This document shows, piece after piece, positions 1 to 64,000 of a stretch of DNA of 64,000 nucleotides. The translations under genes and the position numbers were made by a program. The notes beneath the pieces are model-generated. The model was not told where the DNA came from. It did not search any database and worked only from the letters and a program-made list of their open reading frames with translations. How positions within the stretch are numbered: position 1 is the first letter of the stretch; each line of letters starts with the position of its first letter. The DNA comes from Bacteroidota bacterium (GTDB lineage: Bacteria > Bacteroidota > Bacteroidia > Flavobacteriales > Weeksellaceae): positions 1-64,000 of the forward strand of contig JAFDZI010000031.1 of NCBI GenBank assembly GCA_018266955.1. Direction: 5' to 3'.

Positions 1-70
1 TTTAAGAGTTATAAACTTTTTTTTTGATAAAATTTAAACAGGCTCTGATATTAATTATATATTTTAAAGC

Positions 71-661
71 ATGTTTACAGGTATTGTAGAGGCCATTGGC
101 ATCGTAAAAAAAATAGAAAAAATCGGGACAAATATTCATTTTACATTGACTTGTCCTTTCACGCAAGAATTAAAAATAGACCAAAGTTTAGCTCATAACG
201 GGACTTGTCTTACGGTTGTTGCAATACAAGGAGAGGAATATACCGTTACCGCCATTAATGAGACTTTAGAGAAAACCAATTTGGGCTTTTGGACAGTAGG
301 TACTCTTGTAAATCTGGAAAGATGCATGAAAATGGATGGCCGTTTGGATGGGCACATCGTTCAAGGACATGTGGATACTACAGGTGTTGTGAAGTCTATC
401 GAAAATATTGAGGGGAGTTATTTGGTAACGATACAGTACAATAGTTCATTTGTTACGGTGCCACAAGGTTCTATTACAGTGAATGGGATTAGCTTAACGG
501 TAGCCAGAAGTGAGGCCCATGAGTTTTCTGTTGCTTTAATTCCTTATACATGGGAAAATACCAATATGAAATTGGTAAACATAGGTGATGTAGTGAATTT
601 AGAATTTGATATTGTAGGAAAATACATCGCCAGACTCTTAGAAAAACAAAATGTCATTTAG
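71..661 (+). CDS. ribE: Riboflavin synthase, alpha chain
   Basis: Makes riboflavin from two molecules of 6,7-dimethyl-8-ribityllumazine. The 196-residue protein is normal length for the family and consists of two tandem lumazine-binding barrels. Visible signatures are the N-terminal MFTGIVE, the duplicated NGTCLTV (about residue 43) and NGISLTV (about residue 139), and HIVQGHVD at the start of the second repeat. The last 11 bases overlap the following histidine kinase gene, so the two are probably co-transcribed. Ends in TAG. Confidence 0.97.
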   Translation: MFTGIVEAIGIVKKIEKIGTNIHFTLTCPFTQELKIDQSLAHNGTCLTVVAIQGEEYTVTAINETLEKTNLGFWTVGTLVNLERCMKMDGRLDGHIVQGHVDTTGVVKSIENIEGSYLVTIQYNSSFVTVPQGSITVNGISLTVARSEAHEFSVALIPYTWENTNMKLVNIGDVVNLEFDIVGKYIARLLEKQNVI

Positions 662-2105
662 AGATAAATACAAAGGCTACAGCTTAAAAAATAGAATATT
701 TTTTAGCTTTTTGTGGGTTTGCCTGTTGTCAGTTTTGGGAACAGGTCTTTTGTCTTATCTTATTCTGAAAGACCATTTGGAAGAAGAAGACCGAACGGAA
801 TTACAAAAAGTTTCAGAAGAAATTATGGGTGCCTTTGACTATGCACTCAGTCATAAGGAAATGCATGCCTCCGATTTGCCATTGGCTCTTGGGAACAAAA
901 TAATGGAAATTTCCGACATCAATAGGCAAGATTTAATTATCTATGACCTCCAAGGAAATTATCTATTGTCCAATAAAGAAGCCAATCTGGTGGGTCAAAA
1001 AAAAGTCCCACAATCCGTCATAAAACAAATTTTGAATACCGGAAAAAGAGTGGATGTACAAACCGAAGATGCCAAAAACAAAACGAGCATTACCTCTTCT
1101 TATATGCTATTGAAAAATAATTTGTTGCAGCCTATTGCCGTGTTGTATTTACCCTATTACCACAACGATTCCAAGTATGTGGAATTTTTTGATCGATACT
1201 TTAAGTATATCGTTTTGGTTTGTGCCGGGATTTTGGCTTTTGGCTTGTTGATTTCTTGGGTCATTTCTAAAAATTTAATCCATACTCTTTCAGGGTTTTC
1301 CAATAAAATAGGCAAACTTACGCTGTTTGACGACCACTATGAGCCAATTCCATATTACCATAACGACGAATTGGGAACTCTGGTTAAAGCCTACAATAAA
1401 ATGGTCTTAAAAATTAGTGAACAAAAAGATCGTTTGGCTCAAGTACAAAAAGAAGAAGCTTGGAAGGAAATGGCAAAGCAAGTAGCACATGAGGTGAAAA
1501 ATCCTTTAACTCCAATGAAATTGAGAATTCAAAATTTTCAAAGAAGATTTGACCCTCATGATCCAGAAATAAGCCATAAAGTAAATGAATTAAGCAATTC
1601 ATTAATCAATCAAATCGATTTGATAGCCACGGTTGCTACTGCCTTTTCTCAGTTTACTCAATTGCCAGAAAAGAACGACGAGGTCTTTAATTTGAATTTT
1701 GAAGTAAAGAATATTCTACAGATCTTTAACGATGATAAAATTTATCTTCATGCCAACAAACAAATTGAGATGAAGATGGATAAAATATACCTCAATAGAA
1801 TTATTACCAATCTAATTACCAATGCGAAACAAGCTGCAAGTGATGACAGAGAATTGATAATTAATGTAGATTTGGAACAAAATAATAAGAGAATCACCAT
1901 TGTGGTACAGGATAATGGAGTAGGAATACCTACCGATATGTATGAGAAGATTTTTGAACCTAATTTTACTTCCAAAAATTCGGGTATGGGATTAGGATTA
2001 ACCATGGTCCGAAAAATGATTCATGACTACCAAGGTGAGATAAGCGTGGATTCTGAATTGGACAAAGGAACTAAATTTACCATTTCATTACCCTCTAACT
2101 TATAA
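651..2105 (+). CDS. Membrane sensor histidine kinase (NtrY-like)
   Basis: A 484-residue sensor kinase. A membrane segment at about 16-38 and another at about 184-206 enclose an extracytoplasmic sensor region. A HAMP linker follows (about 207-257), then an H-box AHEVKNPLTPMK with the phospho-accepting His near residue 280. The HATPase domain shows the N box NLITNAKQA (about 386), DNGVGI (about 420) and GMGLGL (about 445). The H-box wording resembles the NtrY group. No response regulator is adjacent, so the partner is unknown. The gene overlaps ribE by 11 bases. Confidence 0.93.
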   Translation: MSFRDKYKGYSLKNRIFFSFLWVCLLSVLGTGLLSYLILKDHLEEEDRTELQKVSEEIMGAFDYALSHKEMHASDLPLALGNKIMEISDINRQDLIIYDLQGNYLLSNKEANLVGQKKVPQSVIKQILNTGKRVDVQTEDAKNKTSITSSYMLLKNNLLQPIAVLYLPYYHNDSKYVEFFDRYFKYIVLVCAGILAFGLLISWVISKNLIHTLSGFSNKIGKLTLFDDHYEPIPYYHNDELGTLVKAYNKMVLKISEQKDRLAQVQKEEAWKEMAKQVAHEVKNPLTPMKLRIQNFQRRFDPHDPEISHKVNELSNSLINQIDLIATVATAFSQFTQLPEKNDEVFNLNFEVKNILQIFNDDKIYLHANKQIEMKMDKIYLNRIITNLITNAKQAASDDRELIINVDLEQNNKRITIVVQDNGVGIPTDMYEKIFEPNFTSKNSGMGLGLTMVRKMIHDYQGEISVDSELDKGTKFTISLPSNL

Positions 2106-2111
2106 AATACT

Positions 2112-2807
2112 GTGAAGCCTTTTAAGTTTAAGCAATTTCAAATTCAACAATCTAAATCCGTTTTCAGAGTAGGTACAGATGGGGTTTTGCTAGGTGCCTT
2201 ATCTTGTGTGGAAGGGGCAAAAAATATTTTGGAAATAGGCACTGGGACAGGACTTATATCGCTGATGCTGGCACAGAGAAATCCCGATGCGATGATTACA
2301 GCCTTGGATATTGATGAAAATGCAGTACAATTGTCGGATCAAAATTTTAAAAACTCCAAATTTTCTTCCCGACTGACCAGTGTTTGTGCGGATTTCAAAT
2401 CATTTCAATCCGAAGCACAATATGATTTAATCATTAGCAATCCCCCTTATTTTCCGGAAAATGATTCGGAAAAAGATGTATTGGCAAGACAATGCGTTGC
2501 TTTGGATTTTTCTACTTTAATTCAAAATTCAGCTCGTTTACTGAGCTCCGAAGGTAGGATTTCTATCATCATACCTACCTCTGTTATTGCAGAAATAAAA
2601 CGATTCGCCTTGAGTGAAGGATTGAATTTGGTGAGACAAATTAATCTATTTGGCGTGGAAGGTGGAGAAGCAAAAAGAGGAATTTTAGAATTTTCTAAGG
2701 CGGTGCATCCGGTAGAAATATTCGATTTTGTTATAGAAAAAAGTCCGAGACAATACTCGGACTCCTATTTGGAACTTACCAAAGAATTTCATGTCTTTGG
2801 AGGATGA
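2112..2807 (+). CDS. trmN6: tRNA1(Val) adenine-N6 methyltransferase
   Basis: Class I SAM-dependent methyltransferase of the TrmN6/YfiC group, which methylates A37 of tRNA1(Val). The SAM loop reads EIGTGTGL near residue 41, and the N6-adenine catalytic motif NPPY is near residue 108. The start is GTG, six bases after the kinase stop. It ends in TGA; the protein finishes at the usual ELTKEFHVF-type C terminus, so UGA is a genuine stop in this chromosome. This matters for reading the recoded genes further right. Confidence 0.93.
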   Translation: MKPFKFKQFQIQQSKSVFRVGTDGVLLGALSCVEGAKNILEIGTGTGLISLMLAQRNPDAMITALDIDENAVQLSDQNFKNSKFSSRLTSVCADFKSFQSEAQYDLIISNPPYFPENDSEKDVLARQCVALDFSTLIQNSARLLSSEGRISIIIPTSVIAEIKRFALSEGLNLVRQINLFGVEGGEAKRGILEFSKAVHPVEIFDFVIEKSPRQYSDSYLELTKEFHVFGG

Positions 2808-2875
2808 TTTTATTGTTATTTTACTAATAATTCAGTTTGTTGTATAATGAATTTTCATAAAATGATCTTTTAATA

Positions 2876-2903
2876 TTTGATATTGATAAAATTGTTATAT
2901 TTG
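2876..2903 (+). promoter_or_regulatory. Bacteroidetes-type promoter (TTTG / TATATTTG)
   Basis: TTTG at 2876-2879 and TATATTTG at 2896-2903 match the -33 and -7 boxes of the Bacteroidetes primary sigma factor. They lie 24 bases upstream of the ATG chosen for the type IX secreted protein. Confidence 0.5.
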
Positions 2904-2927
2904 TTTTCAATTAATAATACATGTATT

Positions 2928-4751
2928 ATGAGAAAATCTATACTTTTTTTTGCTGTTATAGTCAATGTTCTAGTATGGGGACAAGGGGTTTTTGAATATA
3001 AAAAAGATTGGGCAACCTATTATGGTCCGGTAGGGTGTAGTATTCATTCTCAATTAATGCTAGACACACATAGTAATCCATTTATTTCTGGAGAGGTAGA
3101 TAGAACGATTTACAATTATTATATCGATTATTACGAACAATTTTTAGTGGGTAACAAGCAATATAATATACCAGTTATTGGAAATATGAGTTATAAGGCG
3201 CAATTTGCTCCTAATGGAATTTTAGAAAACTATGAATTGACAGGTAGTGATTGTGCAACTAAAGAAACAAAAAAACAATTGGTACATATAGATAATCAGA
3301 ATAATAAGTTTGTTATTTATACGACAGATAAACCCAATTTTCTACCTGAAACAACAACAACTGGATCTTGGTATTATAATAATCCACACTTTAATACTAA
3401 TAATTATGCTTCTTTCATGATGTTGGCTAAATATTCAGAAACAGGAAGTCTGATTTTCTGCACATATATTCCAGATAATTGTTTCGTTAAAACGGATAAT
3501 GATGGAAATGTATATTTGTTAGGAAGTACTTATTATAAAACAATTACTCCTACATCAGGTAGTTTTCAAAATTCATTTCATGATGTTATTGATAGCAATG
3601 GTAATAGTGAGAGGAATTTGTTTTTCACCAAGCTAAATCCAAATGGTGGATTATTGTGGTCTTCTTATGTGCCTGTAAGTTTTGTTTACGATATGGAAGT
3701 GTATAATAATGAAGTTTATTTCCTATTTTCTAACCCTTTAGAAGGTGCACCCCAACCAATAGTAACGAATAATGCTTTTCAAACATCTCCATCGACTTTT
3801 GGAATAATGAAATTTAATGGAGCTGATGGATCTCGGCTATGGAGTACTTTTTATGGACCTAATAGAGATCAATCTTACACTATTTCGGATTTAAAAGTGA
3901 ATGAAAACGGAATGTTTCTATCTGGAACAGACTATATTGTATCCAATGCAAATCACACTAATTTTTTTGCAACTTCGGGTAGTTATAGAGAAACTGTTAG
4001 TGGTGGTTCTGATCTTTTTGTAAGTAAGTTTACTCATGATGGAAGCAGAGTTTGGAGTACTTATTTTGGTACTTCTGCTAAAGATGCAAATGAATATGGT
4101 GGTAATAGCCTAGCTCTAATGGGAGATGATATTTTTATTACAGGAACAGCTTATGGTAGCCATTCGTCAATTGCTACCATTGGTTCTTATCAAGAAACTC
4201 CTGAGATTAATAATAATTTAAACCACTATTTTGCAAAACTTAATAAAAAAGGATTTCCTATTTGGTGCTCTTATTATGGTGGTACAAGTAGCTATTATTG
4301 GGATGTGAGAATGAATATAGAAGTGAAAAATAAAAATCTTTACCTATATGGTATTACGAATTCTAATCAACAGTTTTCTTCTGTTTATAGTTGGCAACCA
4401 AACATTATTTATCCTATGAATTCTCCTCAACGAGGACAGGTTTCCTTTTTGGCTAAATTTTCAATGGAGGACAAATCACCTTTGCCTATTGCTAGCGACG
4501 CTTTTGATTTGCAATTGGTTGATAACCCAAACAACGGAAATTTCAGCCTTATTGGTACAACATTGCAGCAAGAAAATTTAAAAATGAAAATTTACGATAG
4601 AGCTGGTAGATTGATTTTCACTTCAGATTTGAATAATGATTTTAAACAGCAATTCTCAATGAACTCACAATTGATTAAAGGAGTTTATATTATATCCGTC
4701 ACAAGATTGAATGACAAAAATTTGAAAATTTTTAAAATGATTGTTCAATAA
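2928..4751 (+). CDS. Secreted protein with type IX (Por) sorting domain
   Basis: A 607-residue exported protein. The ATG at 2928 is chosen because it gives a clean signal peptide (about residues 1-19) and lies just downstream of a good promoter; an upstream alternative start would overlap that promoter. The body has repeated W-S-x-Y-F/Y-G blades (WATYYG, WSTFYG, WSTYFG, WCSYYG), suggesting beta-propeller (SBBP-like) repeats. The last ~75 residues (NPNNGNFSL ... GVYIISV ... KMIVQ) are a type A T9SS sorting domain, so it should be secreted or anchored outside the cell. Specific function unknown. Confidence 0.88.
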   Translation: MRKSILFFAVIVNVLVWGQGVFEYKKDWATYYGPVGCSIHSQLMLDTHSNPFISGEVDRTIYNYYIDYYEQFLVGNKQYNIPVIGNMSYKAQFAPNGILENYELTGSDCATKETKKQLVHIDNQNNKFVIYTTDKPNFLPETTTTGSWYYNNPHFNTNNYASFMMLAKYSETGSLIFCTYIPDNCFVKTDNDGNVYLLGSTYYKTITPTSGSFQNSFHDVIDSNGNSERNLFFTKLNPNGGLLWSSYVPVSFVYDMEVYNNEVYFLFSNPLEGAPQPIVTNNAFQTSPSTFGIMKFNGADGSRLWSTFYGPNRDQSYTISDLKVNENGMFLSGTDYIVSNANHTNFFATSGSYRETVSGGSDLFVSKFTHDGSRVWSTYFGTSAKDANEYGGNSLALMGDDIFITGTAYGSHSSIATIGSYQETPEINNNLNHYFAKLNKKGFPIWCSYYGGTSSYYWDVRMNIEVKNKNLYLYGITNSNQQFSSVYSWQPNIIYPMNSPQRGQVSFLAKFSMEDKSPLPIASDAFDLQLVDNPNNGNFSLIGTTLQQENLKMKIYDRAGRLIFTSDLNNDFKQQFSMNSQLIKGVYIISVTRLNDKNLKIFKMIVQ

Positions 4752-4878
4752 TTATAAAATTCATTTTACGAAATAGTTAAACTGAATTTTAATGACTTGC
4801 TAATTTTTTTGGATATTTCTTTATGAACCACTCCTCAATTACATTATAAAAATAGAATAAATGAGAGGGTGAGTAAAA

Positions 4879-5589
4879 TTATTCAAATAAATCCGAAGTT
4901 TGCATAATGCTTAGTTTCCCATCTTCGCAACGGATGGCTTCTCCAGGGTAATTTTGTATCATGTGGTAGTCATGGGTAGCCATTACTACGGCACAATGAT
5001 TTTCGTAGGCCACTCTTTTTAGCAAAGACATAATGTCGTTGGAGGTTTCTGGATCCAAATTCCCCGTAGGTTCATCGGCCAAAATAAGTTCAGGATGATT
5101 CAGCAATGCTCTGGCTATCGCAATTCTTTGTTGTTCGCCACCCGATAATTCGTGAGGCATTTTGTGTTTTTTGGTTTTCATACCTACCGATTCCAATACT
5201 TCATTCATTCGGATGTCTATGGCTTTGTCATCCGTCCATCCTGTGGCTTTGAGCACAAAAGATAGGTTTTTTTCTACCGTTCTGTCGCTCAGCAATTGAA
5301 AGTCTTGGAACACAATGCCTAGTTTTCTTCTTAATCCAGGGATTTCAGCTGGTTTCAATTTTGCCAAATTGTATCCAGCTACCGTTCCGTAGCCACCAGC
5401 CAAAGGAATGTGTCCGTATAAAGTTTTTAAAAGTGAACTTTTACCGCTTCCAGTTTTACCAATAAGGTAGCAGAATTTGCCTTTTTGTATGTTCAGTTCT
5501 ACTTGGCTTAGTACGGTTAGCTTTTTTTGAGCAATGGTTGCTTGGCTAAGACTAATGATGTTTTCTCCCGTTTCGTGTGTATGTGGCAT
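4879..5589 (-). CDS. ftsE: Cell-division ABC transporter ATP-binding protein FtsE
   Basis: A 236-residue ABC ATPase with Walker A GKTGSGKSS, Q-loop FQDFQLL, signature LSGGEQQR, Walker B LILADEPTGNLD and switch THDYH. Sequence and size fit FtsE, the partner of membrane protein FtsX in control of cell-wall hydrolases. No ftsX is adjacent, so the LolD/MacB-type assignment cannot be fully excluded, but FtsE is more likely. Confidence 0.85.
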   Translation of the reverse strand: MPHTHETGENIISLSQATIAQKKLTVLSQVELNIQKGKFCYLIGKTGSGKSSLLKTLYGHIPLAGGYGTVAGYNLAKLKPAEIPGLRRKLGIVFQDFQLLSDRTVEKNLSFVLKATGWTDDKAIDIRMNEVLESVGMKTKKHKMPHELSGGEQQRIAIARALLNHPELILADEPTGNLDPETSNDIMSLLKRVAYENHCAVVMATHDYHMIQNYPGEAIRCEDGKLSIMQTSDLFE

Positions 5590-5760
5590 GTAGTGTATGT
5601 CTTTGTGGTTAATCGTTCAACAGGGTTCTGTTGTGCTTTTTATTTATTCTTCAAAAATAACAAAAACCTTGTGATGTGCCTAAGTTTTAGCAAAATTTTA
5701 ACAACAAAAAATGCTCAGAATAGTCATTCCAAGCATTTGATTTGTATGATAGATAAAAGA

Positions 5761-5919
5761 TTATCTCTTAGCGCGTGCTGCACTCACAGTTAAGCTTTTT
5801 CTTCCTTTTGCTCTTCTTGCTGCCAATACTCTTCTACCGTTAGGTGTTGACATTCTTTCACGGAAACCATGTTTGTTTCTCTTTTTTCTCTCTGACGGTT
5901 GGAATGTTCTCTTACTCAT
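5761..5919 (-). CDS. rpmH: 50S ribosomal protein L34
   Basis: A 52-residue, very basic protein: [20 protein letters not shown], then a segment with [20 protein letters not shown] and a C-terminal ARAKR. This is unmistakably bacterial L34. ATG at 5917-5919 and TAA at 5761-5763 on the minus strand. Confidence 0.97.
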
Positions 5920-6047
5920 TGTTGTATATCTTTAGTGTATGACTATTTATATTTTTCAGGTTGCAAATGTACTTATATTTTTTATAATTACAAATTTTTA
6001 TTACTCTTTATTTTTATTTTTACTCTTTTCCTCTCGCTTATTAGTTT

Positions 6048-6074
6048 TATCTTTGCCAACTAAATTTATCTTTG
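6048..6074 (+). promoter_or_regulatory. Tandem TATCTTTG boxes upstream of nrnA
   Basis: TTTATCTTTGCCA occurs twice; the embedded TATCTTTG boxes lie at 6048-6055 and 6067-6074, each a match to the Bacteroidetes -7 consensus. The first suits an ordinary short leader. The second lies only 2 bases before the ATG and would give a leaderless message or be inactive. Confidence 0.5.
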
Positions 6075-6076
6075 CC

Positions 6077-7087
6077 ATGTTCAGTCCATTAGAATTAGAA
6101 AAAATACAACAATTACTACAACCCAATACACCCGTTGTAATTATTACCCATTACAACCCAGATGGCGATGCTATTGGTAGTTCCTTGGGTTTAAAGCATT
6201 TTTTAGAAGCCAATGGACTAAACCCCGAAGTAGTGGTACCCAACGATTTTCCTAAATTCTTGAAATGGATGCCCGATGCAAAAAAAATAACCATTGCCGA
6301 TTATAAAAGAAAAAAAGCAGCTGAGCTCATCGCCCAAGCCGAAGTTATTTTTATTCTCGATTTTAACGCCGCACATCGTAGTGGCGACAGGGTAGGAGAA
6401 TGGTTGCAAAAGTCCAAAGCCACCAAAATACTTATAGACCACCACCAGCAACCCGATACTTTTGATTTTGTATATTCCGACACTTTGGTGCCAGCTACTT
6501 GCCAAATGGTTTATCATTTCATAGAAGCTTTACAAAAGGAACACCTTGTCAATAAATCCATTGCCGATTGCCTTTATTGTGGTATAATGACCGATACAGG
6601 TGGTTTTAGATTTCGCTCGACCAGTGCAGAAACCCATAGGATTACCGCCAAATTAATTGATGCTGGAGCCGATCCTGCTTTTATTTCATCCAATACTTGG
6701 GATACTAGTAGCCTTTCCAGAATGCATCTTTTGTCTTTGGTGCTCAGTAGGTTGGAGCTTACTGCCGATGGGAAGGTAGCTATTTTGAGCCTTAAAAGAA
6801 GCGAACTGAAAGAATTGGGTTTTGAAAAAGGCGATACCGAAGGTTTTGTTAATTACGGTTTGGGAATTGCTGGTGTACAAATGGCCGCCTTTTTTATGGA
6901 AGATCTTTTTGAAGATTTTATCAAAATTTCCTTCCGAAGCAAAGAAAATATTGACTGTAATGTATTCTCCCGAAAATACTTCAATGGAGGTGGACACATC
7001 AATGCGGCGGGCGGAAAATATTTGAAAAACCTAGAAGATACCATTGCCGACTTTAAAGAAAAAGTACAAACCATCGACTTTGGATAA
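6077..7087 (+). CDS. nrnA: DHH/DHHA1 phosphoesterase, NrnA-like
   Basis: A 336-residue bifunctional oligoribonuclease/pAp-phosphatase type enzyme that degrades nanoRNAs and 3'-phosphoadenosine 5'-phosphate. Motifs in order: DGDAIGS (about 33), the DHH motif in LIDHHQQPD (about 118), DTGGFRF (about 175), and the DHHA1 signature NGGGHINAAGG near the C terminus. The ATG at 6077 is chosen over in-frame upstream starts because it follows the promoter boxes and begins the conserved domain. Confidence 0.93.
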   Translation: MFSPLELEKIQQLLQPNTPVVIITHYNPDGDAIGSSLGLKHFLEANGLNPEVVVPNDFPKFLKWMPDAKKITIADYKRKKAAELIAQAEVIFILDFNAAHRSGDRVGEWLQKSKATKILIDHHQQPDTFDFVYSDTLVPATCQMVYHFIEALQKEHLVNKSIADCLYCGIMTDTGGFRFRSTSAETHRITAKLIDAGADPAFISSNTWDTSSLSRMHLLSLVLSRLELTADGKVAILSLKRSELKELGFEKGDTEGFVNYGLGIAGVQMAAFFMEDLFEDFIKISFRSKENIDCNVFSRKYFNGGGHINAAGGKYLKNLEDTIADFKEKVQTIDFG

Positions 7088-7123
7088 GGTGTTTTAGAAA
7101 AATAAACTTGTAGATTACTCGAA

Positions 7124-7891
7124 CTATCCTATAATAGGCAGCAACTCTGTGTTTATGATTTCTGAGCAAATACTCGGTCTTTCCCAATGTCCACTATGAC
7201 CACAATCCAATATATAAGATTTTATATGGCTGCTTTCTGGTAAATTGTTTATCATATTATTGGTATCTACGGCATTGTCGTTTTTTCCAGCGATAATCAA
7301 AATTTTTTCTTTGAAATTGTTTAATATTTCTCTTCTGTCCTTTCTCTCTACCATCCCTTTGGCACATGCCAAGGCTCCAAGAGGGTCGGTTTCCATGGCG
7401 ATGTCTTTGGCTAGCTCAACTTTGTCTTGCAATTCAGAGAGTTCGTAAGAGTTAAAATAATTCGGAATACCAGCGTGAACATAATGCCCAAAAGCTTCTT
7501 CTATAATGCGGTAACTCTTGCGTCTTTGTTCCTTTTTTTCTTCGGAATCGGCAAAATAGGTGGAGAAAAACAAGGTGAGACTTTTTAAATATTCTGGGAA
7601 AATCTCAGCAAATGCCAAACCAATGTATCCACCCATCGAGTGACCCAGCAAATGGTATTGGCTATACTGAAGTTGGTCCAAAGTTTTTTTTACTTCGGTA
7701 GCCATGGCTTCCATTCTTTGTATTTCGCCTAATCGTGGGCTTTTTCCATGTCCCGGTAGGTCTATTTTTATCAGAGTGAATTGCGGGGAAAGTGTTTTTT
7801 CCATTTCAACCCATATCTTAGAATTTTCCAAAAAACCGTGGAGCAAAACCAAGTTCTCTTTTCCGCTGCCGGATATTTCGTAGTGTAGCAT
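7124..7891 (-). CDS. Alpha/beta-fold hydrolase
   Basis: A 255-residue hydrolase with the oxyanion motif HGFLEN, nucleophile elbow GHSMGG (catalytic Ser) near residue 86, a late acidic residue in GKNDNAVD and catalytic His in CGHSGHW. The closest known type is the small esterase/MenH-like group; the substrate cannot be told. Ends in TAG. Confidence 0.85.
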   Translation of the reverse strand: MLHYEISGSGKENLVLLHGFLENSKIWVEMEKTLSPQFTLIKIDLPGHGKSPRLGEIQRMEAMATEVKKTLDQLQYSQYHLLGHSMGGYIGLAFAEIFPEYLKSLTLFFSTYFADSEEKKEQRRKSYRIIEEAFGHYVHAGIPNYFNSYELSELQDKVELAKDIAMETDPLGALACAKGMVERKDRREILNNFKEKILIIAGKNDNAVDTNNMINNLPESSHIKSYILDCGHSGHWERPSICSEIINTELLPIIG

Positions 7892-7942
7892 TTTGTTTTT
7901 TTACAAAAATAAAGAGAAAATCGGTAAGGTAAACCATTAAAA

Positions 7943-7971
7943 AAAACCTTGCAGATGCTCTACAAGGTTTT
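7943..7971 (-). terminator. Rho-independent terminator of the OmpA-family gene
   Basis: AAAACCTTGCAG / CTACAAGGTTTT form a 12-bp stem (one G-T pair) with a 5-base loop. On the minus strand the stem is followed by a long T run. Confidence 0.8.
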
Positions 7972-7991
7972 GTGCTCTATGGAAAGGGATT

Positions 7992-8828
7992 TTATTTTTT
8001 CACAGGCGCGATGTCCATGAGTTTCATAAACTCGTCCAACTTCGGCATGATGATAATTTCCGTTCTACGGTTTTCGGCTCTGCCGGAAATGGAAGCATTG
8101 GTGGTTTTCGGATTGTATTCACTTCTACCTCCTGCGGTAATTCTGCTAGGATTTACCCCAAAATCAGATTGTAGTAATTTCGCCATAGAAGTCGCTCTAA
8201 GGGCAGAAAGATCCCAGTTGTCTTTTGGTAAATTAGCGGAACTTAAAGGAACATTGTCGGTGTTTCCTTCGATGAGTACGGAGTAAGTGTCATAATCGTT
8301 GATTACCTTGGCTACTTTGCCCAGTACTTCTTTGGCCGAAGGTTGTATGTTGTAATCTCCTGTTTTGTAAAGCATTTTATCGGAAAGCGAAATCATTACA
8401 ACCCCTTTCAGTACTTTTACATCCACATCTTGGTCTTGTACATTTTCCAAAGAGCGTTTCAACTTGTTGGATAATGCCAAATTCAAACTATCGTTTTTGG
8501 TTTTCCCAGCAATCAATTGTTTTATATACGCATTGGAAGAATTAATTTCGCCAATTAATTTGTCTATGTTGGCCGAGCCTTTTCCAGTATTGGCCAAACA
8601 AGCATCCAAAGAAGATTTTAAAGCGTTATTTTGACCTTTCAATAGGTTGTTTTCACTGTTTAGTCCAGCGTTTGCCGATTTCAAATCTTGAATTTCCCTT
8701 TGTCTTTCCGCAACATTGTCTATACATTGTTTGTAATTGGAGTTAAGCGCATCAAATTGCTTTTTAGATACACAGCTCGTAAGAGTGAGGGCTACCGCTC
8801 CGATGGATAAATAAGATACAATTTTCAT
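7992..8828 (-). CDS. OmpA-family outer-membrane lipoprotein
   Basis: A 278-residue lipoprotein. The start at 8828 gives a signal peptide with lipobox LTSC. An alpha-helical coiled region (about 25-130) follows, then a C-terminal OmpA-like peptidoglycan-binding domain (IEGNTDNVP, then the LSALRATSMAKLL helix and RAENRRTEI). It probably tethers the outer membrane to the cell wall. A longer in-frame start at 8927 is rejected because it lacks a signal peptide. Confidence 0.9.
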   Translation of the reverse strand: MKIVSYLSIGAVALTLTSCVSKKQFDALNSNYKQCIDNVAERQREIQDLKSANAGLNSENNLLKGQNNALKSSLDACLANTGKGSANIDKLIGEINSSNAYIKQLIAGKTKNDSLNLALSNKLKRSLENVQDQDVDVKVLKGVVMISLSDKMLYKTGDYNIQPSAKEVLGKVAKVINDYDTYSVLIEGNTDNVPLSSANLPKDNWDLSALRATSMAKLLQSDFGVNPSRITAGGRSEYNPKTTNASISGRAENRRTEIIIMPKLDEFMKLMDIAPVKK

Positions 8829-8905
8829 TTGATTATATTTATTGGTTTCTAATTGTTGTATGTAAACAAAGTTCAAAAGTACGAAATGCTTTCTTAAAGA
8901 AAGAT

Positions 8906-8913
8906 TATCTTTG
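8906..8913 (+). promoter_or_regulatory. -7 box TATCTTTG before tilS
   Basis: Matches TAnnTTTG. Because it overlaps the TTG at 8911, that codon is unlikely to be the tilS start. Confidence 0.5.
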
Positions 8914-8940
8914 TCATGTTTTCCCAAACTATCAAAAACC

Positions 8941-10272
8941 TTGCTAAACTCAATTCAATTTACAAAAGAAATAGAAAAACTTCTCCCAGATTACCAGGAA
9001 AAGACTTTTTTGTGTGCTGCTAGTGGTGGTGCCGACTCTATGGTGTTGCTTCATTTTATGTTGTCTGTGGGACTTAAAATACAAGTGGCACATGTTAATT
9101 ATAAATTGAGAGGAGAGGCTTCTGATAAAGATCAAAAGGTGGTTGAAGAATTTTGTGCAAAGCACACGGTGCAATGTCATATTTATACCGTTACCGAAAA
9201 AGATGCTCAACCGGAAAATTCCATCCAACTTTGGGCTCGAGATCTGAGGTATCGTTTTTTTAATGATCTTCTAAATAAAGAAAATATCGACTTCATTGTC
9301 ACTGCCCATCATCTGAATGATGAATTGGAAACTTTCCTTATCAACCTTTCTCGCGGTGCTGGGATAAAAGGATTGTCGGGTATTCCAAACAATCAAAATA
9401 AAATCATAAGACCATTGTTGGGCTTTTCCAAACAAGAAATTTATAATTTTGCCAAAACCAACCAAATAGCATACAGAGAAGATGCCTCTAACCAAAAAAA
9501 CGATTATCTCCGCAATCGTTTTAGAAATTTACTGATTCCAGAGTTGGTTTCAATTTGCCCCGATTTTTTACAGCAATTTTCTAGAAGTATTCATTATTTG
9601 GCTCAAGCCAATACTTTTATTGAAGAGGAGTCAGAGACTGTTTTTTCAGATTTATCAATTGATAAAGGAAGTTATTGGATTTTAGATAAAACACAATTAT
9701 TGCAACAACGGGACTTGGTACAATTTCAAATTTTAAAAAAATTCGGAATTACCCATCCTTTGGAGATAAATAAAATGCTTCGTGCCCAAAGTGGAAGCCG
9801 TTTTGTATTGGGTGAATATTATTTTTGGATCAATAGAAATGAACTACTTATTTCCACTGATGAAGCCGTTTTTCGAGAAAATTCAGATGACATTTTATTG
9901 ATTGAATCTTTTGAAAAGGCACAACAAATGAATTTTCAAATGGACTTAACTGAGTATATGCAGGATTTGGATTGTGCTCCATCCATGAACAAAAATAAAT
10001 GGGTATTTGATTCGTGCAAAATGATTTTTCCAATAAAACTAAGGAGGAAGAAAAAAGATGATGTTTTTTACCCATTGGGAATGAAAGGGAAAAAGAAAGT
10101 TTCAAAGTTTTTTAAAGACGAAAAAATATCTATTTTAGCAAAGCCAAAAATTTGGCTTTTGGTTGATGGAAACGACTGTGTATTAGGGGTTTTGCCTTTT
10201 CGTCAGGATGGTAGATGTGCCCAAGGTGAATTGAAAAATGCCGAGTTTTGTTTTTTTTGGTCAATCATTTAA
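8941..10272 (+). CDS. tilS: tRNA(Ile)-lysidine synthase
   Basis: Converts C34 of tRNA-Ile(CAU) to lysidine so it reads AUA. N-terminal PP-loop ATPase with SGGADSM, then AHHLNDELETF and RNRFRNLLIP; the C-terminal TilS substrate-binding region contains RRKKKDDVFYPLGMKGKKKV. The start is uncertain. TTG at 8911 lies in the promoter box; TTG at 8941 gives a sensible length of 443 residues. An ATG at 8916 is in another frame and would need a frameshift. Confidence 0.9.
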   Translation: MLNSIQFTKEIEKLLPDYQEKTFLCAASGGADSMVLLHFMLSVGLKIQVAHVNYKLRGEASDKDQKVVEEFCAKHTVQCHIYTVTEKDAQPENSIQLWARDLRYRFFNDLLNKENIDFIVTAHHLNDELETFLINLSRGAGIKGLSGIPNNQNKIIRPLLGFSKQEIYNFAKTNQIAYREDASNQKNDYLRNRFRNLLIPELVSICPDFLQQFSRSIHYLAQANTFIEEESETVFSDLSIDKGSYWILDKTQLLQQRDLVQFQILKKFGITHPLEINKMLRAQSGSRFVLGEYYFWINRNELLISTDEAVFRENSDDILLIESFEKAQQMNFQMDLTEYMQDLDCAPSMNKNKWVFDSCKMIFPIKLRRKKKDDVFYPLGMKGKKKVSKFFKDEKISILAKPKIWLLVDGNDCVLGVLPFRQDGRCAQGELKNAEFCFFWSII

Positions 10273-10324
10273 GTTAAAATTACGGGAAAATTTAATAATA
10301 TCTAAAAATCTAAATAGTTACGAA

Positions 10325-12391
10325 ATGAAAATAAAGAACATCTTTATGCTCTTTTTATCGTTTGCATTTTCTTTATTGCTATCGCAGGGAAAAGATCCGG
10401 TAAAATTAACCTACAAAGTAAACGATCTTGGAAACCAACAATACGAAGCTGTCCTTACAGCTACCATAGATAAAGGTTTTCACATCAACTCCAAAGATAA
10501 TTCTCCAGATACCGTTATCCCTACCGAAATGAAAGTGTCGTCCAAGGAAGGAATTACACTGGTGGGTGGCATTGTAGAAGTAGGAAAATTGCATAGAGAA
10601 TTTAGTGAAGCTTTTGGAGGTGAAGTAGCCAATTATTCGGGAACGGTTTCTTTTAAACAAAAATTTAAACTGAAGAATGCAGATAAACCAGCCAACATTG
10701 TTTCTGAGATTACCTATCAAACATGTAATGATCAAGTATGTTTTGCACCTAAAACTTTAGAATTCGAACAAAAAATAACACCAAAAGGGACAGAAGAAGA
10801 TCTTGCTAAGACACCAACAGAAGAAACGGATTCCATAGCAAGTACTGTGGCAAAACCTGCGGATACCGCTGCGGTAGCAACCACCACCACTGTGGTAGAT
10901 CAAAATCCTAAAGATTTGAAAATAGCCTCTATCGATTTGGAGAATCCTTTAACGGATTGTGGCGTAGCAAAAGAGAAAAAATCCGAAAATTATATCACTT
11001 ATCTCTTTTTAGGATTCTTGGGTGGGCTTATCGCATTGCTTACCCCATGCGTGTTCCCAATGATTCCGCTTACGGTTTCTTTCTTCACCAAAGGAACGAA
11101 AAACAAAGCCAAAGGTAAGAGGGATGCCCTTTTGTACGGATTTTTTATTTTGTTAATCTTCGTATTGCTTTCCGTACCGTTTCATATTATTGACGGAATA
11201 GCAGGGAATATTTTTAATCAAATTTCCACGAGTGTTTGGTTGAATATTTTCTTCTTTGTCATTTTTATTTTCTTCGCAGGTTCATTCTTCGGATTTTATG
11301 AAATTACTTTGCCTAGCTCTATTGCCAATAAATCTGCCAAAGCAGAAGAAGCAGGTGGAATTATCGGAATATTCTTCATGGCGCTTACCTTGGTTATTGT
11401 GTCGTTCTCTTGTACTGGTCCTATTTTAGGAAGCCTCTTGGGAACTGCTGTAAGTGGTTCGTCCAATGTGCCTATGATGCTCACCTTTGCCTTAGCAGGT
11501 TTTGGACTTTCTTGGGCTATTATTTTCGGAGCTTTGGCACTATTTCCTCAAGCATTACAAAGTTTGCCAAAATCTGGAGGTTGGATGAATACCGTGAAGG
11601 TAGTTTTAGGATTTATAGAACTTGGTTTGGCACTTAAGTTTTTATCTAAGGCGGATTTGGTATCCAAAACCTTCTTGTTGAAAAGAGAATTGTTTATCGG
11701 GATTTGGATAGTGATTGCACTTGGATTGGCTTTGTATCTTTTAGGTAAAATAAAATTCCCGCATGATGATAAAAATGCAAAAATATCCCTCACCAGAAAA
11801 GTCTTGGGTGTGCTAGGATTAGGATTTGTAGTGTATCTTGTTCAAGGATTAATCCCATCAGACAAGCCAAAATTACAGATGCTTTCCGGGATTTTGCCTC
11901 CACTGAATGTGAGTTATTTCCATAAAGAAGGCGATGGTATTTTGGGAATGTATCCAGAACACGATTATTTTAAAGCCATTGAAATGGCTAAAAAAGAAAA
12001 CAAACCACTCCTGATCGACTTTACGGGCTATGGTTGTGAAAACTGTAGAAAAATGGAAGAATTTGTTTGGACTCAGCCCGATGTGCTATCCCTATTACAA
12101 AACGAAGTAGTCTTAGCTTCTTTGTATGTGGATGATAAAGAAGAATTGCCTGAAAACGAACAAGTATCCATTGATTTGGGAGGTGGACAAAAACAAAAAA
12201 TAAAAACCATTGGCGATCGTTGGTCGCAGTTTCAGAAAGTGAACTTCCAAGAATATACACAACCGCATTATGTATTGGTAACTCCAGACGGAAAACTCAT
12301 CAATACGCCGGTGGGAGGCTATATGGACAAAGAAAAGTTTAAAAATTTCTTGGAATGTGCCATTAATTATTACAAACAAAATCAAAAATAA
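10325..12391 (+). CDS. dsbD: Thiol:disulfide interchange protein DsbD
   Basis: A 688-residue inner-membrane electron carrier. Signal peptide (about 1-20), periplasmic alpha domain with TCNDQVCFAP (about 135), Thr/Ala-rich linker, eight-helix membrane domain beginning LTPCVFPMIPLTV and including SCTGPILGS, then a thioredoxin-like gamma domain with YGCENCRKME (CxxC). It passes electrons from cytoplasmic thioredoxin to the periplasm. The ATG at 10325 is chosen because it begins the signal peptide. Confidence 0.93.
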   Translation: MKIKNIFMLFLSFAFSLLLSQGKDPVKLTYKVNDLGNQQYEAVLTATIDKGFHINSKDNSPDTVIPTEMKVSSKEGITLVGGIVEVGKLHREFSEAFGGEVANYSGTVSFKQKFKLKNADKPANIVSEITYQTCNDQVCFAPKTLEFEQKITPKGTEEDLAKTPTEETDSIASTVAKPADTAAVATTTTVVDQNPKDLKIASIDLENPLTDCGVAKEKKSENYITYLFLGFLGGLIALLTPCVFPMIPLTVSFFTKGTKNKAKGKRDALLYGFFILLIFVLLSVPFHIIDGIAGNIFNQISTSVWLNIFFFVIFIFFAGSFFGFYEITLPSSIANKSAKAEEAGGIIGIFFMALTLVIVSFSCTGPILGSLLGTAVSGSSNVPMMLTFALAGFGLSWAIIFGALALFPQALQSLPKSGGWMNTVKVVLGFIELGLALKFLSKADLVSKTFLLKRELFIGIWIVIALGLALYLLGKIKFPHDDKNAKISLTRKVLGVLGLGFVVYLVQGLIPSDKPKLQMLSGILPPLNVSYFHKEGDGILGMYPEHDYFKAIEMAKKENKPLLIDFTGYGCENCRKMEEFVWTQPDVLSLLQNEVVLASLYVDDKEELPENEQVSIDLGGGQKQKIKTIGDRWSQFQKVNFQEYTQPHYVLVTPDGKLINTPVGGYMDKEKFKNFLECAINYYKQNQK

Positions 12392-12398
12392 AATGATA

Positions 12399-12436
12399 AA
12401 AACCTTGTCCCAGTCTTGTGCTTCGACAAGGTTTTT
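12399..12436 (+). terminator. Rho-independent terminator after dsbD
   Basis: AAAACCTTGTC (12399-12409) pairs perfectly with GACAAGGTTTT (12425-12435), followed by T residues. Confidence 0.85.
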
Positions 12437-12498
12437 TGACTTATTTTTGTTGTATGAACTTTCACTAATGTAAGGTGAAAATATTAATCCCAATACGC

Positions 12499-13146
12499 AT
12501 GAGTTTTTTTGAAGAATTGAGCCCAGAAATGGATCGCTATTTAGAAAATAATTGTTCCCAAGAACCGGAATTGCTAAGAAAGTTAAGACGAGAGACTTTT
12601 CAGAAAACCACACAACCCCACATGATTTCAGGTTACCAGCAGGGTCGCTTGTTGTCTGTTATTTCTAAATTGAAACAACCCAAACGAATTTTAGAAATAG
12701 GTACTTTTACCGGCTATGCAACTCTTTGTTTGGCAGAAGGACTTATGCAAGATGGCTTACTAACAACGCTGGACATCAATGAGGAGTTGGCGTATCTTCC
12801 GAAAAAATATTTTGCAGCCAGTGATTATGCAGCACGAATTGATTTTAGACTGCAAAATGCATTGGAATTTTTAGACCAAACACAAGAGGTTTTTGATTTG
12901 GTTTTTATCGATGCCGATAAAGAAAACTACCTTCAATATTTTGAAAAAATAAAACGAGTGCTCAGTCCAGGTGCCATGGTATTGTTTGATAATGTGTTGT
13001 GGTATGGCAAAGTGTTGGAAGAAAACCCAAAGCAAAAATCCACTCAAGTAATCCAAGAGCTCAACAAAAAAATAACCGAAGATCCCGATTTTGAAAATCT
13101 TATCTTACCTTTGAGGGATGGAGTACATTTGCTCCTGAAGAAATAA
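12499..13146 (+). CDS. SAM-dependent O-methyltransferase (CCoAOMT/COMT-like)
   Basis: A 215-residue class I methyltransferase of the O-methyltransferase family 3. It shows the SAM motif EIGTFTGYATLCLAEGL (about 60-76), the metal/SAM-binding DLVFIDADKENY (about 138) and DNVLWYGKV (about 165), all diagnostic. The substrate is not evident. Its TAA shares bases with the ATG of the next gene (TAATG), implying translational coupling. Confidence 0.9.
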   Translation: MSFFEELSPEMDRYLENNCSQEPELLRKLRRETFQKTTQPHMISGYQQGRLLSVISKLKQPKRILEIGTFTGYATLCLAEGLMQDGLLTTLDINEELAYLPKKYFAASDYAARIDFRLQNALEFLDQTQEVFDLVFIDADKENYLQYFEKIKRVLSPGAMVLFDNVLWYGKVLEENPKQKSTQVIQELNKKITEDPDFENLILPLRDGVHLLLKK

Positions 13147-13868
13147 TGGATACTAAAACCGTTTTGCCAATGCTTGCCCACTGTATCGTCGCTGCTTCTC
13201 CAATCAGGATTTCTCCACAGCATTCCGCTGAAATGATTTCTCAACTACTCTTTGGAGAAACTTGTGAAATTCTTGAAAAAGATTCGGATTTTGTTAAAAT
13301 AAAAATGAATTTTGATGGAGTAGAAGGATGGGTTTTGGACTTGCATCTAGAAGAAATAAGTACTGTACAAACCTCGTATTTGGTTCGTACGCCTTGGTTG
13401 CATTACTCGCATTTTAGCGGAAATTATTTTCTCTCTTTGGGTGCCGAAGTACTGGAAAATGTAACGCCAGAGCATGATGTAACATCCAAAGAAAAACTCC
13501 AAAAGTTGTTCGTGGAATTATTGAATGTTCCGTTTTTTTCAGGCGGTAGAACCGTTATGGGATTCGATGCTGATGGTTTTGTGCAAATTTGTTTTAAAAC
13601 CATAGGAATTTCTTTGCCAAGAAATGTAGGGCAGCAATCAGAAAAAGGGTTGGTACTCGATTTTTTGTGGGAAAGTGATCTTGGTGATTTGGCGTTTTTC
13701 GAAGATGAAAGTGGTGTCATTGTGCATGTGGGAATTATGCTGAACAATGCACAGGTAATCCATTGTTACGATAAAGTAAGGATAGATGATTTAGATTCTA
13801 TGGGAATTTACAATCGAGATTTGAAGAAGCACACGCACAAACTAAGATTTATAAAAAGAATTTTGTAA
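13146..13868 (+). CDS. SH3 plus NlpC/P60-like protein lacking catalytic Cys
   Basis: A 240-residue protein with an N-terminal bacterial SH3-like domain (about 10-75, GWVLDLHLEEI) and a C-terminal NlpC/P60 (C40 peptidase) fold. In active enzymes the nucleophile sits in a DCSGF motif; here the equivalent reads GFDADGFVQ, so Cys is replaced by Ala. The His segment (IVHVGIML) is still present. It is therefore probably an inactive, perhaps cell-wall-binding or regulatory, member. It overlaps the methyltransferase upstream by one base. No signal peptide is evident. Confidence 0.75.
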   Translation: MDTKTVLPMLAHCIVAASPIRISPQHSAEMISQLLFGETCEILEKDSDFVKIKMNFDGVEGWVLDLHLEEISTVQTSYLVRTPWLHYSHFSGNYFLSLGAEVLENVTPEHDVTSKEKLQKLFVELLNVPFFSGGRTVMGFDADGFVQICFKTIGISLPRNVGQQSEKGLVLDFLWESDLGDLAFFEDESGVIVHVGIMLNNAQVIHCYDKVRIDDLDSMGIYNRDLKKHTHKLRFIKRIL

Positions 13869-13874
13869 ACGAAA

Positions 13875-14330
13875 ATGAAGTATTTGTCCATTTTTCTTAT
13901 AGTGTTCAACTTTGCTATCCTGCTGGGTAATTGGGTTTATGTATTGTTTTATTTTTTTAATTTACCCCAATTAATTCCTACTCATTATGATTTGGGCGGA
14001 AATGCAGATGCTTTTGGCGATAAGAAATCCATATTTGTTTTAATGTTTGTAGCAACAGCACTTTGGATGTTGTTGCAATACATGTCCGAAAATCCCTACT
14101 CACCAGGGTTGAATATACCCGAAAAATTAAGAAAAGATAAAAATTTGACCAAGCTTTTTGTACAGGGAATGTTGTTCTTTGTGATGGTCTTGTTTTTCGG
14201 AATTTCTTATACTATTGTTCAGGATGCAATTGGGGGTATCGAAGGTTTAGAGTTTTTTCCATTGATCATCATTGCAGTGATGTTTCTCTATATGTTCGCC
14301 TTTTTTGCTTTTGTTCATTTAAAAAAATAA
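13875..14330 (+). CDS. DUF1648 (SdpI N-terminal-like) membrane protein
   Basis: A 151-residue protein with four predicted membrane helices. The segment LIPTHYDLGGNADAFGDKKS after the first helix is the DUF1648 signature seen at the N terminus of SdpI immunity proteins. Only this domain is present. It lies 6 bases after the NlpC/P60-like gene and 11 before waaA, so it is probably in one operon with them. Confidence 0.8.
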   Translation: MKYLSIFLIVFNFAILLGNWVYVLFYFFNLPQLIPTHYDLGGNADAFGDKKSIFVLMFVATALWMLLQYMSENPYSPGLNIPEKLRKDKNLTKLFVQGMLFFVMVLFFGISYTIVQDAIGGIEGLEFFPLIIIAVMFLYMFAFFAFVHLKK

Positions 14331-14341
14331 TAGTTTTTATT

Positions 14342-15586
14342 TTGAAATTTTTGTATTCTATTTTTATATCGATTTTTGCCTTTCTAATGAAGGTTGGCGC
14401 TTTGTTTAACAAAAAACTAAGCAAAGGAATTCTGGGTAGAAAAGAATCTCTAGCCAAAGTAAAATCTGCCATTAAGACTAACGACAAAGTAATTTGGATG
14501 CATGCGGCCAGTCTTGGAGAATACGAACAAGGATTGCCAGTTTTGGAAAAATTAAAAACAAAATTCCCCAATTATAAACTGTTGGTTACTTTTTTCTCGC
14601 CATCGGGTTATGACAATGTGAGTAAAAAAAACACCCTTGCCGATGTATTGTGTTACCTGCCTTTCGATAAAAAAAAGGAAATAGAAACTTTTGTCAATGC
14701 AGTACATCCTTCCCTATTTTTTACGGTAAAGTACGATTATTGGTACCATTTGTTTGAGGGATTAAAAAAAATAGATTGCCCAATATATGTGGTTTCAGCC
14801 TTGTTTTACCCAGAGCAGGTGTTTTTTAAACCTTATGGAAAATGGATGGTTGCCCAATTGAAAAAATATGTCGATTGTTTTTTTCACCAAACAGAAACTT
14901 CTTTTTCTTGGGCCAAACAAATAGGACTTCATAATGGAATTGTTGCTGGAGATACCCGTTTTGATAGGGTGAAACAAATAAAAAATCGCAATAATTTTGT
15001 TGAGTTTATAAAAGAATTTAAACAAGACAAACCCTTATTCGTTTTCGGTTCTTCTTGGGAAGTGGAAGAAAATATTGCACTAGAATTAAAAAGTTCGGTT
15101 TCTAAAATAATTATTGCACCCCACGATTTGAAGCGAGTTGATTATTTAAAGAAAATTTTCCCTAATGCCTTGCTGTATAGTAGTTTAAAGGAATTTGGAA
15201 TAAAAGATTACTCAACCCATCCAATACTTATTATCGATAATATCGGATTGTTGTCCAGAATTTATTCCTATTCCGATGTTGCTGTGGTGGGGGGTGGATT
15301 TCACTCCAAAGGCCTGCACAATATATTGGAAGCTGCCACTTTTGGGGTTCCTGTGTTGTTTGGAAGTCATTATCGAAAAAATCCTGAAGCCGATGCCTTG
15401 GTGCAATTTGGAGGAGCCCAATCGTTTTCTAAAGAATTGGATATGGTGGTTTTTATCAAAAAATTATTGAGCCAACCCACAGAAATGGTAAAAATGGGCC
15501 AAAAAGCATCCGAATTTATTGAGTCCCAACCCAATTCTACAGCTATAATATTGGATAGAATGGTTAATTATCAAAAAATGCTTTAA
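14342..15586 (+). CDS. waaA: 3-deoxy-D-manno-octulosonate transferase
   Basis: Attaches Kdo to lipid A. A 414-residue GT30 enzyme with N-terminal membrane anchor (about 4-22), acceptor motif WMHAASLGEYEQG (about 51), GDTRFDRV (about 203) and the donor-binding segment AVVGGGFHSKGLHNILE (about 316). The start codon is TTG at 14342, 11 bases after the preceding stop; translation upstream is blocked. Confidence 0.93.
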   Translation: MKFLYSIFISIFAFLMKVGALFNKKLSKGILGRKESLAKVKSAIKTNDKVIWMHAASLGEYEQGLPVLEKLKTKFPNYKLLVTFFSPSGYDNVSKKNTLADVLCYLPFDKKKEIETFVNAVHPSLFFTVKYDYWYHLFEGLKKIDCPIYVVSALFYPEQVFFKPYGKWMVAQLKKYVDCFFHQTETSFSWAKQIGLHNGIVAGDTRFDRVKQIKNRNNFVEFIKEFKQDKPLFVFGSSWEVEENIALELKSSVSKIIIAPHDLKRVDYLKKIFPNALLYSSLKEFGIKDYSTHPILIIDNIGLLSRIYSYSDVAVVGGGFHSKGLHNILEAATFGVPVLFGSHYRKNPEADALVQFGGAQSFSKELDMVVFIKKLLSQPTEMVKMGQKASEFIESQPNSTAIILDRMVNYQKML

Positions 15587-15631
15587 TTTATAAACTCTTT
15601 CCTCTTTATTCTTTTCTCTTTCCTCTTTTTT

Positions 15632-16387
15632 CTAATTAAAAATTTTCGAATATTTCATAAAACCGTTGAAGGCCCAATTGACGGTATAATAAAGAGATTT
15701 TATGGTAGAAAACTTCATATAATCTTTATAGACCAAATACTGGTCTTTTACAATATTGCTTTTTTTTCTGGATACACTCGAAGGGTGCATTCTGTATTGG
15801 GCTAAGGTTTTATTTAAAGGTTTACCAGTTTTAATTTTTTTTAACAAATTCAGCCACATCACATGGTCTTCTCTTTTGCTGCCTTTTGGGAAATATTCTT
15901 TGCCCACCCTTTGGCTGTCGTACATAGAACTCAATAATGAAAGTCGGCATGTTTTGAGTAGATTATTAAAATTAACCTCTTTATCTGCGATAAAATCGGA
16001 CAGTTGAGGTTGTAAATTTTCATTACATCGTGCATAGTTAGAGTAGGCGAGTTCTGCATTTTCTTTTTTCATAAAGCCAAGCATTTCTTCCAAAAATGCA
16101 GGCTCCCAATAGTCGTCGGCATCCAAAAAAGTGATGTATCTACCATTGGCTCTTTCCAGCGATAAGTTTCTGGCATGTCCTGCGCCACCATTTTCTTTGG
16201 ATTGAATTAAAATAATTCTATCGTCTTGGATTTGCTTAATTATTTCCACAGATGAGTCGCTGGATTGATCGTCGGTTATGATCCATTCCCAATCCTGAAA
16301 ACTTTGATCAAGAACCGATTTTATCGTAGTGGGTAGAAATTTAGCAGAATTATAACAAGGAGTAATAATGGATATCTCAGGCATCAA
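15632..16387 (-). CDS. Family 2 glycosyltransferase
   Basis: A 251-residue GT-A enzyme with the family opening ISIITPCYNSAKFL, nucleotide-binding ITDDQSSDSS and the catalytic-metal motif FLDADDYW (about 90). Probably acts in lipopolysaccharide or capsule assembly, consistent with neighbouring waaA, though convergent in orientation. Ends in TAG. Confidence 0.9.
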   Translation of the reverse strand: MMPEISIITPCYNSAKFLPTTIKSVLDQSFQDWEWIITDDQSSDSSVEIIKQIQDDRIILIQSKENGGAGHARNLSLERANGRYITFLDADDYWEPAFLEEMLGFMKKENAELAYSNYARCNENLQPQLSDFIADKEVNFNNLLKTCRLSLLSSMYDSQRVGKEYFPKGSKREDHVMWLNLLKKIKTGKPLNKTLAQYRMHPSSVSRKKSNIVKDQYLVYKDYMKFSTIKSLYYTVNWAFNGFMKYSKIFN

Positions 16388-16525
16388 AAAGTGTTTTTGA
16401 CAAAGGTAGAATTTTAATGATTTGAAAGCAATTTATTTTTTTTCTCATGGTCTGAGTAGGATTTTTAGTAAAAACTAGCATTATTAATAAAAAAAATTAT
16501 AATTTTAGCCCGATAAAAAATTAAC

Positions 16526-16975
16526 ATGAAAAAATTAGCTTTATACTTTGGGATTTTATTATTATCGGTAAATATTGGATGTAAACAAGACAGTACCGAA
16601 ACACCTCAATATTCTGTAGAAGGAACTTGGCAGCCGTACAAAATTGTAGAAACCACCATTACCAATGGCGTGTCAGATTCTCAGATTTATAATTTCTCTG
16701 CTTGTCAATTAGAGTCCAGATGGGTTTTGAATGCAGACAATACAGGGAATCAAACCACCAAAGATGAGGTGGCAGGCAACTGTGATGTGGTATTGAATGA
16801 CAATATAACCTATACTTATGATAAAATTAATAATGCTATGGTTATAACCCACCAAAATGGAGATGTAGAATACGGAAGGGTAATTTCACAAACAGAAACC
16901 CAAATGAATATGGTGTTGGAAACCAATACAGGAACAGTTTACCATTCTTTAACCTATTCTTTTAATAAAAAATAA
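16526..16975 (+). CDS. Lipocalin-like lipoprotein
   Basis: A 149-residue lipoprotein. Signal peptide with lipobox NIGC at about 16-19, then a small beta-barrel domain (VEGTWQPYKI, WVLNADNTG, YTYDKINNAMVI) of the lipocalin-like type common in Bacteroidetes. Role unknown. Confidence 0.75.
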   Translation: MKKLALYFGILLLSVNIGCKQDSTETPQYSVEGTWQPYKIVETTITNGVSDSQIYNFSACQLESRWVLNADNTGNQTTKDEVAGNCDVVLNDNITYTYDKINNAMVITHQNGDVEYGRVISQTETQMNMVLETNTGTVYHSLTYSFNKK

Positions 16976-16999
16976 AAATTTCATTTTTATAATATACCC

Positions 17000-17027
17000 A
17001 AACACCTCCAATTCGAGGTGTTTTTTT
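17000..17027 (+). terminator. Rho-independent terminator
   Basis: AAACACCTC (17000-17008) pairs with GAGGTGTTT (17015-17023), followed by a T run. Confidence 0.85.
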
Positions 17028-17102
17028 GTTGAGATGAACCTAATTTGTATTTTAATATAGCGCATTTAGTTGTAATTGACTAAAATGTTTTTTAAAATTC
17101 AC

Positions 17103-17110
17103 TAAATTTG
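17103..17110 (+). promoter_or_regulatory. -7 box TAAATTTG before leuS
   Basis: Matches the Bacteroidetes TAnnTTTG -7 consensus 26 bases upstream of the leuS ATG. Confidence 0.45.
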
Positions 17111-17136
17111 TGCCTTTATAAATTTAATTTCATAGA

Positions 17137-19950
17137 ATGTTCTACAATCATCAGCAAATCGAAAAAAAGTGGCAAAAATATTGGGAAGAAAATCAAACCT
17201 ATAAAACGGATAACACAACCGATAAACCCAAATTTTATGTTTTGGACATGTTTCCTTACCCTTCTGGTGCTGGGTTGCATGTAGGGCATCCGTTGGGCTA
17301 CATCGCTTCCGATATTTATGCGAGATACAAAAGGCATCAAGGGTACAATGTGCTTCACCCAATAGGATATGACTCTTTTGGTTTGCCGGCCGAACAATAT
17401 GCCATTCAAACGGGGCAACATCCAGCGGTAACTACCGAAGAAAATATTACCCGATATGAACAGCAAATGCGCAAAATCGGTTTTTCCTTCGATTGGAGTA
17501 GGGAACTAAGAACCTCCGATGCCTCTTATTATCAATGGACACAATGGATTTTTATTCAATTATTCGATTCTTGGTACAATCAATCCACCGATAAAGCAGA
17601 ACCCATTTCAGCATTAATTCAGCATTTCGAACAATTCGGTTCTCAAAATATTTCTGCCGTTCAGAACGATGCTTTAGATTTTACTGCAGATGAATGGAAC
17701 ACGGCCTCCGAGTTGGATCAGCAAGATATTTTGTTAAACTATCGTTTGGCATATCGTGCCGAAACCACCGTAAATTGGTGCCCGGGATTAGGAACCGTTT
17801 TGGCGAATGACGAGGTGAAAGATGGGAAATCGGAGAGAGGAGGTTTTCCTGTTTTCCAAAAGAAAATGATGCAGTGGAGCATGAGAATTACCGCCTATTC
17901 CGAAAGATTACTGCAAGGTTTGCAATCTTTGGATTGGCCACAACCACTGAAAGATGCCCAAGAATACTGGATCGGAAAATCGCAAGGGGCACAAGTAACT
18001 TTTGATGTTAGCGATTCAGCAGAGCAAATATCTGTATTTACAACAAGGCCGGACACTATTTTCGGAGCGACTTTTATGGTGTTGGCACCAGAAAATCCTT
18101 TGGTTCAAAAAATAACCACCGAAGGTCAGTTAATCGAGGTTGAAAACTACATTGAGCAAACTTCCAAAAAATCCGAAAGAGACCGAATGTCCGATGTGAA
18201 AAATGTAAGTGGAGCATTTACAGGTGCTTTTGCGGTGAATCCGTTTAGCCAAGAAAAAATGCCGATTTATATTTCGGATTATGTGCTGATGGGGTACGGA
18301 ACAGGAGCGGTTATGGCGGTTCCGGCGCATGACGAAAGAGACCATCGTTTTGCAAAAAAGTTCGGTTTGCCCATTGTTAATGTCATCGAAAACGACAACG
18401 ATGTTCAAGTTGAATCCTATGATTCTAAAGATTCAGTCTGTGTAAATTCGGATTTCCTGAATGGATTGAATTATAATGATGCCAAAAAACAGATAATTTC
18501 GGAAATCGAAAACAGAAATATCGGTCACGGAACCACCAATTACAGACAGCGAGATGCCATTTTCTCTCGACAAAGATATTGGGGCGAACCCGTTCCGGTC
18601 TATTATAAAGAAGGAATGCCTTATACATTGCCCATTGCTGCTTTGCCTTTGGAATTGCCAGAAGTGGAGAAATACTTGCCTACAGAAGATGGTGATCCTC
18701 CATTAGGAAATGCAAAGAATTTTGCTTGGGATGAAGGCAATCAAAAAATTGTTTCTACGGATTTAATTAATAATGAGACCGTATTTCCAATTGAATTATC
18801 CACCATGCCAGGTTGGGCGGGAAGTTCATGGTATTTCTTGCGCTACATGAATCCGAAAAATGAGCTAGCTTTTGTAGATAAAAATTTGTCGGATTATTGG
18901 GGACAAGTCGATTTGTATATTGGCGGAAGCGAACACGCAACGGGACATTTGTTGTATGCTCGTTTTTGGAATATGTTTTTGAAGGATAGAGGATTTGTGC
19001 AACACGACGAGCCATTTAAAAAACTCATCAATCAAGGGATGATTTTGGGAATGAGTGCCTTCGTTTTGAGAATTGATGGTACGAATCAGTATGTGTCAAA
19101 ATCGTTGGCAAAAGAACATCAAGTACAAAAAATTCATGTTGATGTTTCTTTGTTAAAGGGCGGTACTGATGAATTGGATATAGATGCTTTTAAAAATTGG
19201 AGAAAAGAATTCCAAGATGCCGAATTTATTTTGGAAGATGGAAAATATATATGTGAACGGGAAGTAGAAAAAATGTCCAAATCCAAATACAATGTGGTGA
19301 ATCCCGATGATATTTGTGATGAATATGGCGCCGATTGTTTGCGTTTGTATGAAATGTTCCTCGGTCCATTGGAGCAGTCCAAACCATGGAATACCCAAGG
19401 ATTGAGTGGGGTTTATGGGTTTTTGAAAAAATTCTATAACCTTTATTTTAATGGAGATGATTTTGAAGTTTCTGAAGAAGAACCTACCCGAGAAGAATAT
19501 AAAGTTTTGCATCAATTAATTAAGAAATTTACTTTTGACATCGATCATTTCTCGTTTAATACTTCGGTTTCTCAATTTATGATTGCGGTTAATGAATTGC
19601 AAAAATTAAAATGTAACAAAAAGAAAATCCTTGAACCTTTGGCAGTTATCATTTCTCCCTATGCACCACATGTATGTGAAGAGCTTTGGCAACAATTGGG
19701 GCACGATACTTGTATAGAGTTTCAATCTTTTCCTGTATTTGTTGAGGATTATTTAAAAGAATCCGATTATGAATATCCGGTGAGCATTAATGGGAAGATG
19801 AAATTAAAAATGAGTCTTTCAGCGGATTTAAATGCAGCTGAGATAGAAGAAATCATCATGAAAGAAGATAAGGTATTGCAAATATTGGAAGGAAAACAGC
19901 CCCAAAAAATCATCATAGTCCCAAAAAAGATTATCAATTTAGTACTATAA
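17137..19950 (+). CDS. leuS: Leucyl-tRNA synthetase
   Basis: A 937-residue class Ia synthetase. The HIGH-type motif is AGLHVGHPLGY (about 43), and KMSKS occurs as KMSKSKYN (about 710). The CP1 editing domain contains TTRPDTIFGATF and MAVPAHDERD. A lineage-typical insertion (DKAEPISALIQHFEQFG) follows the first catalytic part. The conserved SRQRYWGEP uses CGA for Arg, showing that this chromosome reads CGA in the standard way. Confidence 0.97.
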   Translation: MFYNHQQIEKKWQKYWEENQTYKTDNTTDKPKFYVLDMFPYPSGAGLHVGHPLGYIASDIYARYKRHQGYNVLHPIGYDSFGLPAEQYAIQTGQHPAVTTEENITRYEQQMRKIGFSFDWSRELRTSDASYYQWTQWIFIQLFDSWYNQSTDKAEPISALIQHFEQFGSQNISAVQNDALDFTADEWNTASELDQQDILLNYRLAYRAETTVNWCPGLGTVLANDEVKDGKSERGGFPVFQKKMMQWSMRITAYSERLLQGLQSLDWPQPLKDAQEYWIGKSQGAQVTFDVSDSAEQISVFTTRPDTIFGATFMVLAPENPLVQKITTEGQLIEVENYIEQTSKKSERDRMSDVKNVSGAFTGAFAVNPFSQEKMPIYISDYVLMGYGTGAVMAVPAHDERDHRFAKKFGLPIVNVIENDNDVQVESYDSKDSVCVNSDFLNGLNYNDAKKQIISEIENRNIGHGTTNYRQRDAIFSRQRYWGEPVPVYYKEGMPYTLPIAALPLELPEVEKYLPTEDGDPPLGNAKNFAWDEGNQKIVSTDLINNETVFPIELSTMPGWAGSSWYFLRYMNPKNELAFVDKNLSDYWGQVDLYIGGSEHATGHLLYARFWNMFLKDRGFVQHDEPFKKLINQGMILGMSAFVLRIDGTNQYVSKSLAKEHQVQKIHVDVSLLKGGTDELDIDAFKNWRKEFQDAEFILEDGKYICEREVEKMSKSKYNVVNPDDICDEYGADCLRLYEMFLGPLEQSKPWNTQGLSGVYGFLKKFYNLYFNGDDFEVSEEEPTREEYKVLHQLIKKFTFDIDHFSFNTSVSQFMIAVNELQKLKCNKKKILEPLAVIISPYAPHVCEELWQQLGHDTCIEFQSFPVFVEDYLKESDYEYPVSINGKMKLKMSLSADLNAAEIEEIIMKEDKVLQILEGKQPQKIIIVPKKIINLVL

Positions 19951-20203
19951 TTCAAAAATGAGTCTAAATATAATATTAAATGATTGTTTAGAAAAAAGGA
20001 TATTTTTCATTATTATGTTAAATAAACTTAAAATAAGAACAAAAAAAGATAATATATACAGTTTATTTTGAATTAAATACAATAATAAAACAGATTTTGA
20101 TGATAAAAAAAATGTTAAGTTTTGTCTAAAGTCTTGCAAGAAAGAAAAATTTAACTTTATTTTACGCTCTCAAAAAATTAAAAACAATATAATTTAGTTT
20201 AAT

Positions 20204-21067
20204 ATGGAAATGAATGTTTCAAACACAGACGAGCAATTAGTTGCTAAAAAAGCAGGAGGATTAAACCCAGCTTTCATTATCCCAATATTATTTGCAATTG
20301 GGGTGTTAATTTATTTATTTGTACTAGGTGCTCCTGGTAACTTTAAAGATGCAGACAAGTTAGGAGCAGGTTCTGTTGCTTTTTCTGATGTAGAAGGGAA
20401 AGATATTCACCCTGAATCTTTCTTGGGTATTATCTACAAAGGTGGGGTTATCGTACCTATCTTGATTACTTTTATGATTACCGTAATCGTTTTCTCTTTC
20501 GAAAGATTTTTTGTTTTGGGTAAGGCTGCTGGTAAAGGTAACTTGGATAACTTCGTAGTTAAAGTAAGAAGCTTATTAAACCAAAATAAAGTGGACGATG
20601 CTATTGCTGAATGCGACGGACAAGAAGGTTCTGTAGGGAATGTGGTTAAAGAAGGTCTTACAACTTACAAGGCTTTAGCACATGACAACAACTTGAATAA
20701 AGAGCAAAAAATGGTGGCTTTAAATAAAGCAATTGAAGAAGCTACAACTCTAGAAATGCCAATGTTGGAAAAGAATATGATGATTCTTTCTACACTAGGT
20801 ACTGTGGCAACTTTGGTAGCACTATTGGGTACGGTAATCGGGATGATCAAGGCGTTCTTCGCTTTAGGTTCTGGTGGTGGTACTCCGGATGCTGCTGCAC
20901 TTTCAACTGGTATCTCCGAGGCTTTGATTAACACGGCTTTAGGTATTGGTACTTCTGCAATCGCAATTATCTTGTACAACTATTTTACTTCTAAAATCGA
21001 TGGATTAACTTATAAAATCGATGAGATTTCTATGAGTATCCAACAATCTTTTGCTGAATTCCACTAA
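20204..21067 (+). CDS. exbB: MotA/TolQ/ExbB proton-channel protein
   Basis: A 287-residue inner-membrane protein. Hydrophobic segments lie at about 24-43, 88-110, 195-220 and 245-265. The last two carry the conserved TLGTVATLVALLGTVIGMI and GIGTSAIAI. It forms the proton channel that energises TonB. First of four same-strand genes (exbB, two exbD, tonB). Confidence 0.92.
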   Translation: MEMNVSNTDEQLVAKKAGGLNPAFIIPILFAIGVLIYLFVLGAPGNFKDADKLGAGSVAFSDVEGKDIHPESFLGIIYKGGVIVPILITFMITVIVFSFERFFVLGKAAGKGNLDNFVVKVRSLLNQNKVDDAIAECDGQEGSVGNVVKEGLTTYKALAHDNNLNKEQKMVALNKAIEEATTLEMPMLEKNMMILSTLGTVATLVALLGTVIGMIKAFFALGSGGGTPDAAALSTGISEALINTALGIGTSAIAIILYNYFTSKIDGLTYKIDEISMSIQQSFAEFH

Positions 21068-21127
21068 GAATTAGGCAAGATTATTGCAGTTGATTTTTTA
21101 GAAGTTTAATTTAAAATATTTGTACAA

Positions 21128-21733
21128 ATGGCGAGAGTCAAACCAAAAAGACACGGTGTAATAACAGATATGACGGCAATGTGTGATGTTGCCTTCTTGT
21201 TACTTACATTCTTTATCTTGACGACCCAGTTTAAAAAACCGGATGTCGAGCAGATCAAACCGCCATCTTCAATTTCGGAAAAATTATTACCCGATACAAG
21301 TCTGATGACCATTAATGCAACACCCGACGGAAAATTTTATTTTCAACCGGTTGAAAATGGGTCAGAAAGAGTACAGGTTTTGGAAAATATGGGAAAAAAA
21401 TACGGCTTAACTTTTACTAATGAAGAAAAAGCCTCTTTCCAAAAAGTTCAAGCCATCGGTGTTCCAATGTCACAACTGAAAGGCTATCTCGATATGCCTG
21501 GAGATGAGCAGAAAAATTTTAAAAGTCCTACCGGTATTCCGATGGACAGTACGCATAAAGAATTGATTGATTGGGTACAACAAAGCTTAGCCGTAAATCC
21601 TGATTACAAATTAGCGATAAAAGGCGATGTGAGTACAAAATATCCAAAAATCAAAAATTTATTCGAAGGTTTAAGAGATATCGAGTTTCTTAAATTCTGG
21701 CTAATTACTTCACAAGAAAGTAAACCTCAATAA
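21128..21733 (+). CDS. exbD: ExbD/TolR biopolymer transport protein (copy 1)
   Basis: A 201-residue protein with a short cytoplasmic start, one membrane helix bearing the essential Asp (MCDVAFLLLTFFIL, about 18-31) and a periplasmic domain. Longer than classical ExbD, as is usual for the first of the paired ExbD proteins in Flavobacteriia. 61 bases after exbB. Confidence 0.9.
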   Translation: MARVKPKRHGVITDMTAMCDVAFLLLTFFILTTQFKKPDVEQIKPPSSISEKLLPDTSLMTINATPDGKFYFQPVENGSERVQVLENMGKKYGLTFTNEEKASFQKVQAIGVPMSQLKGYLDMPGDEQKNFKSPTGIPMDSTHKELIDWVQQSLAVNPDYKLAIKGDVSTKYPKIKNLFEGLRDIEFLKFWLITSQESKPQ

Positions 21734-21747
21734 CCTAATTATTAACT

Positions 21748-22314
21748 ATGGCAGAAGTACAAGTACAAGAAAAAGGCGGAAAGGGCGGTAAAGTCCGTTC
21801 CAAAAAGCAGAGTACAAGAGTAGATATGACTCCAATGGTGGATTTGGGTTTCCTTTTGATTACTTTCTTTATGTTTACTACCACATTTAGTAAACCTAAT
21901 GTATTGGATCTTGGTCTTCCGGCAAAACCGAAAAAAGACCAAAAAGCTCCAGATACTGAAATTAAACTTTCTAACTCCATTACCATTATCATTGGTAAAG
22001 ACAATAGGGTGTTTTGGCATCAACAAGATAATACATCACTTACTGATGCTAACCTGAATGAAACCACCTTTGATAGAGATGGAATTAGAAAAGTAATAGA
22101 GCAAGCAAAAGCCAATGCGGCAGATCAAAAACTGTTTACAGTGATTATTAAGCCAACGGATGATGCAGTATTTAAAAACTTTGTCGATTTATTAGACGAA
22201 ATGGCCATTACCAAAAACGAACAATACGGGGTAACCGAATTGAAACCTTGGGAAAAAGCCATTTACGAGAAAAAAGTAGGTACAGCAACAACTGCTGCTC
22301 CAGCGACAAAGTAA
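21748..22314 (+). CDS. exbD: ExbD/TolR biopolymer transport protein (copy 2)
   Basis: A 188-residue paralogue of the preceding gene; its helix reads TPMVDLGFLLITFFMF with the essential Asp at about residue 29, followed by a periplasmic domain and an Ala/Thr-rich tail. Begins 14 bases after copy 1, clearly in the same operon. Confidence 0.9.
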   Translation: MAEVQVQEKGGKGGKVRSKKQSTRVDMTPMVDLGFLLITFFMFTTTFSKPNVLDLGLPAKPKKDQKAPDTEIKLSNSITIIIGKDNRVFWHQQDNTSLTDANLNETTFDRDGIRKVIEQAKANAADQKLFTVIIKPTDDAVFKNFVDLLDEMAITKNEQYGVTELKPWEKAIYEKKVGTATTAAPATK

Positions 22315-22338
22315 TTGTAATTTATATTTAAATACATT

Positions 22339-23157
22339 ATGGCAAACGATTATAACATAGACGAAATCGTCTTTGAACACAGAAATAAAGAATACGGCGC
22401 GTATGATCTTAGAACCAAGTATCCAAAATTACTGACTAAGTCATTCCTTGTGGGTACTTCTTTATTTGCCTTGGTAGCTTTTTCTCCTTTGATTTATTTA
22501 ACCATCAAAAATCTAACAAAACCTGAAAAAGTGGAAGTAGATTCTAAATTGATGAACATTATCCAAGAAGATAAAGTATTTGAAAAACCAGAAGATACAC
22601 CGCCACCGCCACCACCACCTAAAGTAGAACCTCCAAAACAAGAGGTAATTCAAAATGTGGTTCCGGAACCTAAAAAGGCACCAAAAGTGGAAACTCCACC
22701 GCCACCAATTACCAAACAATTGGAAACAACAACTGGCTTGCAAAACCAAGAAGGTGTAAAAACACCTACTTATGCACCACCTCCACCTCCACCTTCTACA
22801 GGTAAAGGGAATACAGTGGAAGTGAAGCCGCAAGTGAGTGAGACCCAAGTGTATAGTGAAGTGGAGCAGTTAGCGGAATTCCCTGGTGGAATTAATACAT
22901 TCAGAAACAAAGTACAGTCTAATTTTGATGGCTCTGTAATGGATGGCGACGAAGGAGTTTTGAAAACTGAAATTACTTTCGTTGTTGAACGAGATGGTTC
23001 ATTAACCGATGTTAAGGCATCAGGATCTAATAAAACTTTTAACGACGAAGCTATAAGAACCGTTAAGTCTATTAAAAATAAATGGACTCCAGCAAAAATT
23101 AATGGCCAAGCTGTTAGATACCGTTTTAGATTACCATTATCCATGCAGTTTGAATAA
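22339..23157 (+). CDS. tonB: Energy transducer TonB
   Basis: A 272-residue protein. One membrane helix at about 34-54, a periplasmic Pro-rich spacer with three runs of prolines, and a C-terminal TonB domain (about 180-272; EGVLKTEITFVVERDGSL, FNDEAIRTVKSI, VRYRFRLPLSMQF). It transmits proton-motive force from ExbBD to outer-membrane receptors. Confidence 0.92.
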   Translation: MANDYNIDEIVFEHRNKEYGAYDLRTKYPKLLTKSFLVGTSLFALVAFSPLIYLTIKNLTKPEKVEVDSKLMNIIQEDKVFEKPEDTPPPPPPPKVEPPKQEVIQNVVPEPKKAPKVETPPPPITKQLETTTGLQNQEGVKTPTYAPPPPPPSTGKGNTVEVKPQVSETQVYSEVEQLAEFPGGINTFRNKVQSNFDGSVMDGDEGVLKTEITFVVERDGSLTDVKASGSNKTFNDEAIRTVKSIKNKWTPAKINGQAVRYRFRLPLSMQFE

Positions 23158-23178
23158 ACTTTAATAGGGTAATTTAAT

Positions 23179-23210
23179 AAAAGAGAAGTCACTTTGGCTT
23201 CTCTTTTTTT
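23179..23210 (+). terminator. Rho-independent terminator of exbB-tonB operon
   Basis: AAAAGAGAAG (23179-23188) pairs with CTTCTCTTTT (23198-23207) and is followed by T residues. Confidence 0.85.
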
Positions 23211-23212
23211 AT

Positions 23213-23220
23213 TATATTTG
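23213..23220 (+). promoter_or_regulatory. -7 box TATATTTG, possible leaderless start
   Basis: Perfect TAnnTTTG only 5 bases before the ATG at 23226. Initiation 5-8 bases downstream would give a leaderless or almost leaderless message. Confidence 0.5.
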
Positions 23221-23225
23221 CCCTT

Positions 23226-23417
23226 ATGTTCAATTGGTTATCTTTAGTTACAGGTTTTTTCTATGTTGTTTTAGGCATAGTAGTGATAATTTATAAGTTC
23301 TTAATTATAGTATTAGAACCCAACATCGCCTATGCCATGGGTTCATTACTTATTGTTTATGGGTTATTCAGGATCTACAGAGCTTATAAAGGAATAAAAG
23401 AAAATAATAATGCGTAA
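23226..23417 (+). CDS. Small two-helix membrane protein
   Basis: A 63-residue protein with two hydrophobic helices (about 4-28 and 36-50) and a short basic tail. Overlaps the next gene by 8 bases, so it is co-transcribed with the PstS-like lipoprotein. No specific family recognised. Confidence 0.75.
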   Translation: MFNWLSLVTGFFYVVLGIVVIIYKFLIIVLEPNIAYAMGSLLIVYGLFRIYRAYKGIKENNNA

Positions 23418-24282
23418 ATTAATACTACTTTCTTTAGCCCTATTTTCTTTATCTTGTCACAAGAAAGAAGACAAGAAAAATAGTCCGTCTTATAATAAAG
23501 GAGAAATGACCATTTTGACTGATGATTCCTATCATTCAGTGGTTGAGGCTCTTGCGGATGGTTATCAAATTCACTATCCAGAGACCAAATTTACAGTAAA
23601 AACAATGAAGGAAGATTTGGCATTCATAGAGTTTTTAAAAGGAAATGTGAAACTCATTGCCATGTCGCGAGACTTATCTCCTAAAGAGAAAAAAGAATAC
23701 GAAAAACATATTGAATTAAAGTATCAACCTGCTAAATTTGCTGCTGATGCGGTACTTTTTGTGGTATCCAAAGATTCTCCCATACAACATCTGAACCTGG
23801 AGGATATAAAAAAAGGTTTGGTATCACCAGAAAAGCCTTTTGTTTTTGATGGTGCCAATTCCAGTAATTTGAATTTTGTCAGTCAACAACTTGGGTTGAA
23901 TCCAGCACAGCTTAAGTTTTTGGTGGTTCCTGGAAATGAGCATTTAACCAAAGAAATCACGAAACATCCCAATAAAATTGCTGTCATCGGGCTGAATACC
24001 ATTAGTAGAATGTATTCCAATAAAGTGGATGAACTGAGAAAAAATATCCGAGTACTTCCAATACAATCTCAGGGCAAGTTACTTCAAGCGGATGCCAATA
24101 CACTGAAGGATATGTCTTATCCATTTACTCGAGTGCTTTATTTTTTAGCCAACGAAGGCAATTTTAATTTGGCCAATGGATTTATCCGTTTTTCATGTAC
24201 ACAGCTAGGGCAAATGATTGTGGAGAAAGAAGGGCTACAACCTTACAACTTGTACAAGAGAGAAGTACAAATGAATGAATAA
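23410..24282 (+). CDS. PstS-like phosphate-binding lipoprotein
   Basis: A 290-residue periplasmic binding protein with lipobox LSLSC (about 12-16). The fold begins MTILTDDSYHSVVEALADGY, and AMSRDLSPKEKKEY resembles the PstS group. No pst permease genes adjoin it. Flavobacterial relatives of this type stand alone beside TPR proteins and may be scavenging or structural. Function beyond ligand binding is uncertain. Confidence 0.75.
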   Translation: MRKLILLSLALFSLSCHKKEDKKNSPSYNKGEMTILTDDSYHSVVEALADGYQIHYPETKFTVKTMKEDLAFIEFLKGNVKLIAMSRDLSPKEKKEYEKHIELKYQPAKFAADAVLFVVSKDSPIQHLNLEDIKKGLVSPEKPFVFDGANSSNLNFVSQQLGLNPAQLKFLVVPGNEHLTKEITKHPNKIAVIGLNTISRMYSNKVDELRKNIRVLPIQSQGKLLQADANTLKDMSYPFTRVLYFLANEGNFNLANGFIRFSCTQLGQMIVEKEGLQPYNLYKREVQMNE

Positions 24283-24355
24283 ATTTCTAACATAATATCA
24301 ATTTTGGTCTGATTATTGAGGACTAATACAAACAAATAATTAAAATCTTTATCAA

Positions 24356-26008
24356 ATGAATAGTACAAAAAAAATATTTTTTGGAATAGCAGTAGGTTTT
24401 TTGTCCAATATGGCTGTAGCGCAATCGGTACAAGATGGTATTAATTATATTGATGCCAATAAATACGCTCTTGCTAAAAAGAATTTCGAAGAAATGATTG
24501 CAAAGTCACCTTCCGCTGAAAATTATTTCTATTTAGGAAATACATTCTTAAGCCAAAATGAACCCAATTTTGATCAAGCGAATGATTATTTTAGTAAAGG
24601 ATTAGCTGCCGATAAAAAAAGTTATCTAAATAAAATTGGTTTGGCGACCATTAAATTAGGAAATGGAGACAAAGCTGCAATTGCAGAAATCCAAGCAATA
24701 GTTTCAGATTCTAGAGAAAAAGACGCCGAAGTACTCTACAGAGCGGGAGAAGCACTTACCCTTTTTGATAAGAATAATGCTCCGGATTTGGCCATAGATT
24801 ATTTAACCAAAGCGATAGATAAGTCCATGAAAAATGGAGTACCTGCACATTATTACTATACTTTAGGAGATGCTTATCGTTTGAAAAGAGATCCAGGAAA
24901 TGCCATGACGGCGTATGACAAAGCTTCTGTTGTGGCTAAAAATAAGGCTTCTGTCTTTACCAGAATGGGAACTTTATGGATGGCAGCCCAGCAATGGCCT
25001 TTAGCTAAAGAAAAAATAGATGCGGCAATAGCGGTAGATCCAACTTATGCCCCTGCATATAAAGCCAAAGCAAGTTATGATATTAAATATCAAAAGAATG
25101 ACTTGGCAACTCAAGATTTAATTAATTATGCAAAATATGCAGATGAGGATCCTTATACTCAGCTAGAAATTGCAAAATTGTATTTTACAAATGATGATTA
25201 TGCAAACTCAAAAACAACATTAGATAAGGTTTTTGATAAAGTAGATGACCCTATTAAATATAAATTGAAAGCGTATTTGGATTTCCAAGCAGATAATAAT
25301 TATGCTTCGGCCAAAAATAATTTAGAAAAATTTATGTCCACGGTAAAAGAAAAAAATAGAATTTTACCTGCAGACCAAGGGCTTATGGGGCTTATTTTAG
25401 CAGGATTGGCTTCTACTGAAAAAAATACAGAGATCAAATCCAAGATGATGGAAGAAGCAACGCAAAAAGTTGCTATTGCCACTGCTGCGAAAGACCTAAC
25501 CATGGATTGGAAAGCGGAATTGATGAAAGTACAAAGCGGCGGAGGTATTTCTGATGATGCCGTTAATGCAGGGCCAACCAACCCAACCATAGAAGGATTG
25601 AAGGCCAAAGTAAAAGCCAATCCAAAAGATGCTGATGCATTAGTAAAATTGGGAACGGCCTATACGGAAGCCAAAAACTGGAATGGAGCAGTAGTTACTT
25701 GGGATAAAATGATTGCCTTAGCTCCGGATTGGGTGTATTCTTATTATGCAAAAGGTTCTGCCTATCAACAATTAGGAAACAACGACATGGCAGAGGGGTC
25801 GTATCAAAAGTTTATCGACTTAGTGACTAAAAAACCTCAAGCCGAACAAGATCAGAACAAAGAATCTTTGTCGTATGCTTATTTTTTGGTCGCTTACTTT
25901 AATCAAACCAAAGATTTGGCCAAAGCGAAAGACTATGCAGCAAAAGCCGTTCAGTTGAACCCTGAATACCAAGACGCTGTAAATCTTAATAAACAATTAA
26001 ATAAATAA
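24356..26008 (+). CDS. Exported tetratricopeptide-repeat protein
   Basis: A 550-residue protein with a signal peptide (cleavage near MAVAQS, about residue 24) and many TPR units, for example YFYLGNTFLSQNEPNF, YYYTLGDAYRLKRD and DALVKLGTAYTEAKNW near the C terminus. Likely a periplasmic scaffold for an envelope complex. Follows the PstS-like gene after 73 bases on the same strand. Confidence 0.85.
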   Translation: MNSTKKIFFGIAVGFLSNMAVAQSVQDGINYIDANKYALAKKNFEEMIAKSPSAENYFYLGNTFLSQNEPNFDQANDYFSKGLAADKKSYLNKIGLATIKLGNGDKAAIAEIQAIVSDSREKDAEVLYRAGEALTLFDKNNAPDLAIDYLTKAIDKSMKNGVPAHYYYTLGDAYRLKRDPGNAMTAYDKASVVAKNKASVFTRMGTLWMAAQQWPLAKEKIDAAIAVDPTYAPAYKAKASYDIKYQKNDLATQDLINYAKYADEDPYTQLEIAKLYFTNDDYANSKTTLDKVFDKVDDPIKYKLKAYLDFQADNNYASAKNNLEKFMSTVKEKNRILPADQGLMGLILAGLASTEKNTEIKSKMMEEATQKVAIATAAKDLTMDWKAELMKVQSGGGISDDAVNAGPTNPTIEGLKAKVKANPKDADALVKLGTAYTEAKNWNGAVVTWDKMIALAPDWVYSYYAKGSAYQQLGNNDMAEGSYQKFIDLVTKKPQAEQDQNKESLSYAYFLVAYFNQTKDLAKAKDYAAKAVQLNPEYQDAVNLNKQLNK

Positions 26009-26014
26009 ATCAAT

Positions 26015-26050
26015 ACTTTGTCAAGGTGAAAGCCTTGACAAAGTTTTTTT
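26015..26050 (+). terminator. Rho-independent terminator
   Basis: ACTTTGTCAAGG (26015-26026) pairs perfectly with CCTTGACAAAGT (26033-26044), followed by seven Ts. It ends 5 bases before the bshB1 ATG, so any bshB1 promoter must overlap it, or bshB1 is expressed by readthrough. Confidence 0.85.
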
Positions 26051-26055
26051 ACCCT

Positions 26056-26775
26056 ATGAAAGTAGATATAGTAGCATTTGGAGCACATCCTGATGATGTA
26101 GAGTTAGGCTGTGGTGGCACGCTAGCCAAATTGATAGCGAAAGGAAAAAAAGTGGCGATTGTTGATCTTACCAAAGGTGAATTGGGAACCCGAGGTACTG
26201 AAATGACAAGAAAAAAAGAAGCTGAAGATGCAAAAAATATTTTAGGTGTACACTTCAGGGAAAATCTACACATGAAAGATGGTTTTTTGGTAAATTCTCA
26301 AGATTACCAAATGAGAATCGTGGAAATGATTCGTAAATACCAACCAGAAATTATCTTTGCCAATGCCATTGATGATCGGCATCCTGACCATGCCAAAGGA
26401 GCAAAGCTGGTTGCAGATGCGTGTTTTTTATCAGGACTAGTAAAGATAGAAACCGAATTAGAGGGCAGCAGACAAGAGGTTTGGAGACCGAAACATATAT
26501 TTAATTATATCCAATGGAAGCACATCGAACCTGATTTTGTTGTGGATATTTCCGATTTTATGACGCATAAGATAGATGCCTGTTTGGCTTATCAAACTCA
26601 ATTTTATAATCCAGAGTCAAAAGAACCACTCACGCCTATCGCGACCAAAGATTTTTTAGAAAGCCTTACATATAGGGCGCAAGACTTAGGTAGGTTGTCG
26701 GGTGTGCAATATGCAGAAGGGTTTACCACAGAAAAGTTAATGGCTTTTAAAAATTTTGATGGATTAGTTTTGTAA
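26056..26775 (+). CDS. bshB1: Bacillithiol biosynthesis deacetylase BshB1
   Basis: Removes acetyl from GlcNAc-malate in bacillithiol synthesis. A 239-residue LmbE-family zinc hydrolase with AHPDDVELGCGGTL (zinc ligands HPDD, about residues 10-13), DDRHPDHAKGA (about 115) and typical C-terminal residues. The ATG at 26056 starts exactly at the family N terminus; an upstream in-frame start at 26026 would lie within the terminator stem. Confidence 0.95.
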   Translation: MKVDIVAFGAHPDDVELGCGGTLAKLIAKGKKVAIVDLTKGELGTRGTEMTRKKEAEDAKNILGVHFRENLHMKDGFLVNSQDYQMRIVEMIRKYQPEIIFANAIDDRHPDHAKGAKLVADACFLSGLVKIETELEGSRQEVWRPKHIFNYIQWKHIEPDFVVDISDFMTHKIDACLAYQTQFYNPESKEPLTPIATKDFLESLTYRAQDLGRLSGVQYAEGFTTEKLMAFKNFDGLVL

Positions 26776-26790
26776 ATTAAAAAATATTCC

Positions 26791-26798
26791 TATATTTG
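26791..26798 (+). promoter_or_regulatory. -7 box TATATTTG of tRNA-His
   Basis: Perfect TAnnTTTG 13 bases upstream of the tRNA 5' end. Confidence 0.6.
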
Positions 26799-26811
26799 CA
26801 CCACTGAAAAC

Positions 26812-26886
<75 letters not shown>

Positions 26887-26897
26887 CATCATAGGTC

Positions 26898-26923
26898 ATC
26901 CCGCTTTTTTAAGCGGGATTTCG
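26898..26923 (+). terminator. Rho-independent terminator after tRNA-His
   Basis: ATCCCGCTT (26898-26906) pairs perfectly with AAGCGGGAT (26911-26919). Confidence 0.75.
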
Positions 26924-26988
26924 CTTTAAATAAACCCTGTATTTCTTTAATTTTCAAACACTTACAAAAACTAAAAAACTACAAAAAA

Positions 26989-27044
26989 GCGGTTCGATAT
27001 TGCTTGTTTTTTTAGTGCATTTTTTTCGTTCAATATCGAACCGC
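26989..27044. repeat. Perfect 14-bp inverted repeat
   Basis: GCGGTTCGATATTG (26989-27002) is exactly complementary to CAATATCGAACCGC (27031-27044), with a 28-base T-rich spacer. The 12-base core GGTTCGATATTG recurs as a direct repeat at 34353 near the recombinase gene. The rest of the gene-free stretch 26924-27245 shows nothing else I can name. Confidence 0.8.
26991..27002 (+). repeat. Left 12-bp direct repeat, candidate att site
   Basis: GGTTCGATATTG, identical to 34353-34364. The two copies bracket the recombinase and three defence-type genes, as attL/attR of an integrative element would. Twelve bases is short, so this is tentative. Confidence 0.4.
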
Positions 27045-27245
27045 ACACCAAAAACGACATAAATTTTCCGTAATAAAAATGAAAAATCCCTTTATTAGAA
27101 AGAGATTGAAAAGAATAGAAAATTTTAAAATCTGTGGTTCGATCCCTACTATACAGTTATAGTTTTTGCTGTTTAATTTCTATAATATCGAATAAATTTC
27201 TAAGAGATTCAAAAATTGTTCTTCATGATAAATATTGAAGATATT

Positions 27246-29282
27246 TCATATTGCCACTTTTTTTAAAGAAGAATTGTATTTTCCAAAATCAATTCCTTCA
27301 AAATCTTTTGCTGCTTTTTCTTCAACATCAATATCCTTAGTATGAAGAATGTGCGACATATAAGTTAGTTTTCTTTTTAAATTCTCTATCAAATCGCACC
27401 ATTTCATAACTTGGATTTCAATATTCTTATTCTCATTTATAAAATAGAAATATGGATTATCTTGTCCCTTCTGCCTTCCCGTAATATCAAATTGAGCATC
27501 ATCATTAATATCTGAACTTATCAATAATATTTTGAAACTAATATCTCTGCTTATAGAATTTGATTTTTCAATTTCACGAGCGTACTTCATTACCTGCCCA
27601 AGCTCTTTAGGACTAATTTTTACTTTTGGTGCTTTTAATTCAACAATTAAAACTTCTCTTCTTTTGTGATCTAAAATTCGTTCATTGTACATAAACAAAT
27701 CTGTAATAGATTTAATTGGCTTTTCATTGATTTCAGATATATTATCATCCTTTTTTGACGCTTTGTATTCCATGCAATCATTTCTCAATTGTAAGAGATT
27801 TTTTTCTAAATTTTTATCTGATAATAGCTTAGTTGTTTCGTTATATTCTTCGCCAAAAATCCATAACATTTTTTCTAAAAATTTATGTAATTCTTTTCGT
27901 TCCTTCACATTTTTGGCTATTTCACTATACACCAATTTTTCGACAAAATTCAATTCATCATTTTTCTTAGCTACTTTATCTGAAAATTCTATTATATTTT
28001 CTAAATCTGTCTTTTCTAAAAGTTCCGAAAACTTATTTGCCATTTTAGAATTAAGATGAAGAATATTCTTGAGTATATTATCTAATTCTCCGTTAGATAT
28101 AGTTCTGTCAATTAAAGGATAAATTATTTCTCTCAATCTATTATCTTGATTCAGTAAATTGTATTTATCCTCAACTAAAAACGCTAATTTGTCAAATACA
28201 ACCACTTTTGATTTAGAGCTACTGGTGTTGTTTTTGAATGGATAAAACTCATCATTTTTCAATTTTTCCGTGAAATTATCAAACTCGGCATTTCTACTTT
28301 TATAAAAATCACTTAAATTTTCTTTTATAAATTGCCTAAAGTTTTTCCAATCTTCATCCATGTCATCCAAATCTATATTTCTATATAAGTCAGTAGGTAG
28401 CGTATTTGATTCTACATATACATACCAACCACCAATTTTTGGACTTAACCAAGAAGCATCAAATTCAAATCCATTTGCAATAGTTTGTATTCCAGCATTA
28501 TTAGTTGTTAAAAAAACTTTTATTTTATCAACTTTTTTAATTTGAATAAAATTAAATAAAACTTTATGTTCAACACCTTTTAAATCCATAAAAGTATGGA
28601 TTTTGGGTATTGGTTTATCAATAATAAACTGATTTGGTTCTATCTTTTTCCCATTAATAAAGAAAGTAATTTCATTATTAAATATTTTTAAAGGATATTT
28701 TTCAAAAATAGCATCAGCAATATTCTGTTTTAAAAACTTATCTATTAATTTCTTTTTGTGTTCTTTGTCAGTGACAACACTATCATAAAACTCAGTAATA
28801 CTAACTTGGTAATACGTTTTATGATCTTTACCCTTTAATATTTGTTCTTGAGAATCAATATCAATATCAGAAACATTTAAGTTTTTTCCAAACATATTAA
28901 AATGTAACGGAATAAGGGACTTTGAAAATTCCTTTTGTTTATCAGAATATCCAACGGTTTCAATTATAACATTTTTTCCAAGTTGAAAACAAGCAAAACG
29001 CCCAATACCTTTTCCTCCGTCCTTATTTGTTGTTCCAATATCTAATAGCTTTCTATCCAAGTCTGAGGTATGTACTCCAATTCCATCATCTTTAATTTTT
29101 AAATTTTTAATTAATGTGGGAGTAATTTCAGACTCATGAGCATAATCAATGTCAATCCAAATATTTTTAGCCTTAGCTTGGATTGAATTATTCATTAATT
29201 CGCTAAATGCCGCAAACGTACTAATGTAGTTTGCAAATAATTCATTAATTAGTCTTGAATTGGTTGTTAGCTTTCTACTCAT
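27246..29282 (-). CDS. GHKL (MORC/Hsp90-like) ATPase with possible nuclease tail
   Basis: A 678-residue protein. The N-terminal Bergerat fold shows N box ELMNNSIQAKAKNIWID (about 27), DDGIG (about 67) and GKGIGRFA (about 90), as in MORC/Hsp90-like ATPases. The C-terminal part has REVLIVELKAPK (about 540-555), which fits the E-x-K half of a PD-(D/E)xK nuclease. ATPase-nuclease fusions of this kind are typical of anti-phage genes, but no named system is recognised. AT-rich like its neighbours. Ends in TGA. Confidence 0.7.
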   Translation of the reverse strand: MSRKLTTNSRLINELFANYISTFAAFSELMNNSIQAKAKNIWIDIDYAHESEITPTLIKNLKIKDDGIGVHTSDLDRKLLDIGTTNKDGGKGIGRFACFQLGKNVIIETVGYSDKQKEFSKSLIPLHFNMFGKNLNVSDIDIDSQEQILKGKDHKTYYQVSITEFYDSVVTDKEHKKKLIDKFLKQNIADAIFEKYPLKIFNNEITFFINGKKIEPNQFIIDKPIPKIHTFMDLKGVEHKVLFNFIQIKKVDKIKVFLTTNNAGIQTIANGFEFDASWLSPKIGGWYVYVESNTLPTDLYRNIDLDDMDEDWKNFRQFIKENLSDFYKSRNAEFDNFTEKLKNDEFYPFKNNTSSSKSKVVVFDKLAFLVEDKYNLLNQDNRLREIIYPLIDRTISNGELDNILKNILHLNSKMANKFSELLEKTDLENIIEFSDKVAKKNDELNFVEKLVYSEIAKNVKERKELHKFLEKMLWIFGEEYNETTKLLSDKNLEKNLLQLRNDCMEYKASKKDDNISEINEKPIKSITDLFMYNERILDHKRREVLIVELKAPKVKISPKELGQVMKYAREIEKSNSISRDISFKILLISSDINDDAQFDITGRQKGQDNPYFYFINENKNIEIQVMKWCDLIENLKRKLTYMSHILHTKDIDVEEKAAKDFEGIDFGKYNSSLKKVAI

Positions 29283-29502
29283 TTTAATATTTCTAAATGT
29301 AGATTTTTTTCAAATATACAAAATAGTAAATGAGAAAATAAAAAATCCTTTTTCTTTAAAAAATCCAACGAGATAAGATCTTAAATTTCTATTTAGCAAA
29401 GGAATTTTTAAATAATTACTAACAGATTCAAAAAATTTAATAAATAATGCCAAAGTACATATAAAAAGAAATCGATAAATCTAACTGGCTTTTTATTCGA
29501 AG

Positions 29503-29534
29503 AGAAGATTCTGAGGCTTGCCTCAGTATCTTCT
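29503..29534 (-). terminator. Strong hairpin downstream of the TOPRIM gene
   Basis: AGAAGATTCTGAGGC and GCCTCAGTATCTTCT form a 15-bp stem with one mismatch and a 2-base loop. It lies just beyond the stop of the minus-strand TOPRIM gene; there is no long T run, so termination is likely but not certain. Confidence 0.55.
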
Positions 29535-29539
29535 ATTAA

Positions 29540-30415
29540 TTATTTTACCACTTTGCTAATAAATTCATAAATATTTTGACATGTGATATTGTTAAGTATT
29601 TTAACATCGTTCAAATAGTCTGTTTCTCTTATACAAATAGTATTTGATTTCCCTGATTTTTGCAATTGACCAACAGTTCCAACCAATGATTTTTTATGTG
29701 CGAATTTTATACCATTTACTTTTTTAAGAATAGTATTTGAAGCATCATACGTTAAAACATCTTTAAATAGATTTGTTGACGGGTGCATAGTAATAATCTT
29801 TTCTGCTACATCAAAAATATCTTCATTATCTTGTTTCATTAGAGGAATAAGAACGTCCTCTAATATTCCTTTATCCGTATCCTCTTCCTTAAATATAAAT
29901 GCCCCTAAAGAAATATCTTCACATTGAATTATTTCTAATTCTTTTATAGGTTCATCGAATTCTAATTTAGTAAATACTTGTTTAAGTTCGTTGGTTACTT
30001 GTTCCATTCTTTTTATTGTGCCTATTTCATCAGCATCAAAAAAATATAAAACAGAGATTGTACTATTAGGTGAAGCTTGTATTGCTTCAGGATCTTGAAC
30101 ATTAAATGTGTTAATTGCTTTTACAAGTGAAATTCTTAAAGCATCTTTTGCATCACCTCCTAATGAATAGATTAGTATCAGATTATTATCTTTTTTCAAT
30201 ACTTCAGCAGGTAAAAATCGACTTCTTGCTTCCTGTATTCTTACTTCTGGAATAGATACATTTTTAATATCGCTTTGTAAAAAATAGTTTAAGGGATTAG
30301 GAAAATCTTTAATAAATTTAGAATATGTTGAAAATCCATTGGATTTAAGAATTCTATAAATAAATGAGGCATCATGATCTCCTTCAGTAAGAATATATAT
30401 AAAATTATTTTCCAT
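29540..30415 (-). CDS. TOPRIM-domain protein (DUF3226-like nuclease)
   Basis: A 291-residue protein beginning IYILTEGDHDASFIYRIL. The early Glu (TEG) and later DADE (VLYFFDADEIG, about 129-137) match the E...DxD metal-binding residues of TOPRIM nucleases/primases. Its ATG overlaps the stop of the preceding ATPase gene (TAATG), so the two are translationally coupled. By analogy with OLD and PARIS-like systems it is probably the effector nuclease controlled by that ATPase. Confidence 0.65.
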   Translation of the reverse strand: MENNFIYILTEGDHDASFIYRILKSNGFSTYSKFIKDFPNPLNYFLQSDIKNVSIPEVRIQEARSRFLPAEVLKKDNNLILIYSLGGDAKDALRISLVKAINTFNVQDPEAIQASPNSTISVLYFFDADEIGTIKRMEQVTNELKQVFTKLEFDEPIKELEIIQCEDISLGAFIFKEEDTDKGILEDVLIPLMKQDNEDIFDVAEKIITMHPSTNLFKDVLTYDASNTILKKVNGIKFAHKKSLVGTVGQLQKSGKSNTICIRETDYLNDVKILNNITCQNIYEFISKVVK

Positions 30416-32541
30416 TATCGTATATCAAAATTTATAGATTCAATAAGTTGCTCTAATCTTTCTCCGTCAATATATTTTGCCTTAATTAATTCATTTTCTT
30501 TTACTAAAGCATATGCGGTAAGTTCATTATTTTTATAATTATTTTTTACAAAGGCATCTATACATTCTTTACTATGTGTTGAAAGAAATACTTGAACATT
30601 AAATTTTTCAGCCAATTGCTGTACGAATTTTGTAAATGGAATTAATAAACTTGTATGTATTGCACTGTCGATTTCATCTATACAAATAATTCCATTTTTA
30701 CTATATACCATTAGAAGAGCTATTTCGAATACTCGTTGCAAACCTTCTCCATATTTAGTAATATCAATAACATCATTCATTATGGACGATGTAACAACAA
30801 AACGACTTTCCCCGTCACTATTAATCATCTCAATTTTTTCAATAGATGGATCTAAATGTTGTTGTATGAATTGAATTACTTCATCAAAGTACTTTTCTTC
30901 TACTGCAAAGGCATGAGCTTTTCTCAACAACTCACTATTATATCTGTAAGGACTCGTAAATGTGGCAGTGCACAAAATAGCTGATTTTGTAAATTTTAAT
31001 TCCGCTCCTTTATTAGAATATAAATGTAGATTACTTTCAAACTTTGTGGTTTCAATATTTGCTTCTGCTATTATTGTTGTGATATATCCTGATTTATCTA
31101 TATTTTCCTCTGTATTTTCCTTATCAATAAATATTAATGTTTTAGATGTATTAAAAATTGATTCTATTTCAATATTACTGGTAAAGTTATCATTTATCCA
31201 ATTTGGATTTAACTCTTTTTCAAATTTACCTCTATATCTTTCTAGCTGTAAAAATGAATTAAGATCATTAAGTTGACTTGCTAAATAAAAAGCTTCTAAA
31301 ATGGAAGTTTTGCCCATATTATTTCCTCCTGCAAAAATGTTAACCCTAGAAAGGTTTTTAATACTTATTCTATTAAGTTTTCTGTATTGATGAATAAAAG
31401 TATCTTCAAAATGTTTGTTTATTGCTGGAAAATAATTTAATGTTGATTTATTACCCACAAACAATTTAGCCTGTGTCATAGGAATTAATCTGTCCAGTTT
31501 TGTTTTAAGTTTTTCTATTTCAGAATAATCGTTTTGATTCAAATATTCGCTAAAGTTGAAAGCAACTTGTACTTCACTATTAATATTTTGCAAGGCATTT
31601 TTTAATCTATTTTCTCCAATAGCTTCACTATAAGAATATCCCTCAGCAATACTTCTACTTTCTTCCATTTTTCTTAGGGCGGTCGGATCATTAACAAATT
31701 CAGCTACCTCTTTTATTTGGCGATATTGAGTAATTATAGGTTCTCTAATGATAATTCTTTCAATGCTTTCTTCGTTTTCTTCGATTTCTTCAGTTTCGGA
31801 GATCCAAGTGAAAAATCTTTCTAAGTTTGGATTGTTTTCGGCTACATAATCTGTATCATTCCAACCAATCCATTCTCTCATAATAGGGCTACTTATTACA
31901 GCATCAAACATATAATACATGTCAGTCTGAAATTGGTCTCCGTAATCACTTTCTTTATACTGCTTTATGAGAAATAGCGTTCTTCTACTTCTTCTTAATT
32001 TAACTTTTGATATACCCAAAGCATTACATACTTCATCTTCTGATTTTGAATGCTGTTCTATTAAATCGTTTACTAATTGTGCTTCATTTACAGCACTCCA
32101 TCTTTTTTTTCCACTAATATGATGAAGTCCCATTGTAATTAAATGTTGAACAGGATCTTCATCAATTATTTCTACCAAGTTAATGCTTTTAAAATCAGAT
32201 TCTTGTAATTTACCTACGTCACCCCCGTTTTTAAATTCCTCCCATAGATATTTTAATGTTGCGGTTCGTCTATTGCCTTCCAAAACCAAATATCTATCTC
32301 CAATTGGTTTAACTTGTATTTGCTCCATATCTAAAAAGCCATTAGTGGTAAAACTACTAATCAAGTCTCGAATGTTTTCTTGATTTTTGCCCCAAATGAA
32401 ATTTAGAGTTCTTTGTTGGATACGAGGATCGGCAACTTGTTCATCAGAGACAAATTTATAATCAGATCTATCTATAAATCTATAATTATTGGGATCTAAT
32501 AATAGCCTATCTACATGACGTTTTATTCTGTTACTTTCCAT
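30415..32541 (-). CDS. ParB-like domain fused to AAA (OLD-type) ATPase
   Basis: A 708-residue fusion. The N-terminal ~240 residues resemble a ParB/sulfiredoxin-type domain (VLEGNRRTATLKYL, about 88, corresponding to the ParB GxRR box) plus an HTH-like segment. The second half is an SMC/OLD-type ATPase with Walker A GGNNMGKTSIL (about 402), Walker B GIICIDEID (about 617) and the late His motif STHSKECID (about 645). First gene of a two-gene unit with the TOPRIM protein; a probable phage-defence ATPase. Confidence 0.7.
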   Translation of the reverse strand: MESNRIKRHVDRLLLDPNNYRFIDRSDYKFVSDEQVADPRIQQRTLNFIWGKNQENIRDLISSFTTNGFLDMEQIQVKPIGDRYLVLEGNRRTATLKYLWEEFKNGGDVGKLQESDFKSINLVEIIDEDPVQHLITMGLHHISGKKRWSAVNEAQLVNDLIEQHSKSEDEVCNALGISKVKLRRSRRTLFLIKQYKESDYGDQFQTDMYYMFDAVISSPIMREWIGWNDTDYVAENNPNLERFFTWISETEEIEENEESIERIIIREPIITQYRQIKEVAEFVNDPTALRKMEESRSIAEGYSYSEAIGENRLKNALQNINSEVQVAFNFSEYLNQNDYSEIEKLKTKLDRLIPMTQAKLFVGNKSTLNYFPAINKHFEDTFIHQYRKLNRISIKNLSRVNIFAGGNNMGKTSILEAFYLASQLNDLNSFLQLERYRGKFEKELNPNWINDNFTSNIEIESIFNTSKTLIFIDKENTEENIDKSGYITTIIAEANIETTKFESNLHLYSNKGAELKFTKSAILCTATFTSPYRYNSELLRKAHAFAVEEKYFDEVIQFIQQHLDPSIEKIEMINSDGESRFVVTSSIMNDVIDITKYGEGLQRVFEIALLMVYSKNGIICIDEIDSAIHTSLLIPFTKFVQQLAEKFNVQVFLSTHSKECIDAFVKNNYKNNELTAYALVKENELIKAKYIDGERLEQLIESINFDIR

Positions 32542-32674
32542 TTTAGTTGGATGTTATTTTTTACTTGATATTTTATAAATACAATTAATTCCAAATTCAA
32601 TAAGGTAATCGCACAAATTTAATTCAAATTTTGCGTTTATTATATAGCAATAGTTTAAAATACATTTTCAAATA

Positions 32675-32701
32675 CAAAAAAGCAGGTAAATACTACCTGC
32701 T
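32675..32701 (-). terminator. Rho-independent terminator of the recombinase gene
   Basis: AGCAGGTA (32681-32688) pairs with TACCTGCT (32694-32701); on the minus strand a run of six Ts follows. Confidence 0.8.
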
Positions 32702-32728
32702 AATATTATTTAGGAAATTTTGAAATAC

Positions 32729-34225
32729 TTACTTAACCCTCAAAAACTTAAGTTTCTTCATCTGTGTAAGCACCAGCTTAATAGTTTCGTCCAAATGGGA
32801 AGTTTTAAAATACTTGGGTGTGTAGATGAGTTTTTCGTTAAAAATAGACTTTATAATCTGTCTTTTTCCCTCTAGGGTAGCATTCTCATAAAACCCGTTT
32901 ACATTCTTAAAAATTGAAATTCCCTCTTCGAGATGCTTTTGAAAATCTTTGCCCCTGCTTTTGATCTGCTCCAGCTCCATTTTTATTTCGCCCATCTGAA
33001 CATCCGTTTTACGCTTCATCTCGTTATAGGTTTTCACATCAATCACATCATCGAAAAACTTCTGCTCCACCGATTCCAGTCGGGATTGCAGTTTCCCCAA
33101 TTCTCTTTTTAAAGACTGGATATGCACCTCTTTCGTTTCGCCCTCGTCCTGAAAAACTTCTGCCAGGATTTTTTTGTAAAGCATCTTTATTTGATCCTCT
33201 TGTATAGAAAATTCGTCCAACAACTGACCAAACAGCGAATGAACTTCGCCTATCTTATACCGTACCTTGCAAGGCGGATTACAATGGTAATACCAATAGG
33301 AGTTAACTCCGTTATGTCCTTTGGATGCACTTCCCGTTAAAACTCTTCCACAATCAGGACAAAGCAGAAATCCACGAAGAGGAAGTTGTTCCACAATATT
33401 TTCGGTTGCCCTTCTGGGCTTCGGGCATTTACCAGCCATCACTTTTTGCACTTGCTCGAAAGTATTCGTATCGACAATGGCATCGTGCAAACCTTCCACA
33501 ATCATTTCGGGTTCTTTTTTCCATTCGGAAATATAGATTTTACCAGTGTACATTACATTTTTCAAAAGGTGTGTAAAACCGTTTTTGCTCATCTTTAATC
33601 CTTTATTGTAATATTTTTTTCGAATATCTTCCGTAGAATAAATCCCTTTTGCATATTCAGCAAATACTTTTTTTACCAAAACGGATAATTCAGGATGGGG
33701 AGTGAGTGTAGACTTTCCTTCTTCGTTTCTGATTTTTATATATCCGAAAGGAGCAGCACCGCCCATATAGCAGCCTTCTTTTAACCCTTTTCTTAATCCT
33801 TGTCTTGTTCTGAGACTTATGGAATCGTTCTCAATTTCTGGTAAAGTAAGGCTAATCGCCAATAACATTTTAGCACTGCTTTGTGTTAAATCTAATGGCT
33901 GTTCTGTTGAGTTTATTCCAATTTCCCAGTCCTTAAACTGACGAATAACGCTATAGGCTTGCTCTGTATTACGGCTAAATCGATCCCATCGGGTAAACAA
34001 AACCGAATCAACAATTTTTTTATTGGCTTTTATATAGGTCATTAGTTTTTTCCATTCGGGACGGTTTTCAAAATTTTTAGCAGAATAGTCTTCCTCAAAG
34101 TGCCTTAATATATTGTATCCTTTCTGATTACAATAATTTTCTAAAGATTCCTTTTGATGCTTTAAAGAAAAACCTTTATCTGCCTGCTCGTCCGTACTCA
34201 CACGGGTGTAAATAATCACGTTCAT
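32729..34225 (-). CDS. Large serine recombinase
   Basis: A 498-residue site-specific recombinase. The N-terminal resolvase domain has YTRVSTDEQ with the catalytic Ser and WDRFSRN. The recombinase domain contains GGAAPFGY. A zinc-ribbon-like segment (CPDCGRVLTG ... HCNPPCK) precedes a long coiled coil. The ATG at 34225 is chosen because it starts MNVIIYTRVS and overlaps the TGA of a small upstream gene (ATGA); an in-frame start at 34252 also exists. Probably moves the 27-34 kb module. Confidence 0.9.
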   Translation of the reverse strand: MNVIIYTRVSTDEQADKGFSLKHQKESLENYCNQKGYNILRHFEEDYSAKNFENRPEWKKLMTYIKANKKIVDSVLFTRWDRFSRNTEQAYSVIRQFKDWEIGINSTEQPLDLTQSSAKMLLAISLTLPEIENDSISLRTRQGLRKGLKEGCYMGGAAPFGYIKIRNEEGKSTLTPHPELSVLVKKVFAEYAKGIYSTEDIRKKYYNKGLKMSKNGFTHLLKNVMYTGKIYISEWKKEPEMIVEGLHDAIVDTNTFEQVQKVMAGKCPKPRRATENIVEQLPLRGFLLCPDCGRVLTGSASKGHNGVNSYWYYHCNPPCKVRYKIGEVHSLFGQLLDEFSIQEDQIKMLYKKILAEVFQDEGETKEVHIQSLKRELGKLQSRLESVEQKFFDDVIDVKTYNEMKRKTDVQMGEIKMELEQIKSRGKDFQKHLEEGISIFKNVNGFYENATLEGKRQIIKSIFNEKLIYTPKYFKTSHLDETIKLVLTQMKKLKFLRVK

Positions 34226-34371
34226 TTCTTCTTCATTTTTTGTTGATAACATTCATATTCAATCAACGCCCAAACCCGTAATTTTTGGGCAATCCTTGCC
34301 CATTCCATTTCGGAGTATTTCGGCGTATTGTCTTGATTTTTAGGGGCTTTTGGGTTCGATATTGATTTCAT
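34222..34371 (-). CDS. Small protein upstream of the recombinase
   Basis: A 49-residue reading frame (MKSISNPKAPKNQDNTPKYS, then EMEWARIAQKLRVWALIEYE). Its TGA overlaps the recombinase ATG as ATGA, the usual mark of translational coupling. It may be an accessory or directionality protein, but there is no recognisable family. The right-hand 12-bp repeat lies inside its first codons. Confidence 0.5.
   Translation of the reverse strand: MKSISNPKAPKNQDNTPKYSEMEWARIAQKLRVWALIEYECYQQKMKKK
34353..34364 (+). repeat. Right 12-bp direct repeat, candidate att site
   Basis: GGTTCGATATTG, identical to 26991-27002, immediately upstream of the recombinase operon, where large serine recombinases often have their att site. 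Confidence 0.4.
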
Positions 34372-34586
34372 GCGAACATAATGGTATTAAGTTGAAAATC
34401 AAAGGAAAGAGGGCAGAATCTGGGCTGTAAACCGCCGATTTTATGCAGTTCTTAACAAAAGAAAAGAGTTGGGTAATTCCTGCTGAAAATTTGAAATTTT
34501 ATAGCTGTTTTGGAGAATACAGCAGTGCAGAGGAGTGCGAAAGCAGGAAATTAGAAGTTAGTTCTAAACAAGGTTTAGAAAAAAAA

Positions 34587-35174
34587 TTAAACCTGTCTGG
34601 TAAAGATTGTTTTCGCAGATTTTAAATATTCAATGGCGAACTGACGCTGATTCTTCACAAATTCTTTGTGTACGCTGTAGTATTGGTTTTGCCCCAAAAT
34701 TTCAATCATCACAAGTTCTTTCTCGAAAATCCAGTCTGATGGGAGCATAGAACATTGAATAGAAGCAACAATGGACTCACCAGCAAAAGAAAATCCTGAG
34801 CGGTGGGTAATGTGAATGTAGTCATGCCAGCATCGAAACATCAAATTTCCTTTTTCTGAGCCATAAATATTGTCGGAACTCGCTCCGTTCCATATAAGGA
34901 TGGTATTGGTAGAATTAAAATGTTCAACATAAAGTTGTAAAGTCTCCTGTATACTTTTTGCGTCAAAAAAATCGTCTTTGTCAGTAAAAACAAACAGAGA
35001 TTGGTGCAGTTTGAACCATTTTTCAATCCACAAATTTAAACGAGGGCTAAAAGGGACAGAAGACTTTAATCTTGAGAAGTTGGAAATTAAATATTCCTTT
35101 CTGTGAAAATTCTGTTCCACTGCATCAAGATCTTTTAGGATATCCATATAATTTTTTTGAGATAAATTTTTCAT
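34587..35174 (-). CDS. Uncharacterised protein of mobile-element cluster
   Basis: A 195-residue soluble protein, no signal or membrane segment. The centre contains FRCWHDYIHITH, a His-rich patch that could bind metal, followed by GFSFAGESIVAS. Not recognised as a known family. Last gene of the minus-strand cluster running down from 39.5 kb. Confidence 0.6.
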   Translation of the reverse strand: MKNLSQKNYMDILKDLDAVEQNFHRKEYLISNFSRLKSSVPFSPRLNLWIEKWFKLHQSLFVFTDKDDFFDAKSIQETLQLYVEHFNSTNTILIWNGASSDNIYGSEKGNLMFRCWHDYIHITHRSGFSFAGESIVASIQCSMLPSDWIFEKELVMIEILGQNQYYSVHKEFVKNQRQFAIEYLKSAKTIFTRQV

Positions 35175-35206
35175 GATGTTTGAATTTAAGTTAATTTAGG
35201 TTTAAA

Positions 35207-35235
35207 ACAGAGGCAGTATTTTAAACCGCCTCTGT
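35207..35235 (-). terminator. Hairpin between VWA lipoprotein and downstream gene
   Basis: ACAGAGGC (35207-35214) pairs with GCCTCTGT (35228-35235), followed on the minus strand by TTTTAAA. Confidence 0.6.
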
Positions 35236-35250
35236 GAAAGTTGAATTGGA

Positions 35251-36069
35251 TTATAAAGAATTCCACTCAATAGGTTTAGAATACCCAAAATTCCCAAACA
35301 AGATATTGTAATAATACTGAGGTGTAATGGTTTTCTCTTTGTCAACCGAAGCAGGAATCAGGACGGAAATTTGTGTTACCTTACCTAGAGCGGAGTCAGA
35401 AAGCCCAAACACCTTTTTCAGCTTTTCAGTATCAATTTGTGCTTTATTCTCCGCATCTTTTTTGTCTTTCGGGAGATCGGAATCCCAATTAGACAGATTG
35501 CTGGACTGCACCATATCACTGATAAAAAGCACTTTAATATTGGAATACTGACCATTGAGTTTCTCAAACTCCGCCAAAAGCTCAATGATTTCCGTCCGTG
35601 AAGACTTTTGTTGCGGCATTTCATCAAACAGCTTTTTACACAGTTTATTAATCATTGCCGATTTTTGCTCCTCATTTTCGGATTCCATTGCAGACTCCTC
35701 AAGCATTTTGGCACTCTTGCTTTGGTAGCCCGAAGAGGCTTTCTCTGTTACTTGCCACTCGATTTTAAAATTATTGGTTACCGAATTTGAAGTCGAATTA
35801 GAATACAGTAACATTAAATCGAAGTTAGAGCTCATTTCTTTCTCTAAAAATCGAGATACAAACTTCCGTTCCTGAGCGATTTCTGCCGAAGAAGGATTCA
35901 GGGACATTGAAAGATCCTGAACGACAACGATCACAGATTTTTCCTGTTGGGAATTGTTTTCCTGCTTTTTGTTGCAGGATAAAAGCAGGAGACAAAATAC
36001 TGCAACTAAAAAATTAGTTTTTGCTAAATCGGTTTTAATTCTGATGAAGAATGGATTGAATTTTTTCAT
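35251..36069 (-). CDS. VWA-like lipoprotein
   Basis: A 272-residue exported lipoprotein; the lipobox LLLSC follows a basic N terminus of unusual length (about 20 residues before the helix). The mature part opens VIVVVQDLSMSLNPS, where D-x-S-x-S matches the metal-ion-dependent adhesion site of von Willebrand factor A domains, and later has VLFISDMVQSS, the typical fifth strand. Two membrane-protein genes lie directly upstream on the same strand, suggesting a shared envelope complex. Confidence 0.65.
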   Translation of the reverse strand: MKKFNPFFIRIKTDLAKTNFLVAVFCLLLLSCNKKQENNSQQEKSVIVVVQDLSMSLNPSSAEIAQERKFVSRFLEKEMSSNFDLMLLYSNSTSNSVTNNFKIEWQVTEKASSGYQSKSAKMLEESAMESENEEQKSAMINKLCKKLFDEMPQQKSSRTEIIELLAEFEKLNGQYSNIKVLFISDMVQSSNLSNWDSDLPKDKKDAENKAQIDTEKLKKVFGLSDSALGKVTQISVLIPASVDKEKTITPQYYYNILFGNFGYSKPIEWNSL

Positions 36070-36093
36070 TGTGAAAATTTTAAATGTTAAATA

Positions 36094-37923
36094 TTAAGAA
36101 GTATGATTTTGATAATTATGCGAAGAGCGGTTTTTACCATTAAGCGGTAAGAAAGTTTCCTCGAAATTTTTTGACTGTTGGATCGTTGTATGCGGAGACA
36201 GGTTATTATCCGTCAAGCGGTGTAGATACTCTAATTCAAAATACAGTCTTATAATACGTTGGCTTTTAGCACGGAATAATCCCAGTTCTGTTTTAGTGGT
36301 ATCAAAATGCTCCTGCAAATGAGTGATGCTTTTGACTGCTATCTCCAGTCTTCTTCTCAGGAAAAGCGATGTGCCCAAGATGAATCCGATAGCATTCAAT
36401 AAACTGGAACATAAAAGCGTAATCGCCATGGTACAACAAATTGTGATGATCTGTAGAAGCGTAGGTTCATCATTTGCGACAAATAGTTTGTCTTTTAAGC
36501 GTTTCAACTGTTGCTCATGATCTCTCATTTCCTGTGCTGAAGCGGTGGAAGTGTCATCTTGCAGAGCTGCATTTTTTGTTGCACTTACATATTCCTTTTT
36601 AAGCAAAACATACTTTTGGGTCAGTTGCTCGTTATAGGACATTTCAAGGAATAAGTTAGATACCGAAATACAATACAAAAACGAGAGTATGAATACCGTA
36701 AACATCAGTCGGTTAACTGCCACTTTCTTTATTCGGAATAATTGACCGTTTCGTTTAAAGTATTTCAAAACCGGATTGATAAGCAGTATTGCATTAATCT
36801 TAGCGAATAATAGAAATGCTAATCCCATCAGCCAAAACTCCCAACTCTCATGATCTACATGAAAAATAAAACTTACCGCAGTAGCCATAATAATGGTTTC
36901 AGGAATTACCGCCAGTAAATTGATTCCATTGATGACATAAACCTCCTTTTTTTCTACAGTAGCCAACACCGAATTTTCTTTTATAGGCGGAATATGAATC
37001 GATTGAGATGTGTTGTTTTCAAGCACTATATCCTCTTCAGGCGTTTCTTCTTCATTGTAAATTTCTCCGAATCGATACCCAAAAGTCATTTGTTTTTCCA
37101 AATGATTTGATAATAAAGTAAATTCCTCAACAGGTTTGGTAAATTCTATTTTGCGAGCGAAATTGGCTAACTTATCGGCAATTTTTTCAGTTTTCTTTTG
37201 AGCATTTGCCGCATATTTTGGGGTACTTTTTATGTCAAAAGAAGAAGTGGCGTTAGTGTTACTTTCATTACCCACACCCATGTTTACATTCAAATCAAAT
37301 TCAGGGGCATCAGGATAGTGAGGTGCTTCAAATTCTTTCGGTAAGGAACCCAATTCCTCTAAAGCCTTTTTAGGATTTTCAATACTTAATTCCTTTAATC
37401 GTTCGTGTTCTGCGTGTGCTAGATGAATAACCGTCCCTTTCATCTCTACCATTTTTAAATGATCGGTAGCCTTTAAAGATTCTGATTGTAATTTTTTTAA
37501 TGCAATATCCGATTGTGTAGCATGAATATCACTTACTAAAAGATCAGAATGATTTTGATGCAGTTGGTGTAACCTCAATTTTTCTTCATCCAGCTCTTTC
37601 TGCTCTACAACTGCCATTATTTCATTGCTTTTATCTTCAAGTAAAACAAAGTTTAAATAGCGTTTAAGATCAGTTTTAAAGTTTTTGCATTGAGCCAAGT
37701 GTTTGTTTTTAATGACGTTGAGTTCGGAGATAAACCTTGCGATAGAACTATCTTTAAATTCAAAAATTGAAATTTTTTGAGGGATTTTAGTCAAGGCTAA
37801 CTTTCGTAAATCTTCTGTTTCCGAATTTATTAACCGCTGAAGGAAATCTTTAGAACGAGCCAGTTCGTCTCTTTTTCTGAAGGTAGGAAGAAGCGAGGCT
37901 AAGAATTGTTTAAACTTTTGCAT
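36094..37923 (-). CDS. Multi-helix membrane protein with coiled coils
   Basis: A 609-residue protein. A basic, coiled-coil-rich cytoplasmic N-terminal half (about 1-340) is followed by hydrophobic helices at about 345-365, 370-390, 408-430 and 500-530, with a short coiled coil between the last two. No catalytic motif seen. It sits between the VWA lipoprotein and another membrane protein, all on the minus strand; probably a structural membrane component of a mobile-element function I cannot name. Confidence 0.6.
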   Translation of the reverse strand: MQKFKQFLASLLPTFRKRDELARSKDFLQRLINSETEDLRKLALTKIPQKISIFEFKDSSIARFISELNVIKNKHLAQCKNFKTDLKRYLNFVLLEDKSNEIMAVVEQKELDEEKLRLHQLHQNHSDLLVSDIHATQSDIALKKLQSESLKATDHLKMVEMKGTVIHLAHAEHERLKELSIENPKKALEELGSLPKEFEAPHYPDAPEFDLNVNMGVGNESNTNATSSFDIKSTPKYAANAQKKTEKIADKLANFARKIEFTKPVEEFTLLSNHLEKQMTFGYRFGEIYNEEETPEEDIVLENNTSQSIHIPPIKENSVLATVEKKEVYVINGINLLAVIPETIIMATAVSFIFHVDHESWEFWLMGLAFLLFAKINAILLINPVLKYFKRNGQLFRIKKVAVNRLMFTVFILSFLYCISVSNLFLEMSYNEQLTQKYVLLKKEYVSATKNAALQDDTSTASAQEMRDHEQQLKRLKDKLFVANDEPTLLQIITICCTMAITLLCSSLLNAIGFILGTSLFLRRRLEIAVKSITHLQEHFDTTKTELGLFRAKSQRIIRLYFELEYLHRLTDNNLSPHTTIQQSKNFEETFLPLNGKNRSSHNYQNHTS

Positions 37924-37985
37924 GATGTATAATTTTTATGTTAATTTCTAGTGATAATGGATTTTTTGATAAGAGGGAGTTGTTT

Positions 37986-38765
37986 TCACAAAATATCCTG
38001 TAAACTGTGCTTTAAATGGTTAATTTGATTGAGGAGTTCTTCCGCTTTCTTTTTACGATCTTCGCCAGATAGGAAATCTTCTTGGAATACTCCATCAGAT
38101 TCTACAGCGTTAAAAAGTTGGGTGTATTCCCGTTTTTTAGCTTCCAATTCTGCTACAATCTGTTGTCTGAGTTCATCGGATTTCATTTCCGGGCTGTTGA
38201 ATGCATCTTGTTGGATGAGTAAAGACTGTATCAGCAGTGGAATAAGTGAAATAATAAAAACGATGGCTAAAACACTAAATTGATACTGGCGATAGGCTTT
38301 TTGCTCATTGGGTTGAAGAGTTTCCGTAACGGTTTGCATGGCAGAGAAGCGTTCCAAAGGAGAATCTATATTCTGTAACAGAACCATTTTTTCCTCTAAA
38401 AGGTAAAAACAGAATACATCACAAACGATCAGATAAGCTGAAATGGAATACAGAATAATATAAACCAGAATAAACTTTAATTTCCCTTTTTGATGGGTTC
38501 CGGATGAGAATAAGAAGTAAGCACGGTTTAGCATGGTATAAATAATGAAAGAGAAAACCCATGTGCCTACTAATAAAAATGAATTATTAGAATGGAGGTA
38601 CACCCAAACTGAAGCAGATGTAGCAAAGAGCAATGAAACTAAAACTGAAGCGGTGGCAAGCATAACCAAATGGCGTTGCTGTTTGGAGCTTATAAAAGAG
38701 CTATTCTCTTTGCCTGTTATAAATAGAATGATTTCGCTGGGTTGAGAGGTGTTAATTTCTGTCAT
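37986..38765 (-). CDS. Membrane protein, five helices with C-terminal coiled coil
   Basis: A 259-residue protein with helices at about 28-50, 58-78, 95-120 and 168-190, and a C-terminal charged coiled coil (KSDELRQQIVAELEAKKREY). Shares layout with the neighbouring 609-residue protein (membrane block plus coiled coil). Family not recognised. Ends in TGA. Confidence 0.6.
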   Translation of the reverse strand: MTEINTSQPSEIILFITGKENSSFISSKQQRHLVMLATASVLVSLLFATSASVWVYLHSNNSFLLVGTWVFSFIIYTMLNRAYFLFSSGTHQKGKLKFILVYIILYSISAYLIVCDVFCFYLLEEKMVLLQNIDSPLERFSAMQTVTETLQPNEQKAYRQYQFSVLAIVFIISLIPLLIQSLLIQQDAFNSPEMKSDELRQQIVAELEAKKREYTQLFNAVESDGVFQEDFLSGEDRKKKAEELLNQINHLKHSLQDIL

Positions 38766-38803
38766 GATGAGATATTTTGATTTTTTAGTAATTTTTTAAA
38801 GAA

Positions 38804-38848
38804 AGCCTCTTCGGAGTTGGAGAATCCTCATAGAACTAGGAAGAGGCT
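38804..38848. repeat. Inverted repeat (9-bp arms)
   Basis: AGCCTCTTC (38804-38812) and GAAGAGGCT (38840-38848) are perfectly complementary, between two minus-strand genes; may act as a terminator or processing stem. Confidence 0.45.
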
Positions 38849-38887
38849 GTTGCAATTGACCGTTAAGATTAGGTCGGAAAATTGCGA

Positions 38888-39277
38888 TTAAGAAATAGGT
38901 AGATTAAATGTTGTGTTGTTTAGCATATAGCTTACTTGATTTTGGGAAGTTTTTTCACCAAATTTTAATAATGCTGTAATAATAATTTCCAAATCATTGG
39001 TGGTTATGAGGTAATCTGAATTGTGAATAGTAATTATTAGTATTTCTTCTTGGATAATTTGATAATGTTTAGACATTGCATAATTTATTACAGTATCGAA
39101 AAGACACTCAAAAGTTGCTGGAATTTGGTCAACAACGTAATATTGCCACTTGTCGAAAACGTCTTGATTAATAAGTTCTCCGTTCTGATTTCTTGTAGAC
39201 AAGAATAATGTTACTGGCAAGTTAGTAAGGCAGGTAGCTTTCGTTTTGCTCCAAAATGAGCGAATTAGATTTTTCAT
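38888..39277 (-). CDS. Uncharacterised small protein
   Basis: A 129-residue soluble protein with no motif I recognise. First long gene of the minus-strand cluster that runs down to 34.6 kb. Confidence 0.55.
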   Translation of the reverse strand: MKNLIRSFWSKTKATCLTNLPVTLFLSTRNQNGELINQDVFDKWQYYVVDQIPATFECLFDTVINYAMSKHYQIIQEEILIITIHNSDYLITTNDLEIIITALLKFGEKTSQNQVSYMLNNTTFNLPIS

Positions 39278-39295
39278 ATATTTGGTATTTAAAAT

Positions 39296-39451
39296 TTAAT
39301 TTGTTGAAGAACAAGCCTCCCATCTTATGGGATTAGGTTTAAAATTGGGAGACTTGTGTAAGCAAATGGCAACAGTAAAATATTGAACAATAGTTGCGGA
39401 AACATGAGCTTGTGAAGTATTATTATTTTTATGTATATTATTTTTTTTCAT
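39296..39451 (-). CDS. Possible very small protein
   Basis: A 51-residue frame beginning MKKNNIHKNNN, 18 bases before the next same-strand gene. Composition is plausible but there is no family support. Confidence 0.3.
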   Translation of the reverse strand: MKKNNIHKNNNTSQAHVSATIVQYFTVAICLHKSPNFKPNPIRWEACSSTN

Positions 39452-39568
39452 TATTTTAATCTCACAGGACAAAATTATTTTGTTGCTATGAGTTATGAAA
39501 TGCAAGATGAAACAAGATGAAACAAGATTAGGGCGAGATGGTAACTAATTGACTTTTAATTAGAAAAA

Positions 39569-42500
39569 ATGGGATTAGATGAAATAAAGAAAGACGAAAT
39601 AAGATTGATAATTAAAGAAAAGTATCAATCTGCAAGTAAATGGTCGGAAACTGATTATATTAATTTAGAAAAAGTTTTTGAAAAAAAACTTAGAAACATC
39701 TATTTAGAAGCTCAAAAAATTTACTACGATGTTATAGAAAATATACAAGCTGATGATTTACGTACGGAAATAACAGCGTTGAAGAAAACATTAAAAAAGA
39801 CTTATAATTCAACTAAATACAAGAGTTTTTTTGATGATTTAACTATTGATGGGTTTACACTAACTGACAAAATTGAAGACTTAAAAGCAGATGATCGCTC
39901 TGTCGAAAGTTTTTTAAATAATGGTGATATTAAAGGAAGTACAAAAGATTTTTATGCCGTGTGTATAGGCAGAAAAGGATGGAAAGATTTTACTTCAGAA
40001 ATAAATAACAATTTAGAAAATGAATATTTAAATATTCCTGTTTCTTCATTTATTGATGATCCCCGACAACTCAAAATAGCTGGAGCTATTATTATAAATC
40101 AGCCGTTCATAGAGAGTATTAAAACACTGCACTTTTCAATGGCAGAATTTTATACGGCGATACAATCAGAAAACGGTCTGTGTCAATTTTATGGAATTGC
40201 GAATCATTTAGATATTGAAAGAAGATACTATAGGAAACTTGAGCAGGCAGTTATTACAAGCCTTAATCAAAAAAGAGAGTATAAAATATGTGGTATTGTT
40301 CACGGCACGGGTGGTTCAGGTAAATCAACAGTTTTAAGGCGTCTGTGTGTAGATATTCAAAAAAATGAAAATGTCACAGTAGTTTGGATAACCGATGTAA
40401 TGCAATTTTTCCAGTATAGTATACCAACTATTAAGCAAGATTTAGAAACTAATAATGAAAAAAAGTATTTAATTGTTATAGAAGATTGGTACAGGATGTT
40501 TCATAACGATTCAGAAATTGGTTCTGAACTCCTTAAGCAATTACATAAACATAATAATGTCAGAATAGTTATAGGCGACAGAACTACTGTTGGTAAGCCC
40601 TATGAATACTATGGGAGTGATTATAACCTTTTGTTATCATCTAATGAGAACAGAGAAATTATAGAACAGATAATTAAAAAACATCCCGTTTGGCAGGAGG
40701 CTTCGGATAGACTATTTGAAAGTTTAAAGAATGATGAGACTACATTATTTCTACTGCTTTTTATTTTAGCCCGAATCAGTCAAGAGAATTCAGGGAATAC
40801 TTCAGATAATCTCTCAGATCCTTTAGTAGTTTTCAAAAATATCATAAAGAGTGATCTAAATTTTATAGCCAAACAGGAGGAAGAATCATATAAGGGATTG
40901 GCGAAAGCACTTTATTACTGGGCTTGCATTTATGTTGAATATAAAGTATTGATTTCTTATGAAACATTTTTAAAAATCGCAGATCATTATAATGGAAAGA
41001 AGACTTCTGAAATAAGAGATTTATTTAGCTTATGGAATGCAGATGAAGATATACTGGACAGATTGAAAATTTACGTCAACAAAAGTGAAAATGGGCAAAT
41101 TCAATTTAATCATGACATTTTAGCTGAAGCTATAAGTAACATAAATATTGATGGATGGAAAAAGTTTGGAACTAAAATTAAACTTGATCTATTGGATGTC
41201 ATTACTGAAAAGGGAGATGATATTTCTGCATCGCAATTTCTATATTTTATGATGTTTAAAGATCAAAATATTTTCTTGTTAAATAGAGAGAAAAAAATAT
41301 TTTATATTGTAAATTTAATTAAAAAAGGCAATAGGCATGCCCTATATCTATCAAGATTACTAGAAATAATCAGGACTGAAAAGGAACAAAATCAGTTTGC
41401 GGAATTGTTATGGGAAAAAGAAATTTATTCTTCTAGTTTCTGGAGGAATTTTTTGTCTAAAACGTCCAACAAAGAATACTGGATAAACAAAATATTTCGT
41501 TTTGAAAATGTTGGGAAAGTTGATCCAGCAACAATAAAAGCAACATTTTATTATAAATATAGTGAACCATTGTTGAAAAATTATTTGGAACATTTTTTTG
41601 AAGAAAACAATTGGAAAAAATATCCAATAAACTTGATTGATATATTTAACTTTTTTCCAGATGAAAATATAGTACAATCTATAATTAAGGAAATTTTGTA
41701 TGATGTAGAATGGAAAAAACGAGAATATTATGTTATCAGTAGGGCTTTGTCTACATGTAATGATGCAATGTTGTCTCAAAGGTTTTCCGATAATATATTA
41801 AAAAATAAAAATTGGCTAGATTATCATCCCTTTCTTATAGCAACAGCCATACGTTATTCATCAATAGAAGTTCAACAAAACTTCATTAAATCTATTTTTA
41901 AGAAAAATTTCGTTGAAATTAATATAGAATTGCTATATGAAAGTTTATATTATTCTGATGATAATTTAAGGCGAAAATTTGCATTAAAATTTCTGCGTGA
42001 TATAAATTGGAAAGAGACTAGCCATGTAATTGTTCCATTAGCAATTAAAGAGCTATCGAACAATGAAAAGCAAAATCTGTTTAAAGGAGTATTAACTTCA
42101 AACAATTGGATGAAAATAAATTATACTATAATAGATTTTTGTCTTAAAGATTGTGAAAATGAAATTATAAAAAATCAATTTTTATTTAAAGTTCTTAATT
42201 CTCCTTTTTCAAAGGAAATATTTGAAACCTTTTTTGTGGCATTAACCCATTCAAAAGATGAAATTTTAAAGAAGGATTGGTGTGATAATTTTCTGATGAA
42301 ATCAGCTTGTCTAAATGATCATTTACAGCGAGGAATTATTTACAAGTCTCTAGAAATATCTAAAGATAAAAAAACAGCATTGTATTATTTAAAGGATTGG
42401 ACGGAGAATGAATTTAGATATAATGTTATGGATAATATGTTTTTAATTTGCCTATCCTGCTTTGAAAATGAAATTAATTTACCCGATGAAGTTAAATTAA

Positions 42501-42952
42501 TAATCAAAACAATAATTGATGATTTTAATAATGATTTCGCCAAAGGTACTTTTTTCTATTATAAAGGGTTAATGAAATTAAGTTTTCACAATGATTTTTA
42601 TTGGAAAAATGAAGTTCAACACATTATCAGAAAATGGAGAAAATATGACAGGCGCATAATTACTAACCTCTTATATAGCCATCTTAGGTATTTTGATGTC
42701 ATTAAACGTTTATGTTTGCATATTCTAATTGGTTATAGAAGAGAAATATGTAAAATCTCTTTTAGTGAATATAGTTCGAAAGAGTATGGAGGTCATGTTA
42801 AAATTGCTTTTGGACACCCCGATTTAAGAACGCAAGCTAAACAAATAGCATTTTTAATATTCTCATCACAGAATATTAAAGCACCTGAATGTATCAAAGA
42901 AATTTCCCAACAAATCGTAGAAAACGACATCTATCCCGAATGGAAAATCTAA
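39569..42952 (+). CDS. Large STAND-type P-loop NTPase
   Basis: A 1127-residue protein. A helical N-terminal region of ~240 residues lacks a recognised effector motif. It is followed by a NACHT/STAND-like NTPase with Walker A GIVHGTGGSGKST (about 243-255) and Walker B YLIVIEDWYR (about 298), then a long C-terminal helical region with repeating W-K-x-Y/N units (NNWKKY, VEWKKREY, INWKETSH, NNWMKIN) that look like degenerate repeats used as a sensor. This layout is typical of anti-phage STAND proteins such as Avs. It has no in-frame TGA across 1127 codons, so it is standard code. Confidence 0.7.
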   Translation: MGLDEIKKDEIRLIIKEKYQSASKWSETDYINLEKVFEKKLRNIYLEAQKIYYDVIENIQADDLRTEITALKKTLKKTYNSTKYKSFFDDLTIDGFTLTDKIEDLKADDRSVESFLNNGDIKGSTKDFYAVCIGRKGWKDFTSEINNNLENEYLNIPVSSFIDDPRQLKIAGAIIINQPFIESIKTLHFSMAEFYTAIQSENGLCQFYGIANHLDIERRYYRKLEQAVITSLNQKREYKICGIVHGTGGSGKSTVLRRLCVDIQKNENVTVVWITDVMQFFQYSIPTIKQDLETNNEKKYLIVIEDWYRMFHNDSEIGSELLKQLHKHNNVRIVIGDRTTVGKPYEYYGSDYNLLLSSNENREIIEQIIKKHPVWQEASDRLFESLKNDETTLFLLLFILARISQENSGNTSDNLSDPLVVFKNIIKSDLNFIAKQEEESYKGLAKALYYWACIYVEYKVLISYETFLKIADHYNGKKTSEIRDLFSLWNADEDILDRLKIYVNKSENGQIQFNHDILAEAISNINIDGWKKFGTKIKLDLLDVITEKGDDISASQFLYFMMFKDQNIFLLNREKKIFYIVNLIKKGNRHALYLSRLLEIIRTEKEQNQFAELLWEKEIYSSSFWRNFLSKTSNKEYWINKIFRFENVGKVDPATIKATFYYKYSEPLLKNYLEHFFEENNWKKYPINLIDIFNFFPDENIVQSIIKEILYDVEWKKREYYVISRALSTCNDAMLSQRFSDNILKNKNWLDYHPFLIATAIRYSSIEVQQNFIKSIFKKNFVEINIELLYESLYYSDDNLRRKFALKFLRDINWKETSHVIVPLAIKELSNNEKQNLFKGVLTSNNWMKINYTIIDFCLKDCENEIIKNQFLFKVLNSPFSKEIFETFFVALTHSKDEILKKDWCDNFLMKSACLNDHLQRGIIYKSLEISKDKKTALYYLKDWTENEFRYNVMDNMFLICLSCFENEINLPDEVKLIIKTIIDDFNNDFAKGTFFYYKGLMKLSFHNDFYWKNEVQHIIRKWRKYDRRIITNLLYSHLRYFDVIKRLCLHILIGYRREICKISFSEYSSKEYGGHVKIAFGHPDLRTQAKQIAFLIFSSQNIKAPECIKEISQQIVENDIYPEWKI

Positions 42953-43072
42953 CTTCATGAAATTGGGTTGACTTTTACAAACAATTCATTATAAATGAGT
43001 TATGTTATAAATGTGAATTTATGGCATGGCTATACCGGCAGCCTTCTTGTCGGAAAATAAAACAAAATTATA

Positions 43073-43435
43073 ATGAAAATTAAAGTCGAAGTCGAAGACA
43101 TTGAAGTCAAGAAAATCTTGTCTGATATTATGAATTTGGGAGGTATTCCTATTATAAAGTATCAGCCTGAAAAAGAATTTGAAGAATTATCTACTGAAGA
43201 TGTGAAAGAAATTGTTGTAATTGTTCCTTCAGAAAATGAAAGTATTGATGAAAAAGGGAGCAGTTCCATTAAAATTGGGGATATTGATATTGAAAAGAGC
43301 AATGGTACTTGGCTTTCGTGTAAAAGCAAAGAGCAATATATCGCTTTAACTCCTAAAATGTTTAATAATCTCTTATTTCTTAAACTGTATTCAGAAGGTT
43401 ACGGAATGATTACTGACGAGGATTTTTCTTCATAA
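43073..43435 (+). CDS. Small acidic protein downstream of STAND NTPase
   Basis: A 120-residue acidic protein; begins MKIKVEVEDIEVKKILSDIM and contains several Glu/Asp clusters. It lies 120 bases after the STAND gene and ends in a clear terminator. Function unknown; could be an accessory protein of the NTPase. Confidence 0.6.
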   Translation: MKIKVEVEDIEVKKILSDIMNLGGIPIIKYQPEKEFEELSTEDVKEIVVIVPSENESIDEKGSSSIKIGDIDIEKSNGTWLSCKSKEQYIALTPKMFNNLLFLKLYSEGYGMITDEDFSS

Positions 43436-43450
43436 GTAAATCCAAAATTT

Positions 43451-43480
43451 AAATTGATATGGCACTCCATATCAATTTTT
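43451..43480 (+). terminator. Rho-independent terminator
   Basis: AAATTGATATGG (43451-43462) and CCATATCAATTT (43467-43478) form a perfect 12-bp stem with a 4-base loop, followed by Ts. Confidence 0.88.
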
Positions 43481-43781
43481 CATGAATAAAGATTCCCCAA
43501 CTGTTCCAAAATTTAGAACAATTATTTCCAAAAAACTATAAAATCACACCATCAACATGAAAAATCCTTTTACCTTGCACAAGTACGATTGTGCGAAGCT
43601 ACGAAATATGTTTTCCAGTCTATATTTTCTAAAGATTTTCACAAAATATGCCAAGTTAAATTTCAAGTAGTTGAAAAATTATATACAGTATTAATGAAAA
43701 CTTTACTCAAAAAAAATTCCCTTGCAATCCATCAAAATTTGATTATAAATACCATCATTATTTATCTTTTACAAACTACAA
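43481..43781. other. Gap upstream of toxin-antitoxin pair
   Basis: AT-rich, no convincing gene. A small hairpin (GCACAA gtacga TTGTGC, near 43576) is the only structure I see. Any promoter of the toxin-antitoxin pair should be here. Confidence 0.5.
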
Positions 43782-44036
43782 ATGCTCGCAGACCAAATGA
43801 TTTCGGTAAGTGATTTAAGATACAAAACCAGATCGGTCATTGATTCTCTAAATACCTGAGCCAAATATGTTTTGCTCAATAACAAACTTGAGGCAGTAAT
43901 TCTTACACCTACAGAATATGAATATTTTAAACAGTTGCAAAAAGCAGAAGAATGGCGCTTAGATATTGAAGAGGCTAAGAAAAACAGTCCTGTGTATAAT
44001 AATGCAGAAGATTTATTGTCTGAACTTTTAGCCTAA
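43782..44036 (+). CDS. Phd/YefM-type antitoxin with one in-frame UGA (Gly)
   Basis: An 84-residue antitoxin if the TGA at 43857-43859 is read as an amino acid. N terminus MISVSDLRYKTRSVIDSLNT, then UGA, then AKYVLLNNKLEAVILTPTEY. In Phd antitoxins the equivalent position is normally glycine (LxxGxxVxLxxN). The reading frame is otherwise intact up to TAA, and the downstream toxin begins with the very next base, so the pair is organised as a working module. Start could be 43782 or 43797. In a standard-code host it would be cut off after 25 residues. Confidence 0.7.
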
Positions 44037-44300
44037 ATGAAATTTCAAAGGACTTCCAAGTTCAAAAGACAGTTTAAAAAATATCATAATCAGCCAAAGG
44101 TTTTGGAAAAATTTTCAGAATGTATCTCCCAATTATTATCTTGAAACCTTTCTCCCAAACGAAAAAATCATAAACTTCAATGAGCTTTTAAAGATTTTCG
44201 GGAACTTCATCTCGCTCCAGATATCCTACTGATCTATTATATAGAAGGTGATATTTGCTTTTTATCACAAATCGGAAGTCATTCTGATTTGTTTGGATAA
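44037..44300 (+). CDS. YafQ/RelE-type toxin with two in-frame UGA (Gly)
   Basis: An 87-residue mRNA interferase-type toxin if two TGAs are decoded (44142-44144 and 44181-44183). The second gives HKLQ-Gly-AFKDF, exactly where YafQ proteins have the conserved Gly of the DHxLxG motif. The family signature continues with ELHLAPDILLIY and IGSHSDLF. CGA at 44160 falls in the S-P-K-x-K-N-H segment, where the family has an aromatic residue, consistent with Trp; CGG at 44199 follows F in DFxELH, where Arg or Trp are both plausible. Directly after the antitoxin stop. Confidence 0.72.
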
Positions 44301-44330
44301 AACCTATGAATTTATGTATATCGAAAAATA

Positions 44331-45092
44331 TCAATCATAATAGGTAATCTTCCTTATACTTTTCGAATATTTTTTTCCGTTTTTGAATACCATTTTCTGT
44401 ATCCAATTTCCAGATGAGTCATAGAAATATTCGTAGGTAAATTCGTTCTCTGATTTTTTTAGACCATTCGAGAAAAATTCGATGGTAGTGTTATCGTTAA
44501 GTTCTGTTTGTGTTAGTATGCTTCCATTTTCATAGTAAGTATAGGTAAATTCATACTTTTTGCTTATTTCTCCTTTTTTATAGTTGGTTTGCGAAATAAC
44601 GTTTCCATGGTCGTCATATACAAATTCTGTTACTCGACTTTCTCCGTTCTTTTCTCCGAAATATTTTATAAGAAGATCATCTTTCAGAACAGCTGTAAAA
44701 GATTTGTTGGACTTCTTTCCATCATCCGTAATATCTGTGCTTATAAAAACTGAATCGTTACTGTATCTGAATGTCATTATGCTTTCGGTAACGAGTCTGT
44801 TTTTATCAAAATTCCGAAACCATACTTTCTCCTGCCTATCCTGTGAATCATACGAAAATGCTGTGCTAGATTTTCTGTCTGCACTAATTTCTTCTTTCTT
44901 CAAAATTTTCCCTTTCAGACTGAATTCCAATATTGTGGTTTCTCTATTTTTTTTCTTTTTGGCAACGTAGTTTTCCTCAATTAATTTTACCCTTCCCTGC
45001 AAAAGAAAATCTTTCCAATTCTCGGGTTGATTGAGTTGAGCTTGAGAAAAAGCAAAGAATATTAGAAAAGAGACAGTGAAAAATAATCTCAT
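44331..45092 (-). CDS. Secreted YD-repeat-like protein
   Basis: A 253-residue protein with signal peptide (cleavage near FSQA, residue 18) and repeated Y-D-x-x-G-N/D motifs (FSYDSQDRQEK, FVYDDHGNVISQ, YFYDSSGNWIQK), the pattern of RHS/YD beta-repeats. Single small repeat protein, not a full toxin. Last gene of a short minus-strand group; ends in TGA. Confidence 0.65.
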   Translation of the reverse strand: MRLFFTVSFLIFFAFSQAQLNQPENWKDFLLQGRVKLIEENYVAKKKKNRETTILEFSLKGKILKKEEISADRKSSTAFSYDSQDRQEKVWFRNFDKNRLVTESIMTFRYSNDSVFISTDITDDGKKSNKSFTAVLKDDLLIKYFGEKNGESRVTEFVYDDHGNVISQTNYKKGEISKKYEFTYTYYENGSILTQTELNDNTTIEFFSNGLKKSENEFTYEYFYDSSGNWIQKMVFKNGKKYSKSIRKITYYD

Positions 45093-45103
45093 AGATGGAG
45101 TTT

Positions 45104-45709
45104 TTAATTGTTAAACTTGGAAATTAATTCAATACTTTTTTGTATTTCTTCGGGAGTTAGATAATTTTTTCTTTTATAATTTTTGTATTCTTCCGAGGCG
45201 TTAGAATGATTTAAAACAAAATCTGACCAAGTCTTTAAATAAAGTCCCAAACCTCTTTGTATGGTTAATTGGTCTATAAATGTTTCGTAAGATCTGATAT
45301 CTCCTTTGGTTAAATAGGTTCTTCCAATTTTCATTAATTTAAAAAAAGATTTATTTTCGTAATCTAGAATATGAGCGAACTCATGACCAAACAAACCAAT
45401 TTTTGCATCTAAAGGAACTTCGGAAACGAGAATTCCAAAATTATTTTCAATAGTTGTGTCAACAAATATTTTATATTTTCTTTTTTTAGAAAATAAAAAA
45501 CCAATAACAGGTCTTGTTTCCATGGTGGTTTTTGTATTTGCATAGATCACTTCAATATCTATATTTTTTAGCTCTGGGAAATATTGAAGCGCAATGTAAG
45601 CAGCTTCTTTTAAATTGTTAGGGATAATCAGTTTATCATAAGAAGATAATTTTTCTTGACCATAAAAATTGGTATTGATTAAAAATAATGCGAGCAAAAT
45701 AATTTTCAT
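45104..45709 (-). CDS. Secreted HExxH metallopeptidase-like protein
   Basis: A 201-residue exported protein (signal peptide ends near FYGQ, about residue 17) with zinc-peptidase motif GHEFAHILDYEN (about 109). No other catalytic landmark. Its ATG overlaps the stop of the upstream symporter-like gene, so they are co-translated. Confidence 0.65.
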   Translation of the reverse strand: MKIILLALFLINTNFYGQEKLSSYDKLIIPNNLKEAAYIALQYFPELKNIDIEVIYANTKTTMETRPVIGFLFSKKRKYKIFVDTTIENNFGILVSEVPLDAKIGLFGHEFAHILDYENKSFFKLMKIGRTYLTKGDIRSYETFIDQLTIQRGLGLYLKTWSDFVLNHSNASEEYKNYKRKNYLTPEEIQKSIELISKFNN

Positions 45710-46569
45710 TTAGTTTGTAATTTTGAGATAATGAAACAGAATAATAAGGCTGTCCAAAATGAAAACATCGCATACACTAAAGATACTTTCCCAAATTGTT
45801 CATTATGAAGTAATGTTCCTGAAATAAGAAATGCCATAGTGGTATTGTGAACGGCACTTTCTACAGAAAGAGAAATCTCATTCTTTACTCCGAGTTTGAA
45901 CAATTTGGACATTAAAAATCCAGTTGAGAAGCATACTACATTTAAAATTAATGCGAAAGGGAGTATTTCGAAAATTTCTGTATCGGTTATTCCTGCTTTG
46001 CCATTATCTCCAAGAAATTTGAGCAAAAAAACGAATCCTAAAAGAATCATAAGAACAGGTTTTGCATACTTCCCGATTTTTTCAGCAAGGGATTTATTTT
46101 TTGTTCTTAGCAAGATACCAAGAGAAGCTGGTATAGCGGTCAGAACAAAAATTTCTACCATAGTATCTTTAAAAGGGAGATGAAATTCTGTGCTACTACC
46201 ATAATAAATATGTAGTGCAAAGTTGACAATTAGTGGTATGGTAAAAATTGTTAAAATAGCATTGATTGTTGTAAGGATAATGGAAAGAGCGGTATTCCCT
46301 TTGAAAAGATAGGTAATAAATCCTGCTGTGGTTCCTCCTGGGCTGGTTGCCAAAATAATCATTCCTATTTTGATGTAATTAGGGGTATTTATAATACTGC
46401 ATATTATAAAAGCAATTGATGGTAACAGAATCATTTGCGAAAACAAAGCAACAAGTAATGCCTTAGGCGATGACAATACATTAGCTGTATCTTTCCAATT
46501 AAGAGAAACGCCAATACCAAACATAATCAACACCAAAACTGAAGCAACAAGTAGGTCAATTATTCCCAT
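45706..46569 (-). CDS. Bile acid:sodium symporter family protein
   Basis: A 287-residue membrane protein with about nine helices. The segment ATSPGGTTAGFITYLFKGN (about 73) matches the BASS/SBF motif PGG near the sodium-binding crossover. It ends at TGA that overlaps the next ATG (ATGA), showing UGA used as a stop in the accessory region. Substrate unknown. Confidence 0.8.
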   Translation of the reverse strand: MGIIDLLVASVLVLIMFGIGVSLNWKDTANVLSSPKALLVALFSQMILLPSIAFIICSIINTPNYIKIGMIILATSPGGTTAGFITYLFKGNTALSIILTTINAILTIFTIPLIVNFALHIYYGSSTEFHLPFKDTMVEIFVLTAIPASLGILLRTKNKSLAEKIGKYAKPVLMILLGFVFLLKFLGDNGKAGITDTEIFEILPFALILNVVCFSTGFLMSKLFKLGVKNEISLSVESAVHNTTMAFLISGTLLHNEQFGKVSLVYAMFSFWTALLFCFIISKLQTK

Positions 46570-46581
46570 ATAACTATGAAT

Positions 46582-46614
46582 AAAAAAAGGATTGATGGAA
46601 TTTCAATCCTTTTT
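46582..46614 (-). terminator. Rho-independent terminator
   Basis: AAAAGGATTGA (46585-46595) pairs with TCAATCCTTTT (46603-46613); T run on the minus strand, downstream of the 46632 gene. Confidence 0.8.
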
Positions 46615-46631
46615 ATAAGATGATTTTAAAT

Positions 46632-47069
46632 TTAAAATGAGCAATCCCTTGAACATCCAGATTTGAATCCTCCACTATCATTTATTTTTAACCATTCTTT
46701 GGCTCCATTGGAATTAATAATGAGTTTACCTTGGATCCAATAATGTGTACCAGTTAATGAACCATACCAACCAATAACCATAGGAACGGTAAAAGCTCCA
46801 GTGGTTGTATTTTGTCTTACGTTCAAATAATCTACTTGAGAATAGACATTTTTACCACCCCAAGTTGAGCAGCAATTCATGAGTCGGTTGGCTACCGTGA
46901 GCCCCACATCGTCAATATCTTTTTTCAATTGTACTTCCTTGTCGAGATTTACTACAGAGCCTTCGCCACCGCCAGTTCCTCCTGAAGCGCCTGGAAGTCT
47001 TGTTTGTGAATAAAACATTATTGAGACAAGTAAAAATAATACTGATAAAGTTTTTGTTTTGAACATCAT
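46632..47069 (-). CDS. Small secreted protein, function unknown
   Basis: A 145-residue protein with signal peptide (ends near FYSQ, about residue 22), a Gly-rich segment (GASGGTGGGEGS) and a Cys-containing C terminus (GCSRDCSF). No family recognised. Confidence 0.6.
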   Translation of the reverse strand: MMFKTKTLSVLFLLVSIMFYSQTRLPGASGGTGGGEGSVVNLDKEVQLKKDIDDVGLTVANRLMNCCSTWGGKNVYSQVDYLNVRQNTTTGAFTVPMVIGWYGSLTGTHYWIQGKLIINSNGAKEWLKINDSGGFKSGCSRDCSF

Positions 47070-47148
47070 TTATATATTTTTAAAATTAGTTTGAAATTTG
47101 CATTGTAAAATTATAGGTGCAAATATGGCTACATCTCATTGATTTTAT

Positions 47149-47176
47149 TACCTTTGTGAGGTTATAATATATAACC
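47149..47176 (+). promoter_or_regulatory. Promoter with palindromic operator before XRE gene
   Basis: -7 box TACCTTTG (47149-47156) is followed by the palindrome GGTTATA-ATA-TATAACC (47160-47176) in the early transcribed region, as expected for autorepression by the adjacent regulator. Confidence 0.6.
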
Positions 47177-47197
47177 AAACCGTTATAATTTATTACT

Positions 47198-47578
47198 ATG
47201 ATATTGGGAAATAAAGTAAAAAGGATTAGAGAACTAAAAAATTATTCGCAAAAGTACTTGGCAGATAGAATGGATATTAGTCAGGCTGCTTATAGTAAGT
47301 TGGAGAGTGGGGAAACTAAAATTTCTGATGAAAAGCTCTCTCAGATAGCAGAAATTCTGGAGGTGAAACCTGAAGACATAAGAGAATTTGACAGCCAAAA
47401 ATATTTTAATAGTTTTAACAATGTGACGGGTGATAAAAATGGAAGCTTCATTATTGAGATTGAAGATACTGAACTGATCAAAAAACTTTATGAAGACAAA
47501 ATCACTTTATTAGAAGAGTTAATGAGTCAACAGAAAAAAGAACTTGAAAAATACAGATCAAAATATGGAGAGCTTTAA
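47198..47578 (+). CDS. XRE-family transcriptional regulator
   Basis: A 126-residue regulator. The N-terminal helix-turn-helix (about 8-62; KVKRIRELKNYSQKYLADRM ... YSKLESGETKIS) is followed by a C-terminal coiled coil (LYEDKITLLEELMSQQ). Convergent with acpS (5-base gap). Probably autoregulates through the palindrome upstream. Confidence 0.85.
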   Translation: MILGNKVKRIRELKNYSQKYLADRMDISQAAYSKLESGETKISDEKLSQIAEILEVKPEDIREFDSQKYFNSFNNVTGDKNGSFIIEIEDTELIKKLYEDKITLLEELMSQQKKELEKYRSKYGEL

Positions 47579-47583
47579 CGGTT

Positions 47584-47979
47584 CTAAAGAGGCTTTATAC
47601 TTAACTCGCTCTCAGCAACTACATATGCCATACTGAAATTTAAGCTATGTGTGATGGTTATATGCCAAAAGTTAATTCCTAATTTTTCAGAAATCTTTAA
47701 AACATTACCTTGCAGTTGTGCGTATGGTTTACCACTTTCAGATTGTAAAATCTGAACATCGGACAAAGCAATCCCATCTTCCATTCCTGTTCCTAGACAT
47801 TTAAGAATTGCTTCTTTAGCTGCAAATCTCCCACAAAGGAATTTTATTGAATTTGACCATGAGTAAATTTCTAATTCTTTTTTTGAAAAAATTTTTTTTT
47901 GAACAGCGGAGTTTGAATCCCATTTTAATTTTTGTGCCTCTTGATGCTCAACAATATCACACCCTATCCCTATAATCAT
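47584..47979 (-). CDS. acpS: Holo-acyl-carrier-protein synthase
   Basis: A 131-residue phosphopantetheinyl transferase: GIGCDIVEHQEA at the N terminus, RFAAKEAILKCLGTG in the centre (Mg and CoA binding) and ITHSLNFSMAYVVAE at the end, all AcpS signatures. It is the last gene of an operon whose first gene encodes an acyl-carrier-like protein, so it probably arms that protein rather than serving fatty-acid synthesis in general. TAATG overlap with the upstream gene. Ends in TAG. Confidence 0.88.
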   Translation of the reverse strand: MIIGIGCDIVEHQEAQKLKWDSNSAVQKKIFSKKELEIYSWSNSIKFLCGRFAAKEAILKCLGTGMEDGIALSDVQILQSESGKPYAQLQGNVLKISEKLGINFWHITITHSLNFSMAYVVAESELSIKPL

Positions 47980-48569
47980 TAGTTTAAAGAATATCTTATT
48001 TCTCTATTAATTGCATTAAAATGAACAATTCCTCCATTGTTTTTTGTAAGCAGTCTAAAAATTTCATACGCTTTCAAAATAGCAAATTCCCATTCTTTTG
48101 TTGTTCTAATTTTAACCTCGAAATTCTCGGTCATCTCTTTTATAATTCTCAGCGTCGTTCTAGAAACATTAGAAGTATTTGCAAAGAATTTTTTTCTCTT
48201 CGCCTCATTAAAAATAACCATTGAAACAGCTTCTTCAGTAATGATAGCTCTTGCTCCATCTTCAATTCTATCCAACAATTCATTGCTTTTTCTTTTTCTT
48301 TTCATCATGGCTCTTGCACACGGTGACCAACCTAAAAGTGTTGCAAAGGTATAATGAAAAATATCATGATAACGATAAAAATCATTTATATAAGAGTTAT
48401 CGTTAATCACATCTCCAAGTTGTCTTTCATTGTTGAGAACAACTCTTAATTCATTTTTTACATCATTTCCAACTTCAGTAAAAGATAAAGAGAATTCCCT
48501 TGGAAATTGTTCTTGTGGCATAAATCCTTCATCAAAGAATTGCGTGGAATTAATTTTATTTTGTATCAT
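47979..48569 (-). CDS. MazG-like nucleotide pyrophosphohydrolase
   Basis: A 196-residue all-helical protein. The segment FTEVGNDVKNELRVVLNNER (about 30) and INDFYRYHDIFHYTFATLLG (about 62) look like the acidic helices of the MazG/all-alpha NTP pyrophosphohydrolase superfamily. Would remove pyrophosphate from a (possibly modified) nucleoside triphosphate. Overlaps the gene upstream by 14 bases. Confidence 0.55.
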   Translation of the reverse strand: MIQNKINSTQFFDEGFMPQEQFPREFSLSFTEVGNDVKNELRVVLNNERQLGDVINDNSYINDFYRYHDIFHYTFATLLGWSPCARAMMKRKRKSNELLDRIEDGARAIITEEAVSMVIFNEAKRKKFFANTSNVSRTTLRIIKEMTENFEVKIRTTKEWEFAILKAYEIFRLLTKNNGGIVHFNAINREIRYSLN

Positions 48570-49341
48570 TTTGTTTGGTGTTTTCTTTTAAAATAGTATT
48601 AACTCTTTCTGTAACAATGCTATCTATATTAGATTTTTTAATAATACTGTCAACAGATTTTTCAATTCTTTTTTCTTTCAAACCAGCATAATATCCATCA
48701 TTGAATTTGGATGAATCAGTAAATAATTTTAGGAACATCGCAATACCTAAAGTCATAAGTATTCCCAAAGCCCAAAAAACATTTTTCAGATGAGACTCAT
48801 TTGTTTTTATTCTTTCAAGCAAAACATTTGGAGAAGCAAGTTTTCCACTTAAAGCACTTATGTTGTCAGCAGAAATTTCCATTTGACCTTTATGCTTTCC
48901 ATTGTAAGGATCAGAAGAACTTGTTAAGTTACTAAACCAAATCATAAAATATGGGCTTCCTTTATCCAAGATAATCGTAGCAGGGCCTGCATTGTAAACT
49001 GAGAAAATAATTTTTCCTTTGAATCCAGGATCAACATGAAATCCGGAAACATTAATTAGTCCTTTTATCTTTTGACTGAATTTTATAGAAATAAAAGCAA
49101 TTATATTATCTGGTATTGTTACAAACTCATCTGTAATCAAAAGAGCAAATTGTCCTGGTTTTATTACTACTTGAGTATTTTTCTCATCTAATACTTCTTT
49201 TTTTCCTTTTTTAGAATCTGTTAGATATGCTTCGCCACCTAATGATAATTCATAAGCAACATTGTTTATTCTTTTTGAATCGAATTTGTCAATACAATTT
49301 GGAAGAATAGTTTCTAGTTCTCTTGTTCCTAAGTATGCCAT
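48556..49341 (-). CDS. dCTP deaminase/dUTPase-fold protein with membrane anchor
   Basis: A 261-residue protein. Residues ~1-150 resemble dCTP deaminase (VAYELSLG, PGQFALLITDEFVTIP, INVSGFHVDPGFKGKI), but the catalytic R-S-S segment is replaced by SIKFSQKIKG, so standard deaminase activity is doubtful. A helix at about 189-208 (FWALGILMTLGIAMFLKLF) anchors it in the membrane, and a charged coiled tail follows. The anchor is unusual. In the same operon as thymidylate-synthase-like and MazG-like genes. Confidence 0.65.
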   Translation of the reverse strand: MAYLGTRELETILPNCIDKFDSKRINNVAYELSLGGEAYLTDSKKGKKEVLDEKNTQVVIKPGQFALLITDEFVTIPDNIIAFISIKFSQKIKGLINVSGFHVDPGFKGKIIFSVYNAGPATIILDKGSPYFMIWFSNLTSSSDPYNGKHKGQMEISADNISALSGKLASPNVLLERIKTNESHLKNVFWALGILMTLGIAMFLKLFTDSSKFNDGYYAGLKEKRIEKSVDSIIKKSNIDSIVTERVNTILKENTKQNDTK

Positions 49342-49387
49342 ATTTCAGTATATCAGTTTGTTAATGACGTTATAAAATTACAATTTT

Positions 49388-50434
49388 TTATTTATTGAAT
49401 GTAGTTGTTAATAATTCCTTACCAGTGATAATTCTATCATTAATACCCCATTTCGGCGGAAACCAGTAATTGATGGGTTTTGCGTTAGTTTTGTACACTT
49501 GTTTTATTCTCACTCTATCACTCGTTCCCTTAATTTCAGGATGCATTACTCTTGCATATTTATCAGTTTCACAAAAAAGATTTTGACAATCAATAAGCTG
49601 TAGTCTTCTGCCCCAAAGATTTTTAAAAGATAATCCAAGTCTTTCAAATTCTTTTTCTTGCCTATCTGTCATTAATTTAATAATTTCCACATTACTAAGA
49701 CCAGCGGTATCACTAAAACATTTACTAATGCCACCAATAGCACCTGGTCCCGGAACTACAAATTCTGATTCTGAAAAATCTATAATTGTTGAATAATTAA
49801 TATCGATTAACAACTGGTAAGCCAAAAAATCCCCTAGTCCGGGAAAGCTTTTGATGAGTTCAAATGCTTGCTGCATCTTTTTGGCTTCCATAAGTCTTTC
49901 AACGGTATTGTTTTCCAATATATATTCAATCAGTTTTAAATGATTTGAATGTTTTCGGATATGACCAAAACGAGACTTGCAAGATGGCATTATATAAGCT
50001 GCAGAATATATAGTTTTTTTATTTGTAAGAACCTTATTTAATATTTTGTCGTAAAGTTTAAAATCAAAATCTTCATATACGAGGTGACCTAGTTCAGAGG
50101 TCAGTAATTCCCATGTTTCTATTTTATTAAATAATTTAAAAAGTAATATTCTAAAAAGAATCTCTTTTGGTTCGGAAGGTAGATCATCATTATAAATTAC
50201 ATTTCTTATAAGATATTGGCTAACTCTATCCGCAGCACGATAGGTATTTGTAAATTTATATTTACTTATGACAGGATCTTTAGTCCAAGGGAATTCTTTA
50301 CCATTGATTCTATTAAAGAACGTTTCTTGTCTCAATACCGCAAATTTCCAATAACTATCATAAACTTCTGTTACTTTTGCAGGTGCTAAAGGCTTATATA
50401 TTGTAAAACCAGATGTTTTTTTATCCTTGTTCAT
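49388..50434 (-). CDS. Thymine-hypermodification-like enzyme (HMUDK/aGPT-PPlase family)
   Basis: A 348-residue protein with a helix-hairpin-helix centre (IKSFPGLGDFLAYQLLIDIN, about 196-215) and conserved VVPGPGAIGGISKCF. It resembles the helical family annotated as 5-hydroxymethyl-dU DNA kinase helical domain or alpha-glutamyl/putrescinyl-thymine pyrophosphorylase, known from phage thymine hypermodification. I infer the family from memory of its motifs; the location beside a thymidylate-synthase-like gene supports it. Overlaps that gene by 14 bases. Confidence 0.55.
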   Translation of the reverse strand: MNKDKKTSGFTIYKPLAPAKVTEVYDSYWKFAVLRQETFFNRINGKEFPWTKDPVISKYKFTNTYRAADRVSQYLIRNVIYNDDLPSEPKEILFRILLFKLFNKIETWELLTSELGHLVYEDFDFKLYDKILNKVLTNKKTIYSAAYIMPSCKSRFGHIRKHSNHLKLIEYILENNTVERLMEAKKMQQAFELIKSFPGLGDFLAYQLLIDINYSTIIDFSESEFVVPGPGAIGGISKCFSDTAGLSNVEIIKLMTDRQEKEFERLGLSFKNLWGRRLQLIDCQNLFCETDKYARVMHPEIKGTSDRVRIKQVYKTNAKPINYWFPPKWGINDRIITGKELLTTTFNK

Positions 50435-51179
50435 TTCCTTCGTCTGGTTTTAATTTATTTAATAATCTTTTAGCTTCTGTTTTGGTGATTTCCAATTGTT
50501 CTACACCTATAAAACAGTTAAATCGTTCGAGCTCCAATCCACTTTCCCTTGCGATGAATTTACCCAGATTAATTAACCCGAGCCAGTTTCCATAAGCTTT
50601 TTGATATAAATACTGTACAGCATAAAAGCTATTAATTATTAAACCACCAGATTCTGATTTATAAAAAGTCACATGCTGTAAACACGGAAATCCTTGAAAC
50701 ATTTTATTGGTATGATCTCTTAAAGGGTCAAAAGTGGAGGCTTGCAATTTTGACCTTCTTTTTATAGTCGAATTTTGCAGAGAAGAAATAATAATTTCAA
50801 GTTGGTTCACTTGATGAGACTCTCCATAAGATATCAATCTTTCAAAGTAAGTGCCTTTAGCATTTCTTGTATCTAATTTTTTGATTCTTTTTGAACTGCC
50901 AATATAAGATTTATACAATTTTTTACGATCATAATCAAAATATTCATAAAGAGAGTTAGGAAAAATTGTTTCGGAAACAGTTTCAATAGAATTAAAATTA
51001 TTTCTTTTTAGATTAAGATTCAATTCATTTTTAATAATTTTATTTTCGGTAAAATCGGTAAGTGTTAATATTAAAGGGGAGATTTCTTTTCCAGAATAAT
51101 CTACTACCTTCTCAAAAATTTCGAGCCAAGCTGTTGATAAGTTTAAATTATCTCCTTGTATTAAAGTGGGAATATTCAT
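50421..51179 (-). CDS. Thymidylate-synthase-like (nucleotide hydroxymethylase-like) enzyme
   Basis: A 252-residue protein of TS fold. The catalytic Cys lies in GFPCLQHVTFY (about 164-174). The following SFYAVQYLYQKAYGNWLGLI corresponds to the TS substrate-binding RSxDxxxGxxxN region, though the Arg-Ser-x-Asp is altered. That divergence is typical of phage/bacterial dUMP or dCMP hydroxymethylases and other base-modifying TS homologues rather than housekeeping ThyA. Second of the nucleotide enzymes in the operon. Confidence 0.72.
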   Translation of the reverse strand: MNIPTLIQGDNLNLSTAWLEIFEKVVDYSGKEISPLILTLTDFTENKIIKNELNLNLKRNNFNSIETVSETIFPNSLYEYFDYDRKKLYKSYIGSSKRIKKLDTRNAKGTYFERLISYGESHQVNQLEIIISSLQNSTIKRRSKLQASTFDPLRDHTNKMFQGFPCLQHVTFYKSESGGLIINSFYAVQYLYQKAYGNWLGLINLGKFIARESGLELERFNCFIGVEQLEITKTEAKRLLNKLKPDEGNEQG

Positions 51180-51191
51180 TTGTTGTTTTTA

Positions 51192-52040
51192 TTAGTTTTC
51201 AAGATGTCTATAAGTTGCAAATCCAACATAATCTTTAGGCTGTATCCTTACAAAATAACTCATATCTCCAGATGCTGAGGTTATAGAGGTAATTCCAGTT
51301 TTTTTTGCAGAAAATATTGAAGACTTTTTAGTATTTATTTTTTTTTCTAAATAATCTTCATCAACAATATAACCTTCAGGTAGAATAAGATAATTGGATA
51401 TTTCTAAATCAATTGGCATAGGATCGCTTAAGCCATCAATAATCTTAAAATGAGATTTATCTCCCACATTACCAAATTCATTTTTAAAAATTTTAGAAGG
51501 AGTCACTTTAGACAATTCTATAGATTTAAATTCATTTATTAAACTATAAATTCTACAGTGGGTTACTAAAGATTGGTAACCCACTCCAAATACAGAACTG
51601 ATAATATAAAAATCCAAAGGAGATGCAGTTGAGGGATTGATATTACGCTTCAAAAATTCCGACTCGACTCCAGCAATCGGCATTAATAGGTTTGCGGAAA
51701 AGGTATCTACTAATTTTTCATCATCGTCCTTAAATTGATTATTTATGGTATCTTCATTAAGAATATCTAATTTAAGTCCATGGTTAAAAACATGATGCCC
51801 AAGCTCATGTCCACATGTAAAAACACGTCGAGCAAATGGACGCTTGTTCGAAATTAAAATTCTATTGAAATTAGGCTTACTAATATAGAAGCCTTCCATA
51901 TTTATATCAACAAATTGTACATCAACATCGAGTTTTTCGCAAACATCGTAAATATTTATTGGTTGATACAAATCGTAACCTAGCTTTAAACGGATTACAG
52001 AGGCTTTTTTAATTCCTTGAATGTATAAATTATTCATCAT
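51192..52040 (-). CDS. ImmA/IrrE-family metallo-endopeptidase
   Basis: A 282-residue protein with zinc motif TCGHELGHHVFNHG (about 75-88, HExxH) preceded by ISNKRPFARRVF, and a downstream acidic helix FKDDDEKLVDTFSANLLMP, the classical ImmA/IrrE signature. Such peptidases cut a partner XRE repressor; the XRE gene lies 9 bases upstream in the operon. Confidence 0.88.
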   Translation of the reverse strand: MMNNLYIQGIKKASVIRLKLGYDLYQPINIYDVCEKLDVDVQFVDINMEGFYISKPNFNRILISNKRPFARRVFTCGHELGHHVFNHGLKLDILNEDTINNQFKDDDEKLVDTFSANLLMPIAGVESEFLKRNINPSTASPLDFYIISSVFGVGYQSLVTHCRIYSLINEFKSIELSKVTPSKIFKNEFGNVGDKSHFKIIDGLSDPMPIDLEISNYLILPEGYIVDEDYLEKKINTKKSSIFSAKKTGITSITSASGDMSYFVRIQPKDYVGFATYRHLEN

Positions 52041-52049
52041 CCCGTTGTT

Positions 52050-52385
52050 TTACTTTTTTGTAAATACTTTAATGAGGTCAATGAACTTATTCCTATCACC
52101 AACATTCATTTTGTTTAGCTCTCTTGCAACCATTCGCAATTCTTCATCTATTTCAATTTCTTCATCATGTAATATCCAAGATGTACTTACTTTATAGAGC
52201 TCGCTAAATTGAATAATTTCTTCAGCACTTACTTTTCGTTTTCCTGATTCTATTTCAGAAATAGCAGGTCTTTGCAAGTTTAACATTTTTGCTGCATTTT
52301 CTTGAGATAAACCAGATAAAATCCTTGCTTCTTTAAGACGATTGGCGATTTTTTCTCTTTCTGAGATTTGTTCTTTATTTTCCAT
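52050..52385 (-). CDS. XRE-family repressor, partner of ImmA/IrrE
   Basis: A 111-residue protein with helix-turn-helix at about 12-66 (RLKEARILSGLSQENAAKML ... ISEIESGKRKVS) and a helical C-terminal tail. Overlaps the acyl-carrier-like gene by 11 bases. Likely binds the paired GTAAG...CTTAC sites around the operon promoter. Confidence 0.87.
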   Translation of the reverse strand: MENKEQISEREKIANRLKEARILSGLSQENAAKMLNLQRPAISEIESGKRKVSAEEIIQFSELYKVSTSWILHDEEIEIDEELRMVARELNKMNVGDRNKFIDLIKVFTKK

Positions 52386-52665
52386 TTAGCTGTACGGCTT
52401 TTTCTATAAGTTTTTGTGTTGCTTCTTTTATTGTTAATTGCCTATGACTCTTTTTATCATAAAAAATATAGCAATCCTCAGGTATTTCTAAACCTGTTTT
52501 AGCTTCGATAGTAGAAATAGCTACTGAAACCAATACAATGCTTTTGATAAAATTACCAGGACAAAAATCTGAATTTACTTCTTCATCGATGTTCTGCTTC
52601 TGACAGATCATTTTAATAACATCTATAATTTCTGTTTCTATTTCATCTGATTCTTGCGTTTTCAT
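52375..52665 (-). CDS. Acyl-carrier-protein-like protein
   Basis: A 96-residue acidic protein with ACP-like layout: helix 1 (EIETEIIDVIKMICQK), loop, then NFIKSIVLVSVAISTIEAKT followed by GLEIPED. The Ser in K-S-I sits where carrier proteins have the phosphopantetheine Ser of D-S-L; the TGLEIPED segment matches the ACP FGIEIPDE segment. First gene of the operon whose last gene is acpS, which makes the assignment much more credible. Confidence 0.6.
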   Translation of the reverse strand: MKTQESDEIETEIIDVIKMICQKQNIDEEVNSDFCPGNFIKSIVLVSVAISTIEAKTGLEIPEDCYIFYDKKSHRQLTIKEATQKLIEKAVQLNGK

Positions 52666-52668
52666 AAT

Positions 52669-52705
52669 GTAAGAATTTTTTACAAATATAGTAAGATTTT
52701 CTTAC
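52669..52705 (-). promoter_or_regulatory. Operon promoter between twin operators
   Basis: Two copies of the 15-base near-palindrome GTAAGAWTTTYTTAC (52669-52683 and 52691-52705) flank TATATTTG on the minus strand (52683-52690), a perfect Bacteroidetes -7 box 17 bases from the first ATG. The operon-encoded XRE protein very probably represses here. Confidence 0.75.
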
Positions 52706-52871
52706 AATCAAAATTTTTTCTATTTTTTTTTTCATTATCAAATTAGAGTAAATGTAATTTGAGAGTGTATAGCTGTTTAGCTAGAAAATATTATTGTCAA
52801 TTCAAAATGGTAAGGCAAAAAAATAATTTACAAAAAATCCTCAAAAAGTTGGCTCTTTACCAAAAAGTTTT

Positions 52872-53723
52872 TTAGTACATATTTACTTTCTCCCCGTCAA
52901 ACAGCCACCAATCCTCAAAAACATTTTGTTTAATCTCCTCTAAAGATTTAAATAAGAAGTGAAATTTCGCTTCTGTAAAACGTTCGTCTTCAAGAAGTCT
53001 CTTCATCGCCATTTGCTTATACACCTCGAGTTCGAAGATACAGAGAATACGGCTTCCATAATCTAGCCCAAACATTCTGCTCGGTTGCCCTACTGACAAT
53101 GCCCTCAAATGATGAAATAAAGACTTATGAACACGACTTGTATCATCTCCGTTATACATTTCAATGGCATACAACTCTTTTCTATTCGGTGTTTGAAGCA
53201 TACAAAGTGCATCAGCAATCAAATAATCGTTTTCAGAGATTTGAATGAACGATTCCGCTTTGTAACCCTTCTTCTTTCCCGTAGAAACCTTATCAAAATA
53301 GGTCAAGAATAGTAGCATTTCACAATCATCAATTTTAGAAATTCCTTTGTGTAAAGCGATTTGCACATTAATCGTGTTCATTCTATGGAAGTAATCCTTT
53401 TGATAAAATTGACCTTCATTTTTCGGAAACCTGACAACCTCTTCTCTCAAATAATCTTTAACAATTTCAGCACCATGAGCTTTTAAAAAATGTACATTTT
53501 CGAGTTTCCCTATTGCAGGATGAACTCCGAATGCAATAGAACCCACTAACGGATCTTTCCGAAGTCTGAGTTCTGCAATTTGCTTGTTGAGATTCGCTCT
53601 GTCAGACATAATTCCGAGACCGAGCAACTGCCCTGCTGTTAAATATTTGTAACGAGCCAAAGCTAAAAGGATTTTTTCCTGTGAGGGAGAAAGTGTTTGA
53701 AAGAATAATCTTTTAGTAACCAT
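52872..53723 (-). CDS. Replication-relaxation family protein
   Basis: A 283-residue protein with an N-terminal winged helix (QEKILLALARYKYLTAGQLL) and a C-terminal domain with IADALCML and ELYAIEMYNGDD, resembling the D...ExD/E pattern of plasmid replication-relaxation/mobilisation proteins. Lies next to the TraG-like ATPase on the same strand, fitting a mobilisation or replication role. Confidence 0.7.
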   Translation of the reverse strand: MVTKRLFFQTLSPSQEKILLALARYKYLTAGQLLGLGIMSDRANLNKQIAELRLRKDPLVGSIAFGVHPAIGKLENVHFLKAHGAEIVKDYLREEVVRFPKNEGQFYQKDYFHRMNTINVQIALHKGISKIDDCEMLLFLTYFDKVSTGKKKGYKAESFIQISENDYLIADALCMLQTPNRKELYAIEMYNGDDTSRVHKSLFHHLRALSVGQPSRMFGLDYGSRILCIFELEVYKQMAMKRLLEDERFTEAKFHFLFKSLEEIKQNVFEDWWLFDGEKVNMY

Positions 53724-53788
53724 TTTTTTTTGAGTTTTAAAAAATTAAAGAATTGGCGAAATGCCATCATTTTTATAAGAGGAAAACA

Positions 53789-55699
53789 TTAGAGATGAAA
53801 CTTAGGCTTAATACTTCCGCTGGACTCTGTGGAATTTTGAGGTACGGATTCAGAATTTTCTTTTGCTGGAAGAATTGTAGCTTCGGAATCCGATGCCGGA
53901 TTTACAGTTTCATTAGTTGTATCTGCTGAAGTCGATTTGGCTTTTGAAGGAATCAAAGTTGGCGCATGAACTGGATTTGATGTAGGTTCATGCGGCGGAT
54001 TCTGACTTTTATTTTGAAACTGCGTTTGTGTTTGAATTGGATTTACATTGATGATGTCTCTGTAAATTTCCGATTCAGACAACAAATAGGCTTTTAGTTT
54101 TTTCAGTTCTTCTTTGTTACAAAAGTATCTTTTCTGCTGTCTAATTAGAAAATCGGGACTTTTAATTTTTATGGCCGGAAAATGATCGTACTTTAAGTAG
54201 AACTCATAAGGTAACAAACTCTGCATTGCTGAATAAGAAACTCCAAAATCCCCTGCCAATTCTTTAAGTGCAGGCAAGCCGTTGATTCCTGCTAATTTAA
54301 CAGCTGAGTTATTCAAAACTGAATTCTTTAATGATAATGGGATTTGACCGACACTTTGTGTTCCAACAATCAAACGCAATTTGTACTTCCTGGCCTCAGA
54401 AAATATGGTTTGAATACTTCCGCTTTCTGTCGTGAAATTGTGAAATTCATCGATAAACAGATAACAGGGCTTTCTTGAATGTTCGGATTCGAACGCCCTC
54501 TGAAATACAATGCTCAGAATGGTTGCGGAAACAAATCTCCCGAGTGCTCTGCTCGTATCTTCTCCCAATTTTCCTTTGGATAAATTAAACAGGATTATCC
54601 TGCCTTCCTGCATTCCTTTCTTTAGGTCGATATTGCTTTTTCCGTTCATCATGTGGTAGAACATCATATTGTTTTGGAGGTGTTGCAATCTTGTATAGAT
54701 TGCCAGTTTGGTAGGAGCATATTTTTTACTAAGGAATGCTGTTTCAAAAAACTGGCGGTAGACCTGAAATGAAGATTTTTTGCCCAATTCCACCCATTTT
54801 GCATTTTGGGTGTCATCCATAAATATTTGCAAGTCGGATAGCCCACATCCTCCTCTTTCAAGCAAAACTGCTAAACACGGTTTCAGCAGCGCTTCCATTT
54901 GAAGCGACATTCCTGCTTCGGGAATTAATTCCGAAAACGCTTTGGCGAATTGCTGGGACATCACATCAATTAAAAACGGCTCGGAGACTCTCCGCCAAAA
55001 TGGGTTGATGCAGGGAATTTTTTCATTTTCCAATTGCGGATCGATGTACCAAACACGGTCGGGCTTTTGAAGATTGATACGGAATCCTAATAAGCTCTCG
55101 GATAGGTCTCCATGAGGATCCAAAAGAATTATTGAGTGTTGCTGTTTCAATTGGGATTGATGCTGAATTTGGTAAGCAATCGCTTTCATAAATTCCGTCT
55201 TTCCGGAACCTGTCCTGCCGCTAATAAAGCAATGCCTGTCTAAAGCGGAAACGGGAAATGGGACAGGCTTTGGAGCAAAAAATAATGCGTGTAGCGAAGG
55301 TAGACAAAGTGAAAGAAGTTTTTGATAGTCGTGTTCATCATCGCTGGTAAAAGAAGATAAAATTTTCGGGTGTTTCAATAAAAGATTCCAATATTCCAAA
55401 GCAGGCGAAACGCATACTGCCCTCTCCAATTTTTCTTTGCTTGTCGCTTTCTTGGTTCTCATTTCTTCAAATTTCTTGAAGGTCAGAAATCGTTTTTGAA
55501 GTTCTTTGCGGTAATGAATTGAATTTCTATCCAGTCGGGAGAGGTTTTTATCGATTGCTTTTATTCGTTCTGAAATTAAAGCATCCCGACCCGAAGGATG
55601 TCCGGCAAGTAAATAACTTCCTGCAAGTAGATAAGGTTCTTGGTTTCTGATCTTCCATAGAAAGGAAGTTTTATTCCAGAATTGAATTGTTGAATTCAT
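53789..55699 (-). CDS. TraG/VirD4-like conjugative coupling ATPase
   Basis: A 636-residue P-loop ATPase with Walker A ISGRTGSGKTEFMKA (about 160) and Walker B CYLFIDEFHNF (about 412), then GTQSVGQIP, as in DUF87/VirD4/TraG coupling proteins. The N-terminal part (about 1-140) has no obvious membrane helices; the last ~80 residues are a Pro/Ser/Thr-rich disordered tail. It probably feeds plasmid DNA to a type IV secretion channel encoded elsewhere. Standard code throughout. Confidence 0.8.
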   Translation of the reverse strand: MNSTIQFWNKTSFLWKIRNQEPYLLAGSYLLAGHPSGRDALISERIKAIDKNLSRLDRNSIHYRKELQKRFLTFKKFEEMRTKKATSKEKLERAVCVSPALEYWNLLLKHPKILSSFTSDDEHDYQKLLSLCLPSLHALFFAPKPVPFPVSALDRHCFISGRTGSGKTEFMKAIAYQIQHQSQLKQQHSIILLDPHGDLSESLLGFRINLQKPDRVWYIDPQLENEKIPCINPFWRRVSEPFLIDVMSQQFAKAFSELIPEAGMSLQMEALLKPCLAVLLERGGCGLSDLQIFMDDTQNAKWVELGKKSSFQVYRQFFETAFLSKKYAPTKLAIYTRLQHLQNNMMFYHMMNGKSNIDLKKGMQEGRIILFNLSKGKLGEDTSRALGRFVSATILSIVFQRAFESEHSRKPCYLFIDEFHNFTTESGSIQTIFSEARKYKLRLIVGTQSVGQIPLSLKNSVLNNSAVKLAGINGLPALKELAGDFGVSYSAMQSLLPYEFYLKYDHFPAIKIKSPDFLIRQQKRYFCNKEELKKLKAYLLSESEIYRDIINVNPIQTQTQFQNKSQNPPHEPTSNPVHAPTLIPSKAKSTSADTTNETVNPASDSEATILPAKENSESVPQNSTESSGSIKPKFHL

Positions 55700-56742
55700 G
55701 ATAAAATAATTTTTGTGTTTGAGTTTCAGTTTGAGTTTGAATTTTCAGATTAAATTTTTAAAGAATTCAGGTTTGAATTTTAAAAAATTGAGTGGTATTG
55801 CTTAACAAATTGCCTGACTCGGCAGAAGAAATAAAACAGAATAGAGATGCATTTGTTTTTTTGAATTAAAACTTGGCTTAAAAAAGCATGGTTTTGTAAC
55901 GGAAATAAAGAGAAGAATTCTTGGCTTTTGATTGAATTTCCGAGAATGGGTTGTTAAAATATATCGGAACTGTTTCTCACAAAAGTGATGGTGCTACTTA
56001 TGGATTTTTTATGTAAAGTCAAGTTCTTTCGATTAAGGTTTGTCGAGTGTCTATAAAATGTCAATATACTTTAGAATACCTTATTGAGAACCTTTTAGAC
56101 TACCTTTTTAGCAACCTCCAAAGGAAAGCGGAAATCGCCCTGTTTACCGAGCTTTTAACTGCAATTTCTATGCCATAATATCTTCCTTTTTCCACTTTCC
56201 ATTATTACCATCTTCCTATCTATAAAAAGTAAAAATGTAAAGTCAAACTGCATCAACTTCTCTTGCAAGTCAACCAAAAATCCATACAAGCACCATCGCC
56301 GGCAAACATACCAAATCAATTAAAACAAAAATGTAAAGACACAAAAAATCTATCAATGTATCAATCTACCAATTTAACAAAAACAAAAATTCAAAAAATT
56401 AAAATCCTAAAACAAAACGAAAAACAATCAACCAAAAATCACAAACAATGTAAAACAAACTATCAAAAAAAATCAATTCAAAGTCTATCAAAACACAAAA
56501 AATTAACAAAACCTATTCAAAATCAAAACTCAAAAACAGTCAACTGAAAAAATTCTTAACACAAAAAATCTCTAAACAAAATGAAACAATCCAAAACGAC
56601 AAACAACCATCAACAAATTAAAACCCCTTATAACAAAGAATGAAAAAATCAACAACGTAACAATCAACGAGTGACAAAAAAAATTAACAACAATCAAGAA
56701 AAACAAAATCTAAAAATTTAAAAATCCTAAAACAAAAACAAA
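55700..56742. other. Gene-free stretch with G-poor leader
   Basis: About 1 kb with no credible gene. From about 56230 to 56740 the plus strand is almost devoid of G and rich in A and C; AATCCTAAAACAAAA occurs twice (near 56400 and 56726). An open frame at 56263-56547 reflects composition only. It directly precedes eight plus-strand plasmid genes and probably holds their promoter and a long unstructured leader. Confidence 0.6.
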
Positions 56743-56976
56743 ATGGAAAACAAAATCAACAAAACCGTCAATCTAGACTTGACGACTATCGACAGTAACA
56801 TCTTCGCCATTTTTGGAGCGTTCTCCAGACAGGCAAGACGTGAGAAGTGGACGCAACAAGAAATTGATGCCGTCCTCGAAGAAGCCAAAAGCGGAGATTA
56901 TGATCATGCGATTGCTACCATCTGCGAGTATTGTGACCCTGAAGACGATTCTAACTCTGAAAACGAAGAAGACTAA
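56743..56976 (+). CDS. Small plasmid protein, function unknown
   Basis: A 77-residue acidic protein (FAIFGAFSRQARREKWTQQE near the middle, ending in a Glu/Asp tail). Its TAA overlaps the ATG of the next gene (TAATG). It begins a compact plus-strand run of small genes. Confidence 0.7.
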   Translation: MENKINKTVNLDLTTIDSNIFAIFGAFSRQARREKWTQQEIDAVLEEAKSGDYDHAIATICEYCDPEDDSNSENEED

Positions 56977-57581
56977 TGGGAACAAGAAATTTAACCGTGG
57001 TGGTACAAAACCAAGAAGTGAAAGTTGCTCAATATGGGCAGTATGACGGATTCCCCGATTCCCTTGGAGTAAAATTATTAAAATTCTTTAGCAATCCTGA
57101 GAACACCGAAAAATTAAAAGAAATCCTTCCGAAAGTACGTCTTTGGAATGAAAAAGACCAAAAGCTACAGGACGAATTTCTGGAATCAATCGGTTGTACC
57201 AACGGAATACTCAACGACAAGCAAAAGGAACAATTCAAAATGAAGTATCCTTTTCGCTATCGTGAACGCTACGGAAAATTAACCGAAGGGCAAATCTTGG
57301 AAATATTGCTGGAGTTTCATCATCTTGATGAAATCGCAACCATCGATGCTTACGATTTTGCTTCCGACAGTCTGTTCTGTGAATGGGCGTATGTGATTGA
57401 CTACGATAAAAATGCTTTTGAAGTGTACAAAGGTCTCAACACCTCGGGAATTTCAGAAGAAGACCGCTTCTTTCCGCTTTATGACGGAGAAAACGATTAT
57501 TATCCTGTCAAAATCATTGCCTCATTTCCTTTGGATCAACTTCCCGATGAAAACGAATTTCTTTTTCAATGCTCAACGTAG
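56976..57581 (+). CDS. Conserved mobile-element protein (MGTRNLT family)
   Basis: A 201-residue protein starting MGTRNLTVVVQNQEVKVAQY. Proteins with this opening and a following QYDGFPDSLG are widespread on phages and plasmids, without known function. Arg is encoded only by CGT/CGC here. Ends in TAG. Confidence 0.75.
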   Translation: MGTRNLTVVVQNQEVKVAQYGQYDGFPDSLGVKLLKFFSNPENTEKLKEILPKVRLWNEKDQKLQDEFLESIGCTNGILNDKQKEQFKMKYPFRYRERYGKLTEGQILEILLEFHHLDEIATIDAYDFASDSLFCEWAYVIDYDKNAFEVYKGLNTSGISEEDRFFPLYDGENDYYPVKIIASFPLDQLPDENEFLFQCST

Positions 57582-57660
57582 TAAGCAATATGCGGTAGGC
57601 TTTAAGCTCTCAATTTTAATGTCTGCTATCTAGTGTCTAACCTCTAAAATCTAAAAAACA

Positions 57661-58245
57661 ATGAACAAAAACAAAAACCGCCTACTGGTAATGTGCTTTA
57701 TGAAAATGCTTCAGCAAAGAATCGAAAGAGACAAAGTGGAAACCCTAAGTCCTATATTCGGTAACATCTTAAGTAAAGAAGAGCTTCAAAACATTTTGAA
57801 GTGGCTGTACTTGGATAAAGTGCCTGAACACTACGATTTGAAAACGATGGACAGTCAGGATTTGCTTGAAGCCATCGGAGATGACATTCATATCCTTTCG
57901 TATTCCATAGAAAAATGGAAAAAGGAACTGGAAGAGAAAATCACGCCACAGAAAGTCTATGAGGTACTTTGCCAGCTCCAACTCGAAACCCATTATCTGA
58001 TGACCAAAATTTTGGCAGATTGGGACGAGTACGACCACAGCAACTTCAAGGCACTCTGCCGAAAGGCGGGAACTCCTCAACCCTTATTTGCTGTATTTGA
58101 ATCTTCTGTACTAGAAGAGGACAAATATATTTCTGTTCCTCTTTCTAAATATTATGCTACCGAGTGGGAAGCAACATCTAAAAAATCACTTCTCATTTCG
58201 GAAGAACAGTTTGAGGAACATCAGCTCCAGATCCTAAGCCTGTAA
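57661..58245 (+). CDS. Plasmid protein A of a paralogous pair
   Basis: A 194-residue soluble protein. Residues ~35-90 (KEELQNILKWLYLDKVPEHY ... LLEAIGDDIHILSYSIEKW) match residues of the protein encoded at 59477 (KELIEII ... LLQLIGDDFKIISYVMSRW), so the two are paralogues. Unknown function. Confidence 0.7.
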   Translation: MNKNKNRLLVMCFMKMLQQRIERDKVETLSPIFGNILSKEELQNILKWLYLDKVPEHYDLKTMDSQDLLEAIGDDIHILSYSIEKWKKELEEKITPQKVYEVLCQLQLETHYLMTKILADWDEYDHSNFKALCRKAGTPQPLFAVFESSVLEEDKYISVPLSKYYATEWEATSKKSLLISEEQFEEHQLQILSL

Positions 58246-58275
58246 TCTTTTATCCAATTATTTTATAAAACAAAA

Positions 58276-58710
58276 ATGAAACAATCAATCTTAGAATTTT
58301 ATTCTAATCTGGACAAAGCCAGAGACAGAGCTTTATGGCTGGAGTTTGAGTACAGAAATATTCCCAAGCATTTTATGGTATTTGATGGGCCTGAAAACAA
58401 TTTCGCCGTTGCCGATTTAGAAACGGCAGAAGAAATGGAAATGACGCATCATTACTACTCTCTTCCTGAAAATTATCAACATCTTTCTTACGGAGATTTG
58501 AAAGGAATTTCGGGCGACCCAGAGATGTTAGGACACTGGGAAAATATCCTTGGAAAGTTCTCGGTAATGGAAGGCGAATTACTTCGCTTTATCCTGAAAT
58601 ATCAGGTTCCTCTAGATAAAATTATTCGTTACGAACTTGGGTGTAGAGGATTTGACCATAACAATCAATGGATTGGATTTAATGAATCTGAAAAACTATG
58701 GCAACAATAA
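58276..58710 (+). CDS. Uncharacterised plasmid protein
   Basis: A 144-residue acidic protein containing MVFDGPENNFAVADLETAEE and a C-terminal CRGFDHNNQWIGF. Small acidic plasmid proteins near a leading region are often anti-restriction proteins, but I cannot show that here. Confidence 0.65.
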   Translation: MKQSILEFYSNLDKARDRALWLEFEYRNIPKHFMVFDGPENNFAVADLETAEEMEMTHHYYSLPENYQHLSYGDLKGISGDPEMLGHWENILGKFSVMEGELLRFILKYQVPLDKIIRYELGCRGFDHNNQWIGFNESEKLWQQ

Positions 58711-58715
58711 ATAGT

Positions 58716-58943
58716 ATGGATACAGAAAACAATAAGACAACTCTGGAGGAAGTCTATGTGATTGCTCTTGCCGAAAATGACGGGGAATTTGATTGGGTTT
58801 ATATTCTTCCAAAACCCTATTATCTTACCGAAACAGAAGCCTTGGAAATCAGAAATTCATTAATCGAAAATGAAGAATTTATTACCGAAAGTAACTGTAT
58901 CGTAAAAAAACTATACAGAGTAAAACCCATACAAGAAGAATAA
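58716..58943 (+). CDS. Small plasmid protein B1 (paralogue of 59171 gene)
   Basis: A 75-residue protein; ATG at 58716, five bases after the previous stop, is preferred over the ATG at 58698, which would overlap. The P-K-P-Y-Y-L-T ... E-I-R-N-S-L-I-E-N pattern recurs as P-K-P-F-Y-Q-T ... N-I-R-R-T-L-I-E-N in the gene at 59171. Confidence 0.65.
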   Translation: MDTENNKTTLEEVYVIALAENDGEFDWVYILPKPYYLTETEALEIRNSLIENEEFITESNCIVKKLYRVKPIQEE

Positions 58944-58961
58944 GAAACAATCAAAAACAAA

Positions 58962-59174
58962 ATGGAAAACAAAAAATGGGTAAAGCAAGTGATGATTATT
59001 GATGATAAACTGCATCAAAGCTATCTGCAAACTTTTGTGGAAGAACCATTGAACTTTGAGGAGTTCGTCAATTTTGAATTGGGAAACCTCTTTGATGAAG
59101 ACAGGAAGATTGAACAGATTATCCCGAATGAAAATGCCACTCAATTTGTCATCATTTATTCTATAAAGCTATGA
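58962..59174 (+). CDS. Small plasmid protein, function unknown
   Basis: A 70-residue acidic protein. It ends in TGA TGA TAA; under UGA=Gly it would gain only two glycines. Its stop overlaps the ATG at 59171 (ATGA). Confidence 0.6.
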   Translation: MENKKWVKQVMIIDDKLHQSYLQTFVEEPLNFEEFVNFELGNLFDEDRKIEQIIPNENATQFVIIYSIKL

Positions 59175-59392
59175 TGATAAAAGGAAACTATGTGTTTATT
59201 TATGTTCACTTTGTCATTCTCCAAAAGGCTCCTCAATTGGGAATGGATTACATTGTATGTCATCCCAAACCTTTTTATCAGACCTATAGAATGGCAAGAA
59301 ACATCAGAAGAACACTCATTGAAAACGGAAGTCTTTCCGAAGAAAACTCAAAAATTGGTGGATTTCAAATCCTTGCGATTAACCTTAATTGA
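59171..59392 (+). CDS. Small plasmid protein B2 (paralogue of 58716 gene)
   Basis: A 73-residue protein similar to the gene at 58716 over its central 45 residues. It ends in TGA at about the same length as its paralogue, so UGA is probably a real stop here. Confidence 0.6.
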   Translation: MMIKGNYVFIYVHFVILQKAPQLGMDYIVCHPKPFYQTYRMARNIRRTLIENGSLSEENSKIGGFQILAINLN

Positions 59393-59476
59393 ATTGCGTT
59401 AAGCCTTAAGCAATAGGCTTTAAGCTCTATTGTCTAATATCTAACCTCTTAAGTCTAACCTCTAATATCTAAATTT

Positions 59477-60079
59477 ATGAACGAAAACAGAACGGCACTC
59501 TTGAAAATATTCTCAGCAGTGCTAAAGGACAGAGTAAAATCTGAACCTCAGTATCAATCCATCAGTACGGAAATGGTCAAACATTTTTCCCGAAAAGAAT
59601 TGATTGAAATCATTACCCACAACTTCGAGGGCGAAGTTCCATCGGAATTTAACCTCGTGGAAATGGAAAATAATGAACTTTTGCAATTGATTGGAGATGA
59701 TTTCAAAATCATTTCTTATGTGATGAGCCGTTGGAGCAAGGAAGTTTCACTACTTCCAACCCTCCAAGAATGGATGCATTCTAAAGTTCATTCATCTCCT
59801 GAAAAGGAAATAGAAGAAAACTTGGAATCAAATTCATCAGAAACTTCATCAGAAAATTTGGAGAATCCTCCAACAAATGAAATGATTTCTGAACATCCAG
59901 ATTCTACTTCTGAAAATTCTGATAAAACCAATTCGGAATCTCCTAAACCTTCGGATGTATCATCTGAAGTTAAAAAATTTGAAGAGAAACTGAATTTCAA
60001 TCCTGATTCTAAACCTGCTTCAGAAAAACCGCATTTCGGTAGGAAGCAGGAGGACAAGAAAACTGAAAAAAGCAAGTAA
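59477..60079 (+). CDS. Plasmid protein A2 with acidic Ser/Pro-rich tail
   Basis: A 200-residue protein. The N-terminal ~95 residues are paralogous to the protein at 57661; the C-terminal half is disordered, rich in Ser, Glu and Pro (ENLESNSSETSSENLENPP) and ends in a Lys-rich patch. Uses CGA for Arg at a position where its paralogue has Glu/Lys, consistent with the standard code. Preceded by the flavobacterial-style intergenic phrase tctaacctctaatatctaaa. Confidence 0.68.
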   Translation: MNENRTALLKIFSAVLKDRVKSEPQYQSISTEMVKHFSRKELIEIITHNFEGEVPSEFNLVEMENNELLQLIGDDFKIISYVMSRWSKEVSLLPTLQEWMHSKVHSSPEKEIEENLESNSSETSSENLENPPTNEMISEHPDSTSENSDKTNSESPKPSDVSSEVKKFEEKLNFNPDSKPASEKPHFGRKQEDKKTEKSK

Positions 60080-60134
60080 CGCCTTTGGTATTCAAAGGCT
60101 GGGAATGGTTTCCGTTCCAACAATGAACTCATGG

Positions 60135-60168
60135 AAATAGCCCAAGTTTTTTACTCGGGCTATTTTAT
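60135..60168 (+). terminator. Rho-independent terminator
   Basis: AAATAGCCC (60135-60143) pairs with GGGCTATTT (60157-60165), followed by T-rich sequence. It separates the standard-code genes from the recoded methylase. Confidence 0.8.
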
Positions 60169-60289
60169 TTTCTTAAGCAACACTCCCCTGCAATAGATAC
60201 ATTTACTTTATTTACAAAAAGTGAAAATGAGCCATTCCTCTGAAAATAAAATAATTACCAAAAACAAAACTCCCCTGCTCAAAGCAAAA

Positions 60290-61081
60290 ATGAAAACCCC
60301 GATTACGTATTACGGTGGGAAACAGAATTTAGTAAAAGAACTTCTTTGATTAATTCCTCCTCATAAAATCTATGTAGAACCTTATTTTTGAGGCGGAGCA
60401 CTGTTTCGGGCTAAAGAGCCTTCTTCTTCTGAAATTATCAATGACACCAACATGAATGTGGTTAATTTCTACGAAGTTTTGAAGAAAAACTACAAAGCAC
60501 TGCACGAAAAAATCGAAGCCACTCTTCACAGTAGGGAAACTTACAAAAAAGCGCTTTTCATTTACGAAACTCCCCGGCTTTTTGCGGACAATCCTGTAAT
60601 AAGAGCACGAGCTTTCTATGTATCCTGCAATCAATGATTTTGCAGTCGTGTTGGGAGTTGGTGATATGATAAGGGAAAAAGATGTGCTTCGGTTTTTCAG
60701 AATAAAATAGAAAACTTTAAAGAAGAAATGAGCATTCGTCTTTCTTACACGCAAATCGAACAAAACTCGGCTCATCTTGTCATTCAGTCGAGGGATCATG
60801 AACATGCCTTCTTTTACTGTGATCCTCCTTATATCGGGACGAATCAATGACATTATGGAGGTTATTACGAAGACGATTTCATCAGAGACCTCACGGTATT
60901 ATCACAAATCAAGTGAAAGTTTTTATTGAGCAATTTTCCATCTAAAATACTCGATAGGTTTGTAAAGGAGCATCAATGGTATGTAAAAACCTTTGACCAA
61001 CCTTTGTCAGCCTCTCACAACAGCAAGAAGAACTTAAACAAAAGAAAAACGGAAGTGTTGGTGGCGAATTATCCGATATAA
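60290..61081 (+). CDS. DNA adenine methylase (Dam type), UGA read as Gly
   Basis: A 263-residue D12-class methylase if six in-frame UGAs are decoded (60347, 60389, 60635, 60662, 60848, 60914). Motif I is TYYGGKQNLV, the catalytic motif CDPPYIG. The UGAs fall in KELL-G-LIPPH, EPYF-G-GGALF, CNQ-G-FCS, GSW-G-YDK, TNQ-G-HYGGY and QIK-G-KFLL; at least five of these are strongly conserved glycines. CGG at 60407 and 60575 and CGA at 60608 occur where relatives have Trp (VFWAKEP, PWLF, RAWAF). No other frame disruption and a TAA stop. An ATG at 60227 would add 21 residues. Confidence 0.85.
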
Positions 61082-61092
61082 TACCCCAACAG

Positions 61093-61153
61093 AGCCCCCA
61101 AACCCCCAAAGGGGGCTTATTGAATATTTTCCCCTTTTGGGGGACAGGGGGCT
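61093..61153. repeat. Long imperfect palindrome (AGCCCCC...GGGGGCT)
   Basis: AGCCCCCAAACCCCCAAAGG and a complementary arm ending CCCTTTTGGGGGACAGGGGGCT-like, separated by a short AT-rich loop. Palindromes of this wording are common between genes in Flavobacteriia and usually act as terminators. Here it lies between two recoded genes. Confidence 0.75.
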
Positions 61154-61177
61154 TTTACATTAAAAAACAAAAATGAA

Positions 61178-61324
61178 ATGAACACCTCAAAACCAAAATA
61201 CAACAATCAAAGAAAAAATGTCGTGATGCGTAAGATCAAACCAAGAATGAAACAGAGAGTTTTCAAAAACGAAGAAATCCCCATCCATAAAATCAGAAAA
61301 GATTACGAAAAATTTAAAGTATGA
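61178..61324 (+). CDS. Small basic protein
   Basis: A 48-residue Lys/Arg-rich protein (RKNVVMRKIKPRMKQRVF) with stop TGA at 61322 sharing bases with an ATG at 61321 (ATGA). If UGA were Gly it would continue for 13 codons to TAA. The ATG at 61173 is in another frame and would run through UGAs into the methylase downstream; I consider that reading less likely. Confidence 0.5.
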   Translation: MNTSKPKYNNQRKNVVMRKIKPRMKQRVFKNEEIPIHKIRKDYEKFKV

Positions 61325-62345
61325 CCGAAGCTTAAAGCATGATTACCCTCCTCCAAATAATCTAAAAGTATTCTGAGCCTTTGTTGGTGGTGGCGGTTCT
61401 ACAATGGGATACAAACTCGCAGGATTTCAACATTTGGGTGGTGTAGAAATAGATGGCAGAATGGCAAAAATTTACCAAACCAACCATTCCCCTGAACATT
61501 TTTATCATGAAGACATCAGAGATTTTAACCAAAGAACTGATTTACCAAAAGAACTCTACGAATTAGATATTTTGGATGGCTCTCCTCCTTGCAGTGCCTT
61601 CTCGATGTCCTGAAAACGTGAGGAATACCGGGGAAGAGAAAAAGTATTTAAAGAATGACAGAAAAAACAAATTTTGGATGAACTTGTGTTTATATTCTGT
61701 GATATGGTAGAAAAGCTTATGCCCAAAGTTGTTGTAATGGAAAATGTTCCGGGACTCGTTGCCGGAAGAGCAAAAAAATATGCCATTGAAGTCTATGAGA
61801 GACTTAATTTGCTATGATATCAAGTCCAAATCTTCAGACTCAATTCAGCTACAATGGGTGTTCCCCAAGCTCGTGAACGTATTTTCTTTATTGCAAGAAA
61901 AAAGAGCTTGGAGCTCCCCCAATTAATTTTGGACTTCAATGAATCCCCTGTATATTTTGGAACAATTGCCGACAGAAATTCTACCACCCATCCTCCGCTC
62001 CGACCTTCCATTGAAAAAAGACGACCGTTTGTAGAATACGGAGATCAGAATTTAAAGTTTGCCGATGCAAAATACAGAAATTTAAATACCTTCAATGCGT
62101 TCTTCAGTACCTATATTTTGTACGATGATATTGTTGCTCCTACATTGACTTCAAGTGGAGCATGAGTATATTACCCCGAAAAACGCAATCTTAATGATAC
62201 CGAATATATTCGTATGAGTAGTTTTCCAAACGATTTTGATTTTTGCAACATATCAACCCGTTATGTTTGCGGAATGAGCGTTCCTCCATTGATGACCGCT
62301 AGAATTGCAAATGAAATAAGAAAACAATGGTTTTCAATAATTTAG
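61321..62345 (+). CDS. DNA cytosine methylase (Dcm type), UGA read as Gly, frameshifted start
   Basis: A C5-methylase of ~340 residues if five UGAs are decoded (61374, 61611, 61656, 61815, 62163). Motif I is FVGGGGSTMGYKLAGF, PC motif DGSPPCSAFSMS, ENV motif VVMENVPGLV, then GVPQARERIFFI. UGAs give KVF-G-AF, SMS-G-KRE, FKE-G-QKK, NLL-G-YQV and SGA-G-VYY; SMSGKRE and FKEGQ are conserved glycines. CGG at 61629 lies in EEY-x-G, where Trp is typical. ATG at 61321 opens MTEA, but one base is missing near 61333 to reach the conserved frame. Ends in TAG. Confidence 0.75.
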
Positions 62346-62905
62346 CAATCTGAAATGTACCAATGTTTAATTGAAATACATATTCAAAAAATTGTTAAAC
62401 TGTTACATTATTCGATTGTTACATTAATTCATACTCCTCTCCTCTACAACATTAACAAGGCTTTTCACAGCCTTTATAAAGATTACATTCACCGAAAAAT
62501 AAGATAAATAATTGTTTTTCTGAAACAATCAACAAGGTGGTTGTCAAAGGTTGATACACTCCTCTGCCAAACCTTAACAAGGCATTGTCAAAGTCTGCCA
62601 CAACTTTATCAATCCCATGACAAACCTTCTACAATGAATGTCAAGGCATTGTTAAAGTAAATCACTTGAAAAAGCCTTTTCGATGCTTATAAATCCGTAA
62701 GGAATTAAAAAGGGATGTTATAACCTTTAACAATCCCCTGACAAATGTTTGAAGAAGTTTTGTAAAACCTATGACAAAGATTTAATCATCTATTGTCAAA
62801 CGTAGAGCAAAGTAACTAAAAACAAGCATTCAATTGATTGTATTCTGTATGATAACCAAAAGTTATCGTGAAAAAAGCGAGTATTTATCCTATAAAAATA
62901 ATTCT
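62346..62905. repeat. Cluster of TTGTCAAA / TTTGACAA-type repeats (centromere-like)
   Basis: A 560-base gene-free stretch with at least eight copies of a TTGTCAAA-like word in both orientations, for example TTGTCAAAG near 62541 and 62586, TTGTTAAAG near 62650, TTGTCAAAC near 62793, and TGACAAA near 62618, 62739 and 62772; several extend to CAAGGCATTGTCAAAG. It directly precedes the HTH protein gene. The pattern suggests a partition (parS-like) or operator region for that protein. Confidence 0.65.
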
Positions 62906-63427
62906 ATGGAAATTTCAAAATCAGAGGCAGAAAGACTGCTGGGTGTAAGTTCCACCACCTTGTATAATCGGGCAAACAAAATGAATATCAAATTCATCAA
63001 TAAAGTAGACTCCAAAGGAAAGAGCAGTTACCTTGCCCAATCCGATTTGGAGAAAATGGCAGAAGCAATGGGTAAGACATTGAAAACCGAATCCGCCCCT
63101 GAAAAAGAAAATCCGAAAACGGAAAGCAGAGGAGCAGAGGAGTGAGAAGCCCAAGAATTTGTACAGGAAAAATTTATGCTTCAACTCAAAATCAAGGAAC
63201 AGGAAGAGGAGATCAAGTCCAACAACCAAATCATTGAATTTTATAAAGAAAATAATTCGCAATTGCTGATGAACCAACAGGAAGCTAAAAATCAAATCAC
63301 TACTATGTACTGAGAAATGCTTGGAATTTCGAAAAAAGCCACGACCTACTATATTATCTCTATTGCCGTATCGGTTGTGTTACTCCTGTTTGTTGTTCTT
63401 GTTGCCACAGGAAACCTGAAATTTTAA
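62906..63427 (+). CDS. HTH, coiled-coil, membrane-tail protein (Par-like), UGA read as Gly
   Basis: A 173-residue protein if UGAs at 63143 and 63311 are decoded. N-terminal HTH (ISKSEAERLLGVSSTTLYN, about 3-60), central coiled coil (LQLKIKEQEEEIKSNNQ) and a C-terminal membrane helix (YYIISIAVSVVLLLFVVLVA). The layout recalls the single-protein plasmid partition protein Par of staphylococcal pSK1 (HTH plus coiled coil). UGAs fall at AEE-G-EAQEF and TMY-G-EMLG. CGG near 62968 (LYN-x-ANK) could be Trp or Arg. ATG at 62906 begins the HTH; other in-frame starts lie upstream. Confidence 0.65.
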
Positions 63428-63443
63428 AGCAGAGGAGTCTGCA

Positions 63444-63580
63444 ACCCTGAAAATGTAGCCGTTGATAACATTACAAATGATAGATTTGGATGGTAAAATG
63501 ATAAAAACCAAGCAAAAAAGCCAATTTTAAAATATAGAACAGTTCTAATAAAATCCACCCTAAAAATGTAGCCGTTCATA
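63444..63580 (+). repeat. 24-bp direct repeat pair
   Basis: ACCCTGAAAATGTAGCCGTT at 63444 (24 bases in all) recurs at 63557 with two mismatches. Between them and the iterons (63581-63793) the DNA is very AT-rich and gene-free, as expected of a DNA-unwinding region. Confidence 0.6.
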
Positions 63581-63793
63581 GCTAAAAGCCATAAACAGAA
63601 AGCTATGAGCTGATAAAAAAAACCTTTTCCCATAATTGCTTTTAGACTTTCCCCTATAAAAACAAACCTAAAAATTATACAACAAAAGTTTTATTTATCC
63701 CTGTTATAAGATGTTATATATTTTAAGTTCTTATATTGTTTATAGCCCGAAAGTTTGTTTATGACAAAGGATTTACGAAGCATTTGGTATCAA

Positions 63794-63940
63794 ATTCAGG
63801 GTTAAGCATACCAAAAACAGGGTAAAGTATAACCGACTTGGGGCGAAGTATACCATTTTCAGGGTGGAAAGGCTACTAAAACAAGGGATATTGGCTACTT
63901 ATTTGGGGCATATCATCAAATATAAAAAATTCAGGGTGCA
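63794..63940 (+). repeat. Iteron array, probable plasmid origin
   Basis: Seven units of the type TTCAGGGTNAAGNATACC with the GGG core at 63799, 63820, 63841, 63862, 63885, 63906 and 63934, that is 21-bp spacing for the first four and 21-28 after. Two-helical-turn spacing is typical of iterons bound by a Rep initiator. An ATG at 63980 (MKIKNIF) could start the rep gene, cut by the window edge. Confidence 0.72.
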
Positions 63941-64000
63941 AGACAAACAAGCGAAAGAAGTAGGAAACACGATCAGATAATGAAAATTAAAAATATTTTT

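Follow-up and report, generated by a model that had tools for sequence, protein, structure and literature searches.

Gene content of the locus

The stretch of DNA analysed (the window, 64 kb of a 91-kb contig of a Weeksellaceae genome) carries genes that contain in-frame TGA codons (recoded genes) beside genes that contain none (the TGA-free set). Coordinates are collected in Table 1. The recoded set of the window comprises two DNA methylases and a helix-turn-helix (HTH) protein, with a toxin-antitoxin pair nearby. Both methylases match Pfam families (D12/Dam: E 6.8e-25; C5: E 9.1e-44). No other ORF on the contig reaches 280 aa and carries 6 or more TGA, and in 200 Markov resamples of positions 58001-64000 the count of such ORFs was 0. 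In agreement with the original prediction, which had been made from the window's letters, the neighbouring 636-, 1127- and 708-aa ORFs have 0 internal TGA, TGA serves as a stop nearby (it ends 7 of the contig's 61 ORFs of 150 aa or more), and a palindrome is present near 61093.

Table 1. Features of the window (positions counted from its first nucleotide)
Feature	Position	Strand	Remarks
Phd/YefM-like antitoxin	43782..44036	+	1 in-frame TGA; Pfam 21.8 bits (cut-off 29.8)
YafQ-type toxin	44037..44300	+	2 in-frame TGA; Pfam 84.9 bits (cut-off 30)
XRE-like regulator	47198..47578	+	adjoins the element in the window genome, G083, G147 and G471
283-aa protein paired with coupling ATPase	52872..53723	-	0 TGA
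Coupling ATPase (TrwB/TraG/HerA-like)	53789..55699	-	0 TGA
77-aa protein	56743..56976	+	0 TGA; conserved in G147 and G083
201-aa protein	56976..57581	+	0 TGA; 86-88% identity to G147 and G083 copies
194-aa protein	57661..58245	+	0 TGA
144-aa protein	58276..58710	+	0 TGA
81-aa protein (p81)	58698..58943	+	0 TGA
70-aa protein	58962..59174	+	terminates at TGA (TGA-TGA-TAA)
200-aa protein	59477..60079	+	0 TGA; its CGA is opposite CGT (Arg) in sister copies
Dam-type (D12) adenine methylase	60221..61081	+	6 TGA, 3 CGA/CGG; start tentative
C5 cytosine methylase	61173..62345	+	8 TGA, 4 CGA/CGG; start tentative
Short direct-repeat cluster	62448..62778	+	between C5 methylase and HTH gene
197-aa HTH protein, hydrophobic C-terminal stretch	62834..63427	+	2 TGA; HTH_17 below cut-off
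Four imperfect 15-nt repeats	63788..63937	+	upstream of Rep3 initiator gene

The antitoxin and toxin genes are adjacent (43782-44300) and were assigned to the Phd/YafQ type from sequence, their activity being predicted; in genome G083 the antitoxin homologue has a TGA at the matching place and the toxin homologue likewise has 2. The roles originally proposed for the recoded genes are retained for the methylases and the toxin-antitoxin pair (with the antitoxin below the Pfam cut-off), and the partition function proposed for 62834-63427 is not.

Which genes are recoded varies from copy to copy of the element. The coupling ATPase (a hallmark of mobilizable elements that is present in this family) and its 283-aa partner are free of TGA in the window; their counterparts have 9 TGA each in G147 and G083 (ATPase) and 3-5 TGA in G083, G147 and G471 (partner). 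In sister copies the recoded set additionally includes these two genes and a recombinase, whose gene is absent from the window element. As to whether the partner is a relaxase, it gave 0 matches in Pfam, NCBIfam and PHROG.

The direct-repeat cluster is a possible origin or partition site, and the 15-nt repeats appear iteron-like. A Rep3 initiator gene closest to Bacteroidota genes follows directly after the window (contig position 64055-65344), with 1 TGA and no CGA/CGG. This arrangement, an initiator gene with upstream repeats, resembles Rep3 plasmids of Bacteroidota; unlike in those plasmids, the gene lies in a chromosomal contig and is cut by one TGA. Since this TGA falls in an unconserved alignment column, the gene may be just broken rather than recoded.

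Codon meanings and selection in the two gene sets

Conserved glycine was found at 5/6 TGA sites of the window Dam and at 3/7 alignable TGA sites of the C5 methylase. Over all recoded genes, glycine makes up 55% of the residues of standard-code homologues at TGA sites; its share is 42% at GGN sites and 2.8% at other positions. Judged from these alignments, the recoded genes read UGA as Gly, which upholds the assignment first made.

Two sense codons, which the original prediction had missed together with the sister elements and the TGA-free gene set, also depart from the standard code. In the recoded set, CGA (n = 32) stands opposite Trp of standard-code relatives at a frequency of 0.45 and opposite Arg at 0.01, and CGG (n = 23) at 0.34 and 0.00, respectively, related copies being counted separately; for the control codons, the values are 0.27 and 0.29 (AGA and AGG opposite Arg) and 0.48 (TGG opposite Trp). 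Among the flavobacterial copies, 9/9 informative CGR columns were opposite TGG by manual reading. In Dam, one CGR column is opposite AGA in the distant L222 copy. Where testable in alignments, CGA and CGG are thus read as Trp. UGA as Gly and CGA/CGG as Trp make up the Absconditabacteria code according to the accessible text of PMC8629427, CGG as Trp being predicted for some Gracilibacteria too; the recoded set shows all three codon meanings. Unlike genes of Absconditabacteria, it is found in flavobacterial chromosomes that use the standard code, next to the element's TGA-free genes.

The two sets were compared in G147 and G083, where TGA accounts for 67/203 glycine codons of the recoded genes and 0/68 of those of five TGA-free genes (Fisher p 3e-5 and 2e-5 when the genomes are taken separately). 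Between these genomes, dN/dS is 0.08-0.11 for the recoded genes under the three-codon code; of the five TGA-free genes, four have values of 0.06-0.18 and one of 0.38. On these ratios, both sets are under purifying selection. By codon content, the TGA-free set on the same backbone is standard-coded or code-neutral. The counterparts of the 70-aa protein in G147 and G083 terminate at a lone TGA (manual reading), and CGR is read as Arg in 5 columns only, 3 of which come from a G480 homologue of only 48% identity. As counter-evidence, column 59 of the window's TGA-free 283-aa gene has CGG opposite TGG in two recoded copies.

Sister elements, descent and decoding machinery

Elements of the same family were found in four other Weeksellaceae genomes (completeness 99-100, contamination 0-1), one of which is the named strain Chryseobacterium oryctis WLa1L2M3. 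These carry, in varying combinations, a UGA-laden recombinase, coupling ATPase or Dam, situated within contigs. A Dam gene with at least 6 TGA occurs in 3/395 genomes, the window genome included, and 4/320 genomes have a recombinase that carries 11 TGA or more. The C. oryctis copy is decayed, with an early TAA codon, a frameshift close to the recombinase end and a C5 gene reduced to its C-terminal piece. In G147 and G083 the recoded and TGA-free genes lie in a single block of 86% DNA identity, with dS of 0.58 (partner) and 0.78 (ATPase) for recoded genes, and of 0.37-0.76 for four TGA-free genes and 0.25 for p81. This single block and the similar dS point to a history shared in both codes. Searches of viral contigs and plasmid/phage records revealed nothing closely related to the element, the Dam and C5 relatives found there being of less than 60% identity, and such an element was not found among the literature matches listed (from a search with subscription journals mostly outside it).

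The sister-copy recombinase matches PF00239 (Resolvase; E 4e-27) and, just below the cut-off, PF13408 (zinc ribbon; E 1e-4), by which it is classed as a large serine recombinase. In the recombinase tree, the four sister copies group in a single clade (100/100), within a starred branch (100/98) that holds five rows of UGA=Gly Patescibacteria. The flavobacterial copies share lineage and code with these Patescibacteria recombinases, at 31-42% identity in 11/13 loci; the other two, both P0004 rows, give 29-30%. In 11/13 Patescibacteria loci a tRNA gene faces the recombinase 3' end, whereas this is so in none of the flavobacterial copies, where Rfam detected no tRNA remnant at the recombinase end either. 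Together with the meanings of UGA and of CGA/CGG, the recombinase tree gives strong support to the Absconditabacteria link first proposed.

For Dam, the best standard flavobacterial Dams score 294-305 bits, and the best match in the Patescibacteria class (353 genomes) scores 127 bits; by these scores, the gene descends from flavobacterial Dams. Presence in Absconditabacteria, on which the original prediction depended, was found in part: relatives of the C5 methylase and the recombinase occur in UGA=Gly genomes, and the complete element was not found there. In the 26 Patescibacteria loci, only the recombinase and Dam queries matched, with no match to the coupling ATPase, partner, C5, HTH, toxin-antitoxin or TGA-free proteins. 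The coupling ATPase was discarded as a marker of the element in the Patescibacteria class, since its superfamily is universal there (matches in 341/341 genomes) and its matches are uninformative.

As originally stated for tRNA-Gly(UCA) between 27 and 64 kb, no tRNA(UCA) was detected in the 64-kb window (ARAGORN, Rfam and a home-made cloverleaf scan) or among the tRNA matches of the window genome, all 36 of which had their anticodons read (150/196 first-look candidates scored). The four sister genomes gave 257 tRNA matches, of which 77 were read, likewise without a UCA anticodon, and the element regions contain no suppressor-tRNA cloverleaf. RF2 is present in the window genome (contig C56, 494 bits), the one genome covered by the RF2 and full tRNA-match check. 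Unlike an Absconditabacteria cell, which has tRNA-Gly(UCA) and no RF2, this genome has RF2 and no UCA tRNA was found in it. The recoded genes use the Absconditabacteria code; the cell of the window genome does not. A suppressor-tRNA pattern search in five genomes gave 108 matches against 65 in the reversed control (above control in 4/5), and none of seven matches, selected visually because a G precedes their T loop, passed the cloverleaf scan. A tRNA-Val-derived relic (L008:1148-1226) was rejected, its anticodon being UUA, not UCA, and its acceptor stem mismatched by eye, as were the tRNA arrays of G147, G471 and G083, the anticodons of which are ordinary.

A probable two-host element and the alternatives

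The element is probably mobile and bilingual, with an evolutionary history both in a flavobacterium and in an Absconditabacteria-coded cell. Among the options originally listed, a two-host element is the best fit, since conserved genes of both kinds share one backbone. The element sits in Weeksellaceae chromosomes with genes written for two genetic codes, and would have moved between a flavobacterium that uses the standard code and an Absconditabacteria-coded cell, the latter probably living as an epibiont on that flavobacterium. The epibiont would translate the recoded genes for methylation, recombination and DNA transfer; in the flavobacterium their translation would halt at the first UGA, leaving the TGA-free set as the only one made, so that the codons would act as an automatic host switch. 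Against this reading stand the failure to find a complete copy in a UGA=Gly genome (26 Patescibacteria loci), the flavobacterial descent of Dam, the changing composition of the recoded set, the few CGR columns read as Arg in the TGA-free set and the decayed C. oryctis copy; moreover, a recombinase that is untranslatable in the flavobacterium could not integrate the element there. That the code split itself is selected, as a host-specific switch restricting transfer, methylation and recombination proteins to the Absconditabacteria-coded partner, can be proposed only tentatively.

One-way transfer, an option of the original prediction that stays the main rival, is considered unlikely. Absconditabacteria-coded modules would have recombined recently into flavobacterial elements, as silent passengers that will decay; this agrees with the Patescibacteria descent of the recombinase, with the already broken C. 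oryctis copy and with the failure to find the whole element in UGA=Gly genomes (26 Patescibacteria loci). However, Dam and Rep3 are closest to Bacteroidota genes, yet Dam is in foreign code, so flavobacterial genes must also have moved the opposite way, and in G147 and G083 both gene sets form one block with similar dS.

Code-gated expression, whereby a suppressor tRNA from elsewhere would make UGA Gly at certain times in the flavobacterium, has a precedent in Bacteroidota phages in which a comparable switch relies on suppressor tRNAs (accessible parts of PMC10879173 and PMC7886860). Like the element, these phages are single replicons whose gene sets follow two codes; unlike in the phages as described there, no suppressor tRNA was found on the element, two sense codons are reassigned as well, and the second code belongs to a different phylum. 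This part of the original prediction is unsupported and very improbable, since no UCA anticodon was found in the 36 tRNA matches of the window genome or the 77 tRNAs read in the sister genomes, no cloverleaf was found in the element regions, RF2 is present in the window genome, and a UGA suppressor would not change CGA/CGG from Arg to Trp. An assembly or binning artefact joining Absconditabacteria DNA to a flavobacterial contig, for which the 59 contigs of the window genome might speak and which had been named as a refutation, can practically be dismissed given the recurrence of UGA-laden genes of the same families within contigs of four other genomes (one a named strain) and the flavobacterial-type flanks on both sides of the window element, the left one syntenic with G147.

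A two-host element also has a parallel in phages predicted to infect Gracilibacteria/Absconditabacteria and standard-code bacteria, one mobile genome being suggested for hosts of differing codes; in the available portion of that source (PMC10746230), these phages avoid in-frame TGA and are readable in both codes, whereas several genes of the element are readable in only one.

Genetic codes are usually regarded as a barrier to gene exchange. A compact element that occurs in several flavobacteria, and whose genes under selection belong to two codes with three codons of different meaning, provides a test case of gene passage across this barrier, and may offer a sequence-based route to tie uncultivated Absconditabacteria-coded bacteria to their hosts. 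If the code split is indeed selected, such elements would reveal epibiont-host pairs from genome sequence alone. As the carriers include a named Chryseobacterium strain, the translation of UGA- and CGR-containing genes can be addressed in culture.

A further bilingual element of other make-up was observed at locus L222 (contig G747:C176). Its tyrosine integrase, coupling ATPase and partner are without TGA, and its Rep3 initiator and Dam have 9 and 6 TGA, respectively, which hints at a wider class of bilingual elements.

Recoded genes and the identity of their code

The window covers positions 1-64000 of a flavobacterial contig (C24) of 91,070 bases, in the whole of which the Dam and C5 methylase genes are the only ORFs of at least 280 aa with 6 TGA or more; comparable TGA-laden ORFs were yielded by 0 of 200 Markov resamples of 58001-64000. 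The original prediction of UGA=Gly genes in a standard-code flavobacterial setting was borne out by these two genes and by the presence of RF2 in the window's genome, and its failure to see a decoding tRNA was extended to that whole genome, where none of the 36 tRNA matches has a UCA anticodon. The Rep3 initiator may be recoded or broken. A tRNA-Val-derived sequence of the same genome (contig C2, L008:1148-1226), whose anticodon is UUA and whose acceptor stem is mismatched, is probably a relic.

Features in and directly beside the window
Feature	Position	In-frame TGA	Remark
PDC-M38A/PDC-M38B pair	29540-32541		beside the element
Serine recombinase of other lineage	32729-34252		standard code
Phd/YafQ pair	43782-44300	1 and 2	same kind as recoded methylases
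Cargo cluster	47584-52665		between regulator and coupling genes
Partner (283-aa-type protein)	52872-53723 (-)	0	paired with coupling ATPase
Coupling ATPase	53789-55699 (-)		
70-aa gene	58962		terminates TGA-TGA-TAA
Dam-type methylase	60221-61081	6	
C5 methylase	61173-62345	8	
HTH protein	62834-63427	2	same kind as recoded methylases
Rep3 initiator	64055-65344	1	directly beyond window end; unconserved column

TGA sites of the Dam, C5, Rep, ATPase, partner and recombinase genes were aligned with standard-code homologues. Gly accounted for 55% at TGA sites (453 of the aligned residues), versus 42% at GGN and 2.8% elsewhere, the Rep site adding no Gly to this tally. With related copies counted apart, CGA (n=32) faces Trp in 45% and Arg in 1%, and CGG (n=23) faces Trp in 34% and Arg in 0%; among comparison codons, TGG faces Trp in 48%, and AGA and AGG face Arg in 27% and 29%. 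Between flavobacterial copies, CGA/CGG alternates with TGG in columns read by hand (Dam 160, 177, 287; ATPase 249, 261, 328; recombinase 456, 498, 513), none of which has an Arg codon opposite CGA/CGG there; in the more distant copy of L222, AGA stands opposite one Dam column. Read in this way, CGA/CGG supply three Trp in the window's Dam and four in its C5 methylase. PMC8629427 gives UGA=Gly and CGA/CGG=Trp as the predicted code of Absconditabacteria, and a predicted reading of CGG as Trp for some Gracilibacteria too. Both features of the Absconditabacteria code are matched by the recoded genes of the flavobacterial elements, and the recoding and the identity of the code are considered close to certain.

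Two gene sets in sister elements

When Dam was searched for in the order, with read-through of stops, 14 of 395 genomes matched at E<=1e-30 (16 rows). UGA-laden genes were found in the window's genome, G147 (8 TGA) and G083 (6 TGA); the G362 gene contains 1 TGA and 1 TAG, and the remaining 12 rows have no internal stop. G147 and G083 share the window's gene order, with the partner and coupling ATPase on one strand and, on the opposite strand, genes of 201, 194, 144, 81 and ~205 aa followed by Dam. In both, the partner (3-5 TGA) and the ATPase (9 TGA) are recoded. Next comes a large serine recombinase (11 or 15 TGA), a gene missing from the window element. Searched in 320 genomes of the family (E<=1e-20), this recombinase matched 11, with 11-15 TGA in four (G083, G471, G147 and G480, the last with one TAA as well); the other matches have <=27% identity and <=1 TGA. 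The copy in G480 (Chryseobacterium oryctis WLa1L2M3) is decayed: it has an early TAA and a frame shift close to the end of the recombinase, and of C5 no more than a C-terminal piece is left. The G083 element carries a second toxin-antitoxin-like pair (L064:877-1415, 2 TGA per gene). Large arrays of 11-19 tRNA genes with ordinary anticodons occur in four sister genomes (L084, L085, L086, L089), adjoined by genes which we take to be RNA-repair-like.

In G147 and G083 together, TGA makes up 67/203 Gly codons of the recoded genes and 0/68 of five TGA-free genes (the copies are related; taken singly, the two genomes give Fisher p = 3e-5 and 2e-5). All five informative CGR columns of the TGA-free set are Arg; three of them depend on a G480 homologue with just 48% identity, and the other two, in the 200/205-aa gene, on the backbones. 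Read by hand, the 70-aa gene of G147 and G083 has a single TGA as its stop. The set can thus be called standard-coded; at the least it is code-neutral. One CGG in the window's TGA-free partner, which faces TGG of two recoded copies, is hard to fit in.

Between G147 and G083, dN/dS of the recoded genes, computed under the three-codon code, was 0.114 (partner), 0.083 (ATPase), 0.103 (Dam) and 0.105 (recombinase; 0.088 between G147 and G471), and that of the TGA-free genes 0.121, 0.064, 0.076 and 0.183, with 0.378 for the 81-aa gene. Divergence was similar (dS of 0.58 for the partner, 0.78 for the ATPase and 0.25-0.76 for TGA-free genes, all within one 86%-identical block), and higher in Dam (1.54) and the recombinase (1.90). 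In these two copies neither set looks like debris: two gene sets, in two codes, are both under selection. A further bilingual case is L222 (G747:C176, 12,537 bases), on which partner, coupling ATPase and tyrosine integrase, all without TGA, adjoin Dam (6 TGA) and a Rep3 initiator (9 TGA); its host is uncertain, as its 2.7 Mb bin is of uncertain purity.

Descent of the parts and probable passage between hosts

In a tree of 44 recombinases, rooted for drawing only, the four flavobacterial copies form one clade (100/100) inside a branch (100/98) with five UGA=Gly Patescibacteria rows, and ten standard flavobacterial recombinases are placed apart. The contig of G639 reads with UGA=Gly from end to end, and RF2 was looked for in this genome and not found; in its class, the recombinase profile matched 38/353 genomes (E<=1e-15), the best 19 rows each having 6-33 TGA. 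In the nearest of these recombinases, L137, CGA/CGG likewise read as Trp (32 Trp and 2 Arg/Lys of 92 aligned residues). Dam scored 294-305 bits against the best standard flavobacterial Dams, and at best 127 bits in the Patescibacteria class (13/353 genomes matched). On these comparisons the recombinase can be assigned Patescibacteria descent and Dam flavobacterial descent. For C5, a relative with 16 TGA (44% identity, 296 bits) was found in 1/158 genomes of G639's kind, and the best plasmid match is from Bacillus altitudinis (49%, 308 bits). The coupling ATPase, matching 341/341 genomes, was rejected as an uninformative Patescibacteria marker, and element queries other than recombinase and Dam had no match in 26 Patescibacteria loci.

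A flavobacterial gene in the Absconditabacteria code must, in our reading, have evolved inside a cell using that code, and because it is now back in a flavobacterium the element would have passed through both hosts. This passage is the best explanation and a rather probable one; the main rival, one-way transfer, is rather unlikely. Type IV secretion genes of Patescibacteria, related to conjugation machinery by the authors of PMC12102498, would offer a possible route. The standard-code serine recombinase in the window, present elsewhere in G083 and G480, could integrate the element in a flavobacterium. Among the papers listed by literature searches, none was seen to describe an element of this kind.

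The pair beside the element, matching PADLOC models PDC-M38A (1000 bits) and PDC-M38B (359 bits), is a candidate anti-phage system. The cargo cluster encodes a 5-hmdU DNA kinase helical-domain protein (PF18723), a dCTP-deaminase-like protein and a MazG_C protein; four of its proteins gave no PADLOC match. In UGA=Gly Patescibacteria, the end of the large serine recombinase abuts an opposite-strand tRNA gene (Leu, Lys, Gly or His) in 11/13 loci (L167-L175, L178, L135).

What the first reader, a model, noticed from the sequence alone, without database searches (positions are those of the whole stretch)
60227..61081. Intact DNA adenine methylase gene interrupted only by UGA codons, all readable as glycine
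Seen: one continuous frame of 264 codons ending in TAA that contains six TGA, no TAA/TAG and no frameshift. Five or six of the TGAs sit at glycine positions conserved in D12-class methylases (EPFFGGG, NQGF, GSWGYDK, NQGHYGG, IKGKFLL). Random decay would scatter other stops, frameshifts and substitutions; selenocysteine or Trp decoding does not fit these positions. Inference: the gene was maintained under a UGA=Gly code.
Basis: partly seen in the sequence, partly recalled or inferred. Interest (0 to 1): 0.93.

Follow-up and report, generated by a model that had tools for sequence, protein, structure and literature searches.

The report
Mobile DNA written in two codes
A mobile DNA element in the chromosomes of ordinary flavobacteria carries some genes in the standard genetic code and others in the different code known from Absconditabacteria (tiny bacteria thought to live on or eat others), which suggests that it moves between two kinds of cell that read DNA differently.

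Summary
The Dam frame (60227-61081) has six in-frame TGA and no other stop. The next genes (C5 methylase, excisionase-like HTH, Rep3 replication initiator) also carry TGA. Related copies lie in Chryseobacterium isolates and Flavobacterium/Flavobacteriales MAGs. Over 13 copies the recoded genes hold 301 TGA against 5 TAA/TAG.
Decoding 14 recoded Dams against 166 standard relatives gives TGA=Gly, CGA=Trp and CGG=Trp; controls give Arg. That three-codon code is the published Absconditabacteria (SR1) code. The hosts do not use it: they have RF2, no UCA tRNA was found, and CGA/CGG are Arg.
In the same element, genes o1-o4 (56976-60079) have no TGA and read CGA/CGG as Arg. A conserved terminator separates the halves. 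Recoded and standard genes are both under strong purifying selection. Recoded Dams form one clade inside standard-coded flavobacterial Dams, and standard-coded sister modules exist.
Best reading: a mobile element that alternates between flavobacteria and an Absconditabacteria-type partner, with each gene kept in the code of the cell where it acts. The code and the mosaic are shown. The partner cell and the transfer are inferred, because Absconditabacteria genomes could not be searched here.

The parts
52872..53723 (-). mobX: element gene of unknown family, standard code here; TGA-bearing in six other copies
   Evidence: no Pfam/NCBIfam hit
53789..55699 (-). traG-like VirD4/HerA-type DNA-transport ATPase, standard code here; recoded orthologue in six other copies (P-loop T*KTGSGKSE)
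   Evidence: PF10412 1.2e-9, PF01935 3.9e-9
56976..57581 (+). o1, standard code, unknown function
   Evidence: no TGA in any copy; CGA/CGG pair with Arg in other copies
57661..58245 (+). o2, standard code, unknown function; found in the same seven family genomes as the module copies and nowhere else in 320
58276..58710 (+). o3, standard code, unknown function
59477..60079 (+). o4, standard code, N-terminal half related to o2
60137..60170 (+). intrinsic-terminator-like hairpin and T run between the standard and the recoded operons
   Evidence: hairpin with T run in 8 of 9 copies; sequence
60227..61081 (+). Dam (D12-class N6-adenine methylase), recoded: 6 TGA=Gly, 3 CGA/CGG at Trp columns of the recoded family; conserved start probably ATG 60290
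   Evidence: PF02086 3e-22; TIGR00571 1.6e-24; profile matches DpnM 2dpm 4.5e-16
61173..62345 (+). C5-cytosine DNA methylase, recoded: 8 TGA in the frame (5 in the conserved part), 4 CGA/CGG
   Evidence: PF00145 1.1e-43 when read with TGA=G, CGA/CGG=W
62834..63427 (+). excisionase/HTH_17-like DNA-binding protein with C-terminal hydrophobic segment, recoded: 2 TGA. The next gene, a Rep3-type replication initiator at contig C24:64055-65344 (1 TGA), lies just outside the window
   Evidence: PF12728 1.9e-6, phrog_66 2.4e-6; rep PF01051 1.4e-36

Best explanation
This is a bilingual mobile element. It sits in flavobacterial chromosomes. Its o1-o4 genes (and in some copies the traG/mobX genes) are in the standard code and act in the flavobacterium. 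Its Dam and C5 methylases, replication initiator, excisionase-like HTH protein, serine recombinase (and in other copies traG/mobX) are in the Absconditabacteria code (UGA=Gly, CGA=CGG=Trp). They can be read correctly only after the DNA has entered such a cell, where they would mask the DNA from restriction and replicate or integrate it. Each gene drifts into the code of the cell in which it is needed. Shown: two codes in one element, both halves under purifying selection, and origin of the recoded Dam from a standard-coded flavobacterial gene. Inferred: that the second cell is an Absconditabacteria relative living on or near flavobacteria, the two-way transfer, and the methylase-protection role.
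For: TGA aligns with GGN, and CGA/CGG with TGG, between copies; in dam and c5 CGA/CGG never pairs with an Arg spelled CGT/CGC/AGA/AGG. Codetta-like decoding of 14 recoded Dams against 166 standard relatives: TGA=G (dlogL 281), CGA=W (148 over Arg), CGG=W (128 over Arg), while control Dams give Arg. traG agrees: TGA=G, W over R by 34 and 17; in standard traG R is preferred. Recoded genes 301 TGA: 5 TAA/TAG; standard genes of the same elements 0 TGA in about 14,460 codons. dN/dS 0.05-0.12 in most recoded gene pairs. Hosts: RF2 in all eight, no UCA anticodon among the tRNAs read in the window genome and in one near-complete host genome, tRNA-Arg(ACG) and (UCG). Absconditabacteria use exactly UGA=Gly and CGA+CGG=Trp (PMC8629427). 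Recoded Dams one clade (100/96) nested among standard flavobacterial Dams; recoded traG one clade (93/92) nested in standard traG. o2 occurs only with the module. Standard-coded sister modules traG-dam-o2-o3. Terminator between halves. Named isolate hosts C. limigenitum SUR2 and C. candidae JC507.
Against: Plasmid, phage and IMG/VR searches found no recoded copies. The recoded serine recombinase cannot act in the flavobacterium, so how the element enters those chromosomes is unexplained, and no att repeats were found. o1-o4 have no known function.
Confidence: 0.75

Rival explanations
1. One-way leakage: plasmid or prophage DNA of an Absconditabacteria epibiont repeatedly lands in the host's chromosome and is inert there; the element has no regular life in flavobacteria.
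For: Recoded genes cannot be translated in the flavobacterium; some copies are degenerate (G147); no transfer machinery beyond a traG-like ATPase was recognised.
Against: o1-o4 use CGA/CGG=Arg, have no TGA and are under purifying selection, so part of the element is selected in a standard-code cell. Both halves have comparable dS between copies, so they travel together. Standard-coded sister modules exist in flavobacteria.
Confidence: 0.17
2. The flavobacterial host itself decodes these genes with a conditional suppressor system (UGA-reading glycine tRNA and CGA/CGG-reading Trp tRNA) and uses it as an expression switch.
For: The recoded genes are replication and methylation genes in one operon, as would suit a switch; phages are known to use stop recoding that way (background in PMC10746230).
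Against: No UCA tRNA among the tRNAs read in G000 or G017 and none near the element; RF2 present; CGA/CGG are Arg in neighbouring genes of the same element; two simultaneous reassignments identical to a known lineage's code are unlikely to arise as a switch.
Confidence: 0.03
3. The second host is not Absconditabacteria but another, unsampled lineage with the same code (for example some Gracilibacteria). This is a variant of the best explanation, not exclusive of its core.
For: Some Gracilibacteria read CGG as Trp (PMC8629427); no direct sighting in Absconditabacteria here.
Against: CGA as well as CGG is Trp here, which that survey reports for Absconditabacteria.
Confidence: 0.2
4. Ordinary pseudogenes, sequencing error or contamination.
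For: TGA-interrupted frames usually mean decay.
Against: Independent isolates and MAGs, chromosomal contigs up to 3.46 Mb, dN/dS about 0.1, 301 TGA: 5 TAA/TAG, Gly/Trp specificity.
Confidence: 0.01

Closest known systems
Absconditabacteria (SR1) genetic code, Shulgin & Eddy 2021 (PMC8629427); NCBI table 25 plus CGA/CGG=Trp
   Same: UGA=Gly and both CGA and CGG=Trp, decoded independently here.
   Different: There it is a whole-cell code; here it is confined to some genes of an element in standard-code flavobacteria.
Code-25 phages and code-compatible phages of Gracilibacteria/Absconditabacteria (PMC10746230)
   Same: Mobile DNA that may meet both alternative- and standard-coded hosts; some of those phages match spacers from Bacteroidetes.
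   Different: The dual-host phages described there mostly avoid TGA so that every gene can be read in both codes; this element instead writes different genes in different, mutually unreadable codes.
Phages with stop-codon recoding in standard hosts (background given in PMC10746230)
   Same: In-frame stop codons in selected genes of mobile DNA.
   Different: Those are taken to carry code-switching machinery; here no suppressor tRNA was found and sense codons (CGA, CGG) are also reassigned.
Standard-coded flavobacterial traG-dam-o2-o3 modules (G347, G480, G504, G575, G636, G331)
   Same: Same gene set and linkage, Dam 51-56% identical.
   Different: Entirely standard code; no recoded c5, rep or recombinase found.

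Membership tests
Absconditabacteria-type genetic code | UGA read as Gly | tested here: met
   dlogL 281 over next residue, 166 standard relatives
Absconditabacteria-type genetic code | CGA and CGG read as Trp, other Arg codons Arg | tested here: met
   AGA, AGG and CGT stay Arg; CGC (n=10) undecided
Absconditabacteria-type genetic code | Cell has tRNA-Gly(UCA) and no RF2 | tested here: not met
   In the flavobacterial carriers: RF2 present in all eight, no UCA tRNA found in G000 or G017. So the carrier is not the decoding cell.
D12-class Dam methylase | Motif I EPFxGGG-type, motif IV DPPY, match to Dam profile | tested here: met
   (motifs complete only when TGA is read as Gly); PF02086 is over its cut-off, but 87 bits is below the TIGR00571 subfamily cut-off of 114.85
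C5 cytosine methylase | PF00145 over gathering score | tested here: met
   150 bits, cut-off 22
Conjugative element / ICE | Relaxase, coupling protein and mating-pair apparatus | tested here: inconclusive
   Only a traG-like ATPase was recognised among the core genes; no relaxase or T4SS named there; flanking genes were only partly scanned
Phage or prophage | Capsid, terminase, tail genes | tested here: inconclusive
   Only the ten core proteins were scanned against PHROGs; besides methylase, integrase, excisionase and replication families, traG hits a terminase family at 1.1e-9 and hth a small-terminase family at 1.4e-3; flanking genes were not scanned

The most novel reading that the evidence does not exclude
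A family of shuttle elements that live in two bacterial phyla with incompatible genetic codes, each gene written in the code of the cell where it works; the standard-coded o1-o4 genes would be DNA-borne genes for the flavobacterium (or effectors delivered to it by an Absconditabacteria epibiont), and the recoded genes replicate and protect the element in the epibiont.
Probability: 0.6. Interest if true: 0.97.

Novelty: categorically new. Interest (0 to 1): 0.94.

Why it matters
A different genetic code is usually thought of as a barrier to gene exchange. This element appears to cross it by keeping both codes in one molecule, and at least one gene (traG) is seen in both spellings, with the tree placing the recoded form inside the standard one. 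It also gives a DNA record of which bacteria Absconditabacteria-type cells contact: Chryseobacterium and Flavobacterium, a partnership for which I found no earlier report. PMC8406219 gives only moderate co-occurrence support with Bacteroidetes in microbial mats. Cultured carrier strains exist, so the idea can be tested at the bench. It also shows that TGA-interrupted genes called pseudogenes may be intact messages for another cell.

Tried and rejected
Pseudogene decay, error and contamination: rejected. UGA=Trp or Sec: rejected by Gly columns. Suppressor tRNA in or near the element: none by ARAGORN or Rfam; a pattern search for UCA anticodon arms in eight hosts gave counts like its control, and the 30 hits checked of 57 were no tRNA. 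Expectation that standard genes avoid TGA stops and CGA/CGG so as to be readable in both codes: not clearly so (3 of 48 end in TGA; CGR/Arg 0.113 versus 0.165 in host genes). Search for att repeats: nothing convincing. Plasmid, phage and viral searches for recoded c5, Dam, recombinases and rep: only standard-coded relatives or none. AlphaFold of recoded Dam: poor with a 7-row alignment (pLDDT 45), not used. AlphaFold of o2: pLDDT 73, pTM 0.38, no PDB match; sequence profiles of o2 and o3 found no solved relative. Literature: no report of a two-code element or of Absconditabacteria with Chryseobacterium; only open-licence papers are held.

Full report
WHAT IS THERE. The window is bases 1-64000 of a 91,070-base contig (C24) of a 2.45 Mb genome in the same family as Chryseobacterium (Weeksellaceae). 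The frame at 60227-61081 is open for 284 codons except for six TGA and ends in TAA. The next frame, 61173-62345, has eight TGA and encodes a C5 cytosine methylase; 62834-63427 has two and encodes an excisionase-like HTH protein; C24:64055-65344, just past the window, has one and encodes a Rep3 initiator. Directly upstream, o1-o4 (56976-60079), traG (53789-55699) and mobX (52872-53723) have none. Host genes sampled from this genome end in TGA in 7 of 83 cases.

RELATIVES. A search of 320 family genomes found Dam relatives with 3-8 in-frame TGA in seven other genomes of one genus; a GTDB scan named two of them as Chryseobacterium limigenitum SUR2 and C. candidae JC507 and added four MAGs labelled Flavobacterium, Flavobacteriales or Bacteroidetes. 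Fetched neighbourhoods show one element plan: mobX and traG on the minus strand, then o1/o2/o3, o4, then dam followed either by c5-hth-rep or by one of two large serine recombinases (c5 and a recombinase together in one copy). In every copy with o1-o4 these have no TGA; dam, c5, hth, rep and both recombinases have TGA in every copy; traG/mobX are standard in seven copies and recoded in six.

THE CODE. In codon-by-codon comparison of copies, TGA stands where others have GGN, and CGA/CGG stand where others have TGG; in dam and c5 they never stand where others have an Arg written CGT, CGC, AGA or AGG. Scoring 14 recoded Dams against 166 standard-coded relatives gives TGA=Gly (dlogL 281 over the second choice), CGA=Trp (148 over Arg) and CGG=Trp (128 over Arg); AGA, AGG and CGT stay Arg. 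Fifteen held-out standard Dams give Arg for CGA and CGG. Marginal departures for ATG and CGC (dlogL about 3) are within noise. The recoded traG genes scored against standard traG give TGA=Gly and favour Trp over Arg for CGA/CGG, although the best single residue there is Leu by a small margin; standard traG gives Arg. o1-o4 favour Arg over Trp at CGA/CGG. Shulgin and Eddy report exactly UGA=Gly with CGA and CGG=Trp for Absconditabacteria (PMC8629427).

NOT DECODED IN THE CARRIER. RF2 is present in all eight carrier genomes. tRNAs read from the window's genome and the 55 Rfam tRNA matches of the near-complete genome G017 include no UCA anticodon; G017 reads CGA/CGG with tRNA-Arg ACG and UCG, the latter with the A20 expected of an Arg tRNA (by eye). 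No tRNA lies in the element.

SELECTION AND HISTORY. dN/dS between copies is 0.05-0.12 for most recoded gene pairs (0.22 for one hth pair) and about 0.06-0.29 for standard genes, with comparable dS within a pair of elements: both halves are functional and travel together. Recoded genes hold 301 TGA and 5 TAA/TAG; standard genes of the same elements hold no TGA. Recoded Dams form one clade (100/96) inside standard flavobacterial and phage Dams; recoded traG forms one clade (93/92) inside standard traG. A second, distant Dam in L209 is also recoded. Seven standard-coded loci in other Flavobacteriales carry traG-dam-o2, six of them with o3 as well. The simplest history is a flavobacterial element whose genes became recoded one by one after it gained a second kind of host. 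o2 is confined to genomes with the module (7 of 320, beside nine recoded Dams). A terminator-like hairpin with T run lies between o4 and dam in eight of nine copies, so the two halves are probably separate transcripts.

MECHANISM. Shown: one element, two codes, both maintained. Inferred: standard-coded genes act in the flavobacterium; recoded methylases, initiator and recombinases act in an Absconditabacteria-type cell, where methylation could shield incoming DNA. Co-occurrence of Absconditabacteria with Bacteroidetes has moderate support in one study (PMC8406219). How the element enters flavobacterial chromosomes is open, since its recombinase is unreadable there; a recombinase delivered as protein with the DNA is one possibility (speculative).

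LIMITS. Absconditabacteria genomes could not be searched. Functions of o1-o4 are unknown. Element ends are not fixed. Collections searched hold no recoded copy outside flavobacteria. The decoding statistic is my own simplified version of Codetta.

Noticed in passing
window 47587-52385 (-): Cassette with 5-hmdU DNA kinase (PF18723), MazG_C (PF18722), dCTP deaminase-like, M78/IrrE peptidase and HTH: looks like a phage-type DNA hypermodification or defence island beside the element.
   Followed up: no
window 44334-46569 (-); G017 and G028 left flank: An SBF-family transporter and neighbouring genes adjoin the element in several hosts, suggesting standard-coded cargo and a larger island.
   Followed up: partly
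L209:12116-12892: A second, distantly related Dam in a Flavobacterium MAG is also recoded (6 TGA), so more than one adenine methylase was drawn into the recoded half.
   Followed up: partly
L214:10001-10780: Aquimarina Dam in the standard clade with a single TGA at a Gly column; error, recent mutation or first step of recoding.
   Followed up: no
G077 (C17 and C34), G064 (C2, two places): Two genomes each carry two different copies of the element.
   Followed up: partly
G147:C1:2283788-2284590: Degenerate remnant: frameshifted recoded Dam and a serine recombinase fragment.
   Followed up: no
G000:C2:59909-59986: ARAGORN calls a low-scoring tRNA with anticodon UUA (stop codon UAA) next to two tRNA-Val genes; probably a degenerate copy.
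   Followed up: no

What the first reader, a model, noticed from the sequence alone, without database searches (positions are those of the whole stretch)
60407..60610. CGG/CGA codons at conserved tryptophan positions: a second reassignment in the same genes
In the methylase, CGG at 60407 (VF-x-AKEP) and 60575 (P-x-LF) and CGA at 60608 (RA-x-AF) occupy Trp columns as I remember them from Dam-type methylases; CGG at 61629 in the Dcm gene (EEY-x-G) does the same, and CGA at 44160 in YafQ is at an aromatic column. True Arg in these genes is mostly AGA, AGG, CGT or CGC. UGA=Gly together with CGA/CGG=Trp is the combination reported for Absconditabacterales, so the donor can be named more precisely than from UGA alone. 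Three further CGR codons (62001, 62022, 44199) are ambiguous.
Basis: partly seen in the sequence, partly recalled or inferred. Interest (0 to 1): 0.85.

Follow-up and report, generated by a model that had tools for sequence, protein, structure and literature searches.

The report
Mobile element written in two codes
The odd codons belong to a family of mobile elements, found inside Chryseobacterium- and Flavobacterium-type genomes, in which some genes can be read only with the ordinary genetic code and others only with a rare code known from a group of ultra-small parasitic bacteria, so the element seems built to live in two unrelated hosts.

Summary
In the recoded genes, CGA and CGG sit in tryptophan columns. 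Window Dam: 60407, 60575, 60608 are W (never R) in the closest or all homologs; Dcm: 61326, 61629, 62001 are W. Over 13 related elements, recoded-gene CGA codons score W50:R2 and CGG W45:R0; standard genes of the same elements score W2:R31; chromosomal window genes R21:W0. Exceptions: 44199 is an Arg column, 62022 Leu/Pro. UGA=Gly with CGA/CGG=Trp matches the published Absconditabacteria code.

The 'donor' framing is too small. The window carries a ~48.5 kb island in tRNA-His, one of at least 13 elements in Chryseobacterium, Flavobacterium and other Flavobacteriales. In all, Dam (and Dcm, HTH, Rep, YefM/YafQ where present) is recoded, while an adjacent block of unknown genes is standard (0 TGA against 319 GGN). 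Both sets are under purifying selection and co-diverge. Carriers keep RF2; no UCA-anticodon tRNA was found. Best reading: a two-host shuttle element, one gene set translated in Flavobacteriales, the other in an Absconditabacterium. No Absconditabacteria genome could be searched, so the second host is inferred.

The parts
26813..26887 (+). tRNA-His; left end of the island. Synteny with congener G002 stops exactly at its 3' end and resumes at contig position about 75,377 (beyond the window), so the island is about 48.5 kb
32732..34252 (-). large serine recombinase in the standard code (candidate integrase for the Flavobacteriales host)
   Evidence: Pfam Resolvase and Recombinase; 51% identical standard-coded homolog beside the G081 element
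43785..44033 (+). YefM/Phd-type antitoxin, recoded (1 TGA)
   Evidence: homologs in G265 and G081 also carry one TGA
44037..44297 (+). YafQ-type mRNA interferase of the toxin-antitoxin pair, recoded (TGA 44142, 44181; CGA 44160; CGG 44199)
52875..53723 (-). replication-relaxation-like protein (RelaxP), no TGA here; recoded in six sister elements (1-5 TGA)
53792..55699 (-). TraG/TrwB-like coupling ATPase, standard code here (CGR in Arg columns); recoded in six sister elements (3-10 TGA, CGR in Trp columns)
56976..57578 (+). S1, unknown function, standard code
   Evidence: 0 TGA in all copies; CGR columns W0:R4
57661..58242 (+). S2, unknown function (paralog of S6), standard code
58276..58707 (+). 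S3, unknown function, standard code; ends at TGA in two elements
58716..58940 (+). S4, small protein, standard code
58977..59171 (+). S5, small protein, standard code; TGA is its stop codon in 6 of 9 elements
59477..60076 (+). S6, unknown function, standard code (CGR columns Arg 8 of 8)
60290..61078 (+). Dam-type adenine methyltransferase, recoded: TGA 60347, 60389, 60635, 60662, 60848, 60914; CGG 60407, 60575; CGA 60608
61173..62342 (+). Dcm-type cytosine methyltransferase, recoded: 8 TGA; CGA 61326, 62001, 62022; CGG 61629
62906..63424 (+). HTH/excisionase-like protein with a C-terminal hydrophobic segment, recoded: CGG 62969, TGA 63143, 63311

Best explanation
The recoded genes are one half of a two-dialect (bilingual) mobile element. 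In Flavobacteriales the element sits in the chromosome (here in tRNA-His). There the standard-coded genes (S1-S6 and, in type I elements, TraG; here also RelaxP and a serine recombinase) can be translated, while the recoded genes are unreadable because RF2 stops at UGA and CGR is read as Arg. In a second host that reads UGA as Gly and CGA/CGG as Trp, most likely an Absconditabacterium living on the Flavobacteriales cell, the other half becomes readable: Rep3 initiator, HTH, toxin-antitoxin, Dam and Dcm and, in type II elements, TraG, RelaxP and their own serine recombinase. That half would let it replicate as a plasmid, be maintained and be methylated. Transfer between the two would use the coupling ATPase and parts not identified. 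SHOWN: codon meanings, gene-by-gene dialect partition in 13 elements, purifying selection and co-divergence of both sets, integration site, RF2 in the carriers and no UCA-anticodon tRNA found there. INFERRED: that the second host is an Absconditabacterium, plasmid replication there, the direction and route of transfer, and the roles of S1-S6 and of the methyltransferases.
For: Codon meanings. Same arrangement and partition in 13 elements in Chryseobacterium, Flavobacterium and other Flavobacteriales; totals S-block 55 genes 0 TGA/319 GGN against recoded core 41 genes 181 TGA/407 GGN, Fisher p about 1e-39. TGA used as the real stop of S3, S5 or S6 in several elements. dN/dS about 0.1 in recoded genes under the altered code and mostly 0.1-0.2 in S genes under the standard code; for G265 against G339a, dS is 0.23-0.60 across both sets. 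Distance matrices of S genes and recoded genes correlate (Mantel rho 0.77, p 0.0006 in type I; 0.91, p 0.005 in type II). Recoded Dams are one clade, 100/100, inside standard-coded Dams. Type II elements pair recoded TraG with a recoded recombinase, and G081 has a standard and a recoded recombinase about 20 kb apart on either side of the core genes. Carriers have prfB; no UCA-anticodon tRNA found. Empty site in congener G002. Literature: UGA=Gly plus CGA/CGG=Trp is the Absconditabacteria code (PMC8629427); moderate coverage correlation of Absconditabacteria with Bacteroidetes in river mats (PMC8406219).
Against: Known Absconditicoccaceae hosts are Gammaproteobacteria (PMC13059738). YafQ 44199 is an Arg column. 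RelaxP of type I has CGG in a mixed W/R/L/M column. Which cell expresses the S genes has not been tested.
Confidence: 0.7

Rival explanations
1. One-way spill-over: the elements belong to recoded bacteria and now and then land in Flavobacteriales, where the recoded genes are dead; the S-block was picked up from Flavobacteriales elements and hitchhikes.
For: Recoded genes are intact with dN/dS about 0.1, as expected for recent arrivals from a recoded host. Standard-coded relatives of Dam, S2, S3 and TraG exist without recoding.
Against: It does not explain why the S-block stays free of TGA, keeps CGR=Arg, uses TGA stops and is under purifying selection in 13 elements while co-diverging with the recoded genes. 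All copies found sit in Flavobacteriales.
Confidence: 0.15
2. A shuttle element as proposed, but the recoded partner is not an Absconditabacterium: a Gracilibacterium with CGG=Trp or an undescribed lineage with the same two changes.
For: Some Gracilibacteria are predicted to read CGG as Trp (PMC8629427); Gracilibacteria phages match Bacteroidetes spacers (PMC10746230); no Absconditabacteria copy was seen.
Against: CGA is also in Trp columns (W50:R2), which is reported for Absconditabacteria rather than for Gracilibacteria.
Confidence: 0.08
3. Conditional recoding inside Flavobacteriales: the element or its host supplies suppressor tRNAs at some stage, so the recoded genes are expressed there, as in phages with recoded late genes.
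For: All copies found are in Flavobacteriales; gene-class-specific recoding with suppressor tRNAs is known in phages (described in PMC10746230 and PMC13059738).
Against: No suitable tRNA genes in the element regions, none with a UCA anticodon by pattern search in seven carrier genomes, and RF2 present. Reading CGA and CGG as Trp would compete with host Arg decoding and corrupt host and S-block proteins.
Confidence: 0.06
4. Artefact: chimeric assembly or contamination by an Absconditabacteria contig, or decayed standard-coded pseudogenes read over-generously.
For: Such contamination has been reported in other assemblies (PMC8629427); a single window could not exclude it.
Against: The same arrangement in independent genomes, including named strains (C. 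limigenitum SUR2, C. candidae JC507) and a 3.46 Mb contig. Recoded genes lie between standard genes on one contig; TGA falls at Gly, CGR at Trp, dN/dS about 0.1, TAA/TAG almost absent.
Confidence: 0.01

Closest known systems
Absconditabacteria (SR1) genetic code: UGA=Gly with CGA/CGG=Trp (Campbell 2013; Shulgina and Eddy 2021)
   Same: Both reassignments, and AGA/AGG and CGY as the Arg codons in the recoded genes
   Different: Here it is confined to particular genes of an element in standard-coded Flavobacteriales; neighbouring genes of the element use the standard code
Gracilibacteria/Absconditabacteria phages compatible with both codes (Liu et al. 2023, PMC10746230)
   Same: A mobile genome that appears to meet both recoded and standard bacteria
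   Different: Those phages lack in-frame TGA; here one gene set is standard and the other is committed to the recoded host
Code-switching phages with recoded late genes and suppressor tRNAs (Lak-like and other large phages)
   Same: Recoding restricted to a class of genes within one element
   Different: No suppressor tRNA seen; a sense reassignment (CGR to Trp) is involved too; not a phage; two hosts proposed instead of timing within one host
Standard-coded Flavobacteriales elements with TraG-Dam-S2/S6-S3 (G117, G551, G612, G456, G480, G101:C10)
   Same: Homologous genes, with S genes and Dam adjacent
   Different: Entirely standard code; they look like the parental kind from which the bilingual family arose
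Rep_3 (RepB-type) plasmids
   Same: The Rep initiator has the Rep3_N and Rep3_C domains
   Different: Rep here is recoded and the element is found integrated; its TraG has no close match among listed plasmids

Membership tests
Absconditabacteria code (table 25 plus CGA/CGG=Trp) | UGA in Gly columns | tested here: met
   Dam 5 of 6, Dcm and YafQ core positions
Absconditabacteria code (table 25 plus CGA/CGG=Trp) | CGG in Trp columns | tested here: met
   W45:R0 in recoded genes
Absconditabacteria code (table 25 plus CGA/CGG=Trp) | CGA in Trp columns | tested here: met
   W50:R2 in recoded genes
Absconditabacteria code (table 25 plus CGA/CGG=Trp) | tRNA-Gly(UCA) and loss of RF2 in the cell that carries the genes | tested here: not met
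   carrier genomes have RF2 and no UCA-anticodon tRNA was found: the carrier is a standard-code cell
Absconditabacteria origin or residence of the element | a copy in an Absconditabacteria genome or plasmid | not testable with these tools
   no handle to such genomes; the one genome-contig scan was filled by Bacteroidota
Integrative and mobilizable or conjugative element | insertion at a defined site with an empty site in a relative | tested here: met
   tRNA-His 3' end, empty site in G002
Integrative and mobilizable or conjugative element | site-specific recombinase | tested here: met
   Pfam Resolvase and Recombinase
Integrative and mobilizable or conjugative element | complete mating apparatus | tested here: inconclusive
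   TraG/TrwB-like ATPase and a replication-relaxation-like protein only; no full type IV secretion set identified
Code-switching phage | suppressor tRNA and virion genes | tested here: not met
   no suitable tRNA in the element regions; no capsid or terminase set identified in the core
Rep_3 plasmid | Rep3 initiator | tested here: met
   PF01051 1.4e-36 and PF21205 7e-15
Rep_3 plasmid | autonomous replication in the carrier | not tested
   Rep carries in-frame TGA in every type I element, so it should not be made in Flavobacteriales

The most novel reading that the evidence does not exclude
A natural two-host element whose gene expression is partitioned by genetic code: the code itself decides which half of the genes is alive in which host, and the element shuttles between Flavobacteriales and the ultra-small bacteria that live on them.
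Probability: 0.65. Interest if true: 0.97.

Novelty: categorically new. Interest (0 to 1): 0.92.

Why it matters
A different genetic code is thought to wall an organism off from gene exchange. This element family appears to cross that wall and to exploit it, keeping host-specific gene sets in separate dialects within one piece of DNA. It also gives a sequence-based way to name partners of uncultured Absconditabacteria: bacteria that carry these elements (Chryseobacterium, Flavobacterium and relatives) are candidate hosts, a question now answered only for a few cultured or enriched lineages. Carriers include named strains, so the prediction can be tested directly. It bears on biocontainment as well, since genetic-code differences are used in synthetic biology as a firewall.

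Tried and rejected
Contamination or chimera: rejected by replication in independent genomes and contigs. Decayed standard pseudogenes: rejected by purifying selection and by Gly/Trp columns. Element-encoded suppressor tRNAs: ARAGORN on nine element regions, a UCA-anticodon pattern in seven genomes and ARAGORN on those hits, all negative. Donor search: recoded Dam against genome contigs and IMG/VR, and recoded TraG, YafQ, recombinase and a G339b cargo protein against IMG/VR, gave no Absconditabacteria locus. Dcm with single-sequence patterns found nothing in IMG/VR. Literature searches found no report of such elements. Structure prediction was not used: it would not decide codon meaning.

Full report
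WHAT WAS CHECKED. All are in frame in genes that also carry in-frame TGA. Pfam finds D12-class and C-5 methyltransferases, a YafQ toxin and a Phd/YefM antitoxin once TGA is read as Gly.

CODON MEANING IN THE WINDOW. Against 63 standard-coded Dam homologs, 60407 is F/W with W in the three nearest, 60575 is W in two of the three nearest, and 60608 is W in 62 of 62. 60407 and 60608 never align with Arg; 60575 is a variable column with Arg in 5 of 63. TGA is at Gly in 5 of 6 places, the sixth being a Pro column. Against six YafQ homologs, 44181 is Gly, 44160 is mixed, and 44199 is Arg in all six. So the reassignment is real, with one clear exception. For contrast, CGA/CGG codons of chromosomal genes in the same window face R21, K5 and no W in a congener.

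THE ELEMENT. The window lies on a 91 kb contig of a 2.45 Mb genome that keeps synteny with a congener up to the last base of tRNA-His (26,887) and resumes at about 75,377; the congener has the empty site. The window genes therefore sit on an island of about 48.5 kb with a standard-coded serine recombinase, candidate defence genes and a core: RelaxP, TraG, S1-S6, Dam, Dcm, HTH and, just past the window, a Rep3 initiator.

THE SAME CORE ELSEWHERE. Searching relatives with the recoded Dam and with TraG gave elements in G081, G166, G255, G265, G327 (two) and G339 (two). Contig lengths identify G339 as Chryseobacterium limigenitum SUR2 and G166 as C. candidae JC507. Four more came from Flavobacterium and Flavobacteriales MAGs (L113, L115, L116, L117), making 13 elements.

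TWO DIALECTS IN ONE ELEMENT. In all 13, Dam is recoded; Dcm, HTH, Rep and YefM/YafQ are recoded wherever present. S1, S2, S3, S4 and S6 are standard in all: 55 genes with 0 TGA and 319 GGN, against 181 TGA and 407 GGN in 41 recoded genes (Fisher p about 1e-39). CGA scores W50:R2 and CGG W45:R0 in recoded genes; in the standard genes CGA scores W2:R17 and CGG W0:R14. S3, S5 and S6 end at TGA in several elements. TraG and RelaxP come in two forms. In type I elements (G000, G255, G265, G327a, G327b, G339a, L116) they have no TGA, and CGR in TraG falls in Arg columns. In type II (G081, G166, G339b, L113, L115, L117) they carry TGA at Gly and CGR at Trp, and a recoded serine recombinase with 7-17 TGA follows Dam (Dam and Dcm in G339b) in place of the HTH-Rep end of type I. 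G081 also has a standard-coded recombinase about 20 kb away, across the core genes.

SELECTION AND CO-INHERITANCE. Under the altered code, recoded genes have dN/dS of about 0.04-0.25, mostly about 0.1; under the standard code S genes have about 0.06-0.3, mostly 0.1-0.2. For G265 against G339a, dS is similar in both sets (Dam 0.32, Rep 0.37, Dcm 0.48, HTH 0.23; S2 0.39, S3 0.33, S6 0.33, S1 0.60). Distances of S genes and recoded genes correlate across elements (type I Mantel rho 0.77, p 0.0006; type II 0.91, p 0.005). Both dialects were therefore under selection while the element evolved as a unit. Internal TAA/TAG in recoded matches is nearly absent: two in 41 genes, one of them upstream of the Rep start in G327b.

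ORIGIN. Recoded Dams form one clade (100/100) inside standard-coded Dams of Flavobacteriales and their phages, and fully standard relatives with Dam, S2/S6, S3 and TraG exist (G117, G551, G612, G456, G480; Dam, S2 and TraG in G101:C10). The parsimonious history, an inference, is a standard Flavobacteriales element that entered a recoded host, where the genes used there took up UGA and CGR, while genes used in Flavobacteriales stayed standard.

WHY NOT EXPRESSED IN THE CARRIERS. Carriers have RF2. ARAGORN finds no tRNA with a suitable anticodon in the element regions, a UCA-anticodon pattern search over seven carrier genomes gives only chance-level hits that are not tRNAs, and the window genome's tRNAs that were read carry ordinary Gly, Trp and Arg anticodons.

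WHO IS THE OTHER HOST. UGA=Gly with CGA and CGG=Trp is reported for Absconditabacteria; CGG=Trp alone for some Gracilibacteria (PMC8629427). Co-occurrence work gave moderate support for Absconditabacteria with Bacteroidetes in river mats (PMC8406219). Cultured or enriched Absconditicoccaceae are known on Gammaproteobacteria (PMC13059738). No Absconditabacteria genome could be searched here, so this step is inference.

VERDICT. What lies behind it is a family of integrative elements whose genes are divided between two genetic codes, best explained as a two-host shuttle.

Noticed in passing
G000:C2:59909-59986 (L274:1148-1226): tRNA-like gene above the Rfam cut-off with anticodon TTA, which would read the stop codon UAA; it lies near two tRNA-Val genes in the window's own genome.
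   Followed up: no
L096:7974-11621 (-) and 11625-13640 (-), i.e. G339:C34 22974-28640: Large secreted-looking proteins in C. limigenitum near the recoded element: a Cys-rich 1216-residue protein with a TSP1-type repeat and 28 in-frame TGA, and a protein with an S74 chaperone domain and 5 TGA. They may be cargo from the recoded host.
   Followed up: partly
L337 (G101:C6 98001-118000), TraG 11886-13058, HTH 16062-16562, Rep 17021-17986: A more distant relative in another family of the order with TGA in TraG (4), HTH (1) and Rep (4): the bilingual family may be broader.
   Followed up: partly
L116:10134-10892: A second, distantly related recoded Dam-type methyltransferase (6 TGA, 3 CGR) after Dcm in the Flavobacterium MAG element.
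   Followed up: no
window 29543-32541 (-): Pair matching the candidate defence system PDC-M38 A/B in the island, in the standard code.
   Followed up: no
window 48559-50434 (-): dCTP-deaminase-like protein next to a protein with the 5-hmdU DNA kinase helical domain, suggesting modified-base metabolism on the island.
   Followed up: no
window 44199 (YafQ): CGG in a column that is Arg in six of six standard-coded YafQ homologs and Cys in the G081 copy: the one clear exception to CGR=Trp.
   Followed up: yes
window 39569-42952 (+): 1127-residue STAND-type NTPase of the island, no defence-library match.
   Followed up: no

What the first reader, a model, noticed from the sequence alone, without database searches (positions are those of the whole stretch)
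61321..62345. Cytosine methylase gene with five UGA=Gly codons and a start-proximal frameshift
The C5-methylase motifs lie in one frame across about 1 kb with only TGA interruptions; SMSGKRE, FKEGQ and LLGYQV are normal glycines. The expected start (ATG 61321, overlapping the upstream stop as ATGA) is one base out of frame with the body. This may mean the gene is already decaying in this host, a single sequencing error in a T/A run, or start elsewhere. The mix of a preserved recoded body and a broken start hints at a gene that arrived recently and is not selected.
Basis: partly seen in the sequence, partly recalled or inferred. Interest (0 to 1): 0.8.

Follow-up and report, generated by a model that had tools for sequence, protein, structure and literature searches.

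The report
Mobile element written in two codes
A mobile DNA element in the genomes of ordinary Chryseobacterium-type bacteria carries a set of working genes spelled in the altered genetic code of the unrelated Absconditabacteria (UGA = glycine, CGA/CGG = tryptophan), next to genes in the standard code, which suggests that it lives alternately in both kinds of cell.

Summary
The cytosine methylase is real and reads through five in-frame TGA codons as glycine. It is neither decaying nor alone. Homologous elements lie in eight of 320 genomes of the family, mostly Chryseobacterium. In them a D12 adenine methylase, this C5 methylase, an HTH gene, a Rep3 initiator and, in some copies, a serine recombinase and the coupling ATPase carry in-frame TGA. 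At 76 alignable TGA columns Gly is the majority residue 47 times (P 6e-44); dN/dS is 0.03-0.15. In the same genes CGA and CGG align with Trp (14 of 24 columns, P 1e-24), never mainly with Arg. UGA=Gly plus CGA/CGG=Trp is the published Absconditabacteria code. Other genes of the element avoid TGA (0 against 556 GGN codons). Seven hosts examined have intact RF2; no UCA tRNA was found. The 'start frameshift' is a conserved overlap: a small ORF (61178-61360) precedes a methylase that starts near 61305 (ACG here, ATG in relatives). Best explanation: a cross-phylum element whose recoded genes work in an Absconditabacteria-code cell. The code is shown; the shuttling is inferred. I could not search Absconditabacteria genomes.

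The parts
61305..62345 (+). C5 cytosine methylase in the Absconditabacteria code: TGA=Gly at 61374, 61611, 61656, 61815, 62163; CGA/CGG=Trp at 61326, 61629, 62001, 62022
   Evidence: PF00145; codon columns; start placed by the switch of constraint and by ATG in relatives
61178..61360 (+). Small ORF in another frame, overlapping the methylase start; conserved up to 61304; two TGA in its unconstrained tail
   Evidence: dN/dS 0.05 up to 61304, 1.14 after it; present in ten loci
60227..61081 (+). D12 (Dam/DpnII-type) adenine methylase, recoded: TGA=Gly at 60347, 60389, 60635, 60662, 60848, 60914; CGR=Trp at 60407, 60575, 60608 (start ATG 60227 or 60290)
   Evidence: PF02086, 88.7 bits with CGR=Arg, 93.2 with CGR=Trp; clade support 0.995
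62906..63427 (+). HTH_17-type gene with C-terminal hydrophobic segment, recoded (two TGA)
   Evidence: six copies with two or three TGA each
63428..64000 (.). Region with repeats of the type CCCTGAAAATGTAGCC and TTCAGGGT, probable iteron origin in front of Rep3 (Rep3 gene itself at contig 64076-65344, one TGA, beyond the window)
   Evidence: sequence; Rep3_N/Rep3_C
53789..55699 (-). Coupling-protein ATPase (TrwB/TraD/TraG type), standard code in this copy; recoded with 8-9 TGA in G131, G119, G166b
   Evidence: alignment; counts
52872..53723 (-). Gene whose G131 homolog weakly matches Replic_Relax; standard code here, recoded in G131, G119, G166b
   Evidence: E 0.001, below Pfam cut-off
56976..57581 (+). 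TGA-free gene of unknown function, present in all nine element copies
   Evidence: phrog_30528
57661..58245 (+). TGA-free gene of unknown function, resembles 59477-60079
   Evidence: no family match
58276..58710 (+). TGA-free gene of unknown function
59477..60079 (+). TGA-free gene of unknown function
56165..56348 (.). Conserved non-coding block between the coupling ATPase and the TGA-free genes; possible oriT (inference); not a tRNA

Best explanation
The methylase belongs to a mobile element of Weeksellaceae (the family of Chryseobacterium and relatives) that holds genes in two genetic codes. One set (D12 and C5 methylases, HTH gene, Rep3 initiator; in some copies also a large serine recombinase, the coupling ATPase and a Replic_Relax-like gene) is written in the Absconditabacteria code: UGA=Gly, CGA and CGG=Trp. 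The other set is written in the standard code. Shown: both reassignments, purifying selection on both sets, presence inside long contigs of independent genomes, intact RF2 in the hosts, and no UCA tRNA in the hosts and elements examined. Inferred: the recoded genes are translated in an Absconditabacteria (or same-code) cell that lives with, or preys on, Chryseobacterium; there Rep3 replicates the element and the methylases mark its DNA. In Chryseobacterium the element sits integrated, its recoded genes silent or truncated, and the standard-code genes act. It would move between the two by conjugation or uptake during contact.
For: TGA columns: 47 of 76 Gly, P 6e-44, dN/dS 0.03-0.15. CGA 17 columns and CGG 20 columns, Trp 9 and 13, Arg 0, against Arg 15 of 25 and 9 of 14 in standard-code homologs; taken together 14 of 24 Trp, P 1e-24. 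This pair of changes is the Absconditabacteria code (PMC8629427). Standard set: 0 TGA against 556 GGN codons, CGR columns mainly Arg/Lys, dN/dS of the standard-code coupling ATPase 0.11. RF2 intact in seven hosts. No UCA tRNA. Copies in eight genomes, ten D12 copies, one clade with support 0.995.
Against: No copy has been seen in an Absconditabacteria genome; those genomes could not be searched here. No partnership between the two groups was found in the library. Some recoded copies carry the coupling ATPase in the Absconditabacteria code, so how they leave Chryseobacterium is unclear. Element ends are not fixed. The cells in which the genes are translated are inferred, not observed.
Confidence: 0.62

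Rival explanations
1. One-way relics: the recoded genes came from Absconditabacteria-code plasmids by repeated transfer into Chryseobacterium elements, where they are never translated. All the purifying selection on them happened in the donors.
For: No decoder in the hosts. Explains the code.
Against: The recoded and standard genes keep the same order and neighbours in many copies and both sets are selected. Copies show almost no decay: 203 TGA cells but only 7 TAA/TAG cells in the six alignments, several of them upstream of the start or in standard-code homologs.
Confidence: 0.2
2. Code switching inside Chryseobacterium: the element or a helper phage or plasmid supplies unrecognised tRNAs that read UGA as Gly and CGA/CGG as Trp, so that these genes are made only in a special state.
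For: Phages with stop-codon recoding in standard-code hosts are known (PMC10746230). Genes are either rich in TGA or free of it.
Against: No UCA tRNA in the elements or in C. limigenitum and G109. It would need three codons changed, two against the host's own Arg tRNAs, and the changes match a known cellular code exactly. RF2 is intact.
Confidence: 0.12
3. A decaying or mis-sequenced methylase.
For: ATG 61321 is out of frame with the methylase body.
Against: The same layout occurs in ten related loci, constraint switches frames at 61305, dN/dS is about 0.09, and TGA but hardly ever TAA/TAG recurs in independent assemblies.
Confidence: 0.02

Closest known systems
Absconditabacteria (SR1) genetic code: UGA=Gly (Campbell 2013), CGA/CGG=Trp (Shulgina and Eddy 2021, PMC8629427)
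   Same: Both reassignments are seen in the recoded genes.
   Different: Here the genes lie in the genomes of Bacteroidota that use the standard code, have RF2 and lack a UCA tRNA as far as tested.
Phages and prophages of Gracilibacteria and Absconditabacteria (PMC10746230)
   Same: Mobile DNA dense in in-frame TGA=Gly; some such phages are linked by spacers to standard-code bacteria.
   Different: Those linked to both kinds of host mostly avoid in-frame TGA; here one element keeps two gene sets in two codes and sits in the standard-code host.
Code-switching phages (Lak, crAss-like) in standard-code hosts
   Same: Dense in-frame stop codons in part of the genes.
   Different: They carry suppressor tRNAs and change one stop codon; here no such tRNA was found and two sense codons are changed as well.
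C5 and D12 methylases of Flavobacteriia phages (tooticki, phi18:3, FPSV-S2, Peternella)
   Same: Homologs at 41-46% identity; methylase pairs or runs occur in them too.
   Different: The phage genes are annotated in the standard code with an ATG start.

Membership tests
Genes in the Absconditabacteria genetic code | UGA read as Gly | tested here: met
   47 of 76 TGA columns Gly, P 6e-44; seven D12 columns 47/47 Gly in standard-code homologs
Genes in the Absconditabacteria genetic code | CGA and CGG read as Trp | tested here: met
   Arg is never the majority; control homologs Arg
Genes in the Absconditabacteria genetic code | The resident cell uses that code (UCA-Gly tRNA, no RF2) | tested here: not met
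   RF2 intact in seven hosts; no UCA tRNA in C. limigenitum or G109
Genes in the Absconditabacteria genetic code | Homologous element present in Absconditabacteria genomes | not tested
   No handle to those genomes could be obtained; the one genome-contig scan returned only C. limigenitum
Code-switching element with its own suppressor tRNA | Element-borne suppressor tRNA | tested here: not met
C5 cytosine methylase (PF00145) | Profile match over the whole domain, with motif I and PC motif | tested here: met
   151 bits, profile 6-323 of 324; GGGGS and SPPCS in P0008
D12 adenine methylase (PF02086) | Profile match with FxGGG and DPPY | tested here: met
   93 bits; FGGGA and DPPY in P0010
Mobilisable or integrative element | Coupling ATPase, replication initiator, recombinase | tested here: met
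   TrwB/TraD type and Rep3; serine recombinase in G131, G119, G166, G177
Mobilisable or integrative element | Relaxase, T4SS and defined attachment sites | tested here: inconclusive
   Only a weak Replic_Relax match; ends not fixed

The most novel reading that the evidence does not exclude
A bilingual mobile element shuttles between Chryseobacterium and an unseen Absconditabacteria partner. It keeps one gene set per genetic code, so that the code difference itself decides which set works in which host. It would also be a genomic tracer of an unknown predator-prey or epibiont relation across phyla.
Probability: 0.55. Interest if true: 0.97.

Novelty: categorically new. Interest (0 to 1): 0.93.

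Why it matters
Different genetic codes are thought to be a barrier to gene exchange. An element that keeps selected genes in two codes side by side would show how mobile DNA can cross that barrier. It would point to a physical association between Chryseobacterium, a genus that can be grown, and Absconditabacteria, whose hosts are mostly unknown and which are hard to grow. It also shows that annotation in code 11 discards real genes as pseudogenes.

Tried and rejected
Suppressor tRNA on the element or in the host: ARAGORN normal and relaxed, RF00005 on four genomes (anticodons read for nearly all hits in C. limigenitum and G109, in part for G177; the G000 draft lacks some ordinary tRNAs), a pattern TTCA...GGTTCRANYC on eight genomes, Rfam at low threshold: nothing with a conserved UCA anticodon. 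A tRNA rebuilt at an attachment junction: no T-arm half near the element ends of G109, but the ends are not fixed. A 13-14 base repeat of the tRNA-His 3' part at contig 75299 was taken as a possible att site and dropped, since the gene there is of the rve transposase type. UGA=Trp: TGA columns are Gly. TGA-free genes as a recoding factor: no family match, not pursued. AlphaFold model of D12 from seven sequences: mean pLDDT 37, not usable. Relatives of the recombinase and of gene 56976-57581 in viral contigs: none. Order-wide search with gene 56976-57581: only G000, G119 and G131 among 395 sampled genomes.

Full report
OBSERVATION. The window lies on contig C24 (91,070 bases) of a 2.45 Mb draft genome, G000. 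Read with TGA as a sense codon, a C5 methylase runs to 62345 with five TGA codons in its body. The gene before it (D12 adenine methylase, six TGA) and the gene after it (HTH_17 type, two TGA) are open only in the same way. Beyond the window follows a Rep3 initiator with one TGA.

DISTRIBUTION. D12 homologs with 3-8 in-frame TGA occur in eight of 320 genomes of the family: G000 and seven genomes of one other genus, g20; ten copies in all. The copies lie in long contigs, such as the 3.46 Mb contig of the near-complete G109, whose right flank holds a gene with the Bacteroidota secretion tail. The element core (52.8-65.4 kb in G000) is shared with up to 90% DNA identity. Recoded D12 copies form one clade (support 0.995) next to standard-code methylases from viral contigs.

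UGA IS GLYCINE. Codon alignments of six gene families give 76 TGA columns with sense residues in other sequences. Gly is the majority in 47, against a background of 4.4% (binomial P 6e-44). The commonest codons facing TGA are GGA, GGT, GGG and GGC. Seven D12 TGA columns are Gly in 47 of 47 standard-code homologs. The first P-loop glycine of the coupling ATPase and glycines of the recombinase G.SG motif are TGA in some copies and GGN in others. dN/dS with TGA=Gly is 0.03-0.15 in every gene tested; some dS values are near saturation. The binomial test treats columns as independent, which related copies strain, but the margin is very large.

CGA AND CGG ARE TRYPTOPHAN. In the recoded genes CGA and CGG align with Trp or, less often, with Leu, His, Tyr, Phe and a few others, and in no column with Arg as the majority. 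Counted together, 14 of 24 columns are Trp (P 1e-24). CGT and CGC mostly face Arg; AGA and AGG face Arg or Lys. Standard-code homologs in the same alignments use CGA and CGG as Arg. With this reading the methylase begins KYDWSLK, as in phages tooticki (YDWTLK) and FPSV-S2 (YNWSLQ), D12 reads FWAKE and RAWAFYV as standard homologs do, and matches to phage homologs rise slightly; the Pfam score rises for D12 and is unchanged for C5. UGA=Gly together with CGA and CGG=Trp is the code published for Absconditabacteria (PMC8629427, read).

TWO CODES IN ONE ELEMENT. The genes between 56731 and 60079, and the coupling ATPase and its neighbour in six copies, contain no TGA against 556 GGN codons, while recoded genes use TGA for about 28% of Gly. 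Their CGR columns are mostly Arg or Lys. In G131, G119 and G166b the coupling ATPase and the Replic_Relax-like gene are recoded instead. G131, G119, G166 and G177 also carry a serine recombinase with 11-15 TGA.

NO DECODER FOUND. RF2 is intact in seven hosts. No tRNA with a UCA anticodon was found in C. limigenitum or G109, or in the ten element regions of about 40 kb. Limits: the Rfam search scored the best 150 candidates per genome, and the G000 draft lacks some ordinary tRNAs and so does not count.

THE START. Ten related loci show a small ORF followed by the methylase in another frame. Among G000, G109, G166a and G166b, constraint lies on the small-ORF frame up to 61304 and on the methylase frame from 61305. 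That codon is ATG in G153a, G153b, G177 and in loci L007 and L008, ACG in the four close copies, ATA in L006. Either translation starts there or ribosomes shift by +1 there; this is open.

MECHANISM. Shown: two selected gene sets in two codes in one element. Inferred: the recoded set works in an Absconditabacteria-code cell, the standard set in Chryseobacterium. One suppressor tRNA cannot explain it, since two sense codons are changed as well. Not shown: the element in an Absconditabacteria cell, any transfer, any protein product.

KNOWN OR NEW. UGA=Gly is known in Absconditabacteria, Gracilibacteria and their phages. Phages thought to serve both kinds of host mostly avoid in-frame TGA (PMC10746230). 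The library searches showed no report of Absconditabacteria-coded genes in an element of a standard-code bacterium; the library lacks most subscription papers and preprints.

Noticed in passing
L087 (G099:C18:14400-24000), L180-L181 (G153:C3), L257 (G177:C11:346000-358000): Islands of many phage-like tRNA genes in several Chryseobacterium genomes, with a conserved tRNA-like piece (GTTCAATGGTAGAACAATAGATTTTT..GGTTCGAATC) that seems to lack an anticodon arm.
   Followed up: partly
L175 (G153:C1:316800-317100): Two neighbouring tRNA-like genes with eight-base anticodon loops (CTTC), possible frameshift-suppressor tRNAs.
   Followed up: no
L085 (G000:C2:59909-59986): tRNA-Val-like gene with anticodon TTA (would read UAA), next to two normal tRNA-Val; probably degenerate (41.5 bits).
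   Followed up: no
window 47979-52665: Cassette with MazG_C, dCTP-deaminase-like, 5-hmdU DNA kinase helical domain and IrrE-type peptidase genes, at a place where other element copies carry other genes: a cargo spot.
   Followed up: no
window 27246-42952: Probable defence island: GHKL ATPase, AAA_21/AbiEii-type pair, serine recombinase in the standard code, nSTAND NTPase.
   Followed up: no
L133:3268-4446 (G119) and L143-L144 region (G166): A protein family of about 390 residues with three or four in-frame TGA near the element; possibly a further recoded gene.
   Followed up: partly
L127:8049-8462 and homologs in G166, G153, G131, G177: A 138-residue gene of unknown function found almost only in genomes with the element, at one or other end of it and in either orientation.
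   Followed up: partly
L186 (NZ_CP156790.1): The only plasmid-collection relative (35%) of element gene 56976-57581 lies in an Acinetobacter plasmid with phage-like genes.
   Followed up: partly
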